Shown here one piece after another: positions 1-64,000 of a stretch of DNA of 64,000 nt; the first letter of the stretch is position 1, and every line of letters starts with the position of its first letter. The stretch covers positions 9,796,383 through 9,860,382 of the forward strand of contig NC_091139.1 of NCBI RefSeq assembly GCF_041381155.1. The letters are read 5' to 3'. The notes under the pieces are model-generated. The model searched no databases. It was given only the letters and a program-made list of their open reading frames with translations, and was not told the origin of the DNA. The position numbers and the translations under genes are program-made. The stretch is from Argopecten irradians (Eukaryota; Mollusca; Bivalvia; Pectinida; Pectinidae).

Positions 1-976
1 ATAGTCTTTTTTAAAGATTTTAGCCTATTTGACCCCTGTGACCTTGATTGAAGATCAAGGTTATTCATTCGAACAAACTTGGTAGCTCTTCATCCCAGCA
101 TGTCACAGGCCCAATATCAGTACCCTGGGCCTTCTGGGTCTTGAGAAGAAGTCATTTAAAGATCTTAACTTTTTTGACCCTTGTGACCTTGAATGAAGGT
201 CAAGGTCATTCATTTGGACAAAATTGGTAGCCCTTTATCCAAGCATGCTGCAGGCCCAATATGAGCATCCTAGACCTTTCGGTTCTTGAGAAGAAGTTGT
301 TTTAAGATTTAAGCCTATTTGACCCCATGACCTTGAATGAAGGTCAAGGTCAATTATTTTAATAAACTTGGTAGTCCTTCATCTCAGCATGCTGCAGGCC
401 CAACATGTGTATCCTGGGCCTTTGGGTTCTTGAGAAGAAGTCATTTAATGATTTTAGCCTATTTGACCCCTGTGACCATGAATGAAGGTCAAGGTCATTC
501 ATTTGAACAAACTTGGAAGCCCTTCATCCCAGCATGCTATAGGCCCAATATCAGTACCCTTGGCCTTCTGGTTCTTAAGAAGAAGTTGTTTAAAAGATTT
601 TAGCTTTTTTGACCCCTGTGACCTTGAATGAATATCAAGGTCATTCATTTGAACAAACTTGATAACCCTTCATCCAAGTATGACACAGGCCCTAATATCA
701 GGTCTCTAGGCCTCTTAGTTATTCACAAGAAGTTGTTTAAAGGATTTTTAGCCTATTTGACCCATGTTACCTTAAATGAAGGTCAAGGTCATTTATTTGA
801 ACAAGCTTGGTAGCCCTTCATCCCAGCATACTACAGGCCAAATATCGGTACCCTTGGCCTTTTGGTTATTGAGAAGTTGTTTGAATGAAAAGTTTATGCA
901 CGGTGGACAGCGCACGACGAAGGACGGTGCATGATGACAATAGGTCATCCTGACCATTCGGGTCAGATGACCTAAG
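1..976 (+). mobile_element. Hairpin-ended dispersed element (family A), 3' part with internal tandem repeat
   Basis: About six copies of a roughly 145-bp unit run from the window start to about 880. Each carries TGACCTTGAATGAAGGTCAA and a segment on the pattern 'agcatgctacaggcccaatat'. The element closes at 946-976 with the inverted pair GGTCATCCTGACC / GGTCAGATGACCTAA. The same unit recurs at 47.8-48.5 kb. The 5' end lies outside the window. No coding capacity is seen; the short ORFs here are repeat artefacts. Confidence 0.75.
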
Positions 977-1476
977 AAGCCCTCCTTCATGATCTACACG
1001 CATGTAGCACCCGGTCTAAAATTCATAGCCCGGATACATGGCCTGGTTATCTAAATACTGTATACCAACTTTCTTTCGTGGATACTAAATTTCACGATTT
1101 TCCAGTTAAAAACATATTTGAAGAGATTTATCGTGGATTTAAAATTGAAATATCTTTGAATTTAATAATGGTCATTTTGCAGATATAAACATTCGTGGAT
1201 TTACCTTGATCATGAAATTCGCAAAAATTGATATATCATCGATTAAACTTTGTGGCCTTCCATGTTCTGGATCACTTGATTTTTTCAGGCAAATTGTTAT
1301 GGAAAAGTAATGGTAAAAAGTTTCGCAATTTATCCCAGCATACTACAGGCCGAATACAAATGTATAAGGTTTGTGGTTATTGAATAGTAGAAAATGTAAC
1401 TTGTTCTGTTAGGGTCGTTTTCATTAGTATGGTTGGACTGTTTGGACCTTTTATTTCAAACATTTAGCAGAATTAT
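977..1476. other. Unassigned non-coding stretch
   Basis: AT-rich DNA between two mobile elements. I see no coding exon, RNA gene or clear repeat, apart from a short echo of the family A internal unit ('tcccagcatactacaggccgaata') near 1330. Confidence 0.5.
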
Positions 1477-1832
1477 TTAAAGATGCTCTACCGCCGACAG
1501 AGCATAAATGATATTCTTAATTTGAACAATGACTGGTGTTTAATTGTGTATATATATGTCTAATTAACCCAAAAAATAATAAAACATTATTTGTTTTACC
1601 TTTGGTACATGCACAATCAGTACTTCATTCCATATAGGATATAGTGACACAGATTTTTTTCGGGATGCAATTAATTATTTTTCATATATTTAACTTGAAG
1701 TAAAATTAGAAGCTTAAACTGTTCAATGTTGGTAATGGTGTAAAGTAAGTAACTTTTGTAGCTGAAGAAAAATACTGCTCCTGTTTTTGATAGTGAAAAT
1801 ATACCATTTGTCAGTGGTGCTGCATCTTTAAA
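1477..1832 (+). mobile_element. MITE, TTAAAGATGCTC terminal repeats, copy 1
   Basis: Roughly 356 bp bounded by TTAAAGATGCTCTACCGC on the left and the inverse ending GCATCTTTAA on the right. The body is nearly the same as 62929-63292, and part of it appears in the opposite orientation at 58438-58622. Three copies with inverted termini and no ORF indicate a non-autonomous DNA transposon. The superfamily is not assigned. Confidence 0.8.
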
Positions 1833-2053
1833 TAATGTAATAGTTTAGATCCCAAAATTAAATTGTAAGTATTAAAGTAAATCGGCAGAAAAATCTCAGA
1901 ATTAAGTTGCTGTGAAAATAAGTTCGTTTACAGTTGTTTTTTTCTACAGCTGAGGATGATCAAATCAATTGTTGTTTTGGTACATTTCTGTGAAATAAAT
2001 AAAGGCTTTGTAATACATCCTGTCATCTCAGATGTTAAAAAAACAATCAGATT

Positions 2054-2275
2054 TTACTGTGTGTATGATATGAAAATAACGACAAAACATTGAAAACGGT
2101 AATAACTTTCTTTATTACCAATAGAACATAATAAATTATTGCATTCGCTTCCGATCTCAATTATTTCTTCATCTTGAAGTACAGTTTGGTATTCTGTATT
2201 TGCATATTTCAGAGTTATCTGCCCTTGCGGGAAGGTATTGATTTTGACGTTGTGTGTTTGCGAGCGTAACGTCAT
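2054..2275 (-). CDS. Hypothetical small ORF, possibly a first exon
   Basis: A 73-codon ATG-initiated frame with mixed, non-repetitive composition (starts MTLRSQTHNVK, contains TVLQDEEIIEIGSE). The DNA just upstream on its strand (2276-2335) is CpG-richer and has TGACGTAA-type motifs, so it could be the 5' exon of a gene running left out of the window. No family is recognised. Chance ORF is a real alternative; a GTAATA near codon 52 could be a splice donor. Confidence 0.25.
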   Translation of the reverse strand: MTLRSQTHNVKINTFPQGQITLKYANTEYQTVLQDEEIIEIGSECNNLLCSIGNKESYYRFQCFVVIFISYTQ

Positions 2276-3350
2276 ACTTTTCGTCGAAAAACGACGTAAA
2301 TTGCGCTCACAAAATAATGACGTAACAATCGATAGCTACCTGAAAGGAAGCTAACTCTGTAATATGCAAAGACGGAATACATGTAACAGTAGATTTAAAG
2401 TCAATGACATCCTTTAACAAATTTCATAATTATAGGGAAAACTTTGTACAAACCAAGTTTTAAGTTAAATAGTTTTATCTATACATAGATATTTAACTTT
2501 ATGACATATAGAATAGATTCCAGGTATATCATGGTTCTTACCAATAAGTTATCCTCGTACAGCTTTTCTCTTTTTTTTTTTCATCAGAATGTTTTTTACC
2601 ACGAGAAACTCAAGTATCAAAATAGATAACCGGGTATATACATCAAGTAGAATCTACGTTAGTATGAATTATTCATTTTTTCATAACCAAAGTCTTTGTT
2701 TAACTGGGCAGTCTTTTTCCCCTGCATGCTTCATTCTTATATCAGTTCTATCACCCATGTGGTTTTGAACAATAATTTATTTCCAAGAGACAAGACACAG
2801 TATCACCCTTCCTGCGGTCCCCCTCTCGCCATAAACTATCACACACTCTCCCACACATACACCATTTATCATTGGATTTCTTCCATCCACACTAACACTG
2901 GGAATTTGTCATAAAAATCACAAAGTCTAGTCTCTTTTCTTCCATCCACACCAACACTGGGAATTTGTCATAAAAATCACAAAGTCTAGTCTCTTAGATG
3001 ATCAACTATAAAAAGATTTGCGACAGCCTCAGTATTACAGACAACAAGGGATGTTTTACCAGACGGTAAATTAAGAGTTTGCTAAGATATACAGATAAAG
3101 AGTTTGAGATAAAAAAATCAACTATGGTACGTACAAAAGTTGAAGAATAAAATAAAGGAAGAGGAAGAGATATGAAAAAATCACAACAATATTAGATAAA
3201 GCTATCAATAAGAGAAGTCCATTTAGATTTCTTCATCTCAAACTCCTGAAACATTGAAGTTAGATATACAGGGCACAACACACACCATAAGTCACTTGTA
3301 TTTAACCCTTTGAGCCCTGATAATGTATTAATGCATCACCAACGTGACCA
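2276..3350. other. Region downstream of the CENP-E stop, with a 59-bp direct duplication
   Basis: Non-coding. Positions 2881-2996 hold two adjacent 59-bp copies containing 'aacactgggaatttgtcat'. The plus-strand TTTATT at 2776-2781 would be an AATAAA on the minus strand, a possible but unproven polyadenylation signal for CENP-E about 730 bp past its stop. Nothing else is recognised. Confidence 0.4.
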
Positions 3351-3480
3351 GGCTCCGATTTCTCAAAACAAAACTACATACTTAAGTCAGAACTTAAGTT
3401 TTTCTCCTTTATGTAAGTTATGTAAAATATTTTGACTTAAGTCAGTTTTTGACTTAAGTTTGTTTCGAGAAATCGGGGCC
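3351..3480. mobile_element. Short MITE with 22-bp inverted termini
   Basis: Left end GGCTCCGATTTCTC and right end GAGAAATCGGGGCC are inverted copies across about 22 bp with two mismatches. The 130-bp body has repeated 'acttaagt' palindromes and no ORF. It sits about 30 bp beyond the CENP-E stop codon, so it is probably part of the 3' UTR. Confidence 0.7.
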
Positions 3481-3507
3481 AGGTGTCTATACATGTATCA
3501 TTGATTA

Positions 3508-3718
3508 TTACTGCTGTTTGCATTGATTGTCTGACATTTGTTCTTTTGACTGGTTTGTTTGTGGTCTTCTTAGATTCATACGTTGTTTTGGTAAACTAGT
3601 TTTTAGTTCCTCAGTCTGTGGTGTTTGTTCTTCCTTGGGCAAGTCTCTACCACCATGTTTCATTAAATATCTTTTCTTGAGATGATTAAACTCTGTCTGA
3701 ATTTTCTCCTTCTCTGCC
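3508..3718 (-). CDS. CENPE: CENP-E exon 25, terminal coding exon
   Basis: It follows a TTTTTTTTTGTAG acceptor and completes the split Arg codon from exon 24. It encodes a charged helix ([17 protein letters not shown]), then a basic, Gln-rich tail, and stops at TAA (3508-3510). A basic C-terminus is compatible with the microtubule-binding tail known in CENP-E, but no specific motif is visible. Confidence 0.8.
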
Positions 3719-6700
3719 CTACAAAAAAAAACCAACAGCAAAAGGTTATATATAATGAAAGCTGTTTGACAACAGCAAAGCTCCCCTCTGGAACTTTGCT
3801 GATTTCATTCAGGTTCCTTGTAATTTACCAGTATTATAAAATATAGCAATTTTATTACAAAACTGAACTTTTCAGCCCATTGGGCCTCTTTGAAATTCTA
3901 AAAATTCAGCAGTTTCCCCCTTTAGTGATTTACAATACTCAATAATAAACCAAAACCATTTTAGAAATCAATGTCGGTTGTGACGGATAACAGTATTACA
4001 ACACAAAACCTTAACTTGGCTTTTTCAGCCCATTGGGCCTCTTGTAATTCTCAAAATCCAGCATTTTTCCTCCTTTGATTGATAGTCCACACCCATAGCA
4101 ACAATTATGATCCAAAATAATTGAAGAAATCAATGTCAGTTGTGATAGATAACAGTATTACAACACTTGCACCAAAACCTTAACCACCTGGGATTTCCGA
4201 CGCGAAAGCCAAAGCGATTCCATAAGCCCCCTCTCTTTCGAGAGGCAAACCAATAACGAGACTCGTCAGTGAAAGATTCGACGCCAAGTGATTCCAAAAG
4301 CCCCCCTCCCCTCTCTTCAAGAGATAACGAGATTTGTCAGTGAAAGGTTAAATCATATAATGAGACTCGTGAGTGAAAGGTTACATTTTATAACGATATC
4401 CGTCAGCAAAAGATTAATAGGGAATCTTTCATTGTGAAACCTGTCAGCGAAAGATTAATAGGACATATGGTAAGTCTGGATTATGTCACCAATGTGCCAC
4501 TAAAAACAAACTGAACCATGGGTGGCATTATAAGTTATACCTCATCTCTTCAAACTTGGTTTGGATTTCCTGAACTTCACATGTACACGGTTTGACAATT
4601 GGATGTTCTTCCAACTTCAGCACCTTTTTCTCGAGTTTCTTTACTTCTCTCTCTAGACGCAGATTCTTGGCTTCCAACATATAGGCACTGAACTTGTCAA
4701 CCACACTCATCTGATTGTTGGATGTAGATGAGTTTTCCCCCTTTTGAGGTGATTGAACTGCTACAAAAATAAAAATAACATAAAATTATTCTCTCTAATA
4801 TTAGACATGTATAGAAGTATCAGAAATGTCATGTTTGATGCAGAGTTGTCTCCTTTTTCAGGTGATTGATCCATAACAGACAAAAAAGAAAAAGAAAAAA
4901 TCTCTACATATTGGATATGTATAGAAATATCAGAAACTTCCCATTTGAGATATGCATTGTATTCATTTACCGACATACGATACTAATAAACTTCAACTAT
5001 TAAATTCCAAAATGGCTGCATGTCAGCCATCATGTTGTCTGATCAGTCCCAAAATGCAATATGCAAACATAAAAATTTGGGACTGATCCCTTTAGTATAT
5101 ACAGTGTGATCTGTCAAAACTCGCAGTCCTTTTCTAGTCTTGATCCCTGTCTATTTTGCATAAATCACAGGGCTTTATCCTTCCTAATATATATCAAAAC
5201 CCAAGATGGTTGATCAATCGGTCCTAAATCACAATATGCACAACTAGGGCCCTAGGGGAACCTACATATGAAATTTGAGAAAGATCCCTTCAACACTTTC
5301 TGAGAAAAAGCGATAACAAACTTCAAATATCAAAATCCAAGATGGCTGCCTGGCAGTCATCTTGTTGACCAATCGGTCCCAAAACGCAATATGCACAACT
5401 AGGTGAAATAGCGATAACAAGAATTGTGCACAACTAGGTGAAATAGCGATAACAAGAATTGTTAACATACGGACGGACGCAAGGATGGACAACTGACCAC
5501 GGACAAAAAGCATCTAATGATGGTGGGCTAAAAATTGTCTATTCTGATACATGCTGGTCTCAATGACATTCACTTTAGACAAGTCAAACTCTATCAAGAA
5601 ACACCAGTAGCAGTTATGGTCAGACGAAAGGCAATTTTAATGAGATGGTGGGCTAAAAATTAAGTGATAAAATATAGATACTTACAGAAGGTGACATCTG
5701 CATCCCTTTGCCTAATCTCGGCTTTCAGCTTCTTTATTCTATCGTCTTTCATCTCAATAGTCTCTTCATATTGACGCACCCTACAAACCCAAATATCACT
5801 GTTATTGATAGGATGGTGGGGTAATAAGATGATATTTTGCGTAAATCACCTCTTTAATAACTTAAACATTAACAAGAGGCCCAAGGGCCTTAACGGTCAT
5901 CTGACTACCTTGGCAATAATCATATAGGAAATTAATTAGATATAGTTTCATGGTAGCCATCTTCAATTTGGGATCAACCAGGGATGTAAGAACACTTTGT
6001 CGGGACCATGTTAGTTTCATTTCATGCAAGTTTCAGCCAAATCGCACCGGTAGAACTTGAGAAGAAGTTAAAATGTGTTTTCAAGATGGTGGCTGGGGCG
6101 GCCATCTCGGATTTCTGGTCGACCCGAAAAATAACAACACTTTGTTGGGACCATATTAGAATCATTTCATGCAAGTTTAAGCCAAATCACACTGGTAGAA
6201 CTTGAACAGAAGTTCAAATGTGTTTTCAAGATGGCGGCTGTGGTGGCCATCTTTGATTTTGGATCGACCTGAAAAATAACAACAATTTGTTGGGACCAAT
6301 GTCTGGATCGTTTCAGCCAAATTGCACCGGTAGAGTTTAAGAAGAAGTTCAAAATATATTTTCAAGTTGGCGGCTGTGGCGGCCATCTTGGATTTTGGAT
6401 TGACCCGAAAAATTTTCAAGATGGTGGCTGTGGCGGCCACCTTTGATTTCGGATCGACCAGAAAAATAACAACAATTTGTTTGGACCATGTCATAATTAT
6501 TTCATGCAAGTTTCAGCCAAATTGCACCGGTAGAACTTGAGAAGAAGTTAAAAATATGTGTTTTCAAGATGGCGGCTGTGGAGGCCATTTTGGATTTTGG
6601 ATCCACCCGAAAAATAACAAAACTTTGAAGGGACCATGTCAGGATCATTTCATGGGAAAGTTTCAGCCAAATCGCACCGGTAGAACTTGAGAAGAAGTTA

Positions 6701-9700
6701 AGAATATGTGTTTTCAAGATGGCGGCTGTGGAGGCCATTTTGAATTTCTGATCGACCCGAAAAATAACAACACTTTGTCAAGACCGTGTCAGTACCATTT
6801 CATGCGAGCTCTAGCCAAATCGCGACAGTAGAACTTGAGAAGAAGTTCAAAATGTGTTTTCAAGATAGCGACTGTGGCGGCCATGTTGGATTTCGGATTG
6901 ACATGAAAAATAACAACACTTTGTCGGGACCATGTCATGATCATTTCATGCAAGTTTCAGTCAAATTGCACAGGTAGAACTTGAGAAGAAATTCAAAATG
7001 TATTTTCAAGATGGTGGCTGTGGCGGCCATCTTGGACTTTAAATTGACCAAAAAAAACAACAATACTTTGTCGGGACCATGTGAGGATCATTTCATGCAC
7101 GTTTTAGCCAAACCGCACCAGTAGAACTTGAGAAGAAGTTCAAAATGTGTTTTCAAGATTGCGACTGTGGCAGCCACCTTGGATTTCGGATTGACATGAA
7201 AAATAACAACACTTTGTCGGGACCATGTCAGGATCATTTCATGCAAGTTTCAACCAAATCGGTAGAACTTAAGAAGTTCAAGATGTGTTTCCAAGATGGC
7301 GGCTGTGGCTGCCATTTTGGATTTTCAGATCGATCCGAATATAACGACACTTGGTCGGGACCTTCCCAGGAACATTTCAGGCAAGTTTCAGGTAAATCTC
7401 ACCAGTAGAGCTTGAGAAGAAGTTCAAAATGTGTTTTCAAGATGGCGGCTGTGGCGTCCATCTTGGATTTCTGATCCAAAAAAAAAAACATCACTTGGTC
7501 GGGACCATCTGAGGATCATTCCAGGCAAGTTTCAGCTCAGTCCCACTAGCGGAACTTGAGAAGAAGTTCAAAATGTGAAAAGTTTACGCAAGGTGGAGAC
7601 GACGACGACGAAACACGATGGCTATAGGTCATCCTGACCCTTCGGGTCAGATGACCTAAAAAGCCAAGTAAATCTTCAGATATATCACATGTTTGATGCT
7701 ACCATTGTGGCCCACCTTTTGTAAGGTCAGTGGTTTAGGTGATTCAGATCTTAATGACTATGTTTTTACATCTCTATATTTTAATGCACACCAATTGGAC
7801 ATGCTAGAACACCCAATGCATGTTTAATTAAAGGGACAATTCACTCAGGCTAATTCTTTTACATAGCCAAGAAGCAAAATATGGCATAAATGTATTGTTC
7901 TACATTTCTTATGAAACATATAACATAAAATATTGACAAATTCCACGTCATTGTTTAGTATTTTAATTGATACTATTGTGATTACAAATCGTTGATCAAT
8001 ACGATTAAGCAGGTACAATAAGTATGCTGTAGGCATATCCAAGCCAAAGTTACGCACGTTAAACATATGAACTACGTAACCACTGTGGAGGTGATAAAAT
8101 GATTTTTTAGGCAAGACAATTCACCTAACAAAGTAATCACACTACTGTCAAAAATAAGACAACTAATACTTTAGTACTTACAATGTTTGCTTTTTTTCCT
8201 CAAACTTCTCAATGACTGTATCCCGAGCGAAGATCATCATTTTCTTTTCACCAAGTTCCTCCCAATATCTTGCATTCGTCTTCTGCAACTCTTCTGCTTT
8301 GGCTGGAAATGTAAGTTATGCATGTTCTGTAGTTTTAGTCACATGAGCTATTACGTCAATTTAGAGATACTAAAACGACATTGGTAAAGTATGATTTACT
8401 ATCGATTGTTATGTATATCCTATAATATTTACAGTTTGCACTGACATGAACTCAATAACCATGCTTTCTAGTATTATCATTATCAGTGTATAATGTTAGC
8501 ACAACATGTGCGGCGATTCTAATGTTACGTGAATAGTTGATGGTGTAGCAACGTGAGGTCATGACCCCACTTTTGGCGGGAACATATGAATGACTCAATT
8601 CCAATCAGCTGTTCAATCGAATTCGTTGACGATGACGGGAGAGAAAAAAATATGGGTACAGTGTAACTTCCCAAAACCGAACCTTCTCAAAACTGATCAC
8701 CTCTAGAAACCGAACATGTATGTCATGTACAGAATGAATTCCTCTTTATTAATAGTGTATAAAACTTCCCAAAACTGATCCCTCCCAATTCCAAATACCG
8801 GACCGATTTTGAGATCGGAATAGTCAAATGTAACTAAAATACACTTCTGAAAACCGGCCTTACCTGAGCGACACCGATAGAATGCATTGAGGTCTGATCA
8901 AACGACTGTGAAATACACACGTACCTGTACCATAGTTGTTGCATGCCATGTCCTGGGGCATGTTTACAGATGGAAAGGCTATAGGTACATGGTAATTATA
9001 CCCGAGATTGTGGTGTAATTATTTAATCATGTCTATTGTTTAGATATTTAAGGTGCACGCGGTTTGTTTACTGCAGGAAAACAAGCAGAGCTAGTAATAA
9101 AGAAAAAGTTTTGTATTCAAATCACACAGGTTTTTATTTACATATGTAGTTGTCGGATAACGTATTGTTTTGAATCTGTTTGAAGAAGCCGAAGCCATGT
9201 ATTGTTTTAGAAAATGACGTATGTGGTCCTAGGTTAATGCAGACGAGAACATCCCCAAGAACATTCATGTAACTAACTAACTAAACTACGTTTATAAGCG
9301 GTAACAAAGTCAAGATCGTTGTAATCCATTCCTTTTAAATGTATGGTTCTCTCTTTTGTGATAAAATTCACATTAAAAATCAATATCGGTCGGTTTTAAC
9401 GAACACTAGCCATACATGCGGTACACTAGTGTAAAAAACAACTTCCGATCGATTAAATCCGGATCGTTATGATCGGTATTCGGTTCACTTCTCCAAACCG
9501 AACCCTCTCTAAACCGGCCGAACTTATATGCACCAACCATGATCGGTTTCGGGAGGTTCCACTGTATTTTAATAAAAAATATGCAACTGCCCCGGGAAAA
9601 AATAATATTCATTTACTTGAAAAACATGTTAATTTTATGTAACCCGGCTTCACTGGGGTTACATAATTTACACGTGCTCCATTATCATTATACCCTCATA

Positions 9701-12700
9701 ACCTCAACAAAATAAACATCAATTCCTTAATTATTGGTAATAGAGGTATCTCTTATAAAGATGTGTACAGTTATGTGAACTTTATAATTGGTTAGAGAGA
9801 TATGGCCTACAAAACAGTAACTATAAATTGTATACTATTATTTGTTATACACACTTTCTGCTTGAAGGACTCTGGCCTTGATAGTTTCCATGTCAGCCTG
9901 GTTTTCCTTTAGTGAGCTCTCTAGCTCTTCCATCCTCTCTTGGGTCTGGTTATACAGTTCGTAATATTTGTCTGCATCACTCTCCGCTAACTTCAGTTTC
10001 TGCCCTAGTTCAGATTCGTCCACACCTTTCTCTAATTTCTGTAATAGATCAAAATGCCACTAAGACTTTAATGTTATCATTGTGTATTCATTGTGTATAA
10101 ACAGCAGTTGTTATACTGGTAGTCTTTGAGGAGTGTGTGCCCCATAACAGTCAGACTCATATTCAAACACTATGACATGGTCAAGGGAACAGTCAACAGT
10201 ATGTGTCATTTGAGAGCGAGGTCATGGATACATCAACAGCATAGGTCATATGAAGGTGAGGTCAAAGATACATGTACAGCTTGAGCCATATATGAGAAGG
10301 GTCAAGAATACAGGGTCAAGGGAACAGTCAACAGTATGTGTCATTAGAGAGCGAGGTCATGGATACATCAACAGCATAGGTCATATGAAGGTGAGGTCAA
10401 GGATACATGTACAGCTTGAGCCATACAGGAGAAGGGTCAAGAATACAGACAAGGTCATATGATGGGTCAATGTTACACCACAAGTCAATCTCATCATGAA
10501 GACAAGGATACATAAACAGTCAAGGTTATATGATGGGACAAGGATACACAAACAGTCAAGGTGATGTCAAAGGGACAAGGATATGGTACACATGATACTC
10601 ACCTTTTCTATACCGATCACAATCAAACTCACATTTTCTATACTGATCACAGTCAAACTCACCTTTTCTATACTGATCACAGTCAAACTCACCTTTTCTA
10701 TACAATCACAGTCAAACTCACCTTTTCTATACTGATCACATCAAACTCACCTTTTCTATACTGATCACAATCAAACTCACCTTTTCTATACTGATCACAA
10801 TAAAACTCACCTTTTCTATACTGATCACAATCAAACTCACCTTTTCTATACTGATCACAATCAAACTCACCTTTTCTATACTGATCACAATCAAACTCAC
10901 CTTTTCTATACTGATCACAATCAAACTCACCTTTTCTATACTGATCACACTCAAACTCACCTTTTCTATACTGATCACAATCAAACTCACCTTTTCTATA
11001 CTAATCACAGTCAAACTCACTATAGTCAAACTCACCTTTTCTATACTGATTACAATAAAACTCACCTTTTCTATACTGATCACAATCAAACTCACCTTTT
11101 CTATACTAATCACAGTCAAACTCACCTTTTCTATACTGATCACAATCAAAATCACCTTTTCTATACTGATCACAGTCAAACTCACCTTTTCTATACTGAT
11201 CACAATCAAACTCACCTTTTCTATACTGATCACAATCAAACTCACCTTTTCTATACTGATCACAATCAAACTCACCTTTTCTATACTGATCACAGTCAAA
11301 CTCACCTTTTCTATACTGATCACAATCAAACTCACCTTTTCTATACTGATCACAGTCAAACTCACCTTTTCTATACTGATCACAATAAAACTCACCTTTT
11401 CTATACTGATCACAGTCAAACTCACCTTTTCTATACTGATCACAATCAAACTCACCTTTTCTATACTGATCACAGTCAAACTCACCTTTTCTATACTGAT
11501 CACAATCAAACTCACCTTTTCTATACTGATCACAATCAAACTCACCTTTTCTATACTGATCACAATCAAACTCACCTTTTCTATACTGATCACATAAACC
11601 CCCTTTTCTATACATAAACTCACTTTCAAATTAAACTCACCTTTTCTATACTGATCACAATCAAACTCACCTTTTCTATACTATCACAATCAAACTCACC
11701 TTTTCTATACTGATCACACTCAAACTCACCTTTTCTATACTGATCACAATCAAACTCACCTTTTCTATACTGATCACAGTCAAACTCACCTTCTCTATAC
11801 CGATCACAATCAAACTCACCTTTTCTATACTGATTACAGTCAAACTCATCTTTTCTATACTGATTACAGTCAAACTCAACTTTTCTATATATACTGATCA
11901 CAGTCAAACTCACCTTTTCTAATTCATCACGCTTGGACAGGAGGAGCGGTGTAAGTTCCTTTAGTCTATTCAATTCTGCTGTCTGTTGTACATACTGAAA
12001 CAAAATAGTGATCATATCTGTGAGTTTTCTGATAGCTACAACACATAGTGGAAAAGGACATCAGGGCAGGTAAAGCTATAAATGTGTTGACTAACAAGAG
12101 GCCCAGAGGGCCTGTATCGCTCACCTGGTTTGTAATGCCAAGTATTGTTCTGAAATCCCCTATTGGGCCCCATCCCTCCTGCCCCCAGGGGGTCAGAACA
12201 AAAACTTATTCAAGTTCTTTTCCCCTTCCCCCAAGAATGTTTATGGCCAAATTTGGTCACAATCCAAGCAAACCTTTACGACAAGTAGCGAATTATAGGA
12301 TTTACCTTTATTTCCCCTATTGGGCCCCACCCGTCCTGCCCCCGGGATGGCCAGAGCCAAAATTTATACAAGTTCTGTTCCCCTTCCCCCAAGGATGTTT
12401 GTGGCCAAATTTGGTTACAATCCATGTAGAAACAATCCATGTAGAACTCCATGACCAGTAGCGATTTAAAGGATTTACCTCTATTTCCCCTATTGGGCCC
12501 CACCCCTTCTGCCCCCGGGGGACCAGAGCCAAAATTTATACAAGTTCTGTTCTCCCTTCCCCAAGGATGTTTGTGGCCAAATTTGGTTACAGTCCATGAA
12601 GAACTCTACGACTAGTAGCGATTTAAAGGAAATGTTGATGGACAGATGGACGGAAGGACGACGGACGCCGCGCCATGACATAAGCTCACCGGCCTTCAGG

Positions 12701-15700
12701 CCAGGTGAGCTAAAAATCAGCTATTTTGTTCTGCCATCTTAAATGCTTTAGAAGTTGCAACTTATATATATATTGTGATGTCACAATGAGTAATTGTATG
12801 TTTCTTACATTGTACTACAAACTCTATGACATAGACAAGTTCTCTGGATGCTAAGAGCATTATATGATACAATAATAAACCATCATATCTGTAATTTAGA
12901 ACTTGCTTTACTTTGCTTAACAACCTGGTGTGATAACTGGTGTGTTATCCAAACGTCAAGCACCTATTTTGGTGTACCTGTGACTCCAGTGACACATTGG
13001 TATAAAGTTGTGATCCCATAAAAGGAGAGTATAAAACTATGTAATGGTCGCAGTATAAAGTTGTGATCCCATAAAAGGAGAGTATAAAACTATGTAATGG
13101 TCACAGTATAAAGCTATGATCCCATAAAAGGAGAGTATAAAACTATGTAATGGTCACAGTATAAAGCTGTGATCCCATAAAAGGAGAGTATAAAACTATG
13201 TAATGGTCACAGTATAAAGCTGTGATCCCATAAAAGGAGAGTATAAAACTATGTAATGGTCACAGTATAAAGTTGTGATCCCATAAAAGGAGAGTATAAA
13301 ACTATGTAATGGTCGCAGTATAAAGTTGTGATCCCATAAAAGGAGAGTATAAAACTATGTAATGGTCACAGTATAAAGCTGTGATCCCATAAAAGGAGAG
13401 TATAAAACTATGTAATGGTCACAGTATAAAGCTGTGATCCCATAAAAGGAGAGTATAAAACTATGTAATGGTCACAGTATAAAGCTATGATCCCATAAAA
13501 GGAGAGTATAAAACTATGTAATGGTCGCAGTATAAAGCTGTGGTCCTGTAAAAGGAGAGTATAAAACTATGTAATGGTCGCAGTATACAGCTGTGATCCC
13601 ATAAAAGGAGAGTATAAAACTATGTGATGGTCGCAGTATAAAGTTGTGATCCAATAGAAGTAAAGTATAAAAATATGTAATGGTCACCGTAAAGACCTGT
13701 GATCCCGTAAAGGAGATTATAAAACTACGTGATGGTCACAGTATAAAGCTGTATAATGGTCGCAGTATAAATCTGTATAATGGTCGCAGTATAAAGTTGT
13801 GATCCCATAAAAGGAGAGTATAAAACTATATAATGGTCACAGTATAAATCTGTATAATGGTCGCAGTATAAAGCTGTGATCCCATAAAAGGAGAGTATAA
13901 AACTATAGTGGTCGCAGTATAGAGCTGTATAATGGTCACAGTATAAAGCTGATCCCATAAAAGGAGAGTATAAAACTGTGGTCCTGTAACGGCGAGTATG
14001 AAACTATGTAATGATCATAGTATAAAACTATGTAATGGTCAAAGTATAAAACTGTGGTCCCGTAACGGAGAGTATAAAACTATGTAATGGTCACAGTATA
14101 AAGTTATGGTCCCGTAAAAGGAGAGTATAAAACTATATAATGATTGCGGTATTATATAAATCTTACCTTAGTTCTGTCATGATGCAATAGTTTATATAAT
14201 TGTTTTTTCTCTTCCTGAAAAAAAAAATACATCCTTTAAAACTTAAACTGCATAAGTCATTGTTTTACTTACACTATTTGCTGTTTACTATTTGAGTCCA
14301 TGGCTACCAAGTGACATTGGTTATTTTTGTAAAAAGAAAATTGCATTGATCATCTTTCAAAATCCTTGTACCAAATGTGTACCAAATAAATGTTCATCTT
14401 AATTTTCGACTAATTTTGAATAAAAAAAAGATCTAAAAACTGATCAGTTATTGGTCACAAAGCCACATATCACTTATGAAAATATTTTTTCTTACTTCCA
14501 GACTTCTTATTGTTTACACGATTTGACTATACACTTACTTCCCATGGTGCAGATGAGTTCATAACAGACAAGGATTGTATAGAACTTTTCTCTTCCTTTA
14601 GTGTTGATATCTCAGCTTTCAGTTGTTCCAATTCTTTGTTTTTTACAGAAATGGTTTCCTCACACTCTTGCTTTTGTTTCTCAACAGAAGACAGCTCAGA
14701 GATGTGGGATTTTTGCATCTCAAGTGTTTGTTTCATGATTTCGATCTTGTCGGTCAGTTGTGAGTTCTCCTGCTGCAGACGTCTCGCCTCCTCTTGGCTG
14801 TTCAGCACTTCCTCTTCCATTTCCCTTATCTGTATAAAGAAACATTGAACTTAACGATGATGAACATTACAACTAAAGCAACCTGCATTGTATATCAAAA
14901 TTCAAGCATTTCTATTATCTAGGTGTATCACATATTGCTGGTATATTTTGCGATTTCACAGGACATTTGTGTAGTTGAGAAAATTTCACCTGCGAAATTA
15001 CAAGTACAGTGCTGTAATTCTAGATCAATCATATGCACACATTAACCTTATTGGGAAATACACATTTTTATCACATAATCCGCCTGATATCCAGTGGTTT
15101 CAACCATGTAATATTTTTGCATATGTCACTAGTGTGATATGACCTGGAACGATTTTCATTGGCTGGAAATTCATTGTGACCTCATTCAGAAACAATAAAA
15201 TGACGTCAAGAAAAATGATGTGACGTCAGATTACGAGGACAGCAGGATCAAAATGGCGACCTTTGCTGGATTTTCAGAATACATTTTGTCATGAAATTCT
15301 TTGTTATGTAGGTATTCGTAGTTATGTGATAATAAGTACCTTAAATTTCTGTTCCTTTCATTTGAGATTTTATGAAACTCATCTTGAAGTTTTATTTTTT
15401 GCTCAGCAAGGCACGCAAAAATAAAAACTCGTTTTACAGACTCGTTTCATAAAATCTCATGAAATGAGCACTCATGCGAGATCCTATATGTAATGAACCT
15501 CAGGGGGACAAACAAAATAACTTCTTTATAAACATAGTTTGTTTCTATGTACTACAGACATCTTATAGGAACCTTGACTGCCGAATGGTGTAGAAACTTA
15601 CATTAACCTTAGTTGTAACCTAAAGTCAACTCAACTTCCAGATGCTTGACTTGGAGCTCTTCTGCTTCTAGAAGCTCTTTCCTCAGTCAGCTGATAGATC

Positions 15701-18700
15701 TCCAAAGATGAGCGCAAATCAAGTTGGCCTAAGGAGTCATCATGAATGTCTGGGTAACCATCTATCTATTCAATTTCATACTACTAAAAAGGGTCAGGTC
15801 ATTTCCATTGATAGTAAATGGAAATATAATTATATAACTTTTTAGTAAAAGATATGACAACTATGAGAAAAAATGGGAAAATAACATTCTAAAAAACATT
15901 ATGACAAGTTGACAATAGCAATATATGTATGTACATACCAAGTGTAGTTTGTCAGTGGCTTCCTCAAGTTTCATCTGCAGTTCACTCCTCTCTTTTTCAG
16001 CCTCAGAAGCATTTCTCTGTATTTCATTCATTTCTTCCAACAGTGTACAAACACGACCACTTTCTTCATTCTGTTCACTTAGTCTTTCGGCAAGTTCTTT
16101 TTCAAGGTTCTGTACTTTTTCATTCAATTCTGTCTTTTCTTTCTCCATTGATTTGTAAATACTTTTAAACTTTTCAAAGGCAGCTGTTTTTGTCTGTCTT
16201 TCCATTTCCAAGTCTTTTAATTCTGATTTTAATTGAATACTATCATTTTCACTTTCTTCTAGTTTGAGTTCCAACATGCTGATTTTCTCATGAAGATTGC
16301 CAAGTTCTAATGACTGCTGCTCAAGATTTGTATTTCCTTGTGAAATCTCTGCCAAATGGGACTCTTTTTCTCTCAATAGTTCATCACATTTCTCTTGGAG
16401 ACAAGGTAGTTGTTCAGCTTTGGGTTTTAAATTTGTAATTTCATCTTGCAAGGTGGCTTGTTCATTACACAGAGCCTCCACTTTGGTCTTCAACTGATCA
16501 CATTCTTGCTGTAATGTTTCCTTTGTTTGAACTTCCATTTTTAAATCTTCTAGTTCTTGATTCAAACTGTCAGAAGTCTCTCCTAATTGAACCTTAAGGG
16601 ATATATTGGTATCTTTTAAAGTGGAAATTTCTGAAAGTAACTGATTATTTATTTCTTCCAATTTCTCACATTTTTCTGTCACAATTGGAAGTTGTTCAAT
16701 TTTGGATCCAACATCTGTCAACTCATCTTGCATGTTAAGACGTTCATCAGCCAAATCCTTCACAGTGGCTCGAAGTACTTCACATTCTTCTTCTAGCATA
16801 GCTACTTTTTGACTCTCAATTTCTTCTCCAATGCCTCCCTTTGTTCTTTCAGCCTCAAGTTTCTCTATTTGAAGCTTCAGTGTAGAGCATTCTTCCATTA
16901 ATTCATTTACAACATCAGTGGAATCAGTGGCCTCCATTTTCCTTTCCTCCAGCTCCTGAACAGTTTCCCTTAACTTTTTACATTCCTCCTCCATCTCTGT
17001 CATTCTGTTTTCAGTTGGTATTTCACGATTCTCGCTCTGCAAAGTTTCCAGTTTCATGAGCAACACTGTTTTCTCTTCTTCCATGTCTTTCAGCTTTTGC
17101 TGCAAGTCGTTTGTAGTTTCTTTAAGATTCTGTAACTCATCATTCGATGTTTCTGGAGTCTCCTTTTCTTCTTTTAATGAATTCAGCTCGATTGCAAGAG
17201 TCTCCTTTTCTTGCATTAGTTCCTCAACCTTTTCTTTCAGAATTGGAAGTTGTTCAATTTTGGATCCAACATCTGTCAACTCATCTTGCATGTTAAGACG
17301 TTCATCAGCCAAATCCTTCACAGTGGCTCGAAGTATTTCACATTCTTCTTCTAGCGTAGCTACTTTTTGACTCTCAGTGTCTGCTCCTTCATCTGTGCAT
17401 GTTCTTTCAGCCTCAAGTTTCTTTATTTGAAGCTTCAGTGTAGAGCATTCTTCCATTAATTCATTTACAACATCAGTGGAATCAGTGGCCTCCATTTTCC
17501 TTTCCTCAAGCTCCTGAACAGTTTCCCTCAACTTCCTACATTCCTCCTCCATCTCTGTCATTCTGTTTTCAGTTGGTATTTCACGATTCTCGCTCTGCAA
17601 AGTTTCCAGTTTCATGAGCAACACTGTTTTCTCTTCTTCCATGTCTTTCAGCTTTTGCTGCAAGTCGTTTGTCATTTCTTTAAGATTCTGTAACTCATCA
17701 TTCGATGTTTCTGGAGTCTCCTTTTCTTCTTTTAATGAATTCAGCTCGATTGCAAGAGTCTCCTTTTCTTGCATTAGTTCCTCAACCTTTTCTTTCAGAA
17801 TTGGAAGTTGTTCAATTTTGGATCCAACATCTGTCAACTCATCTTGCATGTTAAGACGTTCATCAGCTAAATCCTTCACAGTGGCTCGAAGTATTTCACA
17901 TTCTTCTTCTAGCATAGCTACTTTTTGACTCTCAATTTCTTCTCCAATGCCTCCCTTCGTTCTTTCAGCCTCAAGTTTCTCTATTTGAAGCTTCAGTGTA
18001 GAGCATTCTTCCATTAATTCATTAACAACATCAGTGGAATCAGTGGCCTCCATTTTCCTTTCCTCCAGCTCCTGAACAGTTTCCCTCAACTTCCTACATT
18101 CCTCCTCCATCTCTGTCATTCTGTTTTCAGTTGGTATTTCACGATTCTCGCTCTGCAAAGTTTCCAGTTTCATGAGCAACACTGTTTTCTCTTCTTCCAT
18201 GTCTTTCAGCTTTTGCTGCAAGTCGTTTGTAGTTTCTTTAAGATTCTGTAACTCATCATTCGATGTTTCTGGAGTCTCCTTTTCTTCTTTTAATGAATTC
18301 AGCTCGATTGCAAGAGTCTCCTTTTCTTGCATTAGTTCCTCAACCTTTTCTTTCAGAATTGGAAGTTGTTCAATTTTGGATCCAACATCTGTCAACTCAT
18401 CTTGCATGTTCAGACGTTCATCAGCCAAATCCTTCACAGTGGCTCGAAGTATTTCACATTCTTCTTCTAGCGTAGCAACTTTTTGACTCTCAGTGTCTGC
18501 TCCTTCAACTGCGCATGTTCTTTCAGCCTCAAGTTTCTCTATTTGAAGCTTCAGTGTAGAGCATTCTTTCATTAATTCATTTACAACATCAGTGGAATCA
18601 GTGGCCTCCATTTTCCTTTCCTCAAGCTCCTGAACAGTTTCCCTCAACTTCCTACATTCCTCCTCCATCTCTGTCATTCTGTTTTCAGTTGGTATTTCAC

Positions 18701-21700
18701 GATTCTCGCTCTGCAAAGTTTCCAATTTTGCAAGCAACACTGTTTTCTCTTCTTCCATGTCTTTCAGCTTTTTCTGCAAGTCGTTTGTAGTTTCTTTAAG
18801 ATTCTGTAACTCATCATTCGATGTTTCTGGAGTCTCCTTTTCTTCTTTTAATGAATTCAGCTCGATTGCAAGAGTCTCCTTTTCTTGCATTAGTTCCTCA
18901 ACCTTTTCTTTCAGAATTGGAAGTTGTTCAATTTTGGATCCAACATCTGTCAACTCATCTTGCATGTTAAGACGTTCATCAGCTAAATCCTTCACAGTGG
19001 CTCGAAGTATTTCACATTCTTCTTCTAGCATAGCTACTTTTTGACTCTCAATTTCTTCTCCAATGCCTCCCTTCGTTCTTTCAGCCTCAAGTTTCTCTAT
19101 TTGAAGCTTCAGTGTAGAGCATTCTTCCATTAATTCATTTACAACATCAGTGGAATCAGTGGCCTCCATTTTCCTTTCCTCCAGCTCCTGAACAGTTTCC
19201 CTCAACTTCCTACATTCCTCCTCCATCTCTGTCATTCTGTTTTCAGTTGGTATTTCACGATTCTCGCTCTGTAAAGTTTCCAGTTTCATGAGCAACACTG
19301 TTTTCTCTTCTTCCATGTCTTTCAGCTTTTGCTTCAAGTCGTTTGTAGTTTCTTTAAGATTCTGTAACTCATCATTCGATGTTTCTGGAGTCTCCTTTTC
19401 TTCTTTTAATGAGTTCAGCTCCATTACGAGATTCTCCTTTTCTTGCATCAGTTCTTCAAACTTTTCCTTTAGAATAGGCAGATTTTCTACCTCAAGTCCA
19501 AAGCATGTTAATGTATCTTGTACTTTGAGTCGTTCCTCGACTAAATCCTTGGCTGTGCTTTTAAGCACTTCATAATCTTTGGTCAGTGTAGCCATCTTAT
19601 TTTGTTCAGTGTCAACTTGTTCTATCAACTCTGATTTCTCAGTTCCAAGTTCCTCGACCTGCTTCTGTAGAATTGTACATTCCTCTTGCAGTTTACAAAT
19701 GACATCTGTAGAATTAACTGAATCAGTTTTAGATGACGCTTTTTCTTCTTCTAGTTGTCTGATGGTTGCCTTCAACTGCTCACATTCTTCCTGTATTGTA
19801 GGTGTTGAAGCGTCCAGGGATTTAGCTCTGCGGTTAATCTCCAGTTCGCTCTGAAATTCAGTCATCTTTCGAGTCTGTATCTTCAGCTTGTGCTCTTTCT
19901 GGATCACTTCATCAGACAACTTTGTACATTCTTTCAAGATGGTGTTTTTCTCCTGTTGGTAAAGAAGTTAAAAAAACAAAGTGATTTTAAGACAATACTT
20001 TTCCTCAGATATGACACTGACAAATTTTGAGACATGTCCTTGTGTCATTTCACACCTTCACTGTTGGCGAAACAGGTATAAAAATGATATATTCAAATCT
20101 TAAATATTATTTCTTAGAAAAGAAGCCGTAAGAAGGTATCCAACATTGAAAGACAGTAGCCTAAAGACAGGTGCATGAAATTGGCTTTAAGTTTTGATTA
20201 TATAAAGGTACTGAGCTAACTTACATCATGTAATGCCACATTATATTCTTACATTGTACTGAGTGAACACAAGAAACTTACATCATGTAATTCTGCGATG
20301 TTTTCTTACATTGTATGAGTGAACAAAAGAAACTTACATCATGTAACTCTTCGATGTTTTCTTACATTGTACCAAGTTAACTCAGGAAACTTACATCATG
20401 TAATTCTGCGATGTTTTCCTCCAGTGATTTTCTTTCCAGATTATGGAAGGTGGACATATCATTGAACTCGGTTTTCAGTAGGGCATGTTCTTTCAGCAGA
20501 ATTTCATATTTGTCTTCCCTGAAAATCATATAACAAAAAAAAAAAAATTATGTATAATGCTGATGATCTGGGTTTCCAGAATATCAATACAGGTACTAGA
20601 TCACAACACAAAGCTGGGACTGGACATAATACTGTGCAACAGGAAATGTTTGTGAGTACTTTTTTTGTGGTTCGGATATTTCAAAATATTGTGTGTGTAG
20701 AAATATCTGTGGTTGGTCAACTTTGCTGACGACTCATCTCTGATAAAACTGTTAGATAAGCAATTCAAGACTTAAGATTATTTTTCATACTTACAAATCA
20801 ATATGAGCTTTTAATGTGTTATACACCGCAAAAACAACATTTTGAGAATTTCAGTACTTTCAATGCATCTATAGGTTTTAATTTTGAAAGTACAAATAAG
20901 AGCTAAAATGATTTTTGGCAGTAGTTCATTATATTTACATATATAGTGAAGAGAAATGAGGACATATGGTCAGATCACGAAGTCAAGTTATGGTCTACAA
21001 TTTCATTTCATATTTTTAGTGTTACCGTACTCGACCCAATAAGTGCCCATGTCCCCCTTTTAGAGGCCTCGATTTCAATTGCCCAGGCTAAGATAAAGAA
21101 GAAAACTACAAAAAACTGTATAGATTTGCATTAACTTGTTATTATTAGTTCCTTTTCATTTTTCAATTTTTAAACGCCTGGGCTTATTGGGTTGAATACA
21201 GTATTAGTAATTGTAAAGTGATTTCTTCAGAGCCAAGTTTCAAGAACATTCCTCAAATTTAAGGAATTCCTTAACTTAAAATTCTCATAAGAAAGCATTA
21301 CAGAAATTAAGGAAGGCTTCTGAACTTAAAATTATTTCCTTATTCTGTTATGAATGACTTTTGAATGATAAATCATCAAACCTTATTATTGAAATAGACA
21401 AATGAAGAAAAACCAAGACTACCATGTCCTATTCTCCAGATTTCCCTGTCCTATTCCCAGACTTTCTTGTCCTATTCCCCAGACTTCCCTGTCCTATTCC
21501 CCAGACTTCCCTATCCTATTCCCCAGACTTCCCTGTCCTATTCCCCAGACTTCCCTGTCCTATTCCCCAGACTTCCCTGTCCTATTCCCCAGACTTCCCT
21601 GTCCTATTCCCCAGACTTCCATATCCTATTCCCCAGGTTTCCCTGTCCTATTCCCCAGACTTCCCTGTCCTATTCCCCAGGTTTCCCTGTTCTATTCCCC

Positions 21701-24700
21701 AGACTTCCCCGACATATTCCCATCTATTCATCAGACTTCTCTGTCCTATTCCCTAGACTTCCATGACCTATTCTTATCTATTCCCCAGATTTCCCTGTCC
21801 TATTCCAATCTATTTATCAGTGTCCTATTCCAATCTATTCATCAGATTTCCCTGTCCTATTCATCAAACTTCTCTGTCCTATTCCCCAGACTTCCCTGTC
21901 CTATTCCAATCTATTCATCAGACTTCTCTGTCCTATTTCCCAGACTTCCCTGTCCTATTCCAATCTATTCATCAGACTTCTCTGTCCTATTCCCCAGACT
22001 TCCCTGTCCTATTCCCCAGACTTCCCTATCCTATTCCCCAGACTTCCCTGTCCTATTCCCCAGACTTCCCTATCCTATTCCCCAGACTTCAATATCCTAT
22101 TCCCCAGACTTCCTTGTCCTATTCATTAGACTTCCTCATCCTATTTTCCAGACTCCCCTGTACTATTCCCCAGACTTCCCCATCCTATTCATCCGACTTC
22201 CTTGTCCTATTCATCCGACTTCCATATCCTATTCCCCAGACTTCCCTGTCCTATTCATCAGACTTCCCTGTCCTATTCATCAGACTTCCCTGTCCTATTC
22301 CCCAGACATCCATATCCTATTCCCCAGACTTCCCTGTCCTATTCCCCAGGTTTCCCTGTCCTATTCCCCAGACTTCCCTGACACATTCCCATCTATTCAT
22401 AAGACTTCCCTGACCTATTCCCATCTATTCATCAGACTTCTCTGTCCTATTCCCCAGACTTCCCTGTCCTATTCCCCAGACTTCCCTGTCCTATTCCCCA
22501 GACTTCCCTGTCCTATTCCCCAGACTTCCCTGTCCTATTCCCCAGACTTCCATGTCCTATTCCCCAGACTTCCATGTCCTATTCCCCAGACTTCCCTGTC
22601 CTATTCCCCAGACTTCCCTGTCTTATTCCCATCTATTCATAAGACTTCCCTGACCTATTCCCATCTATTCATCAGACTTCTCTGTCCTATTCCCCAGACT
22701 TCCATGACCTATTCTTATCTATTCCCCAGATTTCCCTGTCCTATTCCAATCTATTCATCAGACTTCTCTGTCCTATTCCCCAGACTTCCCTGTCCTATTC
22801 ATCAGACTTCTCTGTCCTATTCCCCAGACTTCCATGTCCTATTCATCAGACTTCTCTGTCCTATTCCCCAGACTTCCCTGTCCTATTCCCCAGACTTCCC
22901 TGTCCTATTCCCCAGACTTCCCTGTCCTATTCAATCTATTCATCAGACTTCCCTGTCCTATTCCCCAGACTTCCCTGTCCTATTCCCAGACTTCCCTGTC
23001 CTATTCCCAGACTTCCCTGTCCTATTCCTCAGACTTCCCTGTCCTATTCCCCAGTCCTGTCCTATTCCCCAGACTTCCCTGTCCTATTCCCCAGACTTCC
23101 CCTGTCCTATTCCCTAGACTTCCCTGTCCTATTTCCCAGACTTCCCTGTCCTATTCCCCAGACTTCCCTGTCCTATTCCCCAGACTTCCCTGTCCTATTC
23201 CCCAGACTTCCCTGTCCTATTCATCTTTTCATCAGACTTCCCTGTCCTATTCCCTAGACTTCCCTGTCCTATTCCAGTCTATTCATCAGACTTCTCTGTC
23301 CTATTTTCCAGACTTCCCTGTCCTATGCCCCAGACTTCCATGTCCACTATTCATCAGACTTCCCTGTCCTATTCATCAACTTCTGTCCTATTCCCCAGAC
23401 TTCCCTGTCCTATTCCCCAGACTTCCCTGTCCTATTCCCCAGACTTCCCTGTCCTATTCCCCAGACTTCCATGTCCTATTCCCTAGACTTCCCTGTCCTA
23501 TTCCAATCTATTCATCAGACTTCTCTGTCCTATTTCCCAGACTTCCCTGTCCTATTCCAATCTATTCATCAGACTTCCTGTCCTATTTCCCAGACTTCCC
23601 TGTCCTATTCCCTATTTATCAGACTTCTCTGTCCTATTCCCAAGACTTCCCTGTCCTATTCCCCAGACTTCCCTGTCCTATTCCCCAGACTTCCCTATCC
23701 TATTCCCCAGACTTCCCTATCCTATTCCCCAGACTTCCCTGTCCTATTCCCCAGACTTCCTTGTCTATCCCAGACTTCTTCCTATTAGACTTCCCTCATC
23801 CTATTCATCAGACTTCCCTGTCCTATTCCCCAGACTTCCCTGTCCTATTCATCAGACTTCCCTGTCCTATTCATCAGACTTCCCTGTCCTATTCCCCAGA
23901 CTTCCCTGTCCTATTCCCCAGACTTCCCTGTCCTATTCCCCAGACTTCCCTGTCCTATTCATCAGACTTCCCTGTCCTATTCCCCAGACTTCCCTGTCCT
24001 ATTCCCCAGACTTCCCTGTCCTATTCCCCAGACTTCCCTGTCCTATTCCCCAGACTTCCCTGTCCTATTCCCCAGACTTCCATGTCCTATTCCCCACTGA
24101 CTTCCCTGTCCTATTCCCCAGACTTCCCTGTCCTATTCCCCAGACTTCCCTGTCCTATTCCCCAGACTTCCCTGTCCTATTCCCCAGACTTCCCTGTCCT
24201 ATTCCCCAGACTTCCCTGACCTATTCCAATCTATTCATCAGACTTCTCTGTCCTATTCCCTAGACTTCCAGACTATCCCTGTCCTATTCCCCAGATTTCC
24301 CTGTCTAATTCCAATCTTTTCATCAGACTTCCATATCCTATTCCCTAGACTTCCCTGTCCTATTCCCCAGACTTCCATGTCTTATTCATCAGACTTCTCT
24401 GTCCTATTTCCCAGACTTCTCTGTCCTATTCCCCAGACTTCCCTGTCTTATTCCAATCTTTTCATCAGACTTCCATGTCCTATTCCCTAGACTTCCCTGT
24501 CCTATTCCAATCTATTTATCATATTTATCAGTGTCCTATTCCAATCTATTCCCCAGACTTCCCTGACCTATTCCCCAGACTTCAATATCCTATTCCCCAG
24601 ACTTCCCTGTCCTATTCCCCAGACTTCCCTGTCCTATTCATCAGACTTCCCTGTCCTATTCATCAGACTTCCCTGTCCTATTCCCCAGACTTCCCTGTCC

Positions 24701-27700
24701 TATTCCCCAGACTTCCCTGTCCTATTCCCCAGACTTCCCTGTCCTCAGACTTCCCTTCCCTATTGTCATAGACTTCCCTGTCCTATTCCCCAATCATTCA
24801 TCAGACTTCCCTGTCCTATTCCCCAGACTTCCCTGTCCTATTCCCCAGACTTCCATACCCTATTCCCAGACTTCCCTGTCCTATTCCCCAGACATCCATA
24901 TCCTATTCCCCAGACTTCCCTGTTCGATTCATCAGACTTCCCTGTTCTATTCATCAGACTTCCCTGTCCTATTCATCAGACTTCCCTGTCCTATTCCCCA
25001 GACTTCCCTGTCCTATTCCCCAGACTTCCCTGTCCTATTCATCAGACTTCCCTGTCCTATTCCCCAGACTTCCCTGTCCTATTCCCACAGACTTCCCTGT
25101 TCTATTCCCCACTGACTTCCATATCCTATTCCCCAGACTTCCATATCCTATTCCCCAGGTTTCCCTGTCCTATTCCCCAGACTTCCCAGTCCTATTCCCC
25201 AGGTTTCCTGTTCTATTCCCCAGACTTCCCCGACATATTCCCATCTATTCATCAGACTTCTCTGTCCTATTCCCTAGACTTCCATGACCTATTCTTATCT
25301 ATTCCCCAGATTTCCCTGTCCTATTCCAATCTATTTATCAGTGTCCTATTCCAATCTATTCATCAGACTTCCCTGTCCTATTCATCAAACTTCTCTGTCC
25401 TATTCCCCAGACTTCCCTGTCCTATTCCCAAGACTTCCCTGTCCTATTCCCCAGACTTCCCTGTCCTATTCCCCAGACTTCCATGTCCTATTCCCTAGAC
25501 TTCCCTGTCCTATTCCAATCTATTCATCAGACTTCTCTGTCCTATTTCCCAGACTTCCCTGTCCTATTCCAATCTATTCATCAGACTTCTCTGTCCTATT
25601 CCCCAGACTTCCCTGTCCTATTCCAAAGACATCCATATCCTATTCCCCAGACTTCCCTATCCTATTCCCCAGACTTCCCTATCCTATTCCCCAGACTTCA
25701 ATATCCTATTCCCCAGACTTCCTTGTCCTATTCATTAGACTTATTCATCCTATTTCCCAGACTCCCCTGTACTATTCCCCAGACTTCCCCATCCTATTCA
25801 TCCGACTTCCATATCCTATTCCCTAGACTTCCCTGTCCTATTCCCCAGACTTCCATGTCTTATTCATCAGACTTCTCTGTCCTATTCCCATCTATTCATC
25901 AGACTTCTCTGTCCTATTCCCCAGACTTCCATGACCTATTCTTATCTATTCCCCAGATTTCCCTGCCCTATTCCAATCTATTCATCAGACTTCTCTGTCC
26001 TATTTCCCAGACTTCCCTGTCCTATTCCCCAGACTTCCCTGTCTTATTCCAATCTTTTCATCAGACTTCCATATCCTATTCCCTAGACTTCCCTGTCCTA
26101 TTCCCCAGACTTCCATGTCTTATTCATCAGACTTCTCTGTCCTATTCCCATCTATTCATCAGACTTCTCTGTCCTATTTCCCAGACTTCCCTGTCCTATT
26201 CCAATCTATTCATCAGACTTCTCTGTCCTATTTCCCAGACTTCCCTGTCCTATTCATCAGACTTCTCTGTCCTATTCCCATCTTTTCATCAGACTTCCAT
26301 GTCCTATTCCCCAGATTTCCCTGTCCTATTCCAATCTATTTATCAGTGTCCTATTCCAATCTATTCATCAGACTTCCCTGTCCTATTCATCAAACTTCTC
26401 TGTCCTATTCCCCAGACTTCAATATCCTATTCCCCAGACTTCCCTGTCCTATTCATCAAACTTCTCTGTCCTATTCCCCAGACTTCCCTGTCCTATTCCC
26501 CAGACTTCCCTGTCCTATTCCCCAGACTTCCCTGTCTTATTCATCAGACTTCCATGTCCTATTCCCCAGACTTCCCTGTCCTATTCATCAGACTTCTCTG
26601 TCCTATTCCCCAGACTTCCATGTCTTATTCATCAGACTTCCCTGTCCTATTCCCCAGACTTCCCTGTCCTATTCGTCAGACTTCCCTGCCCTATTGTCAG
26701 ACATCTCTGTCCTATTCCAATCTATTCATCAGACTTCCATGTCCTATTCCCTAGACTTCCCTGTCCTATTCGTCAGACTTCCCTGCCCTATTGTCAGACA
26801 TCTCTGTCCTATTCCAATCTATTCATCAGACTCCCCTGTACTATTCCCCAGACATCCATATCCTATTCCCCATATTTCCCTGTCCTATTCCCCAGACATC
26901 CATATCCTATTCCCCAGACTTCCCTGTTCGATTCATCAGACTTCCCTGTGCTATTCATCAGACTTCCCTGTCCTATTCATCAGACTTCCTCGTGCTATTC
27001 CCCAGATTTCCCTGTCCTATTCATCTGACTTCCCTGTCCTATTCATCTGACTTCCCTGTCCTATTCCCCAGACTTCCCTGTCCTATTCCCACTGACTTCC
27101 CTGTTCTATTCCCCACTGACTTCCATATCCTATTCCCCAGACTTCCATATCCTATTCCCCAGGTTTCCCTGTCCTATTCCCCAGACTTCCCAGTCCTATT
27201 CCCCAGGTTTCCCTGTTCTATTCCCCAGACTTCCCCGACATATTCCCATCTATTCATCAGACTTCTCTGTCCTATTCCCTAGACTTCCATGACCTATTCT
27301 TATCTATTCCCCAGATTTCCCTGTCCTATTCCAATCTATTTATCAGTGTCCTATTCCAATCTATTCATCAGACTTCCCTGTCCTATTCATCAAACTTCTC
27401 TGTCCTATTCCCCAGACTTCCCTGTCCTATTCCCCAGACTTCCCTGTCCTATTCCCCAGACTTCCCTGTCCTATTCCCCACTGACTTCCCTGTCCTATTC
27501 CCCAGACTTCCCTGTCCTATTCCCCAGACTTCCCTGTCCTATTTCCCAGACTTCCCTGTCCTATTCCAATCTATTCATCAGACTTCTCTGTCCTATTCCC
27601 CAGACTTCCCTGTCCTATTCCCAGACATCCATATCCTATTCCCCAGACTTCCCTGTCCTATTCCCTAGACTTCCCTGTCCTATTCCAATCTATTCATCAG

Positions 27701-30700
27701 ACTTCCCTGTCCTATTCCCCAGACTTCCCTGTCCTATTCCCCAGACTTCCCTGTCCTATTCCCCAGGTTTCCCTGTCCTATTCCCCAGACTTCCCTGTCC
27801 TATTCCCCAGACTTCCCTGTCCTATTCCCCAGACTTCCCTGTCCTATTCCCCAGACTTCCATGTCCTATTCCCTAGACTTCCCTGTCCTATTCCAATCTA
27901 TTCATCAGACTTCTCTGTCCTATTTCCCAGACTTCCCTGTCCTATTCCAATCTATTCATCAGACTTCTCTGTCCTATTCCCCAGATCTTCCCTGTCCTAT
28001 TCCCCAGACATCCATATCCTATTTCCCAGACTTCCCTGTCCTATTCCCTAGACTTCCCTGTCCTATTCCAATCTATTCCCCAGACTACCATGTCCTATTC
28101 CCCAGACATCCATATCCTATTCATCAGACTTCCCTGTCCTATTCCCCAGACTTCCATATCCTATTCCCCAGACATCCATATCCTATTCCCCAGACTTCCC
28201 TGTTCTATTCCCCAGATTTCCATATCTCAATCCCCAGACTTCCCTGTCCTATTCATCAGACTTCTAACCCTATTCATCAGACTTCCCTATCCTATTCCCA
28301 TCTATTCATCAGACTTCCCTGTCCTATTCCCCAGACTTCCCTGTCCTATTCCCCAGACTTCCATATCCTATTCCCCAGACTTCCCTGTCCTATTCCCTAG
28401 ACTTCCCTATCCTATTCCCATCTATTCATCAGACTTCCTTGTCCTATTCTCCAAACTTACAGATCCATAAGTTTCTTGGTTTTGGCATCAGGACTTATCG
28501 ATGCTTTCATTTTTGTTTGTTCAAACGATCGCTTTCCTCTTGTTGTAATTGTAGGCATCTTATCGACTGACTCATTTTCATTGGGTTCTGGCAAATCTTC
28601 TATAAGAGGCATCTCTGATAAGAAGATGTCGTCATCTGCTAAAATAAAATTCCAAAATTCTTCACCATCTTCAAATGATTCTATATCATTCTAAACTGAT
28701 CAGCCTAAACCTTCAAACTGCTATAACCGATTAATCCTCAACCATTAAGTGAAGGGTAAGAATCCTTAAGACTCTTCCTTTGTGATGTTTAATTTAAACA
28801 ATGGTTCCACAATAATCTGAACCCCAAACTGACAGTCTGAAAAACTCTCAATCCAGAAAAATATCAGGAATGGATTTCATCATTAACTAAATAGAGAGAA
28901 TCTGGCACTACAGTAAAGCCATAATCTGGATGGTATAAGAAGGGTACTCGCAGGCAGGTCACAGTGATACCAGCAACTTTCATTAGAACTGGTTTATTAC
29001 AAATATAAATGGAACTTTAACTCAGACTAAATTGTTCCTTGATGTTGTGTAGCTTGCATGATGCTTGAATATTTGATCAAACTGCAATCAGGTCAAGTTC
29101 AGATGATCCCAAATGTCACGATCAATAGTTTTATATTAACCAAGGAGAGACAAGTTTGAAAACCTCTTCAATGCACTTGCACGACAAGTAATATGCCCAA
29201 GTAACAATATTTCAGTACATACCTGTAGAAAATGAAACTGTTGGCTTGAATATACTCTTCTTTTTACCAGGACACCAGGTTTCTCTTCTTTTTCTCTATG
29301 AATAAAAACAATATTGGATACAGCTGTGCAGGATAATCAAATAGTGTGGAATGGAGAAATTACCAAGTGTTTCAATTCGAACTCGATGGGCTAGAAATTT
29401 TTAATGACATTAATTACCTCCACATGAAATCTGAACAAGACATGACAGGACAGGACAGTATGAAACTAGTGAGGCAAAAAAAAATAAAAATGTCTGTTTA
29501 GAAGGCCCATGGGCCTTAGCGGTCACCTGATATCAGATACAGAATGAAACAAAGACATGCATATAAAACACTATATATTTGCCCATCAGGCCCTTGAAGT
29601 CAGTCAGTGATTTTATAAATTTGACTTTTTAATCTATGAAGATTATTTGGTTACATCAAATCTGTGAATTCAGAAGTAAGATTTTTGAAATGTTATCCAT
29701 TTTGACCCCTTTTGGCCCCACCCCTCTGGCCCCTGGGGGTCAGCCAGGACCAATTTGGATATGATGTTAAAATGCTATCTCAGGCTAATAATTCTAACCC
29801 AGATTGACTAATTTCCTATGAAAACTAAGCAAATAAAATTCCTAAATGTGTTTTTCCTATAAAAACTATAGTAAACTTGACCCCCTCCCCAGAAGGGAAA
29901 CATGAGACCCCAGGGTAATATTATTCACAATTTTTGTAAAGGATTTTAAGACCTTTCCATCTATGCAGAGTATTTGATTCTACCAGTTCCAGAATTTCAG
30001 AAGAAGATTTTTGAAGTTTTAGCCTATTTGACCCGTTTTGGCCCCGCCCCTAAGGCCCCTGGGGATCAGTCATGGAAAATTTGGTAATAAGATTCAATGG
30101 CCATCACATAGGGATAATTCTGACAACAATTGACTATAAATTTCCTATTATAATGACTAAATAATGCTCAAAAATGTGTTTTCCCTATATAAACTACAGT
30201 AAACTTAACCCCCTCCCCAGGGGGAAACCTGAGACCCAATGGTGATGTAATTCACAATTTTCTTAAAACACCTTAAGACCTGTCCATCTATGAAGAGTAT
30301 TTGATTCTACCATTTCCAGTATTTAAGAAGAAGATTTTTAAAGTTTTAGCCTATTTGCCCCTTTTGGCCCCACACCTCTGCCCCGAGGTGGTTGACCAGG
30401 ACCAACATAGATATAATATTAAAATGTTATCTCAGGCTAATAATTCTAAACAAGTTTGACTCATTTCCTATGAAAATTGAGCAAAAAAATGCTCATAAAT
30501 GTGTTTTCTCTATATAAGCTATAGTAAACTTGACCCCCCTCCCTAGGGGGAAACGTGAGACCCCAGGGTCATATAATTCACAATTTTCATAAAACACCTT
30601 AAGACCTTTCCATCTATGAAGAGTATGTGATTCTATCAGTTCCAGAATTTCAGAAGAAGATTTTTGAAATTATAGCCTATTTGACCCCTTTTGACCCCGC

Positions 30701-33700
30701 CCCTAAGGCCCCTGGGGATCAGTCATGGAAAATTGGTTAATAGGATTCAATGGCCATCTCATACTGATAATTTTGACAATATTTGACTCACTTCCTATTA
30801 CAAATGATCAAATAATACTCAAAAATGTGTTTTCCCTATATAAACTATTGTAAACTTAACCCCCTCCCCAGGGGGAAACCTGAGACCCCAGGGTCATATA
30901 ATTCACAATTTTTGTAAAAGACCTTAGGACCTTTCTATCTATGAAGAGTGTTTAATTCCATCACATCTGTGAGTGGAGAAGAAGATTTTTGAAATTTTAG
31001 TCAATTTTACCCCTTTTGGCCCCTCCCATAGCTCCCTGGGGGGTGGGGACCATATAATTCACAATTTTGATTGGCCTTATGCCTTAGAAGGTTTGTGCAA
31101 AATTTCATTGAAATTGCTTCAGCGGTTTTGGAGAAGAAGTCGAAAATGTAAATTGTTTACGGACATACGACGCACGACGACGGACAAAAGGTGATTAGAA
31201 TAGGTCACTTGAGACTTCGTCTCAGGTGACCTAAAAAATGTCTGTTTAGGGTTACATTGGCAAAAAAAAAAATAGGGTCGGTCGGTTGGGATTTTTTTTA
31301 GTGTCTTTCACTCTAAAATGATGGCCAGAATTGGAGTCTGAGATCAAAACCCTGACTTTTCAATTTTTTTCGTAGAAAAGTGGAAAAAAATAAGGGTCGG
31401 GGGTAAAAAATAGAGTCTGTCGGGTAACCCTAAACAGGCCTATTTTTTTGGCCTAATCAGTATATCTGCTGTTAACAAGGGGCTCCAGCTGTATGAAGTG
31501 TTACCTTGGCTTGGCTCTGTGTTGGTCCTGATTGGATAATGAATTTCATTCTTAACTCCATTTGTTCCAAACTCTTTTTAAGGTCCTGGTTTTCAATCTT
31601 ACCAAGCTACAGTTAGAAAGGAAAAAAATAAATAATTTCAAAAACATCTTTTGAATAGAAAACAGGGATCAAACTAACAAATAAAAATGCTTCACTGTAA
31701 GTATTTGGTAAGTGTTCAAAAGTAAAGATGGTAATATGGCCCAAGGCTATAGAAAATCTGGTGGGTCCATGTAATCCAACATGTAAAATTAATTATGAAA
31801 AATGTGTAACATTAACAAATTTCTATTTGTTTTGTTACTTTTGTATTAAACCCTTACAAGCATTATAATCAATCTTATGGTGCTTTCATTCAACAAATTA
31901 ACTGGGGGCCATAGAATTTCATTTTTCTGCAGACCGATAGTCTATGGAAAATCCACAGTCACTTTCAGACACTGTAGTATGAACTTGATATTATGATTAC
32001 GATTAACATGTACACAGAAGTATTTTACCTCATTCAGCTGTTGTTGGTGTTTAATCTCCTTTTGTAACTTCTTCAGCATGGCTGCCTCTGATAGCACTTC
32101 GTTGGCCATGGCCTTATTCTTTATCTTCTTGGCTTGTGAAGCAAACTATAAACAAAAAGCAATAAAAAGTGTCAAATGTTTCCACATTCATCATCAACAT
32201 AACTTTAAGAGATGCCAGAAGTGTACTGTGTGCACTCTTTGGTACCAACCCTAAGTGTACTGTGGCACTCTTTGGTACCTACCCTGAGTGTACTGTGGCA
32301 CTCTTTGGTACCTACCCTAAGTGTACTGTGGCACTCTTTGGTACCTACCCTAAGTGTACTGTGGCACTCTTTGGTACCTACCCTAAGTGTACTGTGGCAT
32401 TCTTTGGTACCTACCCTAAGTGCACTGTGGCACTCTTTGGTACCTATCCTAAGTGTACTGTGGCACTCTTTGGTACCTACCCTAAGTGTACTGTGGCACT
32501 CTTTGGTACCTACCCTGAGTGTACTGTGGCACTCTTTGGTACCTACCCTAAGTGTACTGTGGCACTCTTTGGAAACTACCCTGAGTGTACTGTGGCACTC
32601 TTAGGTACCTACCCTGAGTGTACTGTGGCACTCTTTGGTACCTATCCTAAGTGTACTGTGGGACTCTTTGGTACCTACCCTAAGTGTACTGTGGCACTCT
32701 TTGGTACCTACCCTGAGTGTACGGTGGCACTCTTTGGTACCTACCCTAAGTGTACTGTGGCACTCTTTGATACCTACCCTAAGTGTACTGTGGCACTCTT
32801 TGGTACCTACCCTGAGTGTACTGTGGGACTCTTTGGTACCTACCCTAAGTGTACTGTGGCACTCTTTGGTACCTACCCTGAGTGTACTGTGGCACTCTTT
32901 GGTATCTACCCTAAGTGTACTGTGGCACTCTTTGGTACCTACCCTGAGTGTACTGTGGCACTCTTTGGTACCTACCCTGAGTGTACTGTGGTACTCTTTG
33001 GTACCTACCCTAATTGTAATGTGGCACTACTGTGGCACTCATTGGTGCCTACCCTGAGTGTAAGGTGACACTTTTTTGTACCTTCCCTGAGTGTACTGTG
33101 GCACTCTTTAGTACCTACCCTGAGTGTACTGTGGCACTCTTTAGTACCTACCCTGAGTGTACTGTGGCACTCATTGGTACCTACCCTGAGTGTACTGTGG
33201 CACTCTTTAGTACCTACCCTAAGTGTACTGTGGCACTCTTTGGTACCTACCCTGAGTGTACTGTGTGGCACTCTTTAGTACCTACCCTGAGTGTACTGTG
33301 GCACTCATTGGTACCTACCCTGAGTGTACTGTGGCACTCTTTAGTATCTACCCTAAGTGTACTGTGGCACTCTTTGGTACCTACCCTAAGTGTACTGTGG
33401 CACTCTTTAGTACCTACCCTGAATATACTGTGGCACTCATTGGTACCTACCCTGAGTGTACTGTGGCACTCTTTAGTACCTACCCTAAGTGTAATGTGGC
33501 ACTCTTTAGTACCTACCCTGAATATACTGTGACACTCTTTGGTATCTACCCTGAGTGTAAGGTGACACTCTTTAGTACCTACCCTACGTGTAAGGTGACA
33601 CTCTTTAGTACCTACCCTGAATATACTGTGGCACTCTTTGGTATCTACCCTGAGTGTAAGGTGACACTCTTTAGTACCTACCCTGAGTGTAAGGTGACAC

Positions 33701-36700
33701 TCTTTGGTACCTACCCTGAGTGTACTGTGGCACTCTTTAGTACCTACCTTGAGTGTACTGTGGCACTCTTTGGTACCTACCCTAAGTGTACTGTGGCACT
33801 CTTTGGTACCTACCCTAAGTGTACTGTGGCACTCTTTGGTATCTACCCTGAGTGTACTGTGGCACTCTTTGGTGCCTTCCCTGAGTGTACTGTGGCACTC
33901 TTTGGTACCTACCCTGAATATACTGTGGCACTCATTGGTGCCTACCCTGAGTGTAAGGTGACACTCTTTTGTACCTTCCCTGAGTGTACTGTGGCACACA
34001 TTGGTAGCTACCCTGAGTGTACTGTGGCACTCTTTGGTACCTACCCTAAGTGTACTGTGGCACTCTTTGGTATCTACACTAAGTGTACTGTGGCATTCTT
34101 TGGTACCTACCCTAAGTGTACTGTGGCATTCTTTGGTACCTACCCTAAGTGTACTGTGGTATTCTTTGATACCGACCCTGAGTGTACTGTGGCACTCTTT
34201 GGTATCTACCCTAAGTGTACTGTGGCACTCTTTGGTAACTACCCTGAGTGTACTGTGGCACTCTTAGGTACCTACCCTAAGTGTGCTGTGGCATTCTTTG
34301 GTACCTACCCTAAGTGTACTGTGGCACTCTTTGGTACCTACCCTAAGTGTACTGTGGGACTCTTTGGTACCTACCCGAAGTGTACTGTGGCACTCTTTTG
34401 TACCTATCCTAAGTGTACTGTGGGACTCTTTGGTACCTACCCTAAGTGTACTGTGGTACTCTTTGGTACCTACCCTGAGTGTACTGTGGGACTCTTTGGT
34501 ACCTACCCTAAGTGTACTGTGGTACTCTTTGGTACCTACCCTAAGTGTACTGTGGCACTCTTTGGTACCTACCCTGAGTGTACGGTGGCACTCTTTGGTA
34601 CCTACCCTAAGTGTACTGTGGCACTCTTTGGTACCTACCCTAAGTGTACTGTGGCACTCTTTGGTACCTACCCTGAGTGTACTGTGGGACTCTTTGGTAC
34701 CTACCCTGAGTGTACTGTGGCACTCTTTGGTACCTACCCTGAGTGTACTGTGGCACTCTTTGGTATCTACCCTAAGTGTACTGTGGCACTCTTTGGTACC
34801 TACCCTGAGTGTACTGTGGCACTCTTTGGTACCTACCCTGAGTGTACTGTGGTACTCTTTGGTACCTACCCTGAGTGTACTGTGGTACTCTTTGGTACCT
34901 ACCCTAATTGTAATGTGGCACTACTGTGGCACCCATTGGTGCCTACCCTGAGTGTAAGGTGACACTCTTTTGTACCTTCCCTGAGTGTACTGTGGCACTC
35001 TTTAGTACCTACCCTGTGTGTACTGTGGCACTCTTTAGTACCTACCCTGAGTGTACTGTGGCACTCATTGGTACCTACCCTGAGTGTACTGTGGCACTCT
35101 TTAGTACCTACCCTAAGTGTACTGTGGCACTCTTTGGTACCTACCCTAAGTGTACTGTGGCACTCTTTAGTACCTACCCTGAATATACTGTGGCACTCAT
35201 TGGTACCTACCCTGAGTGTACTGTGGCACTCTTTAGTACCTACTCTAAGTGTAATGTGGCACACTTTAGTACCTACCCTGAATATACTGTGACACTCTTT
35301 GGTATCTACCCTGAGTGTAAGGTGACACTCTTTAGTACCTACCCTGAGTGTAAGGTGACACTCTTTGGTACCTACCCTGAGTGTACTGTGGCACTCTTTA
35401 GTACCTACCTTGAGTGTACTGTGGCACTCTTTGGTACCTACCCTGAGTGTACTGTGGCACTTTTTGGTACCTACCCTAAGTGCACTGTGGCACTCTTTGG
35501 TATCTACCCTGAGTGTACTGTGGCACTCTTTGGTGCCTTCCCTGAGTGTACTGTGGCACTCTTTGGTACCTACCCTGAATATACTGTGGCACTCATTGGT
35601 GCCTACCCTGAGTGTAAGGTGACACTCTTTTGTACCTTCCCTGAGTGTACTGTGGCACACATTGGTAGCTACCCTGAGTGTACTGTGGCACTCTTTGGTA
35701 CCTACCCTAAGTGTACTGTGGCACTCTTTGGTACCTACCCTAAGTGTACTGTGGCACTCTTTGGTACCTACCCTAAGTGTACTGTGGCACTCATTGGTAC
35801 CTACCCTGAGTGTACTGTGGCACTCTTTGGTACCTACCCTAAGTGTACTGTGGCATTCTTTGGTACCTACCCTAAGTGTACTGTGGTATTCTTTGATACC
35901 GACCCTGAGTGTACTGTGGCACTCTTTGGAATCTACCCTAAGTGTACTGTGGCACTCTTTGGTAACTACCCTGAGTGTACTGTGGCACTCTTAGGTACCT
36001 ACCCTAAGTGTACTGTGGCATTCTTTGGTACCTACCCTAAGTGTACTGTGGCACTCTTTGGTACCTACCCTAAGTGTACTGTGGGACTCTTTGGTACCTA
36101 CCCTAAGTGTACTGTGGCACTCTTTGGTACCTATCCTAAGTGTACTGTGGGACTCTTTGGTACCTACCCTAAGTGTACTGTGGTACTCTTTGGTACCTAC
36201 CCTGAGTGTACTGTGGGACTCTTTGGTACCTACCCTAAGTGTACTGTGGTACTCTTTGGTACCTACCCTAAGTGTACTGTGGCATTCTTTGGTACCTACC
36301 CTAAGTGTACTGTGGCACTCTTTGGTACCTACCCTAAGTGTACTGTGGGACTCTTTGGTACCTACCCTAAGTGTACTGTGGCACTCTTTGGTACCTATCC
36401 TAAGTGTACTGTGGGACTCTTTGGTACCTACCCTAAGTGTACTGTGGTACTCTTTGGTACCTACCCTGAGTGTACTGTGGCACTCTTTGGTACCTACCCT
36501 AAGTGTACTGTGGTACTCTTTGGTACCTACCCTAAGTGTACTGTGGCACTCTTTGATACCGACCCTGAGTGCACTGTGGCACTCTTTGGTATCTACCATG
36601 AGTGTACTGTGGCACTCTTTGGTATCTACCCTGAGTGTACTGTGGCATTCTTTGGTACCTACCCTGAGTGCACTGTGGCACTCTTTGGTATCTACCCTGA

Positions 36701-39700
36701 GTGTACTGTGGCATTCTTTGGTACCTACACTAAGTGTACTGTGGCATTCTTTGGTACCTACCCTAAGTGTACTGTGGCATTCTTTGGTACCTACCCTAAG
36801 TGTACTGTGGTATTCTTTGATACCGACCCTGAGTGTACTGTGGCACTCTTTGGTATCTACCCTAAGTGTACTGTGGCACTCTTTGGTAACTACCCTGAGT
36901 GTACTGTGGCACTCTTAGGTACCTACCCTAAGTGTACTGTGGCATTCTTTGGTACCTACCCTAAGTGTACTGTGGCACTCTTTGGTACCTACCCTAAGTG
37001 TACTGTGGGACTCTTTGGTACCTACCCGAAGTGTACTGTGGCACTCTTTTGTACCTATCCTAAGTGTACTGTGGGACTCTTTGGTACCTACCCTAAGTGT
37101 ACTGTGGTACTCTTTGGTACCTACCCTGAGTGTACTGTGGGACTCTCTTTTGTACCTACCCTAAGTGTACTGTGGTACTCTTTGGTACCTACCCTAAGTG
37201 TACTGTGGCACTCTTTGGTACCTACCCTGAGTGTACTGTGGCACTCTTTGGTACCTACCCTAAGTGTACTGTGGCACTCTTTGGTACCTACCCTAAGTGT
37301 ACTGTGGCACTCTTTGGTACCTACCCTGAGTGTACTGTGGCACTCTTTGGTACCTACCCTGAGTGTACTGTGGCACTCTTTGGTACCTACCCTGAGTGTA
37401 CTGTGGCACTCTTTGGTACCTACCCTAAGTGTACTGTGGCACTCTTTGGTACCTACCCTGAGTGTACTGTGGCACTCTTTGGTACCTACCCTGAGTGTAC
37501 TGTGGTACTCTTTGGTACCTACCCTGAGTGTACTGTGGTACTCTTTGGTACCTACCCTAATTGTAATGTGGCACTACTGTGGCACTCATTGGTGCCTACC
37601 CTGAGTGTAAGGTGACACTCTTTTGTACCTTCCCTGAGTGTACTGTGGCACTCTTTGGTACCTACCCTGAGTGTACTGTGGCACTCTTTGGTACCTACCC
37701 TGAGTGTACTGTGGCACTCTTTGGTACCTACCCTGAGTGTACTGTGGCACTCTTTGGTACCTACCCTAAGTGTACTGTGGCACTCTTTGGTACCTACCCT
37801 AAGTGTACTGTGGCACTCTTTAGTACCTACCCTGAATATACTGTGGCACTCATTGGTACCTACCCTGAGTGTACTGTGGCACTCTTTAGTACCTACTCTA
37901 AGTGTAATGTGGCACTCTTTAGTACCTACCCTGAATATACTGTGACACTCTTTGGTATCTACCCTGAGTGTAAGGTGACACTCTTTAGTACCTACCCTGA
38001 GTGTAAGGTGACACTCTTTGGTACCTACCCTGAGTGTACTGTGGCACTCTTTAGTACCTACCTTGAGTGTACTGTGGCACTCTTTGGTACCTACCCTGAG
38101 TGTACTGTGGCACTTTTTGGTACCTACCCTAAGTGCACTGTGGCACTCTTTGGTATCTACCCTGAGTGTACTGTGGCACTCTTTGGTACCTACCCTGAGT
38201 GTACTGTGGCACTCTTTGGTACCTACCCTGAATATACTGTGGCACTCATTGGTGCCTACCCTGAGTGTAAGGTGACACTCTTTTGTACCTTCCCTGAGTG
38301 TACTGTGGCACACATTGGTAGCTACCCTGAGTGTACTGTGGCACTCTTTGGTACCTACCCTAAGTGTACTGTGGCACTCTTTGGTATCTACACTAAGTGT
38401 ACTGTGGCATTCTTTGGTACCTACCCTAAGTGTACTGTGGCACTCTTTGGTATCTACCCTAAGTGTACTGTGGCATTCTTTGGTACCTACCCTAAGTGTA
38501 CTGTGGCATTCTTTGGTACCTACCCTAAGTGTACTGTGGTATTCTTTGATACCGACCCTGAGTGTACTGTGGCACTCTTTGGAATCTACCCTAAGTGTAC
38601 TGTGGCACTCTTTGGTAACTACCCTGAGTGTACTGTGGCACTCTTAGGTACCTACCCTAAGTGTACTGTGGCATTCTTTGGTACCTACCCTAAGTGTACT
38701 GTGGCACTCTTTGGTACCTACCCTAAGTGTACTGTGGGACTCTTTGGTACCTACCCTAAGTGTACTGTGGCACTCTTTGGTACCTACCCTGAGTGTACTG
38801 TGGCACTCTTTGGTACCTACCCTAAGTGTACTGTGGCACTCTTTGGTACCTACCCTGAGTGTACTGTGGCACTCTTTGGTACCTACCCTGAGTGTACTGT
38901 GGTACTCTTTGGTACCTACCCTAAGTGTACTGTGGCATTCTTTGGTACCTACCCTAAGTGTACTGTGGCACTCTTTGGTACCTACCCTAAGTGTACTGTG
39001 GCACTCTTTGGTACCTACCCTGAGTGTACTGTGGCACTCTTTGGTACCTACCCTGAGTGTACTGTGGCACTCTTTGGTACCTACCCTAAGTGTACTGTGG
39101 CACTCTTTGGTACCTACCCTAAGTGTACTGTGGCACTCTTTGGTACCTACCCTAAGTGTACTGTGGCACTCTTTGGTACCTACCCTAAGTGTACTGTGGC
39201 ACTCTTTGGTACCTACCCTAAGTGCACTGTGGCACTCTTTGGTACCTACCCTGAGTGTACTGTGGCACTCTTTGGTACCTACCCTGAGTGTACTGTGGCA
39301 CTCTTTGGTACCTACCCTAAGTGTACTGTGGCACTCTTTGGTACCTACCCTGAGTGTACTGTGGCACTCTTTAGTACCTACCCTAAGTGTACTGTGGCAT
39401 TCTTTGGTACCTACCCTAAGTGTACTGTGGGATTCCTCTAAGGAAGCAGGAGTTATAGTAGCAATTATCGCTGTTTTAGAATTTCCTCCTAATGAAGCCT
39501 GGAGTATCCTTGTTAGTTTGGAGTCACGGTAACTGATATGTTGGTTGCTGGAAGAGAATAACAAGTTTCTTTAATCCACACTGACATACGTACTTTAAGC
39601 ATGCTTTATTTAGTAATTAAAACCCAATAAATCATTTTGTAATTAAAACCCAATAAATCATTTTGTCACAACAAGTTTTATTTTTACTGATTTTCATTTC

Positions 39701-42700
39701 TGTTACTGTATCTACATAGTTAATTGGCGTATGTTGGTGACAGAAATTCAAATATGTACTGAACCCTGTGGACTTGCAAAAATTTACAAACAATACAACA
39801 ATCTACACGTCAACAGTAATATCAAAGGTTAGGACGGATTCATACACATTTTGTATCAACTAAGTTATGCTCAACTACACCTAAGAAGTGATATAAAGGC
39901 ATACAAAAAATTACTAGTTTAAATGGGGTCCTAGACCTTCACACAGGGGAAAATTTACACTTATGATGCAAAGGTTGGTTGATCGCAAAAGCAAAGATTC
40001 CAAAATAACTACCAGTAATATTTTTTAACATTCCTAAACTCTTTACAGAAATATTAAAATGTAAAGATGGTCAAATTCACATCACAATTTTATTAATACC
40101 AACCTGACGCCGTCACTAAGCTTGCTTATAACTTGTCCGAGGATGAGAAGACTTTTGTTGATGGAGCAGCCCTCACGTAAACGGTCTCCGGAGTTTTCTC
40201 CAGCTTTCTCGGAACCAGCAAGATCTACAAAGTTCTGTTTAAGGGATTGGGAAAGAAGTCAAAACCAATCATGAAAAGGTAATTATTTCAATCTCACTTT
40301 TTAGTCAAGAAAAATAGATTATTATTATTGTAGTTGCAACTTATAATTAAATGACTATCAAAAGATCTATTTGAATTTTATCTTTTTGTGGATTTAAAAA
40401 AAAAAAATCATATTATATTCCTCCAAATATTCTTGTCTTATCTCCAAACACCTTAGACATGATGAAAACCGGACACTTAAAATCATCAGTCAGTTATTTA
40501 ATCAGTTGTTTATGTTTTGTCGAACAGACCGATTATTTTGCTTATTTTCATAACATCTCCAAACGCATGCGTCAATAACAATCTAACATGATTCTGTCTT
40601 CCTACAGAGTGCAAAGTACAATTATCCAGGATTTCTCGGAGAAAATCAAAACCTCTATTGCAGATCTACCTCTATTACCAAGCAATAAGCAAATTGGTTT
40701 TTGAGGAAATCTCCAGAAACCAATTGTGGATGAACAGATCAAAGATGGTGATTAGTAAAATCTATTAAAAGGGATCTCAGATGCAGGGTTCTAATTTGAA
40801 TCATGCCATCATACATTTAGACATTTCAACAACATTAACTGATTTTATGGAGATCATGATCATATTTTTTCCATTGTGTGCTAAAACTGCACACAGTGCA
40901 TACCTAACGGTTAGGCCTATGTTTGGGCAGACACATGTCTTATAAACTTTTATGGTGTAACCACTCACTTGCATTGCACCTCATCATGAATTGTGTTAGA
41001 AACAGTCAACTATTAATTTCAGTTGTTATAGCTGATAAGTTTTGTGTTTTACTTCATCAACATGCTATATTAATATTGAACGATGTCTGCACTTTCTGCC
41101 ATCTTTGGTAGCTCCTGAAAAACCTATCTGCCCAGCATTTGAATCAAATAGAAAACTATACTCATCACTACAAAGCATCTTATCGATGTGAGTTGATAGA
41201 AACCAAAACCTGCGAGATACGAAACCATTCTAGGCCTAATTAGGATGTGTACGTAATTTATCAATTAACTGTAATAGATCTCCTATGGTGTGTGCATTGA
41301 CTCATGTACGATATAAGAAACTCAGGTGAGCGTGGGTCCCGACAGTCCATTGTTCTACTTGCCCACAAGCATTTACATGTGGTGTTGAAGGCCAGTCCAG
41401 GTAAAATCTGGGGGCTCACCAAGGGATATTTTACGATGGCGCAGCCGATTGTTTATGATGGCGCTGAACTTTTAATGATGGCGCTGCATAATTTAACGAT
41501 GGCGGCCCGCCATCATAAAACAGGTCATGGTGAACACTGCCATGTCTATGACACAAATATGAAGTTGGAGTAGAAGCCAGGATACGGTGAAAGAATATGG
41601 GGGAACAACACAACAAGAGGCCCATGGGCCTAAACGGTCATCTGACTCATGGTACAAAACAGCAAAGTCACAGTATTAAGTTCTGAAATAGGTAATGGTC
41701 ACTTGTTGAACAAACTTGGTAGCCCTTCATCCATATATGATTGTAACCCATTCAAGAATTAAGGAGGAGTCAGATTTCAAAGCCAAAGTTCAGTAAAGCT
41801 CCCATTTTGGACCCCCGCCGTGCTATCCCCATGGGTCTTACCTCTGTCCTTTATAAAATATGATTGTCCTCACCTAAAGTTCCCCCTTCTGAGCCCCGCC
41901 CCTCTGTCCCCAGGGGTCGGACCTAACTTGTTTATATAAGATATGATTGTCCTGCCTCAATGATGTTTCACACCAAATATGGATGAAATCCACTCAAGAG
42001 TTAAGGAGGAGTAGGATTTTAAAGCTTTTAATTAAGAAAATTTCCCCTTTTGGGGCATTACCCTTCAGTCCTTAGGGGTTGGAGCAAGCTCATTTATATA
42101 AAATATGATTGCCCAATGTTTCAAACCAGTTGCCATCCATCCAAGGGTTAAGGAGGAGTAGAAATTTAAAGCTAAAATTATGAAAACTTGCCCTTTTGGG
42201 GCCCTGCCCCCAGGGGCCAGACTTAACTCGTTTATATAAGATATCCCATGATGAAGGAGTAGGATTTTAAAGCTAAAATTAAGAAAATTTGTCCTTTTGG
42301 GGCCCCACCACTCAGCTCCTAAGTGTCAGAGCAGGTTCATTTACATAAAATATGATTGCCCTTTCCCAACAATGTTTCAAACCAGATATGGTTGTCATCC
42401 ATCCAAGGATGAAGTAGTAGGATTTTAAAGCTTAAATTAAGAAAATTTCCCCTTTTGGGACCCCGCCCCTCTGCCCCTAGGGGTTAGACCTATCTCATTT
42501 ATATAAAATATGATGTCCTTCCCCAATGATGTTTCACACCTTATATGGATGTAATCCACTCAAGGGTTATGGAGGAGTAGGCTTTTGTATAAATAGTCTT
42601 ACGCACGTTGCATGGCGGACGGCGCAATACGACGGACGAAACATGATGACAATAGGTCATCCTGACCTAAAAATATTAGCATCACCACCAATGTTACTTA

Positions 42701-45700
42701 CCAAATGGGCGACCATAACGGCACCTTCATCCCCCTTTTCTCTGCTCTCTATGATCTAAAGGAGAGAAAAATGGAGGACTTTAAACTTTAAAGTTGAACC
42801 TTTGTATTATAATTTTTTTTTTTTTTCATTTTGATAGTTAGTGTATTATGTTACCAAACCTTATGCTTAAAATTCCAATTTGCTTTGCCAACGTTAAACA
42901 ACAAAACCAAACTAGAAGTCAGTCAGTGTCTTTATAAATTTTACTTTTTAATCTATAAAGATTATTTGGTTCCATCAAACATGTGAATTCAGAAGAAGAT
43001 TTTGAAATTTTAGCCATTTTGACCCATTTTGGCCCCATCCCTCTGGTCCCTGTGGGTCAGCCAGGACCAATATGGATATGGTGTTAAAATGCTATTTCAG
43101 ACAAGTTATAATTGTAACCCAGATTGACTCATTTCCTATTTAAACTAAGAAAATAATATTCATTAATGTGTTTTTCCTATATGAACCATAGTAAATTTAA
43201 CTCCCTCCTGACTTTTTTTGCATACCACTATGAAAAAAAATCTGAGAATGGCACGAAACCCTGGTGTTATCGTGGTGTCACAATAGAGACCTTGTCGTTG
43301 CGAAAAAGAATCCCTTGAAAAATCACTAGAATGGTACATTTTAACATACTTTATTTTATGATTTTTTTTTTTTTTTGCAAACCTTTGCGAGGATCCACTT
43401 CATAAAATAAAAAAAAAATAGTGACATCAATGCTTAACAGATACCAAGGAAGAAAAATTAATTATTAGAAAGTGATATCTAAATGATAACAAGAGGCCCA
43501 TGGGCCTTAACGGTCATCTGACTCATGGCACAAAACAACAAAGTCACAGTATAAAGTATTGGTTAACGATTAATATAAACAATACAAGGAACTCCTTAGT
43601 TGAATATGTAAGTTTCTGAAAAAGGTAAATGTCATTTGTTGAACAAACTTGGTAGCCCTTCATCCAAATATGGTCGAAACCCATTCAAGGATTAATATAA
43701 GGAGGAGTCAGATTTTAAAGCCATTTCAGCAAAGCTCCCATTTTGGACCTCGGTCATACTATCCCCATGGGTCTTACCTCGGTCCTTTATAAAATATGAT
43801 TGTCCAATTAAAACCACTATAGACCAATTTTCATTGAGATCGGAGACTGAAACCTTAAAACAGGAAGTAGGAAGTGGGCCAGCGGCCATCTTGGAATACC
43901 AAAATCTTTACGAAAATGTTTGCATGTTGTTTGGCATCAATTAAAACCCCTATAGACCAATTTTCATTGAGATCGGAGACTGAAACCTTAAAACAGGAAG
44001 TGGGCCAGTGACCATCTTGGAATACCAAAATCTTTACGAAAAATGTTTGCATGTTGTTCAGCATCAATTAAAACCCCTATAGACCAATTTTCATTGAGAT
44101 CGGAGACTGAAACCTTAAAACAACCCTAGGGGTGTATGAGCGACAAATATGGATGAAATCCATCCAAGGAAAGTGATTTTAAAGCTAAAAATTAAGAAAA
44201 ATTTGCCTTTTTGTGACCCTTACAATGCAATGAAAGTTTATATTATACAATGTGATAAAGCGGGAACCCCTGCGGTCCTTCCCATTCTGAAATCCATTTA
44301 GGCTTTTGTTTCAGCCATGTGACGTCTGTCTGAAATAAAAAGCTTGATCATCACCAATTTGTTGTTCTAGGACCACATCTTAAAAGTATTGTTCACATCA
44401 AATTATTTTTCTTTTCATGATAAACTTACTAAATTTTACAAAGACAACAAAACTTACTGTCTCCTTTCTGTATGATTGTCAGAACATCACTACTGGAACT
44501 GACTAGTTCTTCTTTTAAACCTGTAACCTGGATATTCTTCTCCTGAAACAAAAGTATGCCATTGAAATCAAACTTTTCAAATATATCATCAAGAAATATT
44601 GAAGAAACTAAACTAGGAGATATGATTGAATTATATGAAATAACGAGTCATATTTATAGTAAAGAATGCTTTAATGCCATATTACTTTGCTAAGACGAAT
44701 CAAATCGCCGTAGCAGTAATGGACATACGAAAAAAATACTACTAAACGGTTAATGGCTTTACTAAGAAAGAACTATTTCTCGATCAGTACTGTAACTTTT
44801 TGGAATGAACTGCCAGAATATGTCAGCAATTAGTGTTAACTTGTTTAAGAATAAGTTAGATAATCATCGGAAAAATCAGGAACTTTTTTTTAATTACGAA
44901 GCAACAATATCATAGAAAAACATAATTTTGTAAAATGAATATAGATTATAATGTATTTTACTTATATGATATGTATCTATAAGAGTCTGGTAGAAAGGAC
45001 TTAAGATAGTTCTGAACCAGAATAAATCTTATCTTATTTTTCTTACAACTGAATTCGTAACTACTTCAGCCTCATCACAGTAATGAGCAAAACCATTAAT
45101 CCAGTATCAACACACCATTATCATTAATTGATTTAAACATACCTGGTCTTCCTGTATCTTAATTCCTTTCTCCTCTGAGGAAAGTAAATCTGTCACCTTC
45201 TCATTGTAGATTTCCATATAGGCCACACGTATCAGAAACTCTCGATGATGTGACTGAAAACAAGAACTACAAATAAGTATCTGTCTCATTCATACGGACG
45301 CATCAGAAACTCTCGATGATGCGACTAAAAACAAGAACTACAAATAATTTTCAATAATTTTCTGTCTCACAATATTTTAATATTTAATTGTTGAGTATAA
45401 ATAAATGGATGTGTAATATTGATACTACTTTTTCACTGATTGCAGCCTCTAGAATGTCAAAGAGTCTGTATCAAAACACAAATGGATTGTCCTGTAGCTA
45501 TATTCAAAGTGGTTTTTTTCTTTTTAATTTTTTTTTAGTAATCCAGTCATATTATTTCTCATATTCTAATATATAATATGTAGTTTCAGTTTTTCCAAAC
45601 CTGGCAATTACTAAAAGTTGTTGAGTTTAATTTTTTTGTTGTGACATGATTTTATAATGTTACATATTTATTTAGTTCATGTTACACTACCTACATCACT

Positions 45701-48700
45701 CAGCCTATTTTTTTTTTTTGCATGATATGATGATTTATGACATTACAAACAAATTCTGTACAACACATTAACGTAAAAATCATAGTAATCATTGGGTTTG
45801 GATTTTTATTTGTTTATCGTCCTACTAACAGCTAAGGTTATGGATGTGCCAGGTTTGTTGGTGGAGGAAAGTCAGAGTACCAGAGAAAAACCATCGACCA
45901 GCAGTCAGTAGTAATCACACTTACAGACTCGATTATAGCAAATATTTCTTCCACAGATAATGTGATGATGCCTTTCTGCATGTGACTCCCCGACATCGTG
46001 AATGTTTTTCCTGAAGAACTTTGTCCATAGGCGAAAATGGTTCCTATAAGTGATTTCATAAATAATTATTAGTAATTCATTTTCAGTCTAAAAAAGCTTT
46101 AATTTATATCATCAACTTTTCTTTTTCAGTGCTAAATGGGACTAATTCACATACCATGTGATACCCGATAACGTTTGTGCAGGACTATTCTCCAGTGGTG
46201 ATGGAATATAACTCTTTATAATCTTCCCACTGAAATGATGTCAGCATATCATCTTTTGACGTCATTCCATCACCAATAGAAACAATAGTCCCACACAGAT
46301 GTTATCAGGTAGCACATGGTACATGAATTAGTCCAATTATTATCAGCTGCAACCTATCATTTTTCCCCAAAAAATCATCTAATACAGATATACGTACATT
46401 CAAATTACCAAAACTCAACATTCAAAGTTAAAACTAAAAAGTGACAATAGCCCTGATCAATCAAAATCTTGCCATTAATACATACTGTATTCTACCCAAT
46501 AAGCACCCAGGGCTTTAAAAGAATTGACATAATGAAAAGGTGCTTAATAAGACGAAATTATTGCAAACTTATAGTTTTGATAGTTTTTGTCATATGCCTG
46601 GGCATTTGAAATAAAGGCTCAAAAATGAAAGGGGCACTTATAGAGACATGGGCGAAAACGGTATCAAGACTGTTCCCTTTTAGATCTCTATGGTGATCTG
46701 GTTTCCATTGTTATAGCTTATTTTCTACTTAACCCTACTGTCTGGAATGTAGTACCTACCGTATTGGACCCAATATTAAGCGTCCAGGGTGTTTAAAAAA
46801 TCTAAAAAGTGAAAAGGTGCTTAATAAGACAAAATTATTGCAAACCTATACAGTTTTGTGTAGTCTTGGTCTTTATACCTGGGCAATTGAAATTGAGGCC
46901 TCAAAAAGAGGGAGGGCGCTAATAGGGACATGGGCGCTTATTGGGTCGAATACGGTATGTCTCACATTTATACAAAATGAAAATTTTACCATTAAATCCC
47001 TGTAAAGCATCACTAATAATGGGTTTGCAGACTTCCTCAAAGATGTCATATGTTGTCATCAATTCATCAAATATACGATCTGAAAATAAAAGAAATCAAT
47101 TTTATTTTGCTCATGACCGATTTCAAATAAAAGAATTATAAAAAAAAAATGCAAATAATGATGAGATGCGATAACAGGACACCATGCATATTTTACATAC
47201 AAGTATATATAGCTGTACAAAAAAATACTTTGGAAATTTTCTGTAAATGGAATGATTTTGTATCCAAGAAAAAATAGCTGAACTCGTGATGAAATGACAA
47301 ACAAGAGGCCCAAGGGCCTTAACGGTCATCTGATTACCTTAGCAATAGCTGTATAGGAAATTAATTAGATATGGTGTCAGGGTTAAAAAATAAAAACACT
47401 TGGTCATGACCATGTAAGGATAATTTCATGCAAGTTTCAGTCAAACTGCATGGGTAGAACTTCAAGAAGTTCAAAATGTGTTTTCAAGATGGCGTTTTTG
47501 GTGACCATCTTGGTTTTCGGGTCAACCCGACAAATAACAACACTTTGTTGGGACAATGTCAGTTTCCTTAAAATTATTCAGACAAGTTCCAGCAAAATCG
47601 CACTGGTAGAACTTGATAATAAGTTCAAACTATATTTTCAAGATGGCCGGAGTGGTGTCTATCTTGGATTTCAGATCAACATAAGATATAAAAACACTTG
47701 GTCACGACCATGACAAGGATCATTTCATGCAAGTATCAGCTAAATCACACTGGCAGAATTTGAGAAGAAGTTCAAAATTCAAGATTTTTGAATATTTGAC
47801 TCCCCTGACCTTGATAGTTGGTCAAGGTCATTCATTTCAATAACTTTGGTAACCCTTCATCCCAGCATGCCACAGGCCAAATATGAGTACCCTGGACCTT
47901 TTGGTTAGTAAGAAGAAGTCATTCAAAGATTTTAGCCTATTTGACCCCTCTGACCTTGAAAGTAGGTCAAGGTCATTAATTTTCACAACTTTTGAAGCCA
48001 TTCATCCCTGCATACTACAGGCCAAATATGAGTACTCTGGGCCTTATGGTTATTGAGAAGAAGTAGTTAAAAGATTTTAGCCTATTTGACCCTTGTGACC
48101 TTGACAGCAGGTCAAGGTCATTAATTTTCATAACTTTGGTAGCCCTTTTTCCCCGCATGGTACAGGCCAAATAAGAGTACTCTGGGCCTTATGGTTATTG
48201 AGGAGAATTCGTTGAAAGATTTTAGCCTATTTGTCCCCTGTGACCTTGAAAATAGGTCAAGGTCTTTTATTTTCACAACTTTGATAGTCCTTCATCCCCG
48301 CATGCTACAGGCCAAATATGAGTACTCTGGGCCTTATGGTTATTGGGAAGAAGTTGTTCAAAGTTTTTAGCCTATTTGACCCCTGTGACCTTGAAAGTAG
48401 GTCAAGGTCATTTATTTCACAACTTTGGTAGCCCTTAATCCCAGCATGATACAGGCCAAATATGACTACTCTGGGCCTTATGGTTATTGAGGAGAATTCG
48501 TTGAAAGATTTTAGCCTATTTGTCCCCTGTGACCTTGAAAGTATCAACAATGTTTACCAAATGTGTATGGTGATGACAGCTTTCCCGTTGCCTCTGTTGA
48601 TTTTATTGTGTCATCTTGTACATTCCAGTAATTTACCATTCCATTCTCCCTATGTACAACACAAGAAGTCAAGTCAGTGTTCACATCATTGATAAGAAAT

Positions 48701-49023
48701 ATAGCGATTTGTTATATAGTACTGTGTTCTGTAAACTTGCTTTCATTGGTGGATATAAATATACTTTTTAATATTTTAATGATTAGATAAACATTTGTCA
48801 AATTAAGGATTGAATAGAATTAAATTTTATCACAAAAGTAGTAAGGATGGCCTTGTTTCCACAGAAAAAAAAATATTGAAATTTTTCTTGGGTCAGAAAA
48901 AGGCTGAGATACACCAAAACATTATACTATTTTTACATGTAACAATATAGACATATGTTTAATGATCATATATTACCTTACGATTAAGGGCCGGACACGA
49001 ATTGCCACTTTTATGTTATCCAT
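3508..49023 (-). CDS. CENPE: Kinesin-7 family, centromere protein E-like motor; whole gene model
   Basis: A plus-end-directed kinetochore kinesin that carries chromosomes to the spindle equator (family knowledge). The motor is spread over exons 1-10: N-terminal [11 protein letters not shown]-loop GQSSSGKT near residues 83-90, switch II DLAGSE, and [11 protein letters not shown] with SLGGNSKT. The neck follows ([10 protein letters not shown]), then a [12 protein letters not shown] segment like the RRKRR-TW-PGK block of vertebrate CENP-E, then more than 1,600 residues of coiled coil and a basic tail. The resolved exons add up to about 2,240 codons, near the 2,700 of human CENP-E. All junction phases agree except at exon 7, which has an in-frame stop and lacks the SSRSH switch I, so an intact protein is not shown. 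Five introns begin with tandem arrays. The 5' UTR continues upstream of an acceptor at 49036-49037. Confidence 0.9.
3719..4540. other. CENP-E intron 24 with two small direct-repeat tracts
   Basis: Two copies of a roughly 150-bp unit lie at about 3868-4165, each with TTCAGCCCATTGGGCCTC and ending 'aacagtattacaacac'. Next, about six degenerate copies of a short unit on the pattern 'aacgagactcgtcagtgaaa' span 4240-4465. No coding exon is seen. Confidence 0.6.
4541..4760 (-). CDS. CENPE: CENP-E exon 24
   Basis: Acceptor TTTTTGTAG, donor ATGAG|GTATAAC. It completes a Ser codon, then has a polar linker ([14 protein letters not shown]) and a strong coiled coil ([15 protein letters not shown]). It leaves two bases (AG) that join the G of exon 25 to give Arg. 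Confidence 0.85.
4761..5685. other. CENP-E intron 23 with a degenerate repeat element
   Basis: About 4985-5530 is element-like: 'aagatggctgc' segments occur twice, a 36-bp piece (TGCACAACTAGGTGAAATAG onward) is duplicated at 5390-5460, and the end at 5519-5532 (ATGGTGGGCTAAAAAT) is repeated at 5644-5660. No exon is seen. Confidence 0.5.
5686..5780 (-). CDS. CENPE: CENP-E exon 23
   Basis: Acceptor GGGTTTGTAG, donor TTCT|GTAAGT. A 95-nt coiled-coil exon ([18 protein letters not shown]). It enters by completing TT|G (Leu) and leaves one base that joins CA to give Ser in exon 24. Confidence 0.85.
5871..7660 (+). mobile_element. Family A element, full-length copy in intron 22
   Basis: It starts AACAAGAGGCCCAAGGGCC, then CGGTCATCTGAC, and ends with the hairpin GGTCATCCTGACCC / GGGTCAGATGACCTAAA. 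The interior is about ten copies of a roughly 145-bp unit carrying TTCAAGATGGCGGCTGTGG and ATTTCATGCAAGTTTCAGCC. The ORFs here are out-of-register repeats and not genes. The 5' subterminal CGGTCATCTGAC is the inverse of the 3' GTCAGATGACC. Confidence 0.8.
7661..8181. other. Remainder of CENP-E intron 22
   Basis: Unremarkable AT-rich intron between the family A element and the exon 22 donor. I see no exon or repeat. Confidence 0.5.
8182..8302 (-). CDS. CENPE: CENP-E exon 22
   Basis: Acceptor TACATTTCCAG, donor ACATT|GTAAGT. It encodes a helical segment ([16 protein letters not shown] ... EKFEEKKQT). Two bases carried out (TT) pair with the G of exon 23; two bases carried in complete Thr with exon 21. 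Confidence 0.85.
8659..9564. mobile_element. Pogo/Tigger-like MITE with TA target duplication
   Basis: The termini are inverted: CAGTGTAACTTCCCAAAACC on the left and the complement of GGTTTCGGGAGGTTCCACTG on the right. TA flanks each side (8657-8658, 9565-9566). CAGTGxAACxTCCC ends with a TA duplication are typical of the pogo branch of Tc1/mariner. About 906 bp with no transposase ORF, so non-autonomous. Extra 'aaaccgaac' sub-repeats lie inside both ends. Confidence 0.75.
9855..10038 (-). CDS. CENPE: CENP-E exon 21
   Basis: Acceptor CTATTACAG. The frame is coiled coil ([32 protein letters not shown]). I set the donor at GCAGAAA|GTGTGT because it gives one carried base, which makes exon 22 continue in frame. 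Reading straight on meets a stop at 9838-9840, 17 nt past the donor. Confidence 0.8.
10120..10584. repeat. Roughly 137-bp direct repeats in intron 20
   Basis: Two long copies (about 10180-10316 and 10317-10453) share GGTCATGGATACATCAACAG and 'gaaggtgaggtcaa', followed by shorter derivatives built on 'acagtcaaggt'. They lie between the 30-bp array and exon 21. No coding potential. Confidence 0.65.
10585..11913 (-). repeat. 30-bp minisatellite, each unit carrying the exon 20 splice donor
   Basis: About 44 copies of a 30-bp unit. On the gene strand the unit reads GAAAAG|GTGAGT, then TTGATTGTGATCAGTATA. The first unit is the true end of exon 20 (GAATTAGAAAAG|GTGAGT), so the array starts on the splice site and nearly every unit repeats a near-consensus AAG|GTGAGT donor. 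Two of three gene-strand frames are open per unit ([10 protein letters not shown] and [10 protein letters not shown]). Occasional indels shift register (for example the ATATAT near 11886). The peptide-like ORFs are by-products of the repeat. Confidence 0.95.
11914..11994 (-). CDS. CENPE: CENP-E exon 20
   Basis: Acceptor TTTGTTTCAG, donor GAAAAG|GTGAGT. Phase 0 at both ends, 27 codons of coiled coil ([14 protein letters not shown] ... SKRDELEK). Its last six bases begin the 30-bp unit that fills the start of the next intron, and its frame stays open into the array. Confidence 0.88.
12093..12716 (+). mobile_element. Family A element, variant with CTCACCTGG termini
   Basis: Starts AACAAGAGGCCCAGAGGGCC, then GCTCACCTGG, and ends with the hairpin CTCACCGGCC / GGCCAGGTGAGCTAAAA. 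The inside is about three copies of a roughly 165-bp unit with CCCCTATTGGGCCCCACCC and 'ggccaaatttggt'. Termini differ from other copies but remain complementary to each other. Confidence 0.75.
12717..12979. other. Intron 19 spacer
   Basis: AT-rich DNA between the family A variant and the 53-bp array. No feature is seen. Confidence 0.4.
12980..14160 (-). repeat. 53-bp minisatellite starting about 6 nt into intron 19
   Basis: About 20 copies of a 53-bp unit; on the plus strand it contains CCCATAAAAGGAGAGTATAA and 'actatgtaatggtc'. The exon-proximal copy begins at about +6 of the intron (GTAAGATTTATATAATACCG on the gene strand) and is the most diverged. Distal copies near 13020-13600 are nearly identical. 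The unit does not include the GT donor. Confidence 0.92.
14167..14214 (-). CDS. CENPE: CENP-E exon 19
   Basis: A 48-nt micro-exon, phase 0 at both ends, encoding [16 protein letters not shown]. Acceptor CTTCAG-type (TTTTTTTCAG), donor ACTAAG|GTAAGA. The 53-bp array starts just inside the following intron. Confidence 0.82.
14539..14829 (-). CDS. CENPE: CENP-E exon 18
   Basis: 97 codons of coiled coil, phase 0 at both ends; acceptor TTTATACAG, donor GGGAA|GTAAGT. Contains [18 protein letters not shown] and [16 protein letters not shown]. It joins exon 16 directly in frame, so the damaged exon-like stretch at 15.6-15.7 kb is not needed. Confidence 0.9.
14830..15622. other. Part of CENP-E intron 16, no gene seen
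   Basis: AT-rich intron with a few palindromic patches such as 'tgacgtcaagaaaaatgatgtgacgtca' type CRE-like sites near 15200-15230, and a symmetric TCATAAAATCTCATG pair near 15360-15460. No coding exon. Confidence 0.4.
15623..15728 (-). pseudogene. Exon-like coiled-coil stretch with a frameshift
   Basis: After a weak CTTAG acceptor the gene strand reads [14 protein letters not shown], then needs a one-base shift to continue [16 protein letters not shown] before a stop. The composition matches the flanking coiled coil, but exons 16 and 18 are both phase 0 and join without it. It is either a decayed exon, an assembly indel, or chance. Confidence 0.3.
15939..19952 (-). CDS. CENPE: CENP-E exon 16, giant coiled-coil exon with 186-residue repeats
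   Basis: 4,014 nt, 1,338 codons, no stop; acceptor TTTACCAACAG, donor CACTTG|GTATGT, phase 0 at both ends. It forms the central stalk, almost all heptad-like and rich in Glu, Lys and Leu. From about 16690 to 19480 it carries five copies of a 558-bp (186-residue) unit with marks [26 protein letters not shown] and [11 protein letters not shown]. The short linker before each SQKVA alternates: [45 protein letters not shown]. The outer copies are more diverged than the inner ones. Antisense ORFs here are shadows. Confidence 0.95.
16690..19480 (-). repeat. 558-bp in-frame coding tandem repeat
   Basis: Identical landmarks (for example the complement of ATGAGCAACACTGTTTTC) fall at about 17056, 17614, 18172, 18730 and 19288, exactly 558 bp apart. 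The unit is a multiple of three, so copy number changes stalk length by 186 residues without a frameshift. The alternating linkers imply a 1,116-bp two-unit duplication step. Confidence 0.93.
20219..20394 (-). repeat. 57-bp repeat of the exon 15 end and donor, four copies
   Basis: The donor core (plus-strand ACTTACATCATG) occurs at 20389, 20332, 20276 and 20219, spaced 56-57 bp. Two of the extra copies also keep the preceding exon bases (plus-strand TAATTCTGCGATGTTTTC and a near match). So the end of exon 15 plus its GTAAGT was tandemly duplicated into intron 15. Confidence 0.88.
20395..20518 (-). CDS. CENPE: CENP-E exon 15
   Basis: Acceptor TGATTTTCAG, donor CATGAT|GTAAGT. It completes CT|G (Leu), then coiled coil ([23 protein letters not shown]). 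Ends in phase 0, matching exon 16. Confidence 0.88.
21023..21203. mobile_element. MITE, TACCGTA..GACCCAATAAG family, copy 1
   Basis: About 181 bp bounded by TACCGTACTCGACCCAATAA and the inverse ending GGGTTGAATACAGTA. The interior has 'cccatgtccccctttt' and 'cgcctgggcttattgg'. Related copies are at 46483-46663 and 46757-46957. No ORF. Confidence 0.8.
21424..28460 (-). repeat. 22-bp minisatellite, about 7 kb, starting at the exon 14 donor
   Basis: About 315 copies of a 22-bp unit; plus-strand consensus CCCCAGACTTCCCTGTCCTATT. Variants with 'atctattcatcagacttc' are interspersed. On the gene strand the first unit is the intron start itself, GTAAGTTTGGAGAATAGG; it matches the array consensus GGAAGTCTGGGGAATAGG at all but three of these 18 positions. 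Later units have GG in place of the GT, so donors are not preserved. The remaining intron is about 900 bp near the acceptor. The long plus-strand ORFs ([20 protein letters not shown]) are repeat artefacts. Confidence 0.95.
28461..28638 (-). CDS. CENPE: CENP-E exon 14
   Basis: Acceptor TTTATTTTAG, donor GGATCT|GTAAGT. It encodes an acidic stretch ([17 protein letters not shown]), then a basic one ([16 protein letters not shown]). It completes Ala with exon 13 and passes CT to exon 15. The 22-bp array starts at its donor. Confidence 0.88.
28639..29222. other. CENP-E intron 13, nothing recognised
   Basis: Plain AT-rich intron between two good exons; no repeat, exon or RNA gene seen. Confidence 0.5.
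29223..29295 (-). CDS. CENPE: CENP-E exon 13, TWCPGK block
   Basis: Acceptor TTATTCATAG, donor CTACAG|GTATGT. Encodes [16 protein letters not shown]. This matches the RRKRR-TW-PGK segment found just past the motor-neck region of vertebrate CENP-E and is the best evidence for CENP-E rather than another kinesin. Confidence 0.9.
29473..31453. mobile_element. Foldback element E, interrupted by a nested family A element
   Basis: Left end GGCAAAAAAAAATAAAAATG then TGTCTGTTTA; right end is the inverse (CTAAACAGGCC, then TATTTTTTTGGCC). The two halves are separated by the insertion at 29511-31236. The right half has 'agtgtctttcactctaaaat', also found at 54013-54231. Related copy in reverse at 53725-53915. 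Confidence 0.72.
29511..31236 (+). mobile_element. Family A element nested in element E
   Basis: Starts GAAGGCCCATGGGCC, then GCGGTCACCTGA; ends in the hairpin GGTCACTTGAGAC / GTCTCAGGTGACCTAAAA. The inside is about five copies of a roughly 320-bp unit carrying CCTATTTGACCCCTTTTGGC. The flanking ATGTCTGTTTA on both sides is a target-site duplication of at least 11 bp in the host element. Confidence 0.75.
31505..31606 (-). CDS. CENPE: CENP-E exon 12
   Basis: 34 codons, phase 0 at both ends; acceptor CTAACTGTAG, donor GCCAAG|GTAACA. Begins [16 protein letters not shown], coiled coil right after the neck, and leads into the KRRETW block. Confidence 0.88.
31607..32028. other. CENP-E intron 11, nothing recognised
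   Basis: AT-rich intron with no repeats or exon-like sequence. Confidence 0.5.
32029..32145 (-). CDS. CENPE: CENP-E exon 11, kinesin neck
   Basis: 39 codons, phase 0 at both ends; acceptor TTGTTTATAG, donor AATGAG|GTAAAA. Starts [17 protein letters not shown], the conserved end of the motor (FAxxAKxIKN) and neck. It completes the HSTLR|FAS junction across the 7.3-kb array intron. Confidence 0.93.
32212..39440 (-). repeat. 33-bp minisatellite of about 219 units, each carrying the exon 10 splice donor
   Basis: It fills intron 10 (32146-39414) except for about 66 bp at the acceptor. Each unit, on the gene strand, copies the last 21 nt of exon 10 (GAATGCCACAGTACACTTAGG-like, read E-C-H-S-T-L-R) and the first 12 nt of the intron (GTAGGTACCAAA). 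The exon-proximal unit is the genuine coding end ESHSTLR. Variants include GTAGAT and GTAGGC donors. Higher-order copies are visible: a junction with GCACTACTGTGGCACTCATT or a near match recurs near 33025, 34918 and 37571. Of the gene-strand frames only the kinesin frame is free of stops. Plus-strand ORFs up to 892 codons are artefacts. Confidence 0.95.
39415..39547 (-). CDS. CENPE: CENP-E exon 10, end of the motor core
   Basis: Acceptor TTCTCTTCCAG, donor CTTAGG|GTAGGT. Completes Ser, then [23 protein letters not shown] and [15 protein letters not shown], the classic kinesin block before the neck. The frame runs on openly for about 260 residues into the intronic array. Confidence 0.93.
39548..40103. 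other. CENP-E intron 9, nothing recognised
   Basis: AT-rich intron; only a short direct repeat of AATTAAAACCCAATAAATCA at 39617-39662. Confidence 0.5.
40104..40234 (-). CDS. CENPE: CENP-E exon 9, switch II
   Basis: Acceptor CCTTAAACAG, donor CGTCAG|GTTGGT. Encodes [14 protein letters not shown] and [24 protein letters not shown] is the switch II nucleotide-sensing motif; INKSLLILG is the following microtubule-facing helix. Phase 0 in, two bases out. Confidence 0.93.
40235..41611. other. First part of CENP-E intron 8
   Basis: No exon recognised. A short cluster at about 41433-41515 repeats 'tttaatgatggcgctg' and contains the palindrome GATGGCGGCCCGCCATC. The small ORFs here show no family resemblance. 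Confidence 0.4.
41612..42673 (+). mobile_element. Family A element in intron 8
   Basis: Starts AACAAGAGGCCCATGGGCC, then CGGTCATCTGACTC. The interior has about five copies of a roughly 165-bp unit (CCCCTTTTGGGG-type tracts, 'ttatataaaatatgattg'). The 3' end at 42652-42673 is AGGTCATCCTGACCTAAAA, with the hairpin loop collapsed. Confidence 0.7.
42702..42755 (-). CDS. CENPE: CENP-E exon 8
   Basis: 54 nt, phase 0; acceptor TGATCTTTAG-like (CTTTAG), donor CATTTG|GTAAGT. Encodes [18 protein letters not shown], matching the strand after switch I in CENP-E (ILESRE...VSHL). Confidence 0.88.
42756..43487. other. CENP-E intron 7, upstream part
   Basis: Contains a solitary fragment (about 42920-43215) related to the interior of the family A element at 29.5 kb (GATTATTTGGTTCCATCAAA; CCTATATGAACCATAGTAAA). 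I searched by eye for the missing SSRSH-encoding segment here and did not find it. Confidence 0.4.
43488..44218 (+). mobile_element. Family A element, 3'-truncated copy next to exon 7
   Basis: Starts AACAAGAGGCCCATGGGCC, then CGGTCATCTGACTC. Interior has two to three copies of a roughly 140-bp segment (CCAATTTTCATTGAGATCGG). No terminal hairpin is present; homology fades near 44218, about 80 bp from the damaged end of exon 7. Confidence 0.6.
44298..44329 (-). CDS. CENPE: CENP-E exon 7, damaged (in-frame stop, switch I not found)
   Basis: After TTTTATTTCAG the exon continues the Asn codon from exon 6 and reads [10 protein letters not shown], then TAA at 44298-44300. Kinesins normally continue here with an SSRSH switch I. 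Out of frame, the following bases read DRRGSRFIT, vaguely like a decayed DRSSRSHT. The start is convincing; the rest is broken or mis-assembled. The exon must be 3n+2 nt to fit exon 8. Confidence 0.55.
44458..44542 (-). CDS. CENPE: CENP-E exon 6
   Basis: Acceptor TTTTGTTTCAG, donor GGAGACA|GTAAGT. Encodes [14 protein letters not shown] and [10 protein letters not shown], the kinesin loop before the NRxxxET motif. Phase 0 in, one base out. Confidence 0.9.
44690..45040 (+). mobile_element. Decayed non-LTR retrotransposon 3' end
   Basis: One frame reads [18 protein letters not shown], then with stops LFKNKLDN. This is the usual C-terminal tail after the reverse transcriptase in CR1/jockey-type elements (W-N-LP ... 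FK-L). It ends near AATAAATCTTATCTTA. Too decayed to be active. Confidence 0.6.
45143..45253 (-). CDS. CENPE: CENP-E exon 5
   Basis: 37 codons, phase 0; acceptor TTGTTTTCAG, donor GACCAG|GTATGT. Encodes [17 protein letters not shown] and [13 protein letters not shown], the strongly conserved kinesin YxEIYNExVxDLL block. A second, diverged copy of its acceptor lies 71 bp upstream. Confidence 0.93.
45231..45350 (-). repeat. 71-bp duplication of the exon 5 acceptor
   Basis: Plus-strand ATCAGAAACTCTCGATGATG occurs at 45231 and again at 45302, each followed by 'aaacaagaactacaaata'. The outer copy keeps a TTTTTAG acceptor and the first codons of exon 5. It is the only 3' splice-site duplication found. 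Confidence 0.85.
45254..45924. other. CENP-E intron 4
   Basis: AT-rich intron; apart from the acceptor duplication at its downstream end on the gene strand, nothing recognised. Confidence 0.5.
45925..46043 (-). CDS. CENPE: CENP-E exon 4, P-loop
   Basis: Acceptor TCACTTATAG, donor GAGTCT|GTAAGT. Completes Gly, then [16 protein letters not shown]: the ATP-binding P-loop GxxxxGKT. Continues [17 protein letters not shown]. Ends in phase 0. Confidence 0.95.
46139..46334. mobile_element. MITE, GGACTAATTCA termini
   Basis: Left GGACTAATTCACATACCATG and right, inverted, CATGGTACATGAATTAGTCC; the match continues for about 40 bp. 196 bp, no ORF, in intron 3. Confidence 0.78.
46483..46663. mobile_element. 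MITE, TACCGTA..GACCCAATAAG family, copy 2
   Basis: Begins TACTGTATTCTACCCAATAA and ends GGCGAAAACGGTA. Same family as 21023-21203 and the adjacent 46757-46957 (shared 'aaggtgcttaataagac'). Confidence 0.75.
46757..46957. mobile_element. MITE, TACCGTA..GACCCAATAAG family, copy 3
   Basis: Begins TACCGTATTGGACCCAATAT and ends TTATTGGGTCGAATACGGTA, nearly perfect inverted termini. Its right end lies 32 bp from the exon 3 donor. Confidence 0.82.
46990..47079 (-). CDS. CENPE: CENP-E exon 3
   Basis: Acceptor TTATTTTCAG, donor TTTAATG|GTAAAA. Completes Asp, then [16 protein letters not shown] and [12 protein letters not shown], the kinesin FDxVF...G-N block. Confidence 0.93.
47300..48542 (+). mobile_element. 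Family A element, 3'-truncated copy against exon 2
   Basis: Starts AACAAGAGGCCCAAGGGCC, then CGGTCATCTGATTACC. The inside combines a 'caagatggc' segment with five copies of a roughly 145-bp unit (TAGCCTATTTGACCCCTGTG), the same unit as at 1-880. No terminal hairpin; it stops about 15 bp from the exon 2 donor. Confidence 0.7.
48558..48649 (-). CDS. CENPE: CENP-E exon 2
   Basis: Acceptor TTGTACATAG, donor ACATTTG|GTAAAC. Completes Arg from exon 1, then [15 protein letters not shown] and SSPYTF, the CENP-E-like W..D...Y segment before FDRIF. Splits Asp with exon 3. Confidence 0.88.
48977..49023 (-). CDS. CENPE: CENP-E exon 1 (coding part), start codon
   Basis: ATG at 49021-49023, then [14 protein letters not shown], the first beta strand of every kinesin motor (VxVRVRPL). 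Donor TCGTAAG|GTAATA. The exon continues 12 nt upstream into 5' UTR to a CAG acceptor, so a separate 5' UTR exon lies further right, unidentified. No other ATG precedes in this exon. Confidence 0.92.
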
Positions 49024-49037
49024 CTTATTAAAGCACT

Positions 49038-50631
49038 GAAAAATAAACACACATCTGTAGGTTAATCAAGGATTTATAAGCGAGAAGGATTCGTGACTGT
49101 CTCTTTACATTAATTACTAAACACCATGCAAGACGCCTATGAACCGGGAACAAAAATGATTTATCTCAACAAATACTGGTCTTATTGAATCAAACAAAAC
49201 ACCAATGTAAAGTTTATTAAATTTCACATCTATCCCTTGTTTTAAGGACGGAAGATTTAGAGGATATGTCTTAAATTTTCGTTAAAGAAAAACAAAAGCT
49301 CATGAAATGATGGCCCGCTTCAGAATGTAAGAAGGTAACCCTCGCACCCGCAAGCTACATCAAAGGCTGCGCCAGCGGATATCAAAGGAAAATCAGTCGT
49401 CCCCCAACGTCACGGTCAGTGCACAAACACAAAAGCTCCTGCCTTGGACTTCCCCAAAACCCAGTGTGACTTATCTTTCTCGTATACGTCCTTGGGTTAA
49501 TCAAGGCCCTACTATTTACTTATGTAGTTGTTAATACAAAATGAGTGAAAAACACAGTCAGACTAAGACTTAGGGTTCCTCGTAATTTCATATTAATTAA
49601 CTGGGCAGCAGAAAATTTCAAACTGACACATAATACCCTACCATTGGGTATAAGCCATTGGTCAAGGCAGGCGAGTAAAAATAAATTAATACAGTATAGC
49701 AGGTGTCCATATTTCGGCGTTTTTATGATAACAAGTGATGATTTGGCAACCATGACATTAGATAATTATGGCGATCCCGTACCCATTCAAACTCGTACCC
49801 AAACAAACTTGTACACACATTTGGCAAATTTGTACCCAAGCATGGCGAACCCATACCCAAGTTTGGCAAACCCTTACCCATGGAATGTTGGCGTAGTCGT
49901 ACCAATCATAAAATTTATAGTTCATGTAGATATATGTGATTTATATAAGACTTAATATATTCGTGTTAGATCAGATGCTACTAGCCAGTGATCATGAAAA
50001 GGTACACAAGGGATTCTAGCCAAGATTTATTCATTTTTAGTAATTTTATATTTTTTCCCTTCTTGTGTATTTTCCCGTAGCTTTTTATTATTCAAAATAA
50101 TTTCATGTGTGTTTTCTTGACAAAAACCCACATTATTTATACGCCAGCAACAAATTGACACAACCCGTTTTTTTAATCTTTATTGTTTCTCTATTGAATT
50201 TCTGTTTGAATGTTATTTTCCATGGGTTACAGACTTGTTTTTCAAAAAGCAGAAAGGCTTAGAGACGGTTTCTTTTGCTTCATTGGATTTTTTTTTTTAA
50301 CAAGACAGTCAAACAAAAAGGAAATCAGCTTTTATAATAATTGAACCTTTGCCGTGTAAAATCACAACGGGCTCAGAAGATGTTTTAGAATTATATTTAA
50401 CTTTTACACAAAATTATTACAGATGTTATATACCTTGTAAAATATATCTAGTGCATGTGTATGTAAATATAACATTATTGATTAATGTATTGTAGTGTAT
50501 TTGTAATCTTGAAAAGTATATAGCATTTTACCAGATATTTTCTGATGTTACCAGGTAATGGAATATATCAACATCGACTCAATCATGCATTACATGTATT
50601 TAGGCCAGCGATATATTGAATCAAGATACAC
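49038..50631. other. Intergenic region, left part; probable CENP-E promoter zone
   Basis: Between the CENP-E first coding exon and the CIMAP2-like gene. A CpG-richer patch at about 49300-49510 could hold the CENP-E 5' UTR exon and promoter; no TATA box stands out. 49780-49895 has 'gtaccca' repeats that recur in reverse at about 51140-51255, so 49.78-51.26 kb may be one larger inverted-repeat element. Confidence 0.35.
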
Positions 50632-51083
50632 CACAGGCGTCTGCTTCTGGTTTGATAAAAATATAACAACCTACCCCTACTATGTTCATATAGTAGGGAC
50701 AGAGCTTTTTCTCACTACTTTGGGAATGGGGCCCGTGGCTTTGAATTTGGGAAAATGGAGTGCCAAACCCAAGATTTGGGAAAATTATGAAATATGAAAT
50801 AAAGCATAACAATTAAGATTTTTTTATTTCCAGTGAAGTTTATATACTTCAATATATACCAAGTCACAAATATTTAGAGCCTTAACCAACTAAGTTCATT
50901 CAATATTTTTGGATAGTTTTCAAGAAACTTTGATTTTGAGAAATTTTAGGGTTGAATTGGGAAAAATTTAGAGGTTTTGCCATGGGGAATGGGGCCGATT
51001 TTCGGCCCCAAATCATGCTGAAAAAAGGCCCGGAGGGATAGGATATTTTATTATTTTTCCAAAACCAGATGCAGACGCCTGTG
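50632..51083. mobile_element. hAT-like MITE with 7-bp target duplication
   Basis: Left CACAGGCGTCTGC, right GCAGACGCCTGTG, with further inverted match inward (TCTGGTTT / AAACCAGA). GATACAC occurs directly on both sides (50625-50631, 51084-51090). CA...TG ends with a 7-8-bp duplication are typical of hAT. The ORFs here are chance. Confidence 0.75.
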
Positions 51084-51369
51084 GATACACAGAAGAAATT
51101 AACATTAATACCTTTAATTAAATTTGAAAACCAAAGGAACTTGACGGGTACAGGTTAGCCAATCATGGGTACGAGCTCGGCAAATATTTTGGGTACGACT
51201 TCGCCAATTTTGGGTACTGGTTGGTGGTTATAGTTGGAACGGGTACGGGTTAACTATACCCCCATTAGATGAGCAGCATAGTATCAGTAAGAAATGAAGA
51301 TAACCTTCATAACAATATTTCAACAATAAAATTTCATTCCGCATCGTTATTGAGACCCTTTTTCCATTA

Positions 51370-51660
51370 CAGTATTTAGAAAGAGTGCATGACAACTTCC
51401 TGTGGGGGGTCCAGCGATGGGCAGCTCGATTTCTCACCAACCGTCATAGGTCTATGATAGGCAATCTCCAGTGGCTGAGCCTAGAAGCCTGTTGCCATGA
51501 TGCCCCCCTGACTATATTGTTTAAAATAAGCAACAACTTAGTATCTATGGATCATCTGACATCATTTCTTCTTTCCAAAAACAATACCACAGTGGAACTC
51601 TTCACTACTAGCAACAAAACCAAAACTCTCATCTTTAAAATCCTCTATCTGCACTTTCAA
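51370..51660 (+). mobile_element. Non-LTR retrotransposon reverse transcriptase C-terminal fragment
   Basis: An open frame reads YLERVHDNFLWGVQRWAARF, then LQWLSLEACCHDAPLTIL and FKISNNLVSMD. This is the usual post-RT region LExVQRRAARFV...LxW.SLExRR..A.L...YKI.N.LV of CR1/jockey-type elements. The conserved RR is missing and the fragment is short, so it is a dead remnant. Confidence 0.7.
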
Positions 51661-52741
51661 TTATTAAATTCAACATGTACCAGCCTACGCACACACTAAA
51701 CTTGCACAAGTCTTATTTTTCATTAATCCAATAATATTTGATCTCGATATTGAGAAAGTTAGACACAACGTAATGATCAAAAGTGTCTCGTGGTGCTATA
51801 CCTCTAACATTGTTGGAGTAATCTTTCATAAGTAGGCAAGTTATAGTGTAGAAGTATTAAGGTATCAAAGGGATCGACTTGAAAGAAAATGTTGTTTAAA
51901 TGTTCAAATTTTTTTTATTGTGTTTGATTCCAGACAATGTTGAATGACTGGCTTATTTAATAATCAAATATAAAGTGCACAGACATAAATTTTACATCTA
52001 TGCCTAAATCATCTTTATTTACTAAAATGGCGAAACAGCCAACGGGAAAATGGAACCTGAAATTGGGAAGATTTGTAATCATATTCGTACAAAAAATATA
52101 GTGTATATAATAAATTTTATAAATAATTTAATGGTGTACTTATGGGAGGAACCTTTCATTTGGACTTTTAATTGTACAAACATTTTATTTAAAATCTACT
52201 CAGGCAGTCAGGGGACCGGGGAAAAAACCACAAGAAAACAAAACGGCGAAATGTTGACATCCGCTCCACAGCTTAGTCGGCAGCTTTACCAATAGACAAT
52301 TTCATGGAGGCCCTTTGTGGACATCGAGGCAGATGAGAATACAATTAAAATAGAAGATACAACCAGATGTTTTCATTTTACCTTTGTACAAATCCATGTA
52401 CCAGCCTTTGCACACACAAAATATCTGTTCAAAATTTCCCGGAAACAGTTTTAATTGGGCGAAACCTTATTACGGGACTACCCGAAGAATTACGAAATCT
52501 CAGTTAACCAGACGCTTGATTTGTCACGGAGATTGCCGGAATATTCGCCGATTTTCTTCGATATATTGAGATTGGATTTCAAAAAGCAGAAAAATGTGAC
52601 AAAATGTTTAAAGGAACACTAGTTATCACATAAGTTATTAAATTACAGTAATAACTGTAATAAGAAATTGCCATCACATTCTAACAATTTAATATAAATC
52701 AATTTGAAAAATGCTTATTATATATATATATAACGTTTTAA
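51661..52741. other. Intergenic, nothing recognised
   Basis: AT-rich DNA with a short (TA)n tract near 52718-52730. No gene or clear repeat. Confidence 0.4.
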
Positions 52742-53071
52742 TTTCCCGCCGTAGTTCTAATTACCGCGCGGTTGATTATAAAAATGCGCCAGACGACAAA
52801 ACAGCGATATGAATTATGTGGTTGGTGTTATAAATTCTTTTAGGCCATTGATATACATTTCCGTATATCATTGTTTTCAAAGGCTCACCACCTTTTCGGA
52901 GCAAAATATTAAGGTTTCTAAAAACATAAATAACATCTAAAAATATAAACTGATGGCACTAAGATGAGGTTACAACACCAAACAAATGCAAGATTTCCTG
53001 CATATCGCTGTTTTGCCGTCTGACGCAGTGATATACAACTGCCGCACGGTATTTAGGAAGACGGCGGGAAA
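52742..53071. mobile_element. Long-TIR MITE
   Basis: About 330 bp whose ends are inverted copies over roughly 70 bp: TTTCCCGCCGTAG / the complement of ACGGCGGGAAA, continuing inward through 'aaaacagcgatatg' and its inverse. No ORF. Confidence 0.8.
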
Positions 53072-53724
53072 CATAAGACGACCCGCGTTATAAAAACTAA
53101 CATTTTATTTATTTTAATCGTGAAATTGTTCAATAGGTGATGATACATGTAGTATTAACGGTAAGTTAATAAATTTTGCGACTCTTCAAAATCATCGATC
53201 TCGTTTTTCATTCCCATTTTAAAAATTAAAAGCCGTTTCGGAAAGGTAGAGGGCCTTTTTTAAGAATCCAATAATGTCGAAAAAAAAGAAAAAGAGTAGA
53301 GAGAGCGAGAATTTCAATAGATTTAAAGTTATTCATAGAAATTAGAATCACATACAGTATGTATTTCAATGAAATATCCACATTGCAGAAAATCCGTTTT
53401 ATTTGCAATGAATGTTAATTATTGTTTCTAGTTTGTCCAGTGAATGACAGAGTTATGCCACAAATGCGACAAGTTTTACACCGATAGATTCTAATTCATA
53501 TTCTGTTGAAGTGTAGCTATATAACAGTAATATCCTTGATAACAATGGTCTAGTTCCATTGTATGTATGGTATTATGTTAAATGTGTAGGCCTATATGCA
53601 CTCTCTCTCGGAAAAATTTTTTTTTTTTAAAGTTTTTAAATTGGTGGTCCGATTGAGTATGATTTAAATGATATGAATATGGACAAACTCCGAGTTTTAA
53701 CATTAGGCTGAAAATATATATATA
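53072..53724. other. Intergenic, nothing recognised
   Basis: AT-rich with homopolymer runs; no gene seen. Confidence 0.4.
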
Positions 53725-53915
53725 TATGTCCGTTTAAGGTTACTCGACCGACAATATTTTTTACCCCCGACCTTCCCCCCCCCCCACTTTTCTACGAAAA
53801 AGTCGTGATTTCAATCTACTAATTTTTTCAATTTACTAAAAAATGATAATAATAATAATTCCCTATTTTTTGCCAATGTAGCCTAACCCTTAACAGACAT
53901 ATGTTTTTTATGGCC
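53725..53915 (-). mobile_element. Foldback element E, copy 2
   Basis: Contains TGTCCGTTTAAGGTTACTCG on the left, a 'ttacccccgacc' segment, and AACCCTTAACAGACATATG with TATGGCC on the right. Reverse orientation relative to 29473-31453. Confidence 0.65.
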
Positions 53916-54012
53916 TTATCAGCTATTGAAAAAATGTCCAAATAATATTATCAATAGCCAGTGACATGCATATACTGTAAAGGATATAGTACCCCAATGA
54001 AGTGTATTGCTT

Positions 54013-54231
54013 AGGCAAAAAAATATTATATGTCTGTTAAGGATTACATTGGTCGGTAGGTCGGCATTTGTTTGTTTGGTTTTTTTTTAGTGTCTTTCAC
54101 TCTAAAATAATAGCCGGAACCGGAGTCTGAGATCGAAATCCCAATTTTTATTTCCCTCTTTTTCGCAGAAAAGAGGAAAAAATAAGGTCGAGGGTAAAAA
54201 ATTAGGGTCGATCGGGTATATATTTTTGGCC
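54013..54231 (+). mobile_element. Foldback element E, copy 3
   Basis: Starts GGCAAAAAAATATTATATG, then TGTCTGTTAAGGATTACATT, includes 'agtgtctttcactctaaaat' and ends TATATTTTTGGCC. Shares its body with the right half of the element at 29.5-31.5 kb. Confidence 0.7.
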
Positions 54232-54488
54232 TTATTTCACTATAATTGTAAATATATGTACAAAATGTAAACATAACTCTCTTTAAATGTAACATATTCA
54301 TCTACTATTTGAATGAACTTGGCATGCTTGTTTGATTTAATTGTATATGTTATTTATTCTGTTTACTTTTTGGAGGAAATAAAGAGAATGAATCTTGGTC
54401 TTCAAAATTGTACGTGAAGAAATTATATAGGTGTTTGGGATTTATATTTGTTAACTGTATATATCTTTTATTATTATTACTTTCATAC

Positions 54489-54489
54489 T

Positions 54490-54529
<40 letters not shown>
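54489..54529. repeat. (ATC)n microsatellite
   Basis: About 13 perfect CAT/ATC triplets. The apparent poly-His ORF is this repeat. Confidence 0.95.
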
Positions 54530-54639
54530 AGCAAATTTAATTCCGTTTCAGATAACGTTTGCAACCAGCTTGACAATGCATGTGCTTTCTAGGAAGGTGT
54601 TTCCTAGCGGTAGTTTTTTTTAATTTGGCGCCATATTTT

Positions 54640-55009
54640 CCTTTGCACGCTCGTTAGAGTTATCTCCACCTGAAAACAATTTTAGGTAAGTGTGCGGGTT
54701 TTTAATGTTTTTAAAGCTTCTATGAAGGTAGTTAGGTTCATGAATGCTGGAAAATGTCGTTTTCTATCCATCGGTGTACTTAATCACGTTAATCATTCTA
54801 AAAAAGCCGTATCTCTTCTTTGTTTATGTTTGCTTCCGTTTTGGGTTTGAGATTAAGCTTGATGTTGCCATGTGACGTGACGCCGTGCTCGCTGACAACT
54901 TGGGGCGAACGAAGGTCTATGTCAGTAATATTACTATTATGTAGGGCAATAAAGAGTGTGTGATTTGGACGTCTGGATTATTATATACCCAGTAATCAAC
55001 AAAGAAATT
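54640..55009 (+). promoter_or_regulatory. Likely promoter and 5' UTR of the CIMAP2-like gene
   Basis: CpG-richer stretch upstream of the start codon. GTTGCCATGTGAC at 54864-54876 matches the first half of an RFX X-box (GTTGCCATGGCAAC type) with a poor second half, followed by TGACGTGACG (CRE half-site). X-boxes are expected for ciliary genes. A GTAAGT at 54686 could be a 5' UTR donor. No TATA box. Confidence 0.3.
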
Positions 55010-55059
55010 ATGGCAGAAAAGAAATTTAATGGAGCTCCGTTTGGCACACAGACTGCAAG
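55010..55059 (+). CDS. CIMAP2: CIMAP2-like exon 1, start codon
   Basis: ATG at 55010, then AEKKFNGAPFGTQTA. The frame ends AG|GCAAGT: a GC donor in strong context. With the exon 2 acceptor this makes AG|A (Arg), giving QTARFDVSG as in the family. No GT site fits. Confidence 0.8.
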
Positions 55060-58000
55060 GCAAGTATGAAAAATCTAAAAAGTACGACCAGCCGTCAAAC
55101 TAACATTTTGCTGTCTCTTTCGGTCTATGATACTGTATTTTTCCGGCAGCATTTATTTTGAATGGTCGATTCACAATGGATGATTGTTTTATTTTGTGTC
55201 CTGCATACTAACCAGTAGAGAGGATAAGACGATATATATAAGAATTAGCTTATATGAACGACACCAGATCGAAAAAGAAAACAAAAAAAAAACAATAGGC
55301 CTTTAAAGATCCAATGAATCAGAGTAACATTTCACATTAAAATATTTGTATACAATAATCCGTCGAATCCCATCAAACACCACTATGTATTATGGTAATA
55401 TTAATTACTTGTAAATTATGTTTGATAAATACAAGCCAATATGGCATTTAAAAAAGCCTTTGTGTTATTCTAATCATGGGGTTAAACAGTATTAAATTGT
55501 ATTCTTATGGAATAGAGTATAGATTTGTATTGAACTGTTATTGTAAAAGGCAAGAAAGAATATTAAACTTGATCCAGTACATACACTATTAGCTGCAATG
55601 ACATAGCTCGGAATGACGGATGGATGATTTCAAACAGATTTTGAACGATAGTTTTTTATCTCACTGTTTAACGCATAATATATATGTGACGATACATGGT
55701 CATTTCATTTGCATCATAGTCCATCAGCTAGTTCTTTTGTGGCTGTGCGGATACATATCGGTACTTCGTTTTTATTATAGTCGTTCAATGGTGAGCGCAG
55801 CCCACTCTTGAATGGGTGCATGACCACTCTGTTGGTTCGGACCCTGGTCTCAGCTGAGCACATTGCATTTGGTGGCAGCGAACAGGCCTGGCATCCCGTA
55901 GGGTGCCCTCTGACAGCACGGGAAACACAATGTTCCTGGTACTGGTTGGTGACTAGTGAGGTTCTAGTCATGAAGCGGCAACGCTATAACAACAGCAGGG
56001 ACAGTTGTGTGTGCTGAGGATGCCAGGTTGAACCTAGGAAAGCTTCTGGATGAAGCTTGTTGACAAGGGGGTAATTTGATGATACATAGATATGGGCATT
56101 TCAGCCTCATAATCCATCAGCTAGTTTTTGTGGCTATGCGAATGAGTGTCAGTACTGTATATCGTACATAGTTCAGCAAGGATGAGCGAGGCCCACTCTT
56201 GGATGGGTGCATGACAGCTCTGTTGGTTCAAGCCCCAGCCTCGGCATGTTAAACATACATACAACATTCAATAATAATTACTAATGTTGAAAACGATCAG
56301 ATGTTAATGATGTAGACATAGTGAGACTGAACTGGGTGAATCATCAGTTATCATGTAGCTCAACTGATAGAGCATTTGGCTAGGAGGTCTGGGTTAGAAC
56401 CACAGTCTGGCTCCTCTTCAGTTACATAGATGATAGACCAATATTGTTACCAATCCATACAGGTCTTGCATTCACAAACATCTTGTGCTAAAGAAAATTA
56501 AACAGTCATATTCGGAACTATATAAAATTTAAAACTTTACATCCAGCCTGATCACTAAGCAATCACTCTCCTACAAGATAAAACAAGATGCAAGAATCTT
56601 TATCTTTAGTCAAATGTATCACATATAACATAGGCTATCAATAGCTCTTATTTTGACAAAACAAAAATAAAAAAATATAAAACTCAAGATAACAAAAATT
56701 AAAATTTCTATATTCTTTTCTTACTGACCAAACTAGTTAATAACAACAACATGCAGTTTCATATTGTTTAAGAAAAATGACACAACATTTCTGCAATGAC
56801 GATCAAAGATTTAATTATAAACATTGTGGTTATATTTATTACAGATTTGATGTATCGGGAGTCCATCCTAAAAGTAAATATCCAGGCACATTTACAGAGA
56901 TACCATATGACAAAAAATCTATAGATGTACTGGTAAGTTAACTTACAACTGTTTACTTTATCGATGTTTCATTTTAGCACTTCAGATTTGATATACTGAC
57001 AATAGTTTCAAGACAGTGACATTATATTGTTTGAGAAGAATCCCACCTCAGGCTAGAGTTCATGACAATTGTTTTGTACAGTCCCACAATATCAGTCACC
57101 CTGTAATCATACTCTGATGACTATATGCAGTTTTATTTCTATAGATCTATAAAATGACCCTATTTCTTACCTTTTGGTAAATTTCTATTATCATGTCATT
57201 TAAAAAAATTAAGGTAAATATATTGTCAATCAAATACATTTAAGCTACTTAATTTTCAAATTTGATAGTTAAGTTGTTTTAATAATTAATTGAATAGAAT
57301 CGCCGACTGGGACCGGGGTCCTACAAAGTTGACCATGGAGGGTTCAGCGCTAAATCTGTGGAGGAGAGATCTGCTGGACCTGGTTGGGCGCGTGCCTACG
57401 AGGTGGAGAGAATGGCAGCTCTACCCCATCTCCTACACAAAGACCAGTGGGAACTCAAGAAGATGCTGGTAAGTTTTCTCCGGCAGTGATAATATACTGT
57501 AATCATCATAATTAGCACCCCTCCCCCTATAACTGCCCCTTCCCTTTTCTAGAGAACGGTTGAAGTTCCTATGAATTTAACAATGTTTTACAACATGAGA
57601 TGCCTCTAACATCAACACTGTATCCTATATACATGGCCTTGAATCTTTTACATGTGAATCTCGACATGATAAAGTGTCTCAAAGGATAAAAGACATATAC
57701 ATGTTTACTGTAACATATTAATGTACCGTGAGTACAGAAAGATTAAAAAATATGGCAGACTTTTTTCGTCCGCACCTTACATTTTCATTCATAAGCGTTC
57801 CCCTCCCTTTGTTACAATTATTGAAGTGCCCTGGGAGCTAATTATCGCGGATACGGTACAACATTCACAAAAAAGGAGACTGCAACTGATCAATAAACAC
57901 AAACATGTCTATTAAGACCTTCCAAAGGATATAAAAAAATAAAATAGGAAATAAAATAAAATCTTCACAGGCAGGTGGTCTTTGTACAAAGGTCAAAATG

Positions 58001-61000
58001 CATCGAAATGAAAGTGGTCCTATTATAGAGGTGCTGGTCTTTATACAGAGGTGGTCACTGTAAAGGCAGGTTCAACACTTAGTACATAAAGGTATACATA
58101 CTATATCACACTAGTTTTCTTTGATTTAAATTAAGTAACACAGTACAAAGTAATGTAAGACATATTGTCAATATTGACCAATCTATTTAAGTTCTGTGCT
58201 AAAGAATGTGTTTCTTTAAATGATTTGTGGATTGAAGATAAATGATTTAGAATTAAGACTTATCTTTTGCCTCAAGATTGGTTTGTGGATAGCATAGTTG
58301 AAATTTATATGAGTCATGCAAATTTGTGATTTGTAAATTATAACTATGGAAAGGATATAAGTTGGATGTCAGCATAATAACCAACAAAAACTAAACAAAG
58401 AACCTGATAAGATTAATTAAGTCTACATGCACCTTAAATAAAGATGCTCCACCGCTGACAATTTTTCTCAATAAAAAACACCCAGTAGCAGAGTAATTAG
58501 TATTTTTATTCATTTACAAAGTTACTTACTTTACACCATTACCAGCATTGAAAAGTTTGGGCTTCTAATTTTACTTCAAGATAAAAATATTAAAAGAATT
58601 TAAATTGTATTCCGAAAAAATGACCTTTGACTATTGATATTGCATTGGAAATATCATTGCACATGTAATCTCTGCTGACATCTCCTAGGCAGATTTTCTA
58701 ATCCTTTATGATCTCTGCTATTGCTATTCAAATCGCTTTTTGCCTGACAGAATGCTGATGTAATGATCAACCGAAACCGTTCACACTATTATTGCGTCGA
58801 CAGTAAGGTGGCATGAACTACAGATGACTTTAGGGAACAAGAGATCCAAGAGGGATCTTGGTGCCCACCAAAGAATGATCTATGTCTGACAATGGAAAGA
58901 GGGATCTTTTCCCTGCTGTATCCTCATATGACCTTTGACCATTGTCATTGATGTCACCTAGACAGAGGTCCTCATATGACCTTTGACTATTGGCATTGAT
59001 GTCACCTAGAAAGAGGTCCTCATATGACCTTTGACCATTGTCATTGATGTCACCTAGACAGAGGTCCTCATATGACCTTTGACCATTGTCATTGAGGTCA
59101 CCTATAGACAGAGGTCCTCATATGACCTTTAATCATTGTCATTGATGTCACCTAGACAGAGGTCCTCATATGTCACTTTAGACAGAGGTCCTCATATGAC
59201 CTTTGACCATTGTCATTGATGTCACCTAGACAGAGGTCCTCATATGACCTTTGACCATTGTCATTGATGTCACCTAGACAGAGGTCCTCATATGACCTTT
59301 GACCATTGTCATTGATGTCACCTAGACAGAACTCTTCTTCATAGATCAATTCTCAACTTCATATGCTATTTACCACTGATGACTACTCATCTTATTTATG
59401 CAAATAGCCTGTTTATGTCTTTTCTTTTAATTGAAGAACATATTTGGAATTAAAAATGATTTGGGTTTAAATTTAATTCATAAGGAAGATAAATCTTTGA
59501 ATTTATTAATGCTTCAGATAGTATTTGAATAAGCCAAAATAGCATTAAATACAATTCTAAAAGTGCTGATTATTAAAGATATTTAAATGTCGGTAAGTAA
59601 GTCATTACTCTTGTTAATTGGCTCCAATGTAATTAGTGCCTTATTTTCTATATAGAATTAGTTTGCCATAGAAGATGTAGGCTAATGCAGTCACTTTATT
59701 TTGATATTATCTTGATATTTCATGTGTGTGTACCATTTTTTTTCTTTTTTTTTTTCCTGGCCTATTTGCTTATATAAAACACCATACATATGAAACAAGA
59801 TGGATACCCTGATGTATACATACCTTTATGAACTTTTCTGTATACCTGCATAGATGCCATTTACCTTCACATCAAGGTTAAAAGTTATTTACCTTTACCA
59901 CTCAAAAAAATCGTCGTCATATAATTTTACTTTGCTCCTGATGAAAATTACCTCTATCACTTACTAGGGAATTATAGAGCAATTTTATGGATTAGTGTGA
60001 CCATGTTTTACTTTAATTGTCAACATCTGGACACTTATCAGAAAGCAAAATTGCTCGCTGGTAAACTGCTAAGTTTTCTTGATAGTTTTAACATGAGCTA
60101 TAAAAATCCCTCATAAAACACGTTTGCAGGGGATAATAGATTGAACACTGTCTAGACAGGCCTAACCTTAACATATATTAATATATATATAATATTGTAC
60201 TGCAGCACCTTGTCTTTGTTGCCTTTTGCAAGAACTGAAGGTCAAGATCAAATTGTCATTGTGAGATTCGAGTTGTACATTAATTTCTAAAAGATGTTAC
60301 TGATAAAAATTACTAATAATGGAAATTTGACATGGGGAATATGCTACACTAATATACTGGAGATTTTATCATAGAAAATCTGCTATTATAGTTCTTAGAA
60401 GTCAGTACTGAAATCTGTACTAATTTACTACTAAATACTGTAGCTATTAACTATAGGCTTGATGGATTCTATTTGTAATAATATAGCTACTAAAGGCTTG
60501 ATGGGTTCTATTTGTAATAATATAGCTACTATAGGCTTGATGGGTTATTAGGGCCCCGCATCGAGATGCGGGTGCCCTATAGTAATCAGGTTGTCCGTCT
60601 GTCTGTCCGTCCGTCGTCTGTCCGTTTTTTTTCTTTTGCACATTAATGATGGAAGGGAGTGGAGTATTTTCCCCATATTTTACATGATGATTCCCCATCC
60701 ATCCTAGATAGGCTTGATGGATTTTTCAGGCTGAAATTAAATTAAAAAATCGGCCATCTTGGATTTTAACATTTAAAAAAATCACAATGTTGTTGCTTAA
60801 CTGATAAACATTTTGTTATAACATTTTGATGCAAAGTTGTTCAGAATTAAACAAGGAGTTGACTGTCCAAAGGTAAGGTCATGGGCCAAGGTTACTAAGT
60901 CAAAGGTCAAGGTCAAATTTATTTGAGTTAATTGTATGCTCTTAATGTAATGTTAGCTTGGAATCAGGATTCAAGTTAAATACTTGGAAGACTTTTTCCA

Positions 61001-63849
61001 AAGAATTATAATAATGTACCATCATCGGTTTCCCAATTAATGTTGACATTAATTATTTATTAGCAACATATAGCTAACACGGAAGAATTCGTTGTCAAAA
61101 TACTACTTTTCCACTTAAGCACGTCAGACACATAGCGGGGCCCTTTCTGACGTGTCAGTGTTGTAGTATTTGTAATAATATAGCTACTATAGGCTTGATG
61201 GATTCTAATGATTTGTGTGGTTCTTATGACCTGATAAGTACATGAGTGGTCTGGCAGTGTTTGTTCAGCCCTTGACTAAGTCTATGTTTGAAGTGTCATA
61301 TACATATAGTCTAAGTAGGTGATGTTATAGGGTTGTAAATATTCCGACCACGCACACCATTATAGTATATATACGACCAGGTGACACCCCAGGCTGTAAT
61401 ATCAGGCCAGCTCCAATATAGGTATAAATATGTTTACACGCTCTTCAGTTATATAGCCCATAAGTGGGGTTGAGTGATAGTTAAATAGCTTTCTTTACGT
61501 TTAGGATTTTTGATATGGTTCTAATTTACATTATTTGTCTAAATCTTAGGTCATACTTAGTATGGTAAAATCAGCTGAATCCAGATTACGGTACATGTCA
61601 AATCTAGTCAGTGACTGGGCTAACCAGATTAATTCATATCCAGTTACTGACCAGGATTAGCTCATCAGTAATATCATATCTGGTTACTGACCCAAGCCTA
61701 ACATAACCAGATTGATATCATATCTGGTTACTTTCAGACCCGAGGATTAACTAATCATAATCAAATTACTTTCAGACCCGAGGATTAACTAATCAGTAAT
61801 ATCAAATCTAGTTACTGACCCAGCCTTAACACTAACCAGATATGATATTAATCTGGTTACTGACCCAGCCTTAACACTAACCAGATATGATATTAATCTG
61901 GTTACTGACCCAGCCTTAACACTAACCAGATATGATATTAATCTGATTACTGACCCAGCCTAAACACTAACCAGATATGATATTAATCTGGTTACTGACC
62001 CAGCCTAAACACTAACCAGATATGATATTAATCTGGTTACTGACCCAGCCTAAACACTAACCAGATATGATATTAATCTGGTTACTGACCCAGCCTTAAC
62101 ACTAACCAGATATGATATTAATCTGGTTACTGACCCATATATATATATAATATCATATTCGGTTACTGACCCACACCTAACTTAACCAGATGAATGTTAT
62201 ATCTGGTCTATCTATTGACGGTGGCGGTTTACCTGTAAATCTGTAGTGCATTGATGTTTGAACTGATCCTATAGCATTATTGATCAGATTGAGTTGTGGT
62301 GGCATCAGTGGACAATAGTTTGTATGTTTGTTGTTATCAATAACCCTATAGATCGTCTGTCAGAGGTGAATGTGTCTCTGGCCGCAGGAGTAAATCAATT
62401 ATTGAATACAATATCGGCGCGATGTGATAAGGATAAACAAGAAATGTTGAGTTAATACAGTTGGTATTGTACTGTATTGTGGCTATGGATTGATTTTCAC
62501 AGAATTGATTGCCTCTTTAAACAACTAATTATGTGATACAATATCCATATTAGTTATACCAGTTATTTGTGATTGGAATAGATTTAAAGCACTGCCTGAC
62601 AGTACTCCAGTTAAGATACGTACACAGGTAAAATACACTTTAAAATGTGTCAATTACCCATAAAAATAGAATGAACGGGTACTAATTACAAATATTTGTA
62701 TTATGAAATGCAATTATTATGAGCGCTTACATCCAGGAATAAAATTACAAGCACACACACACATGCACACACAGATATTTGCAATGCAATTATTATGAGT
62801 GTAACAACAAGAAAAAATATTTAAAAAAAAAAATAAAATAAAGTAAAATCAGACGAATTCCAGTAATGCTCAAAAATATGTATTAACTGTACTCTAAATG
62901 TTTCAAAACATTTGTACAAATTGCTATCTTAAAGATGCTCCACCGCCAACAGAGCATAAATGATATTCATCATTTGAACAATAATTGTTGTTTAATCGTG
63001 TATATATATGTCTAATTAAAACAAAAAATGATATAAAATCATTTATTTCGCCTTTGGTGCATGCGCAATCAGTACTTCATCCAAATAGGATATAGTGACA
63101 CGGAATTTTTTCGGGATGCAATTAATTATTTTTCATGTTTTTAACTTGAAGTAAAATTAGAAGCTCAAACTTTTCAATGGTGGTAATGGTGTAAAGTAAG
63201 TAACTTTTGTAACCGAAGAAAAATACTAAATCGTCAACTCCTGTTTCTGATAGTGAAAAAATACCATTTGTCAGCGGTGGAGCATCTTTAATTGTCATCG
63301 ATTACTTTATACAATTTAACCACGATAGAACTTTTTCCAACAGATGCGTTTTCAGTTTTGGGTTCGCACTGAAGTCAGAGTTGTACCCTTCCCTTTTCAA
63401 AATTGCGAGTAAAATGGGAATAATACACGTACCACGTACGTGATACCTATAACTGGAGATACCAGTCCCGCACATAGTACGTGAGTTAGTCCTATTAACC
63501 ATCCCTCCCAAAATTATCTGGATCACTGTGCCATTGTCATGGTAGTTGGGTTATAATGTGGGTCTGGGGGTTTAGAAATGTAAAATATCTTTCTCCTTCT
63601 TTGATTTTTTTCCATGAAATCTAATTTCATAGCAAATAGAATTAATGATGTTTTATTCCCCATCAAACGAAACAATTATGTGGCAACTAAATTTTTTTCT
63701 TATTTACCCCTTGCTAATTGAAGGCAAGGAAACTAGGTCCAGGTTCTTATGACATCAAAGATTTCCTGCAACATAGTGATGAAAAGCCACGAAGCTATCG
63801 AGGGATTTGTCAGACGCTGTCACATCGCTTCAATGACCATCAGGCAGTG
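55010..63849 (+). CDS. CIMAP2: CIMAP2/LEXM-like ciliary microtubule-associated protein, 5' part of gene
   Basis: Four exons encode 145 residues and run off the right edge. The family (formerly LEXM, C1orf177) holds PG-rich STPG-type repeats and is linked to axonemal microtubules. Seen here: FGTQTARFDVSGVHP, then FTEIPYDKK, then two RLGPGSY / KLGPGSYDI motifs and WARAYEVERMAALPH. The combination RFDVSGV plus LGPGSY is what identifies it. Intron 1 has a GC donor. Intron 3 (6.3 kb) carries two minisatellites and several elements. The intron after exon 4 begins with copies of that exon's end. It is divergent from CENP-E, starts about 6 kb apart. Confidence 0.75.
55060..55699. other. CIMAP2-like intron 1, left part
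   Basis: AT-rich; nothing recognised. Confidence 0.4.
55700..56255 (+). mobile_element. Pair of roughly 170-bp SINE-like direct repeats
   Basis: Two copies (about 55690-55865 and 56080-56250) share CCATCAGCTAGTT, GGCCCACTCTTGGATGGGTG-type sequence and CTCTGTTGGTTCRAxCCC. The last part resembles an RNA polymerase III B box (GGTTCGAxxCC). Diverged copies; no tRNA fold evident. Confidence 0.5.
56350..56415 (+). mobile_element. tRNA-derived SINE-like fragment
   Basis: TGTAGCTCAACTGATAGAGC is a good A box with D-arm, and GGGTTAGAACCAC a B box about 40 bp on. The anticodon arm and acceptor stem do not pair, so this is a tRNA-like repeat head and not a functional tRNA gene. Confidence 0.5.
56845..56932 (+). 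CDS. CIMAP2: CIMAP2-like exon 2
   Basis: Acceptor TTTATTACAG, donor GTACTG|GTAAGT. Encodes RFDVSGVHPKSKYPG and TFTEIPYDKKSIDVL, the family's N-terminal signature. Phase 0 out. Confidence 0.85.
57298..57468 (+). CDS. CIMAP2: CIMAP2-like exon 3
   Basis: Acceptor TTGAATAG, donor ATGCTG|GTAAGT; 57 codons, phase 0 at both ends. Encodes NRRLGPGSYKVDHGGF, SAGPGWARAYEVERMA and HKDQWELKKML. LGPGSY is a PG-rich STPG-like motif. The ATG-initiated ORF in another frame here is a shadow. Confidence 0.87.
57495..57858. mobile_element. MITE with TAC(T/C)GTA termini
   Basis: Left TACTGTAATCATCATAATTA and right, inverted, TAATTATCGCGGATACGGTA share most of 25 bp. About 364 bp, 26 bp after exon 3. Related in style to the TACCGTA family but with a different interior. 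Confidence 0.6.
57859..58437. other. CIMAP2-like intron 3 segment
   Basis: AT-rich; a minor 'ggtcttt(g/a)tacaaaggt' repeat near 57974-58055. Nothing else. Confidence 0.4.
58438..58622 (-). mobile_element. MITE, TTAAAGATGCTC family, partial inverted copy
   Basis: Starts AAAGATGCTCCACCGCTGAC and continues with TTACTTACTTTACACCATTA, the reverse of the body at 1477-1832 and 62929-63292. The other end is missing. Confidence 0.72.
58838..58925 (+). mobile_element. Possible element head related to family A
   Basis: AACAAGAGATCCAAGAGGGA then TCTTGGTGCCC: the same AACAAGAG start followed by a short palindrome, but with GATCC in place of GGCCC. It immediately precedes the 48-bp array. Confidence 0.4.
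58926..59330. repeat. 48-bp minisatellite in intron 3
   Basis: About eight copies of a roughly 48-50-bp unit containing CCTCATATGACCTTTGACCA and 'ttgatgtcacctagacagag'. One copy is truncated (59168-59185). It is not next to a splice site. Confidence 0.88.
59331..60446. other. CIMAP2-like intron 3 segment
   Basis: AT-rich with (TA)n near 60176-60192; no exon or repeat family recognised. Confidence 0.4.
60447..61205. mobile_element. Element with GGGCCCCGC ends inside a short direct repeat
   Basis: Three units of AATATAGCTACTATAGGCTT-type sequence (60447-60548) and one more at 61165-61203 flank a roughly 615-bp block. The block starts AGGGCCCCGCATCGAGATGC and ends near AGCGGGGCCCTTTCTGACGT, with GTCTGTCCGTCCGTCG near the left end. 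Inverted GC-rich ends suggest an insertion. No ORF of note. Confidence 0.5.
61206..61600. other. CIMAP2-like intron 3 segment
   Basis: Nothing recognised. Confidence 0.4.
61600..62200. repeat. 46-bp minisatellite with internal palindrome
   Basis: Six or seven near-identical copies from about 61800 to 62135, with degenerate copies on both sides. The unit has GGTTACTGACCCAGCC and CCAGATATGATATTAATCTG; the CCAGAT...ATCTGG arms are inverted, so each unit can fold. Not next to a splice site. Confidence 0.88.
62201..62928. other. CIMAP2-like intron 3 segment
   Basis: No exon recognised; a short (CA)n tract at 62751-62771. Confidence 0.4.
62929..63292 (+). mobile_element. MITE, TTAAAGATGCTC family, copy 2
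   Basis: TTAAAGATGCTCCACCGCCA on the left, and GGTGGAGCATCTTTAA on the right as its inverse. About 364 bp, nearly the same as 1477-1832. Confidence 0.85.
63293..63723. other. End of CIMAP2-like intron 3
   Basis: No exon seen. A short inverted pair (ACGTACCACGTACGTG area, 63427-63485) is present. The tract before the acceptor is T-rich. Confidence 0.4.
63724..63849 (+). CDS. CIMAP2: CIMAP2-like exon 4
   Basis: Acceptor TAATTGAAG, donor GCAGTG|GTAAGT; 42 codons, phase 0. Encodes ARKLGPGSYDIKDFL and DEKPRSYRGICQTLSH, a second LGPGSY motif. Its last 39 nt are duplicated downstream with the donor. Confidence 0.85.
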
Positions 63850-64000
63850 GTAAGTAGTCTATCAGGGAAACTGTCAGACGCTGTCACATCGCTTCAAGGA
63901 CCTTCAGGCAGTGGTAAGTAGTCTATTGGGGAATCTGTCAGACGCTGTCACATCGCTTCAAGCAGTAGTAAGTATTCTATCGGGGAATTCTGTCACCAGA
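63811..64000 (+). repeat. 64-bp repeat of the exon 4 end and donor, three copies, cut by the window edge
   Basis: CAGACGCTGTCACATCGCTT begins at 63811, 63875 and 63939, exactly 64 bp apart. Copy 2 keeps CAGGCAGTG|GTAAGTAGTC intact; copy 3 has a 15-bp or so deletion but keeps AGTAGTAAGTA. The array may continue beyond the window. Confidence 0.93.

Follow-up and report, generated by a model that had tools for sequence, protein, structure and literature searches.

Tandem arrays in the bay scallop, Argopecten irradians, run across exon-intron boundaries, with units that copy the end of the exon and its 5' splice site into the following intron. These arrays probably arose by tandem duplication in situ in a repeat-rich genome, with the duplicated segments spanning splice sites and the spare donors being tolerated, perhaps with some mild extra seeding.

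The window, the whole stretch of 64,000 nucleotides that we analysed, contains CENP-E, on the minus strand, and one second gene. An annotated A. irradians CENP-E-like protein (P0003) was aligned exon by exon and set the exon ends at the arrays. CENP-E has 24 exons in our numbering, where exons 10, 14, 15, 18 and 19 are exons 10, 14, 15, 19 and 20 of the original prediction, and the five donors taken from the P0003 junctions fell at the positions given there. According to P0003, each of the five exons terminates at the donor preceding its array. The exon 10/11, 14/15 and 15/16 junctions match a Ylistrum protein as well, an agreement that does not extend to the ends of exons 18 and 19.

TRF recovered all six predicted arrays, and four of them recopy both the exon end and the donor, as had been claimed. 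Exon 10 (39415..39547, minus strand) encodes the end of the kinesin motor (...EESHSTLR) and has the donor AGG/GTAGGT (slashes within sequences mark junctions); the junction SHSTLR/FASQ is found in both P0003 and P0001. The 33-bp array of intron 10 (32220..39430, minus strand; TRF and counts) makes up 99% of the intron, extends 16 bp into the exon and has about 217 units with the exon end and donor, including 155 perfect copies of the donor motif AGGGTAGGT. The 57-bp array of intron 15 (20218..20418, minus strand; TRF) is much shorter, with 3.5 units, and reaches 24 bp into exon 15 (20395..20518, minus strand; donor ATGAT/GTAAGT, P0003 junction ELHD/EKNT). Exon 19 (11914..11994, minus strand; donor AAAAG/GTGAGT, P0003 junction) is entered for 8 bp by the 30-bp array of intron 19 (10597..11921, minus strand; TRF and counts), whose approximately 44 units include 38 perfect copies of AAGGTGAGT. 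In the second gene, a 64-bp array (63795..64000, plus strand) copies the donor together with 42-55 bp of an exon whose last base is 63849. Run on the window, TRF placed its start at 63808 (42 bp into the exon), and inclusion of the following 6 kb moved the start to 63795 (55 bp); the array has 7.8 copies and ends 290 bp beyond the window edge. The exon bearing it gave a weak SHIPPO-repeat match, below the cut-off.

The remaining two arrays have no intact donor in their later units. Exon 14 (28461..28635, minus strand; P0003 junction) has the donor GATCT/GTAAGT, and the 22-bp array of intron 14 (21416..28460, minus strand) begins, by TRF (21416-28419, 88% of the intron), only after 41 intron bases. 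The donor (6 exon bases plus GTAAGT...) shares 22 of 26 positions with a later unit, with a score of 18 against a best of 15.5 among up to 3000 foreign pairs at donors, and is the diverged first unit of the array. Exon 18 (14167..14214, minus strand; donor CTAAG/GTAAGA, P0003 junction) is followed by a 53-bp array (13000..14142, minus strand; TRF) of about 22 units, which contain no donor copy. Five of the six arrays include their donor, the 22-bp array through its diverged unit, and the first unit of the 53-bp array starts 24 bp inside the intron. At the acceptors of CENP-E there is, as predicted, one duplication, at exon 5 (45228..45344, minus strand, lower limit approximate; first exon base 45253), consisting of two copies with the upstream one at 45344-45298 (score 36). 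An exon-internal contrast is provided by exon 16 (15939..19952, minus strand), with its five in-frame 558-bp coding repeats.

All six arrays are built of head-to-tail units of 22, 30, 33, 53, 57 or 64 bp by TRF, within the minisatellite range of about 10-100 bp. The units differ from each other, and for the 33-bp unit, the one unit searched, all 98 of 98 matches in the 846-Mb genome lay within its own array (the search skips very common words). This bears out the view that they are not one satellite family. Ordinary intronic minisatellites likewise have short units, many copies and private sequence, but the first scallop unit enters a coding exon. The human gene 6-16/IFI6 reportedly has, to go by the title of a 1995 paper, a minisatellite with multiple splice donors, and so resembles the scallop arrays as a repeat supplying several splice donors. 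However, IFI6 is one human gene, whereas the scallop has several unrelated arrays in a single gene and further ones in others, with up to about 217 units. PMC4974935 describes how introns can be gained when an exon segment that contains AGGT is duplicated in tandem (Rogers 1989; Hellsten 2011), in a fission-yeast example as a 24-bp segment duplicated several times. An exon segment and splice signal are copied in tandem there too, but the process creates a new intron, whereas the acceptors of introns 10, 14, 15 and 19 of CENP-E lie outside the arrays, so these introns do not draw both splice sites from the copied segment. We set aside the repeat in canine LHX3 intron 5 as a parallel, since, as described in PMC3223203, it is not a donor-copying array. 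In the literature covered, which leaves out most subscription papers, no study was found that compares array edges with splice sites across a whole genome.

We scored a site as copied when the 40-bp window at the site reappeared, with a score of at least 19, no more than 280 bp away towards the intron. Three of the 23 CENP-E donors and one of the 23 acceptors were copied. Foreign pairs almost never score this high (rate 0.0000 at donors and 0.0003 at acceptors, highest 20), so the boundary copies in CENP-E are real. As the criterion was also passed by 7/23 points lying 100 bp into these introns, the window alone does not establish a preference for the donor itself.

We also examined kinesin-domain exons elsewhere in the genome, within about 299 kb of sequence. 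Of 130 listed matches, 3 lie in the window and 127 beyond it; of these 127, 120 were examined and 7 were uncovered. The exons fall in 38 gene-like clusters, so the sites are not fully independent. The splice sites are candidates picked by a generic weight matrix with values untrained on this genome; after repeated sites were dropped, a cut-off of 4.5 gave 105 donors and 87 acceptors, and one of 2.0 gave 115 and 108. Tandem arrays occupy 24% of the sequence in 20 sampled kinesin loci of 10 kb each, against 38% of the window, and make up 11% of intron bases 20-300 after the sampled donors. The donor window was recopied downstream at 9/105 donors, much as at intron points +20 to +140 (8-13 of 98-105, or 8-12%), while exon points 20-60 bp inside were recopied at 2-3/105. 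The copy rate is thus flat across the donor and lower inside coding sequence. Acceptors were spanned by copies too, at 3/87 (L016, L048 and L079) and, with L015, L056 and L060 at the laxer cut-off, 6/108; the rates at donors and acceptors gave p=0.23 at the stricter cut-off and p=0.60 at the laxer. The two halves of the introns also differed, copies being more frequent on the donor side, at 8-13 of 98-105, and less so on the acceptor side, at 3-5 of 79-87.

If a mutational process seeded tandem duplications where exon meets intron, for example through breaks linked to transcription or through microhomology of the donor consensus with GTAAG-like intron words, more array edges would be expected there. 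Array starts in this independent sample were modestly over-represented near donors, with 11 within -20..+60 and 11 within 60..260 (binomial p=0.027), and 4 lay no more than 10 bp away, where 1.16 were expected (p=0.03). A homology-free rotation test gave a two- to three-fold excess that was similar on the two sides of the intron: donors had counts of 6 versus 2.9 (p=0.07) and 4 versus 1.4 (p=0.06), and acceptors of 7 versus 3.2 (p=0.04) and 4 versus 1.5 (p=0.07). However, 3' array edges at acceptors in the homology-defined sample showed no excess (4 near, 9 far, p=0.53), and the offsets of array starts from donors vary from -117 to +45 and do not point to one motif. The edge and rotation p-values are borderline, with several bins and cut-offs considered. 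Part of the original prediction, that boundaries seed arrays, thus finds some support in the array starts, but donor copies are no commoner than copies of the intron interior, and we consider such a process rather unlikely. The exclusivity that had been proposed for the donor side is not supported, given the acceptor copies and the similar rotation excess.

It is very improbable, and the least probable of the explanations considered, that the arrays are artefacts of misassembled repeats or of gene models drawn to suit them. Arrays are difficult to assemble, there is one assembly, and P0003 was annotated from it. Against this, the Ylistrum protein agrees at three junctions, the first units are contiguous with unique exon sequence, and arrays with differing units recur at the boundaries of unrelated genes in the kinesin sample, as expected from the original prediction, several with just 2-6 copies. 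Models fitted to the arrays were set aside, as the annotated protein junctions agree.

Nor do we favour a function for the arrays, in which many donor copies would recruit U1 snRNP and safeguard long introns or reinforce the recognition of exons; this too seems very unlikely. The consensus donor is present in many copies in the 33-bp and 30-bp arrays, and the nine-base donor is slightly better conserved than the other unit positions in 5/7 arrays (worse in L042 and L061), but over these seven the advantage stays within the spread between positions. The GT of the donor copies is kept about like other positions, at 0.97/0.96 against a mean of 0.94 in the 33-bp array and 0.96/0.98 against 0.95 in the 30-bp array, and strong selection preserving the copies was set aside. 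Within the window, units carry a donor in the 33-, 30-, 57- and 64-bp arrays, unlike the 53-bp array and the later units of the 22-bp one. The 22-bp array has GTAAGT once and GGAAGT 212 times, and at L077 as at exon 14 the true donor is GTAAGT and the later copies are GGAAGT; from the sequence, decoys may be harmful. Copied donors do not fall below the rest in strength, with a mean of 9.5 (n=9) compared with 8.3 (n=96; p=0.09). Of the periods, 5/12 donor-copying arrays with a TRF period (33, 30, 57 and 64 in the window; 35, 59, 25, 82, 78, 62, 115 and 30 in the kinesin sample) have one divisible by three, close to the third that would be seen were later donors unused, and frame-keeping was set aside. 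A search for read-through peptides, which had little power and left even P0003 unscored, gave 0/2006 candidates at E 0.001 or better.

In exon definition the spliceosome pairs the acceptor of an exon with its donor. Duplication in place with tolerance would build on this. Private minisatellites would arise in situ, some from a segment that happens to span an exon-intron boundary, and an extra downstream donor would remain intronic while the acceptor is paired with the first donor, which would be the one used in RNA. Such arrays would persist because the boundary is redundant and the first donor still serves, and, as spare donors stay intronic, would be free to grow until the intron is filled. 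Their rate would be set by tolerance, not targeting. The first donor need not always be used, since PMC5585400 reports that SRSF1 shifts the choice among competing donors to the intron-proximal site and hnRNP A1 to the intron-distal one. Given that donors are copied at the rate of the intron interior and acceptors are also spanned, our best reading is that tolerance accounts for most of the pattern; of the two processes originally offered, dedicated seeding remains unproven. The excess of array starts near donors is a difficulty, as plain tolerance does not predict it.

A bolder proposal, which we hold only tentatively and think doubtful, is that exon-intron boundaries in the scallop lineage are preferred birthplaces of minisatellites, with many introns grown from their own donors, in some cases into thousands of bases of competing donors that are nearly identical, and the decoys silenced in some arrays. 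Should array starts prove over-represented near boundaries across the whole genome, the birth of minisatellites would be tied to gene structure. The arrays also carry a warning that repeat masking may hide exon ends in mollusc genomes. CENP-E intron 10, in which one donor motif occurs in 155 perfect copies, is, like the other such introns, a natural experiment on the choice that the spliceosome makes between identical 5' splice sites, and the donor-copying arrays suggest one route by which introns lengthen.

The window (G000:C6:9796383-9860382, in a genome of 846 Mb and 1508 contigs) carries CENP-E on its minus strand, where residues 6-2044 of the A. irradians protein P0003 (centromere-associated protein E-like isoform X2) map with two single-residue breaks. 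Mapping with P0003 and the Ylistrum balloti protein P0001 divided the gene into 24 coding exons, with 23 donors and as many acceptors. Exons 1-8 were taken from P0001, with splice sites that are weight-matrix picks close to the BLAST ends; of these, the donors of exons 3 and 7 may be misplaced. Exon 16 (15939-19952, minus strand), a single 4-kb coding exon, contains five coiled-coil repeats of 558 bp (186 aa), all in frame. CIMAP2-like is a candidate name for the right-hand gene, carried over solely from the original prediction; the weak SHIPPO-repeat match in its array exon scored 15.8 bits, below the cut-off of 20.

The merged TRF calls amount to 26 arrays, which together make up 38% of the window; the bay scallop draft genome paper gives 46-47% repeats (PMC7090048). 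Tandem arrays had been described as opening at donors, mostly recopying the exon end, and this anatomy was borne out by array extents, unit matches and junctions. At CENP-E exon 10 (junction SHSTLR/FASQ) a 33-bp array takes in the last 16 exon bases and makes up 7195 of the 7269 bases of intron 10, with 155 perfect copies of AGGGTAGGT. Arrays overhang exon 15 by 24 bases and exon 19 by 8, while the second gene's 64-bp array overlaps 42 exon bases within the window alone and 55, in 7.8 copies, when the next 6 kb is added. For exon 14, the last 6 exon bases together with the donor agree with a later 22-bp unit in 22 of 26 positions. The 53-bp array of exon 18 starts 24 bases into the intron and leaves the donor uncopied.

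From the end of exon 14 onward there is a single GTAAGT, against 212 occurrences of GGAAGT (array 21416-28470, minus strand). In this array and a second donor-side one, at the sampled kinesin locus L077, GTAAGT is the true donor and GGAAGT the later copies. From their sequence, the GGAAGT copies may be decoy donors that were silenced, or the GG may already have stood in the founding unit. Other repeats lie in the window. Tandem repeats of about 145 bp containing TTTGACCCCTGTGACCTTGA (10-876 and 47781-48543), which look alike by eye, recur on the opposite strand at the kinesin locus L017 and may be a dispersed family; another array of about 145 bp (5987-7577) has a unit including AAGATGGCGGCTGTGGCGGCCATCTT, by eye an inverted repeat.

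Because a pattern should not be judged on the sequence that suggested it, we sampled kinesin exons outside the window. Kinesin-domain exon matches genome-wide gave 130 rows, or 127 without the 3 in the window, and 120 of these, in 38 gene-like clusters, were examined; 105 donors and 87 acceptors exceeded a fixed score. A site was recopied if the 40-base window centred on it scored at least 19 against the next 270 intron-side bases. The highest scores among foreign pairs, drawn up to 3000 times for each kind of site, were 15.5 (donors) and 20 (acceptors). Donors were recopied in 9 of 105 cases, compared with intron-interior counts of 11, 13, 11 and 11 of 105 at +20, +40, +60 and +80, 8/100 at +100, 8/98 at +120 and 9/98 at +140; inside exons the counts were 3, 3 and 2 of 105 at -20, -40 and -60. 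Acceptors were recopied in 3 of 87 cases, at L016 (12.5 units, overlapping 20 exon bases), L048 (7.3 units, 50 exon bases) and L079, and acceptor-side intron points in 3-5 of 79-87. A laxer cut-off gave 6/108 acceptors, adding L015, L056 and L060. Comparing donor with acceptor rates gave p=0.23 (laxer, p=0.60). In CENP-E the same criterion gave 3/23 donors, none among the picked sites of exons 1-8, and 1/23 acceptors, with the exon 14 donor narrowly below it at 18; points 100 bp inside introns gave 7/23 on the donor side and 1/23 on the acceptor side.

The rival explanation, that duplication is seeded at exon-intron boundaries, concerns where array edges fall. In the kinesin sample 11 array starts lay within -20 to +60 of donors and 11 within 60 to 260, where length alone puts 28.6% in the near bin (p=0.027; laxer cut-off, 11 near and 12 far, p=0.039). 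Four starts fell 10 bp or less from a donor, where 1.16 were expected (p=0.03). Edges at acceptors gave 4 near and 9 far (p=0.53; laxer, 6 and 12, p=0.41). A rotation test without homology, on 18 of 20 10-kb loci (two overlapping loci left out), found 6 against 2.9 expected at donors (p=0.07; in a stricter version 4 against 1.4, p=0.06) and 7 against 3.2 at acceptors (p=0.04; in the stricter version 4 against 1.5, p=0.07). We read these counts as a mild excess of edges at boundaries generally; a donor effect is unproven. Our literature search turned up no study that tests, genome-wide, how array edges lie relative to splice sites, subscription papers being mostly outside its reach. A human minisatellite with multiple splice donors, in gene 6-16/IFI6, was reportedly described by Turri et al.

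The explanation we favour is tandem duplication in situ that is tolerated, since the copy rate is flat across the donor and falls inside exons, and since the 33-bp unit is private and the annotated protein uses the first donor. Use of that donor in the RNA is predicted from this protein. Choice among competing donors under SRSF1 and hnRNP A1 can go either way, according to one study (PMC5585400). Compared with the rest of the unit, donor copies are at most slightly better conserved (five of seven arrays, within the positional spread). This advantage of the donor nine-mers, and the little power of a search for read-through peptides, which found none, lowered our confidence slightly, and two of the rival explanations gained a little; we regard the explanation as probable rather than secure. 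Tandem duplication in situ would then have built the arrays, which would be tolerated since the first donor would suffice.
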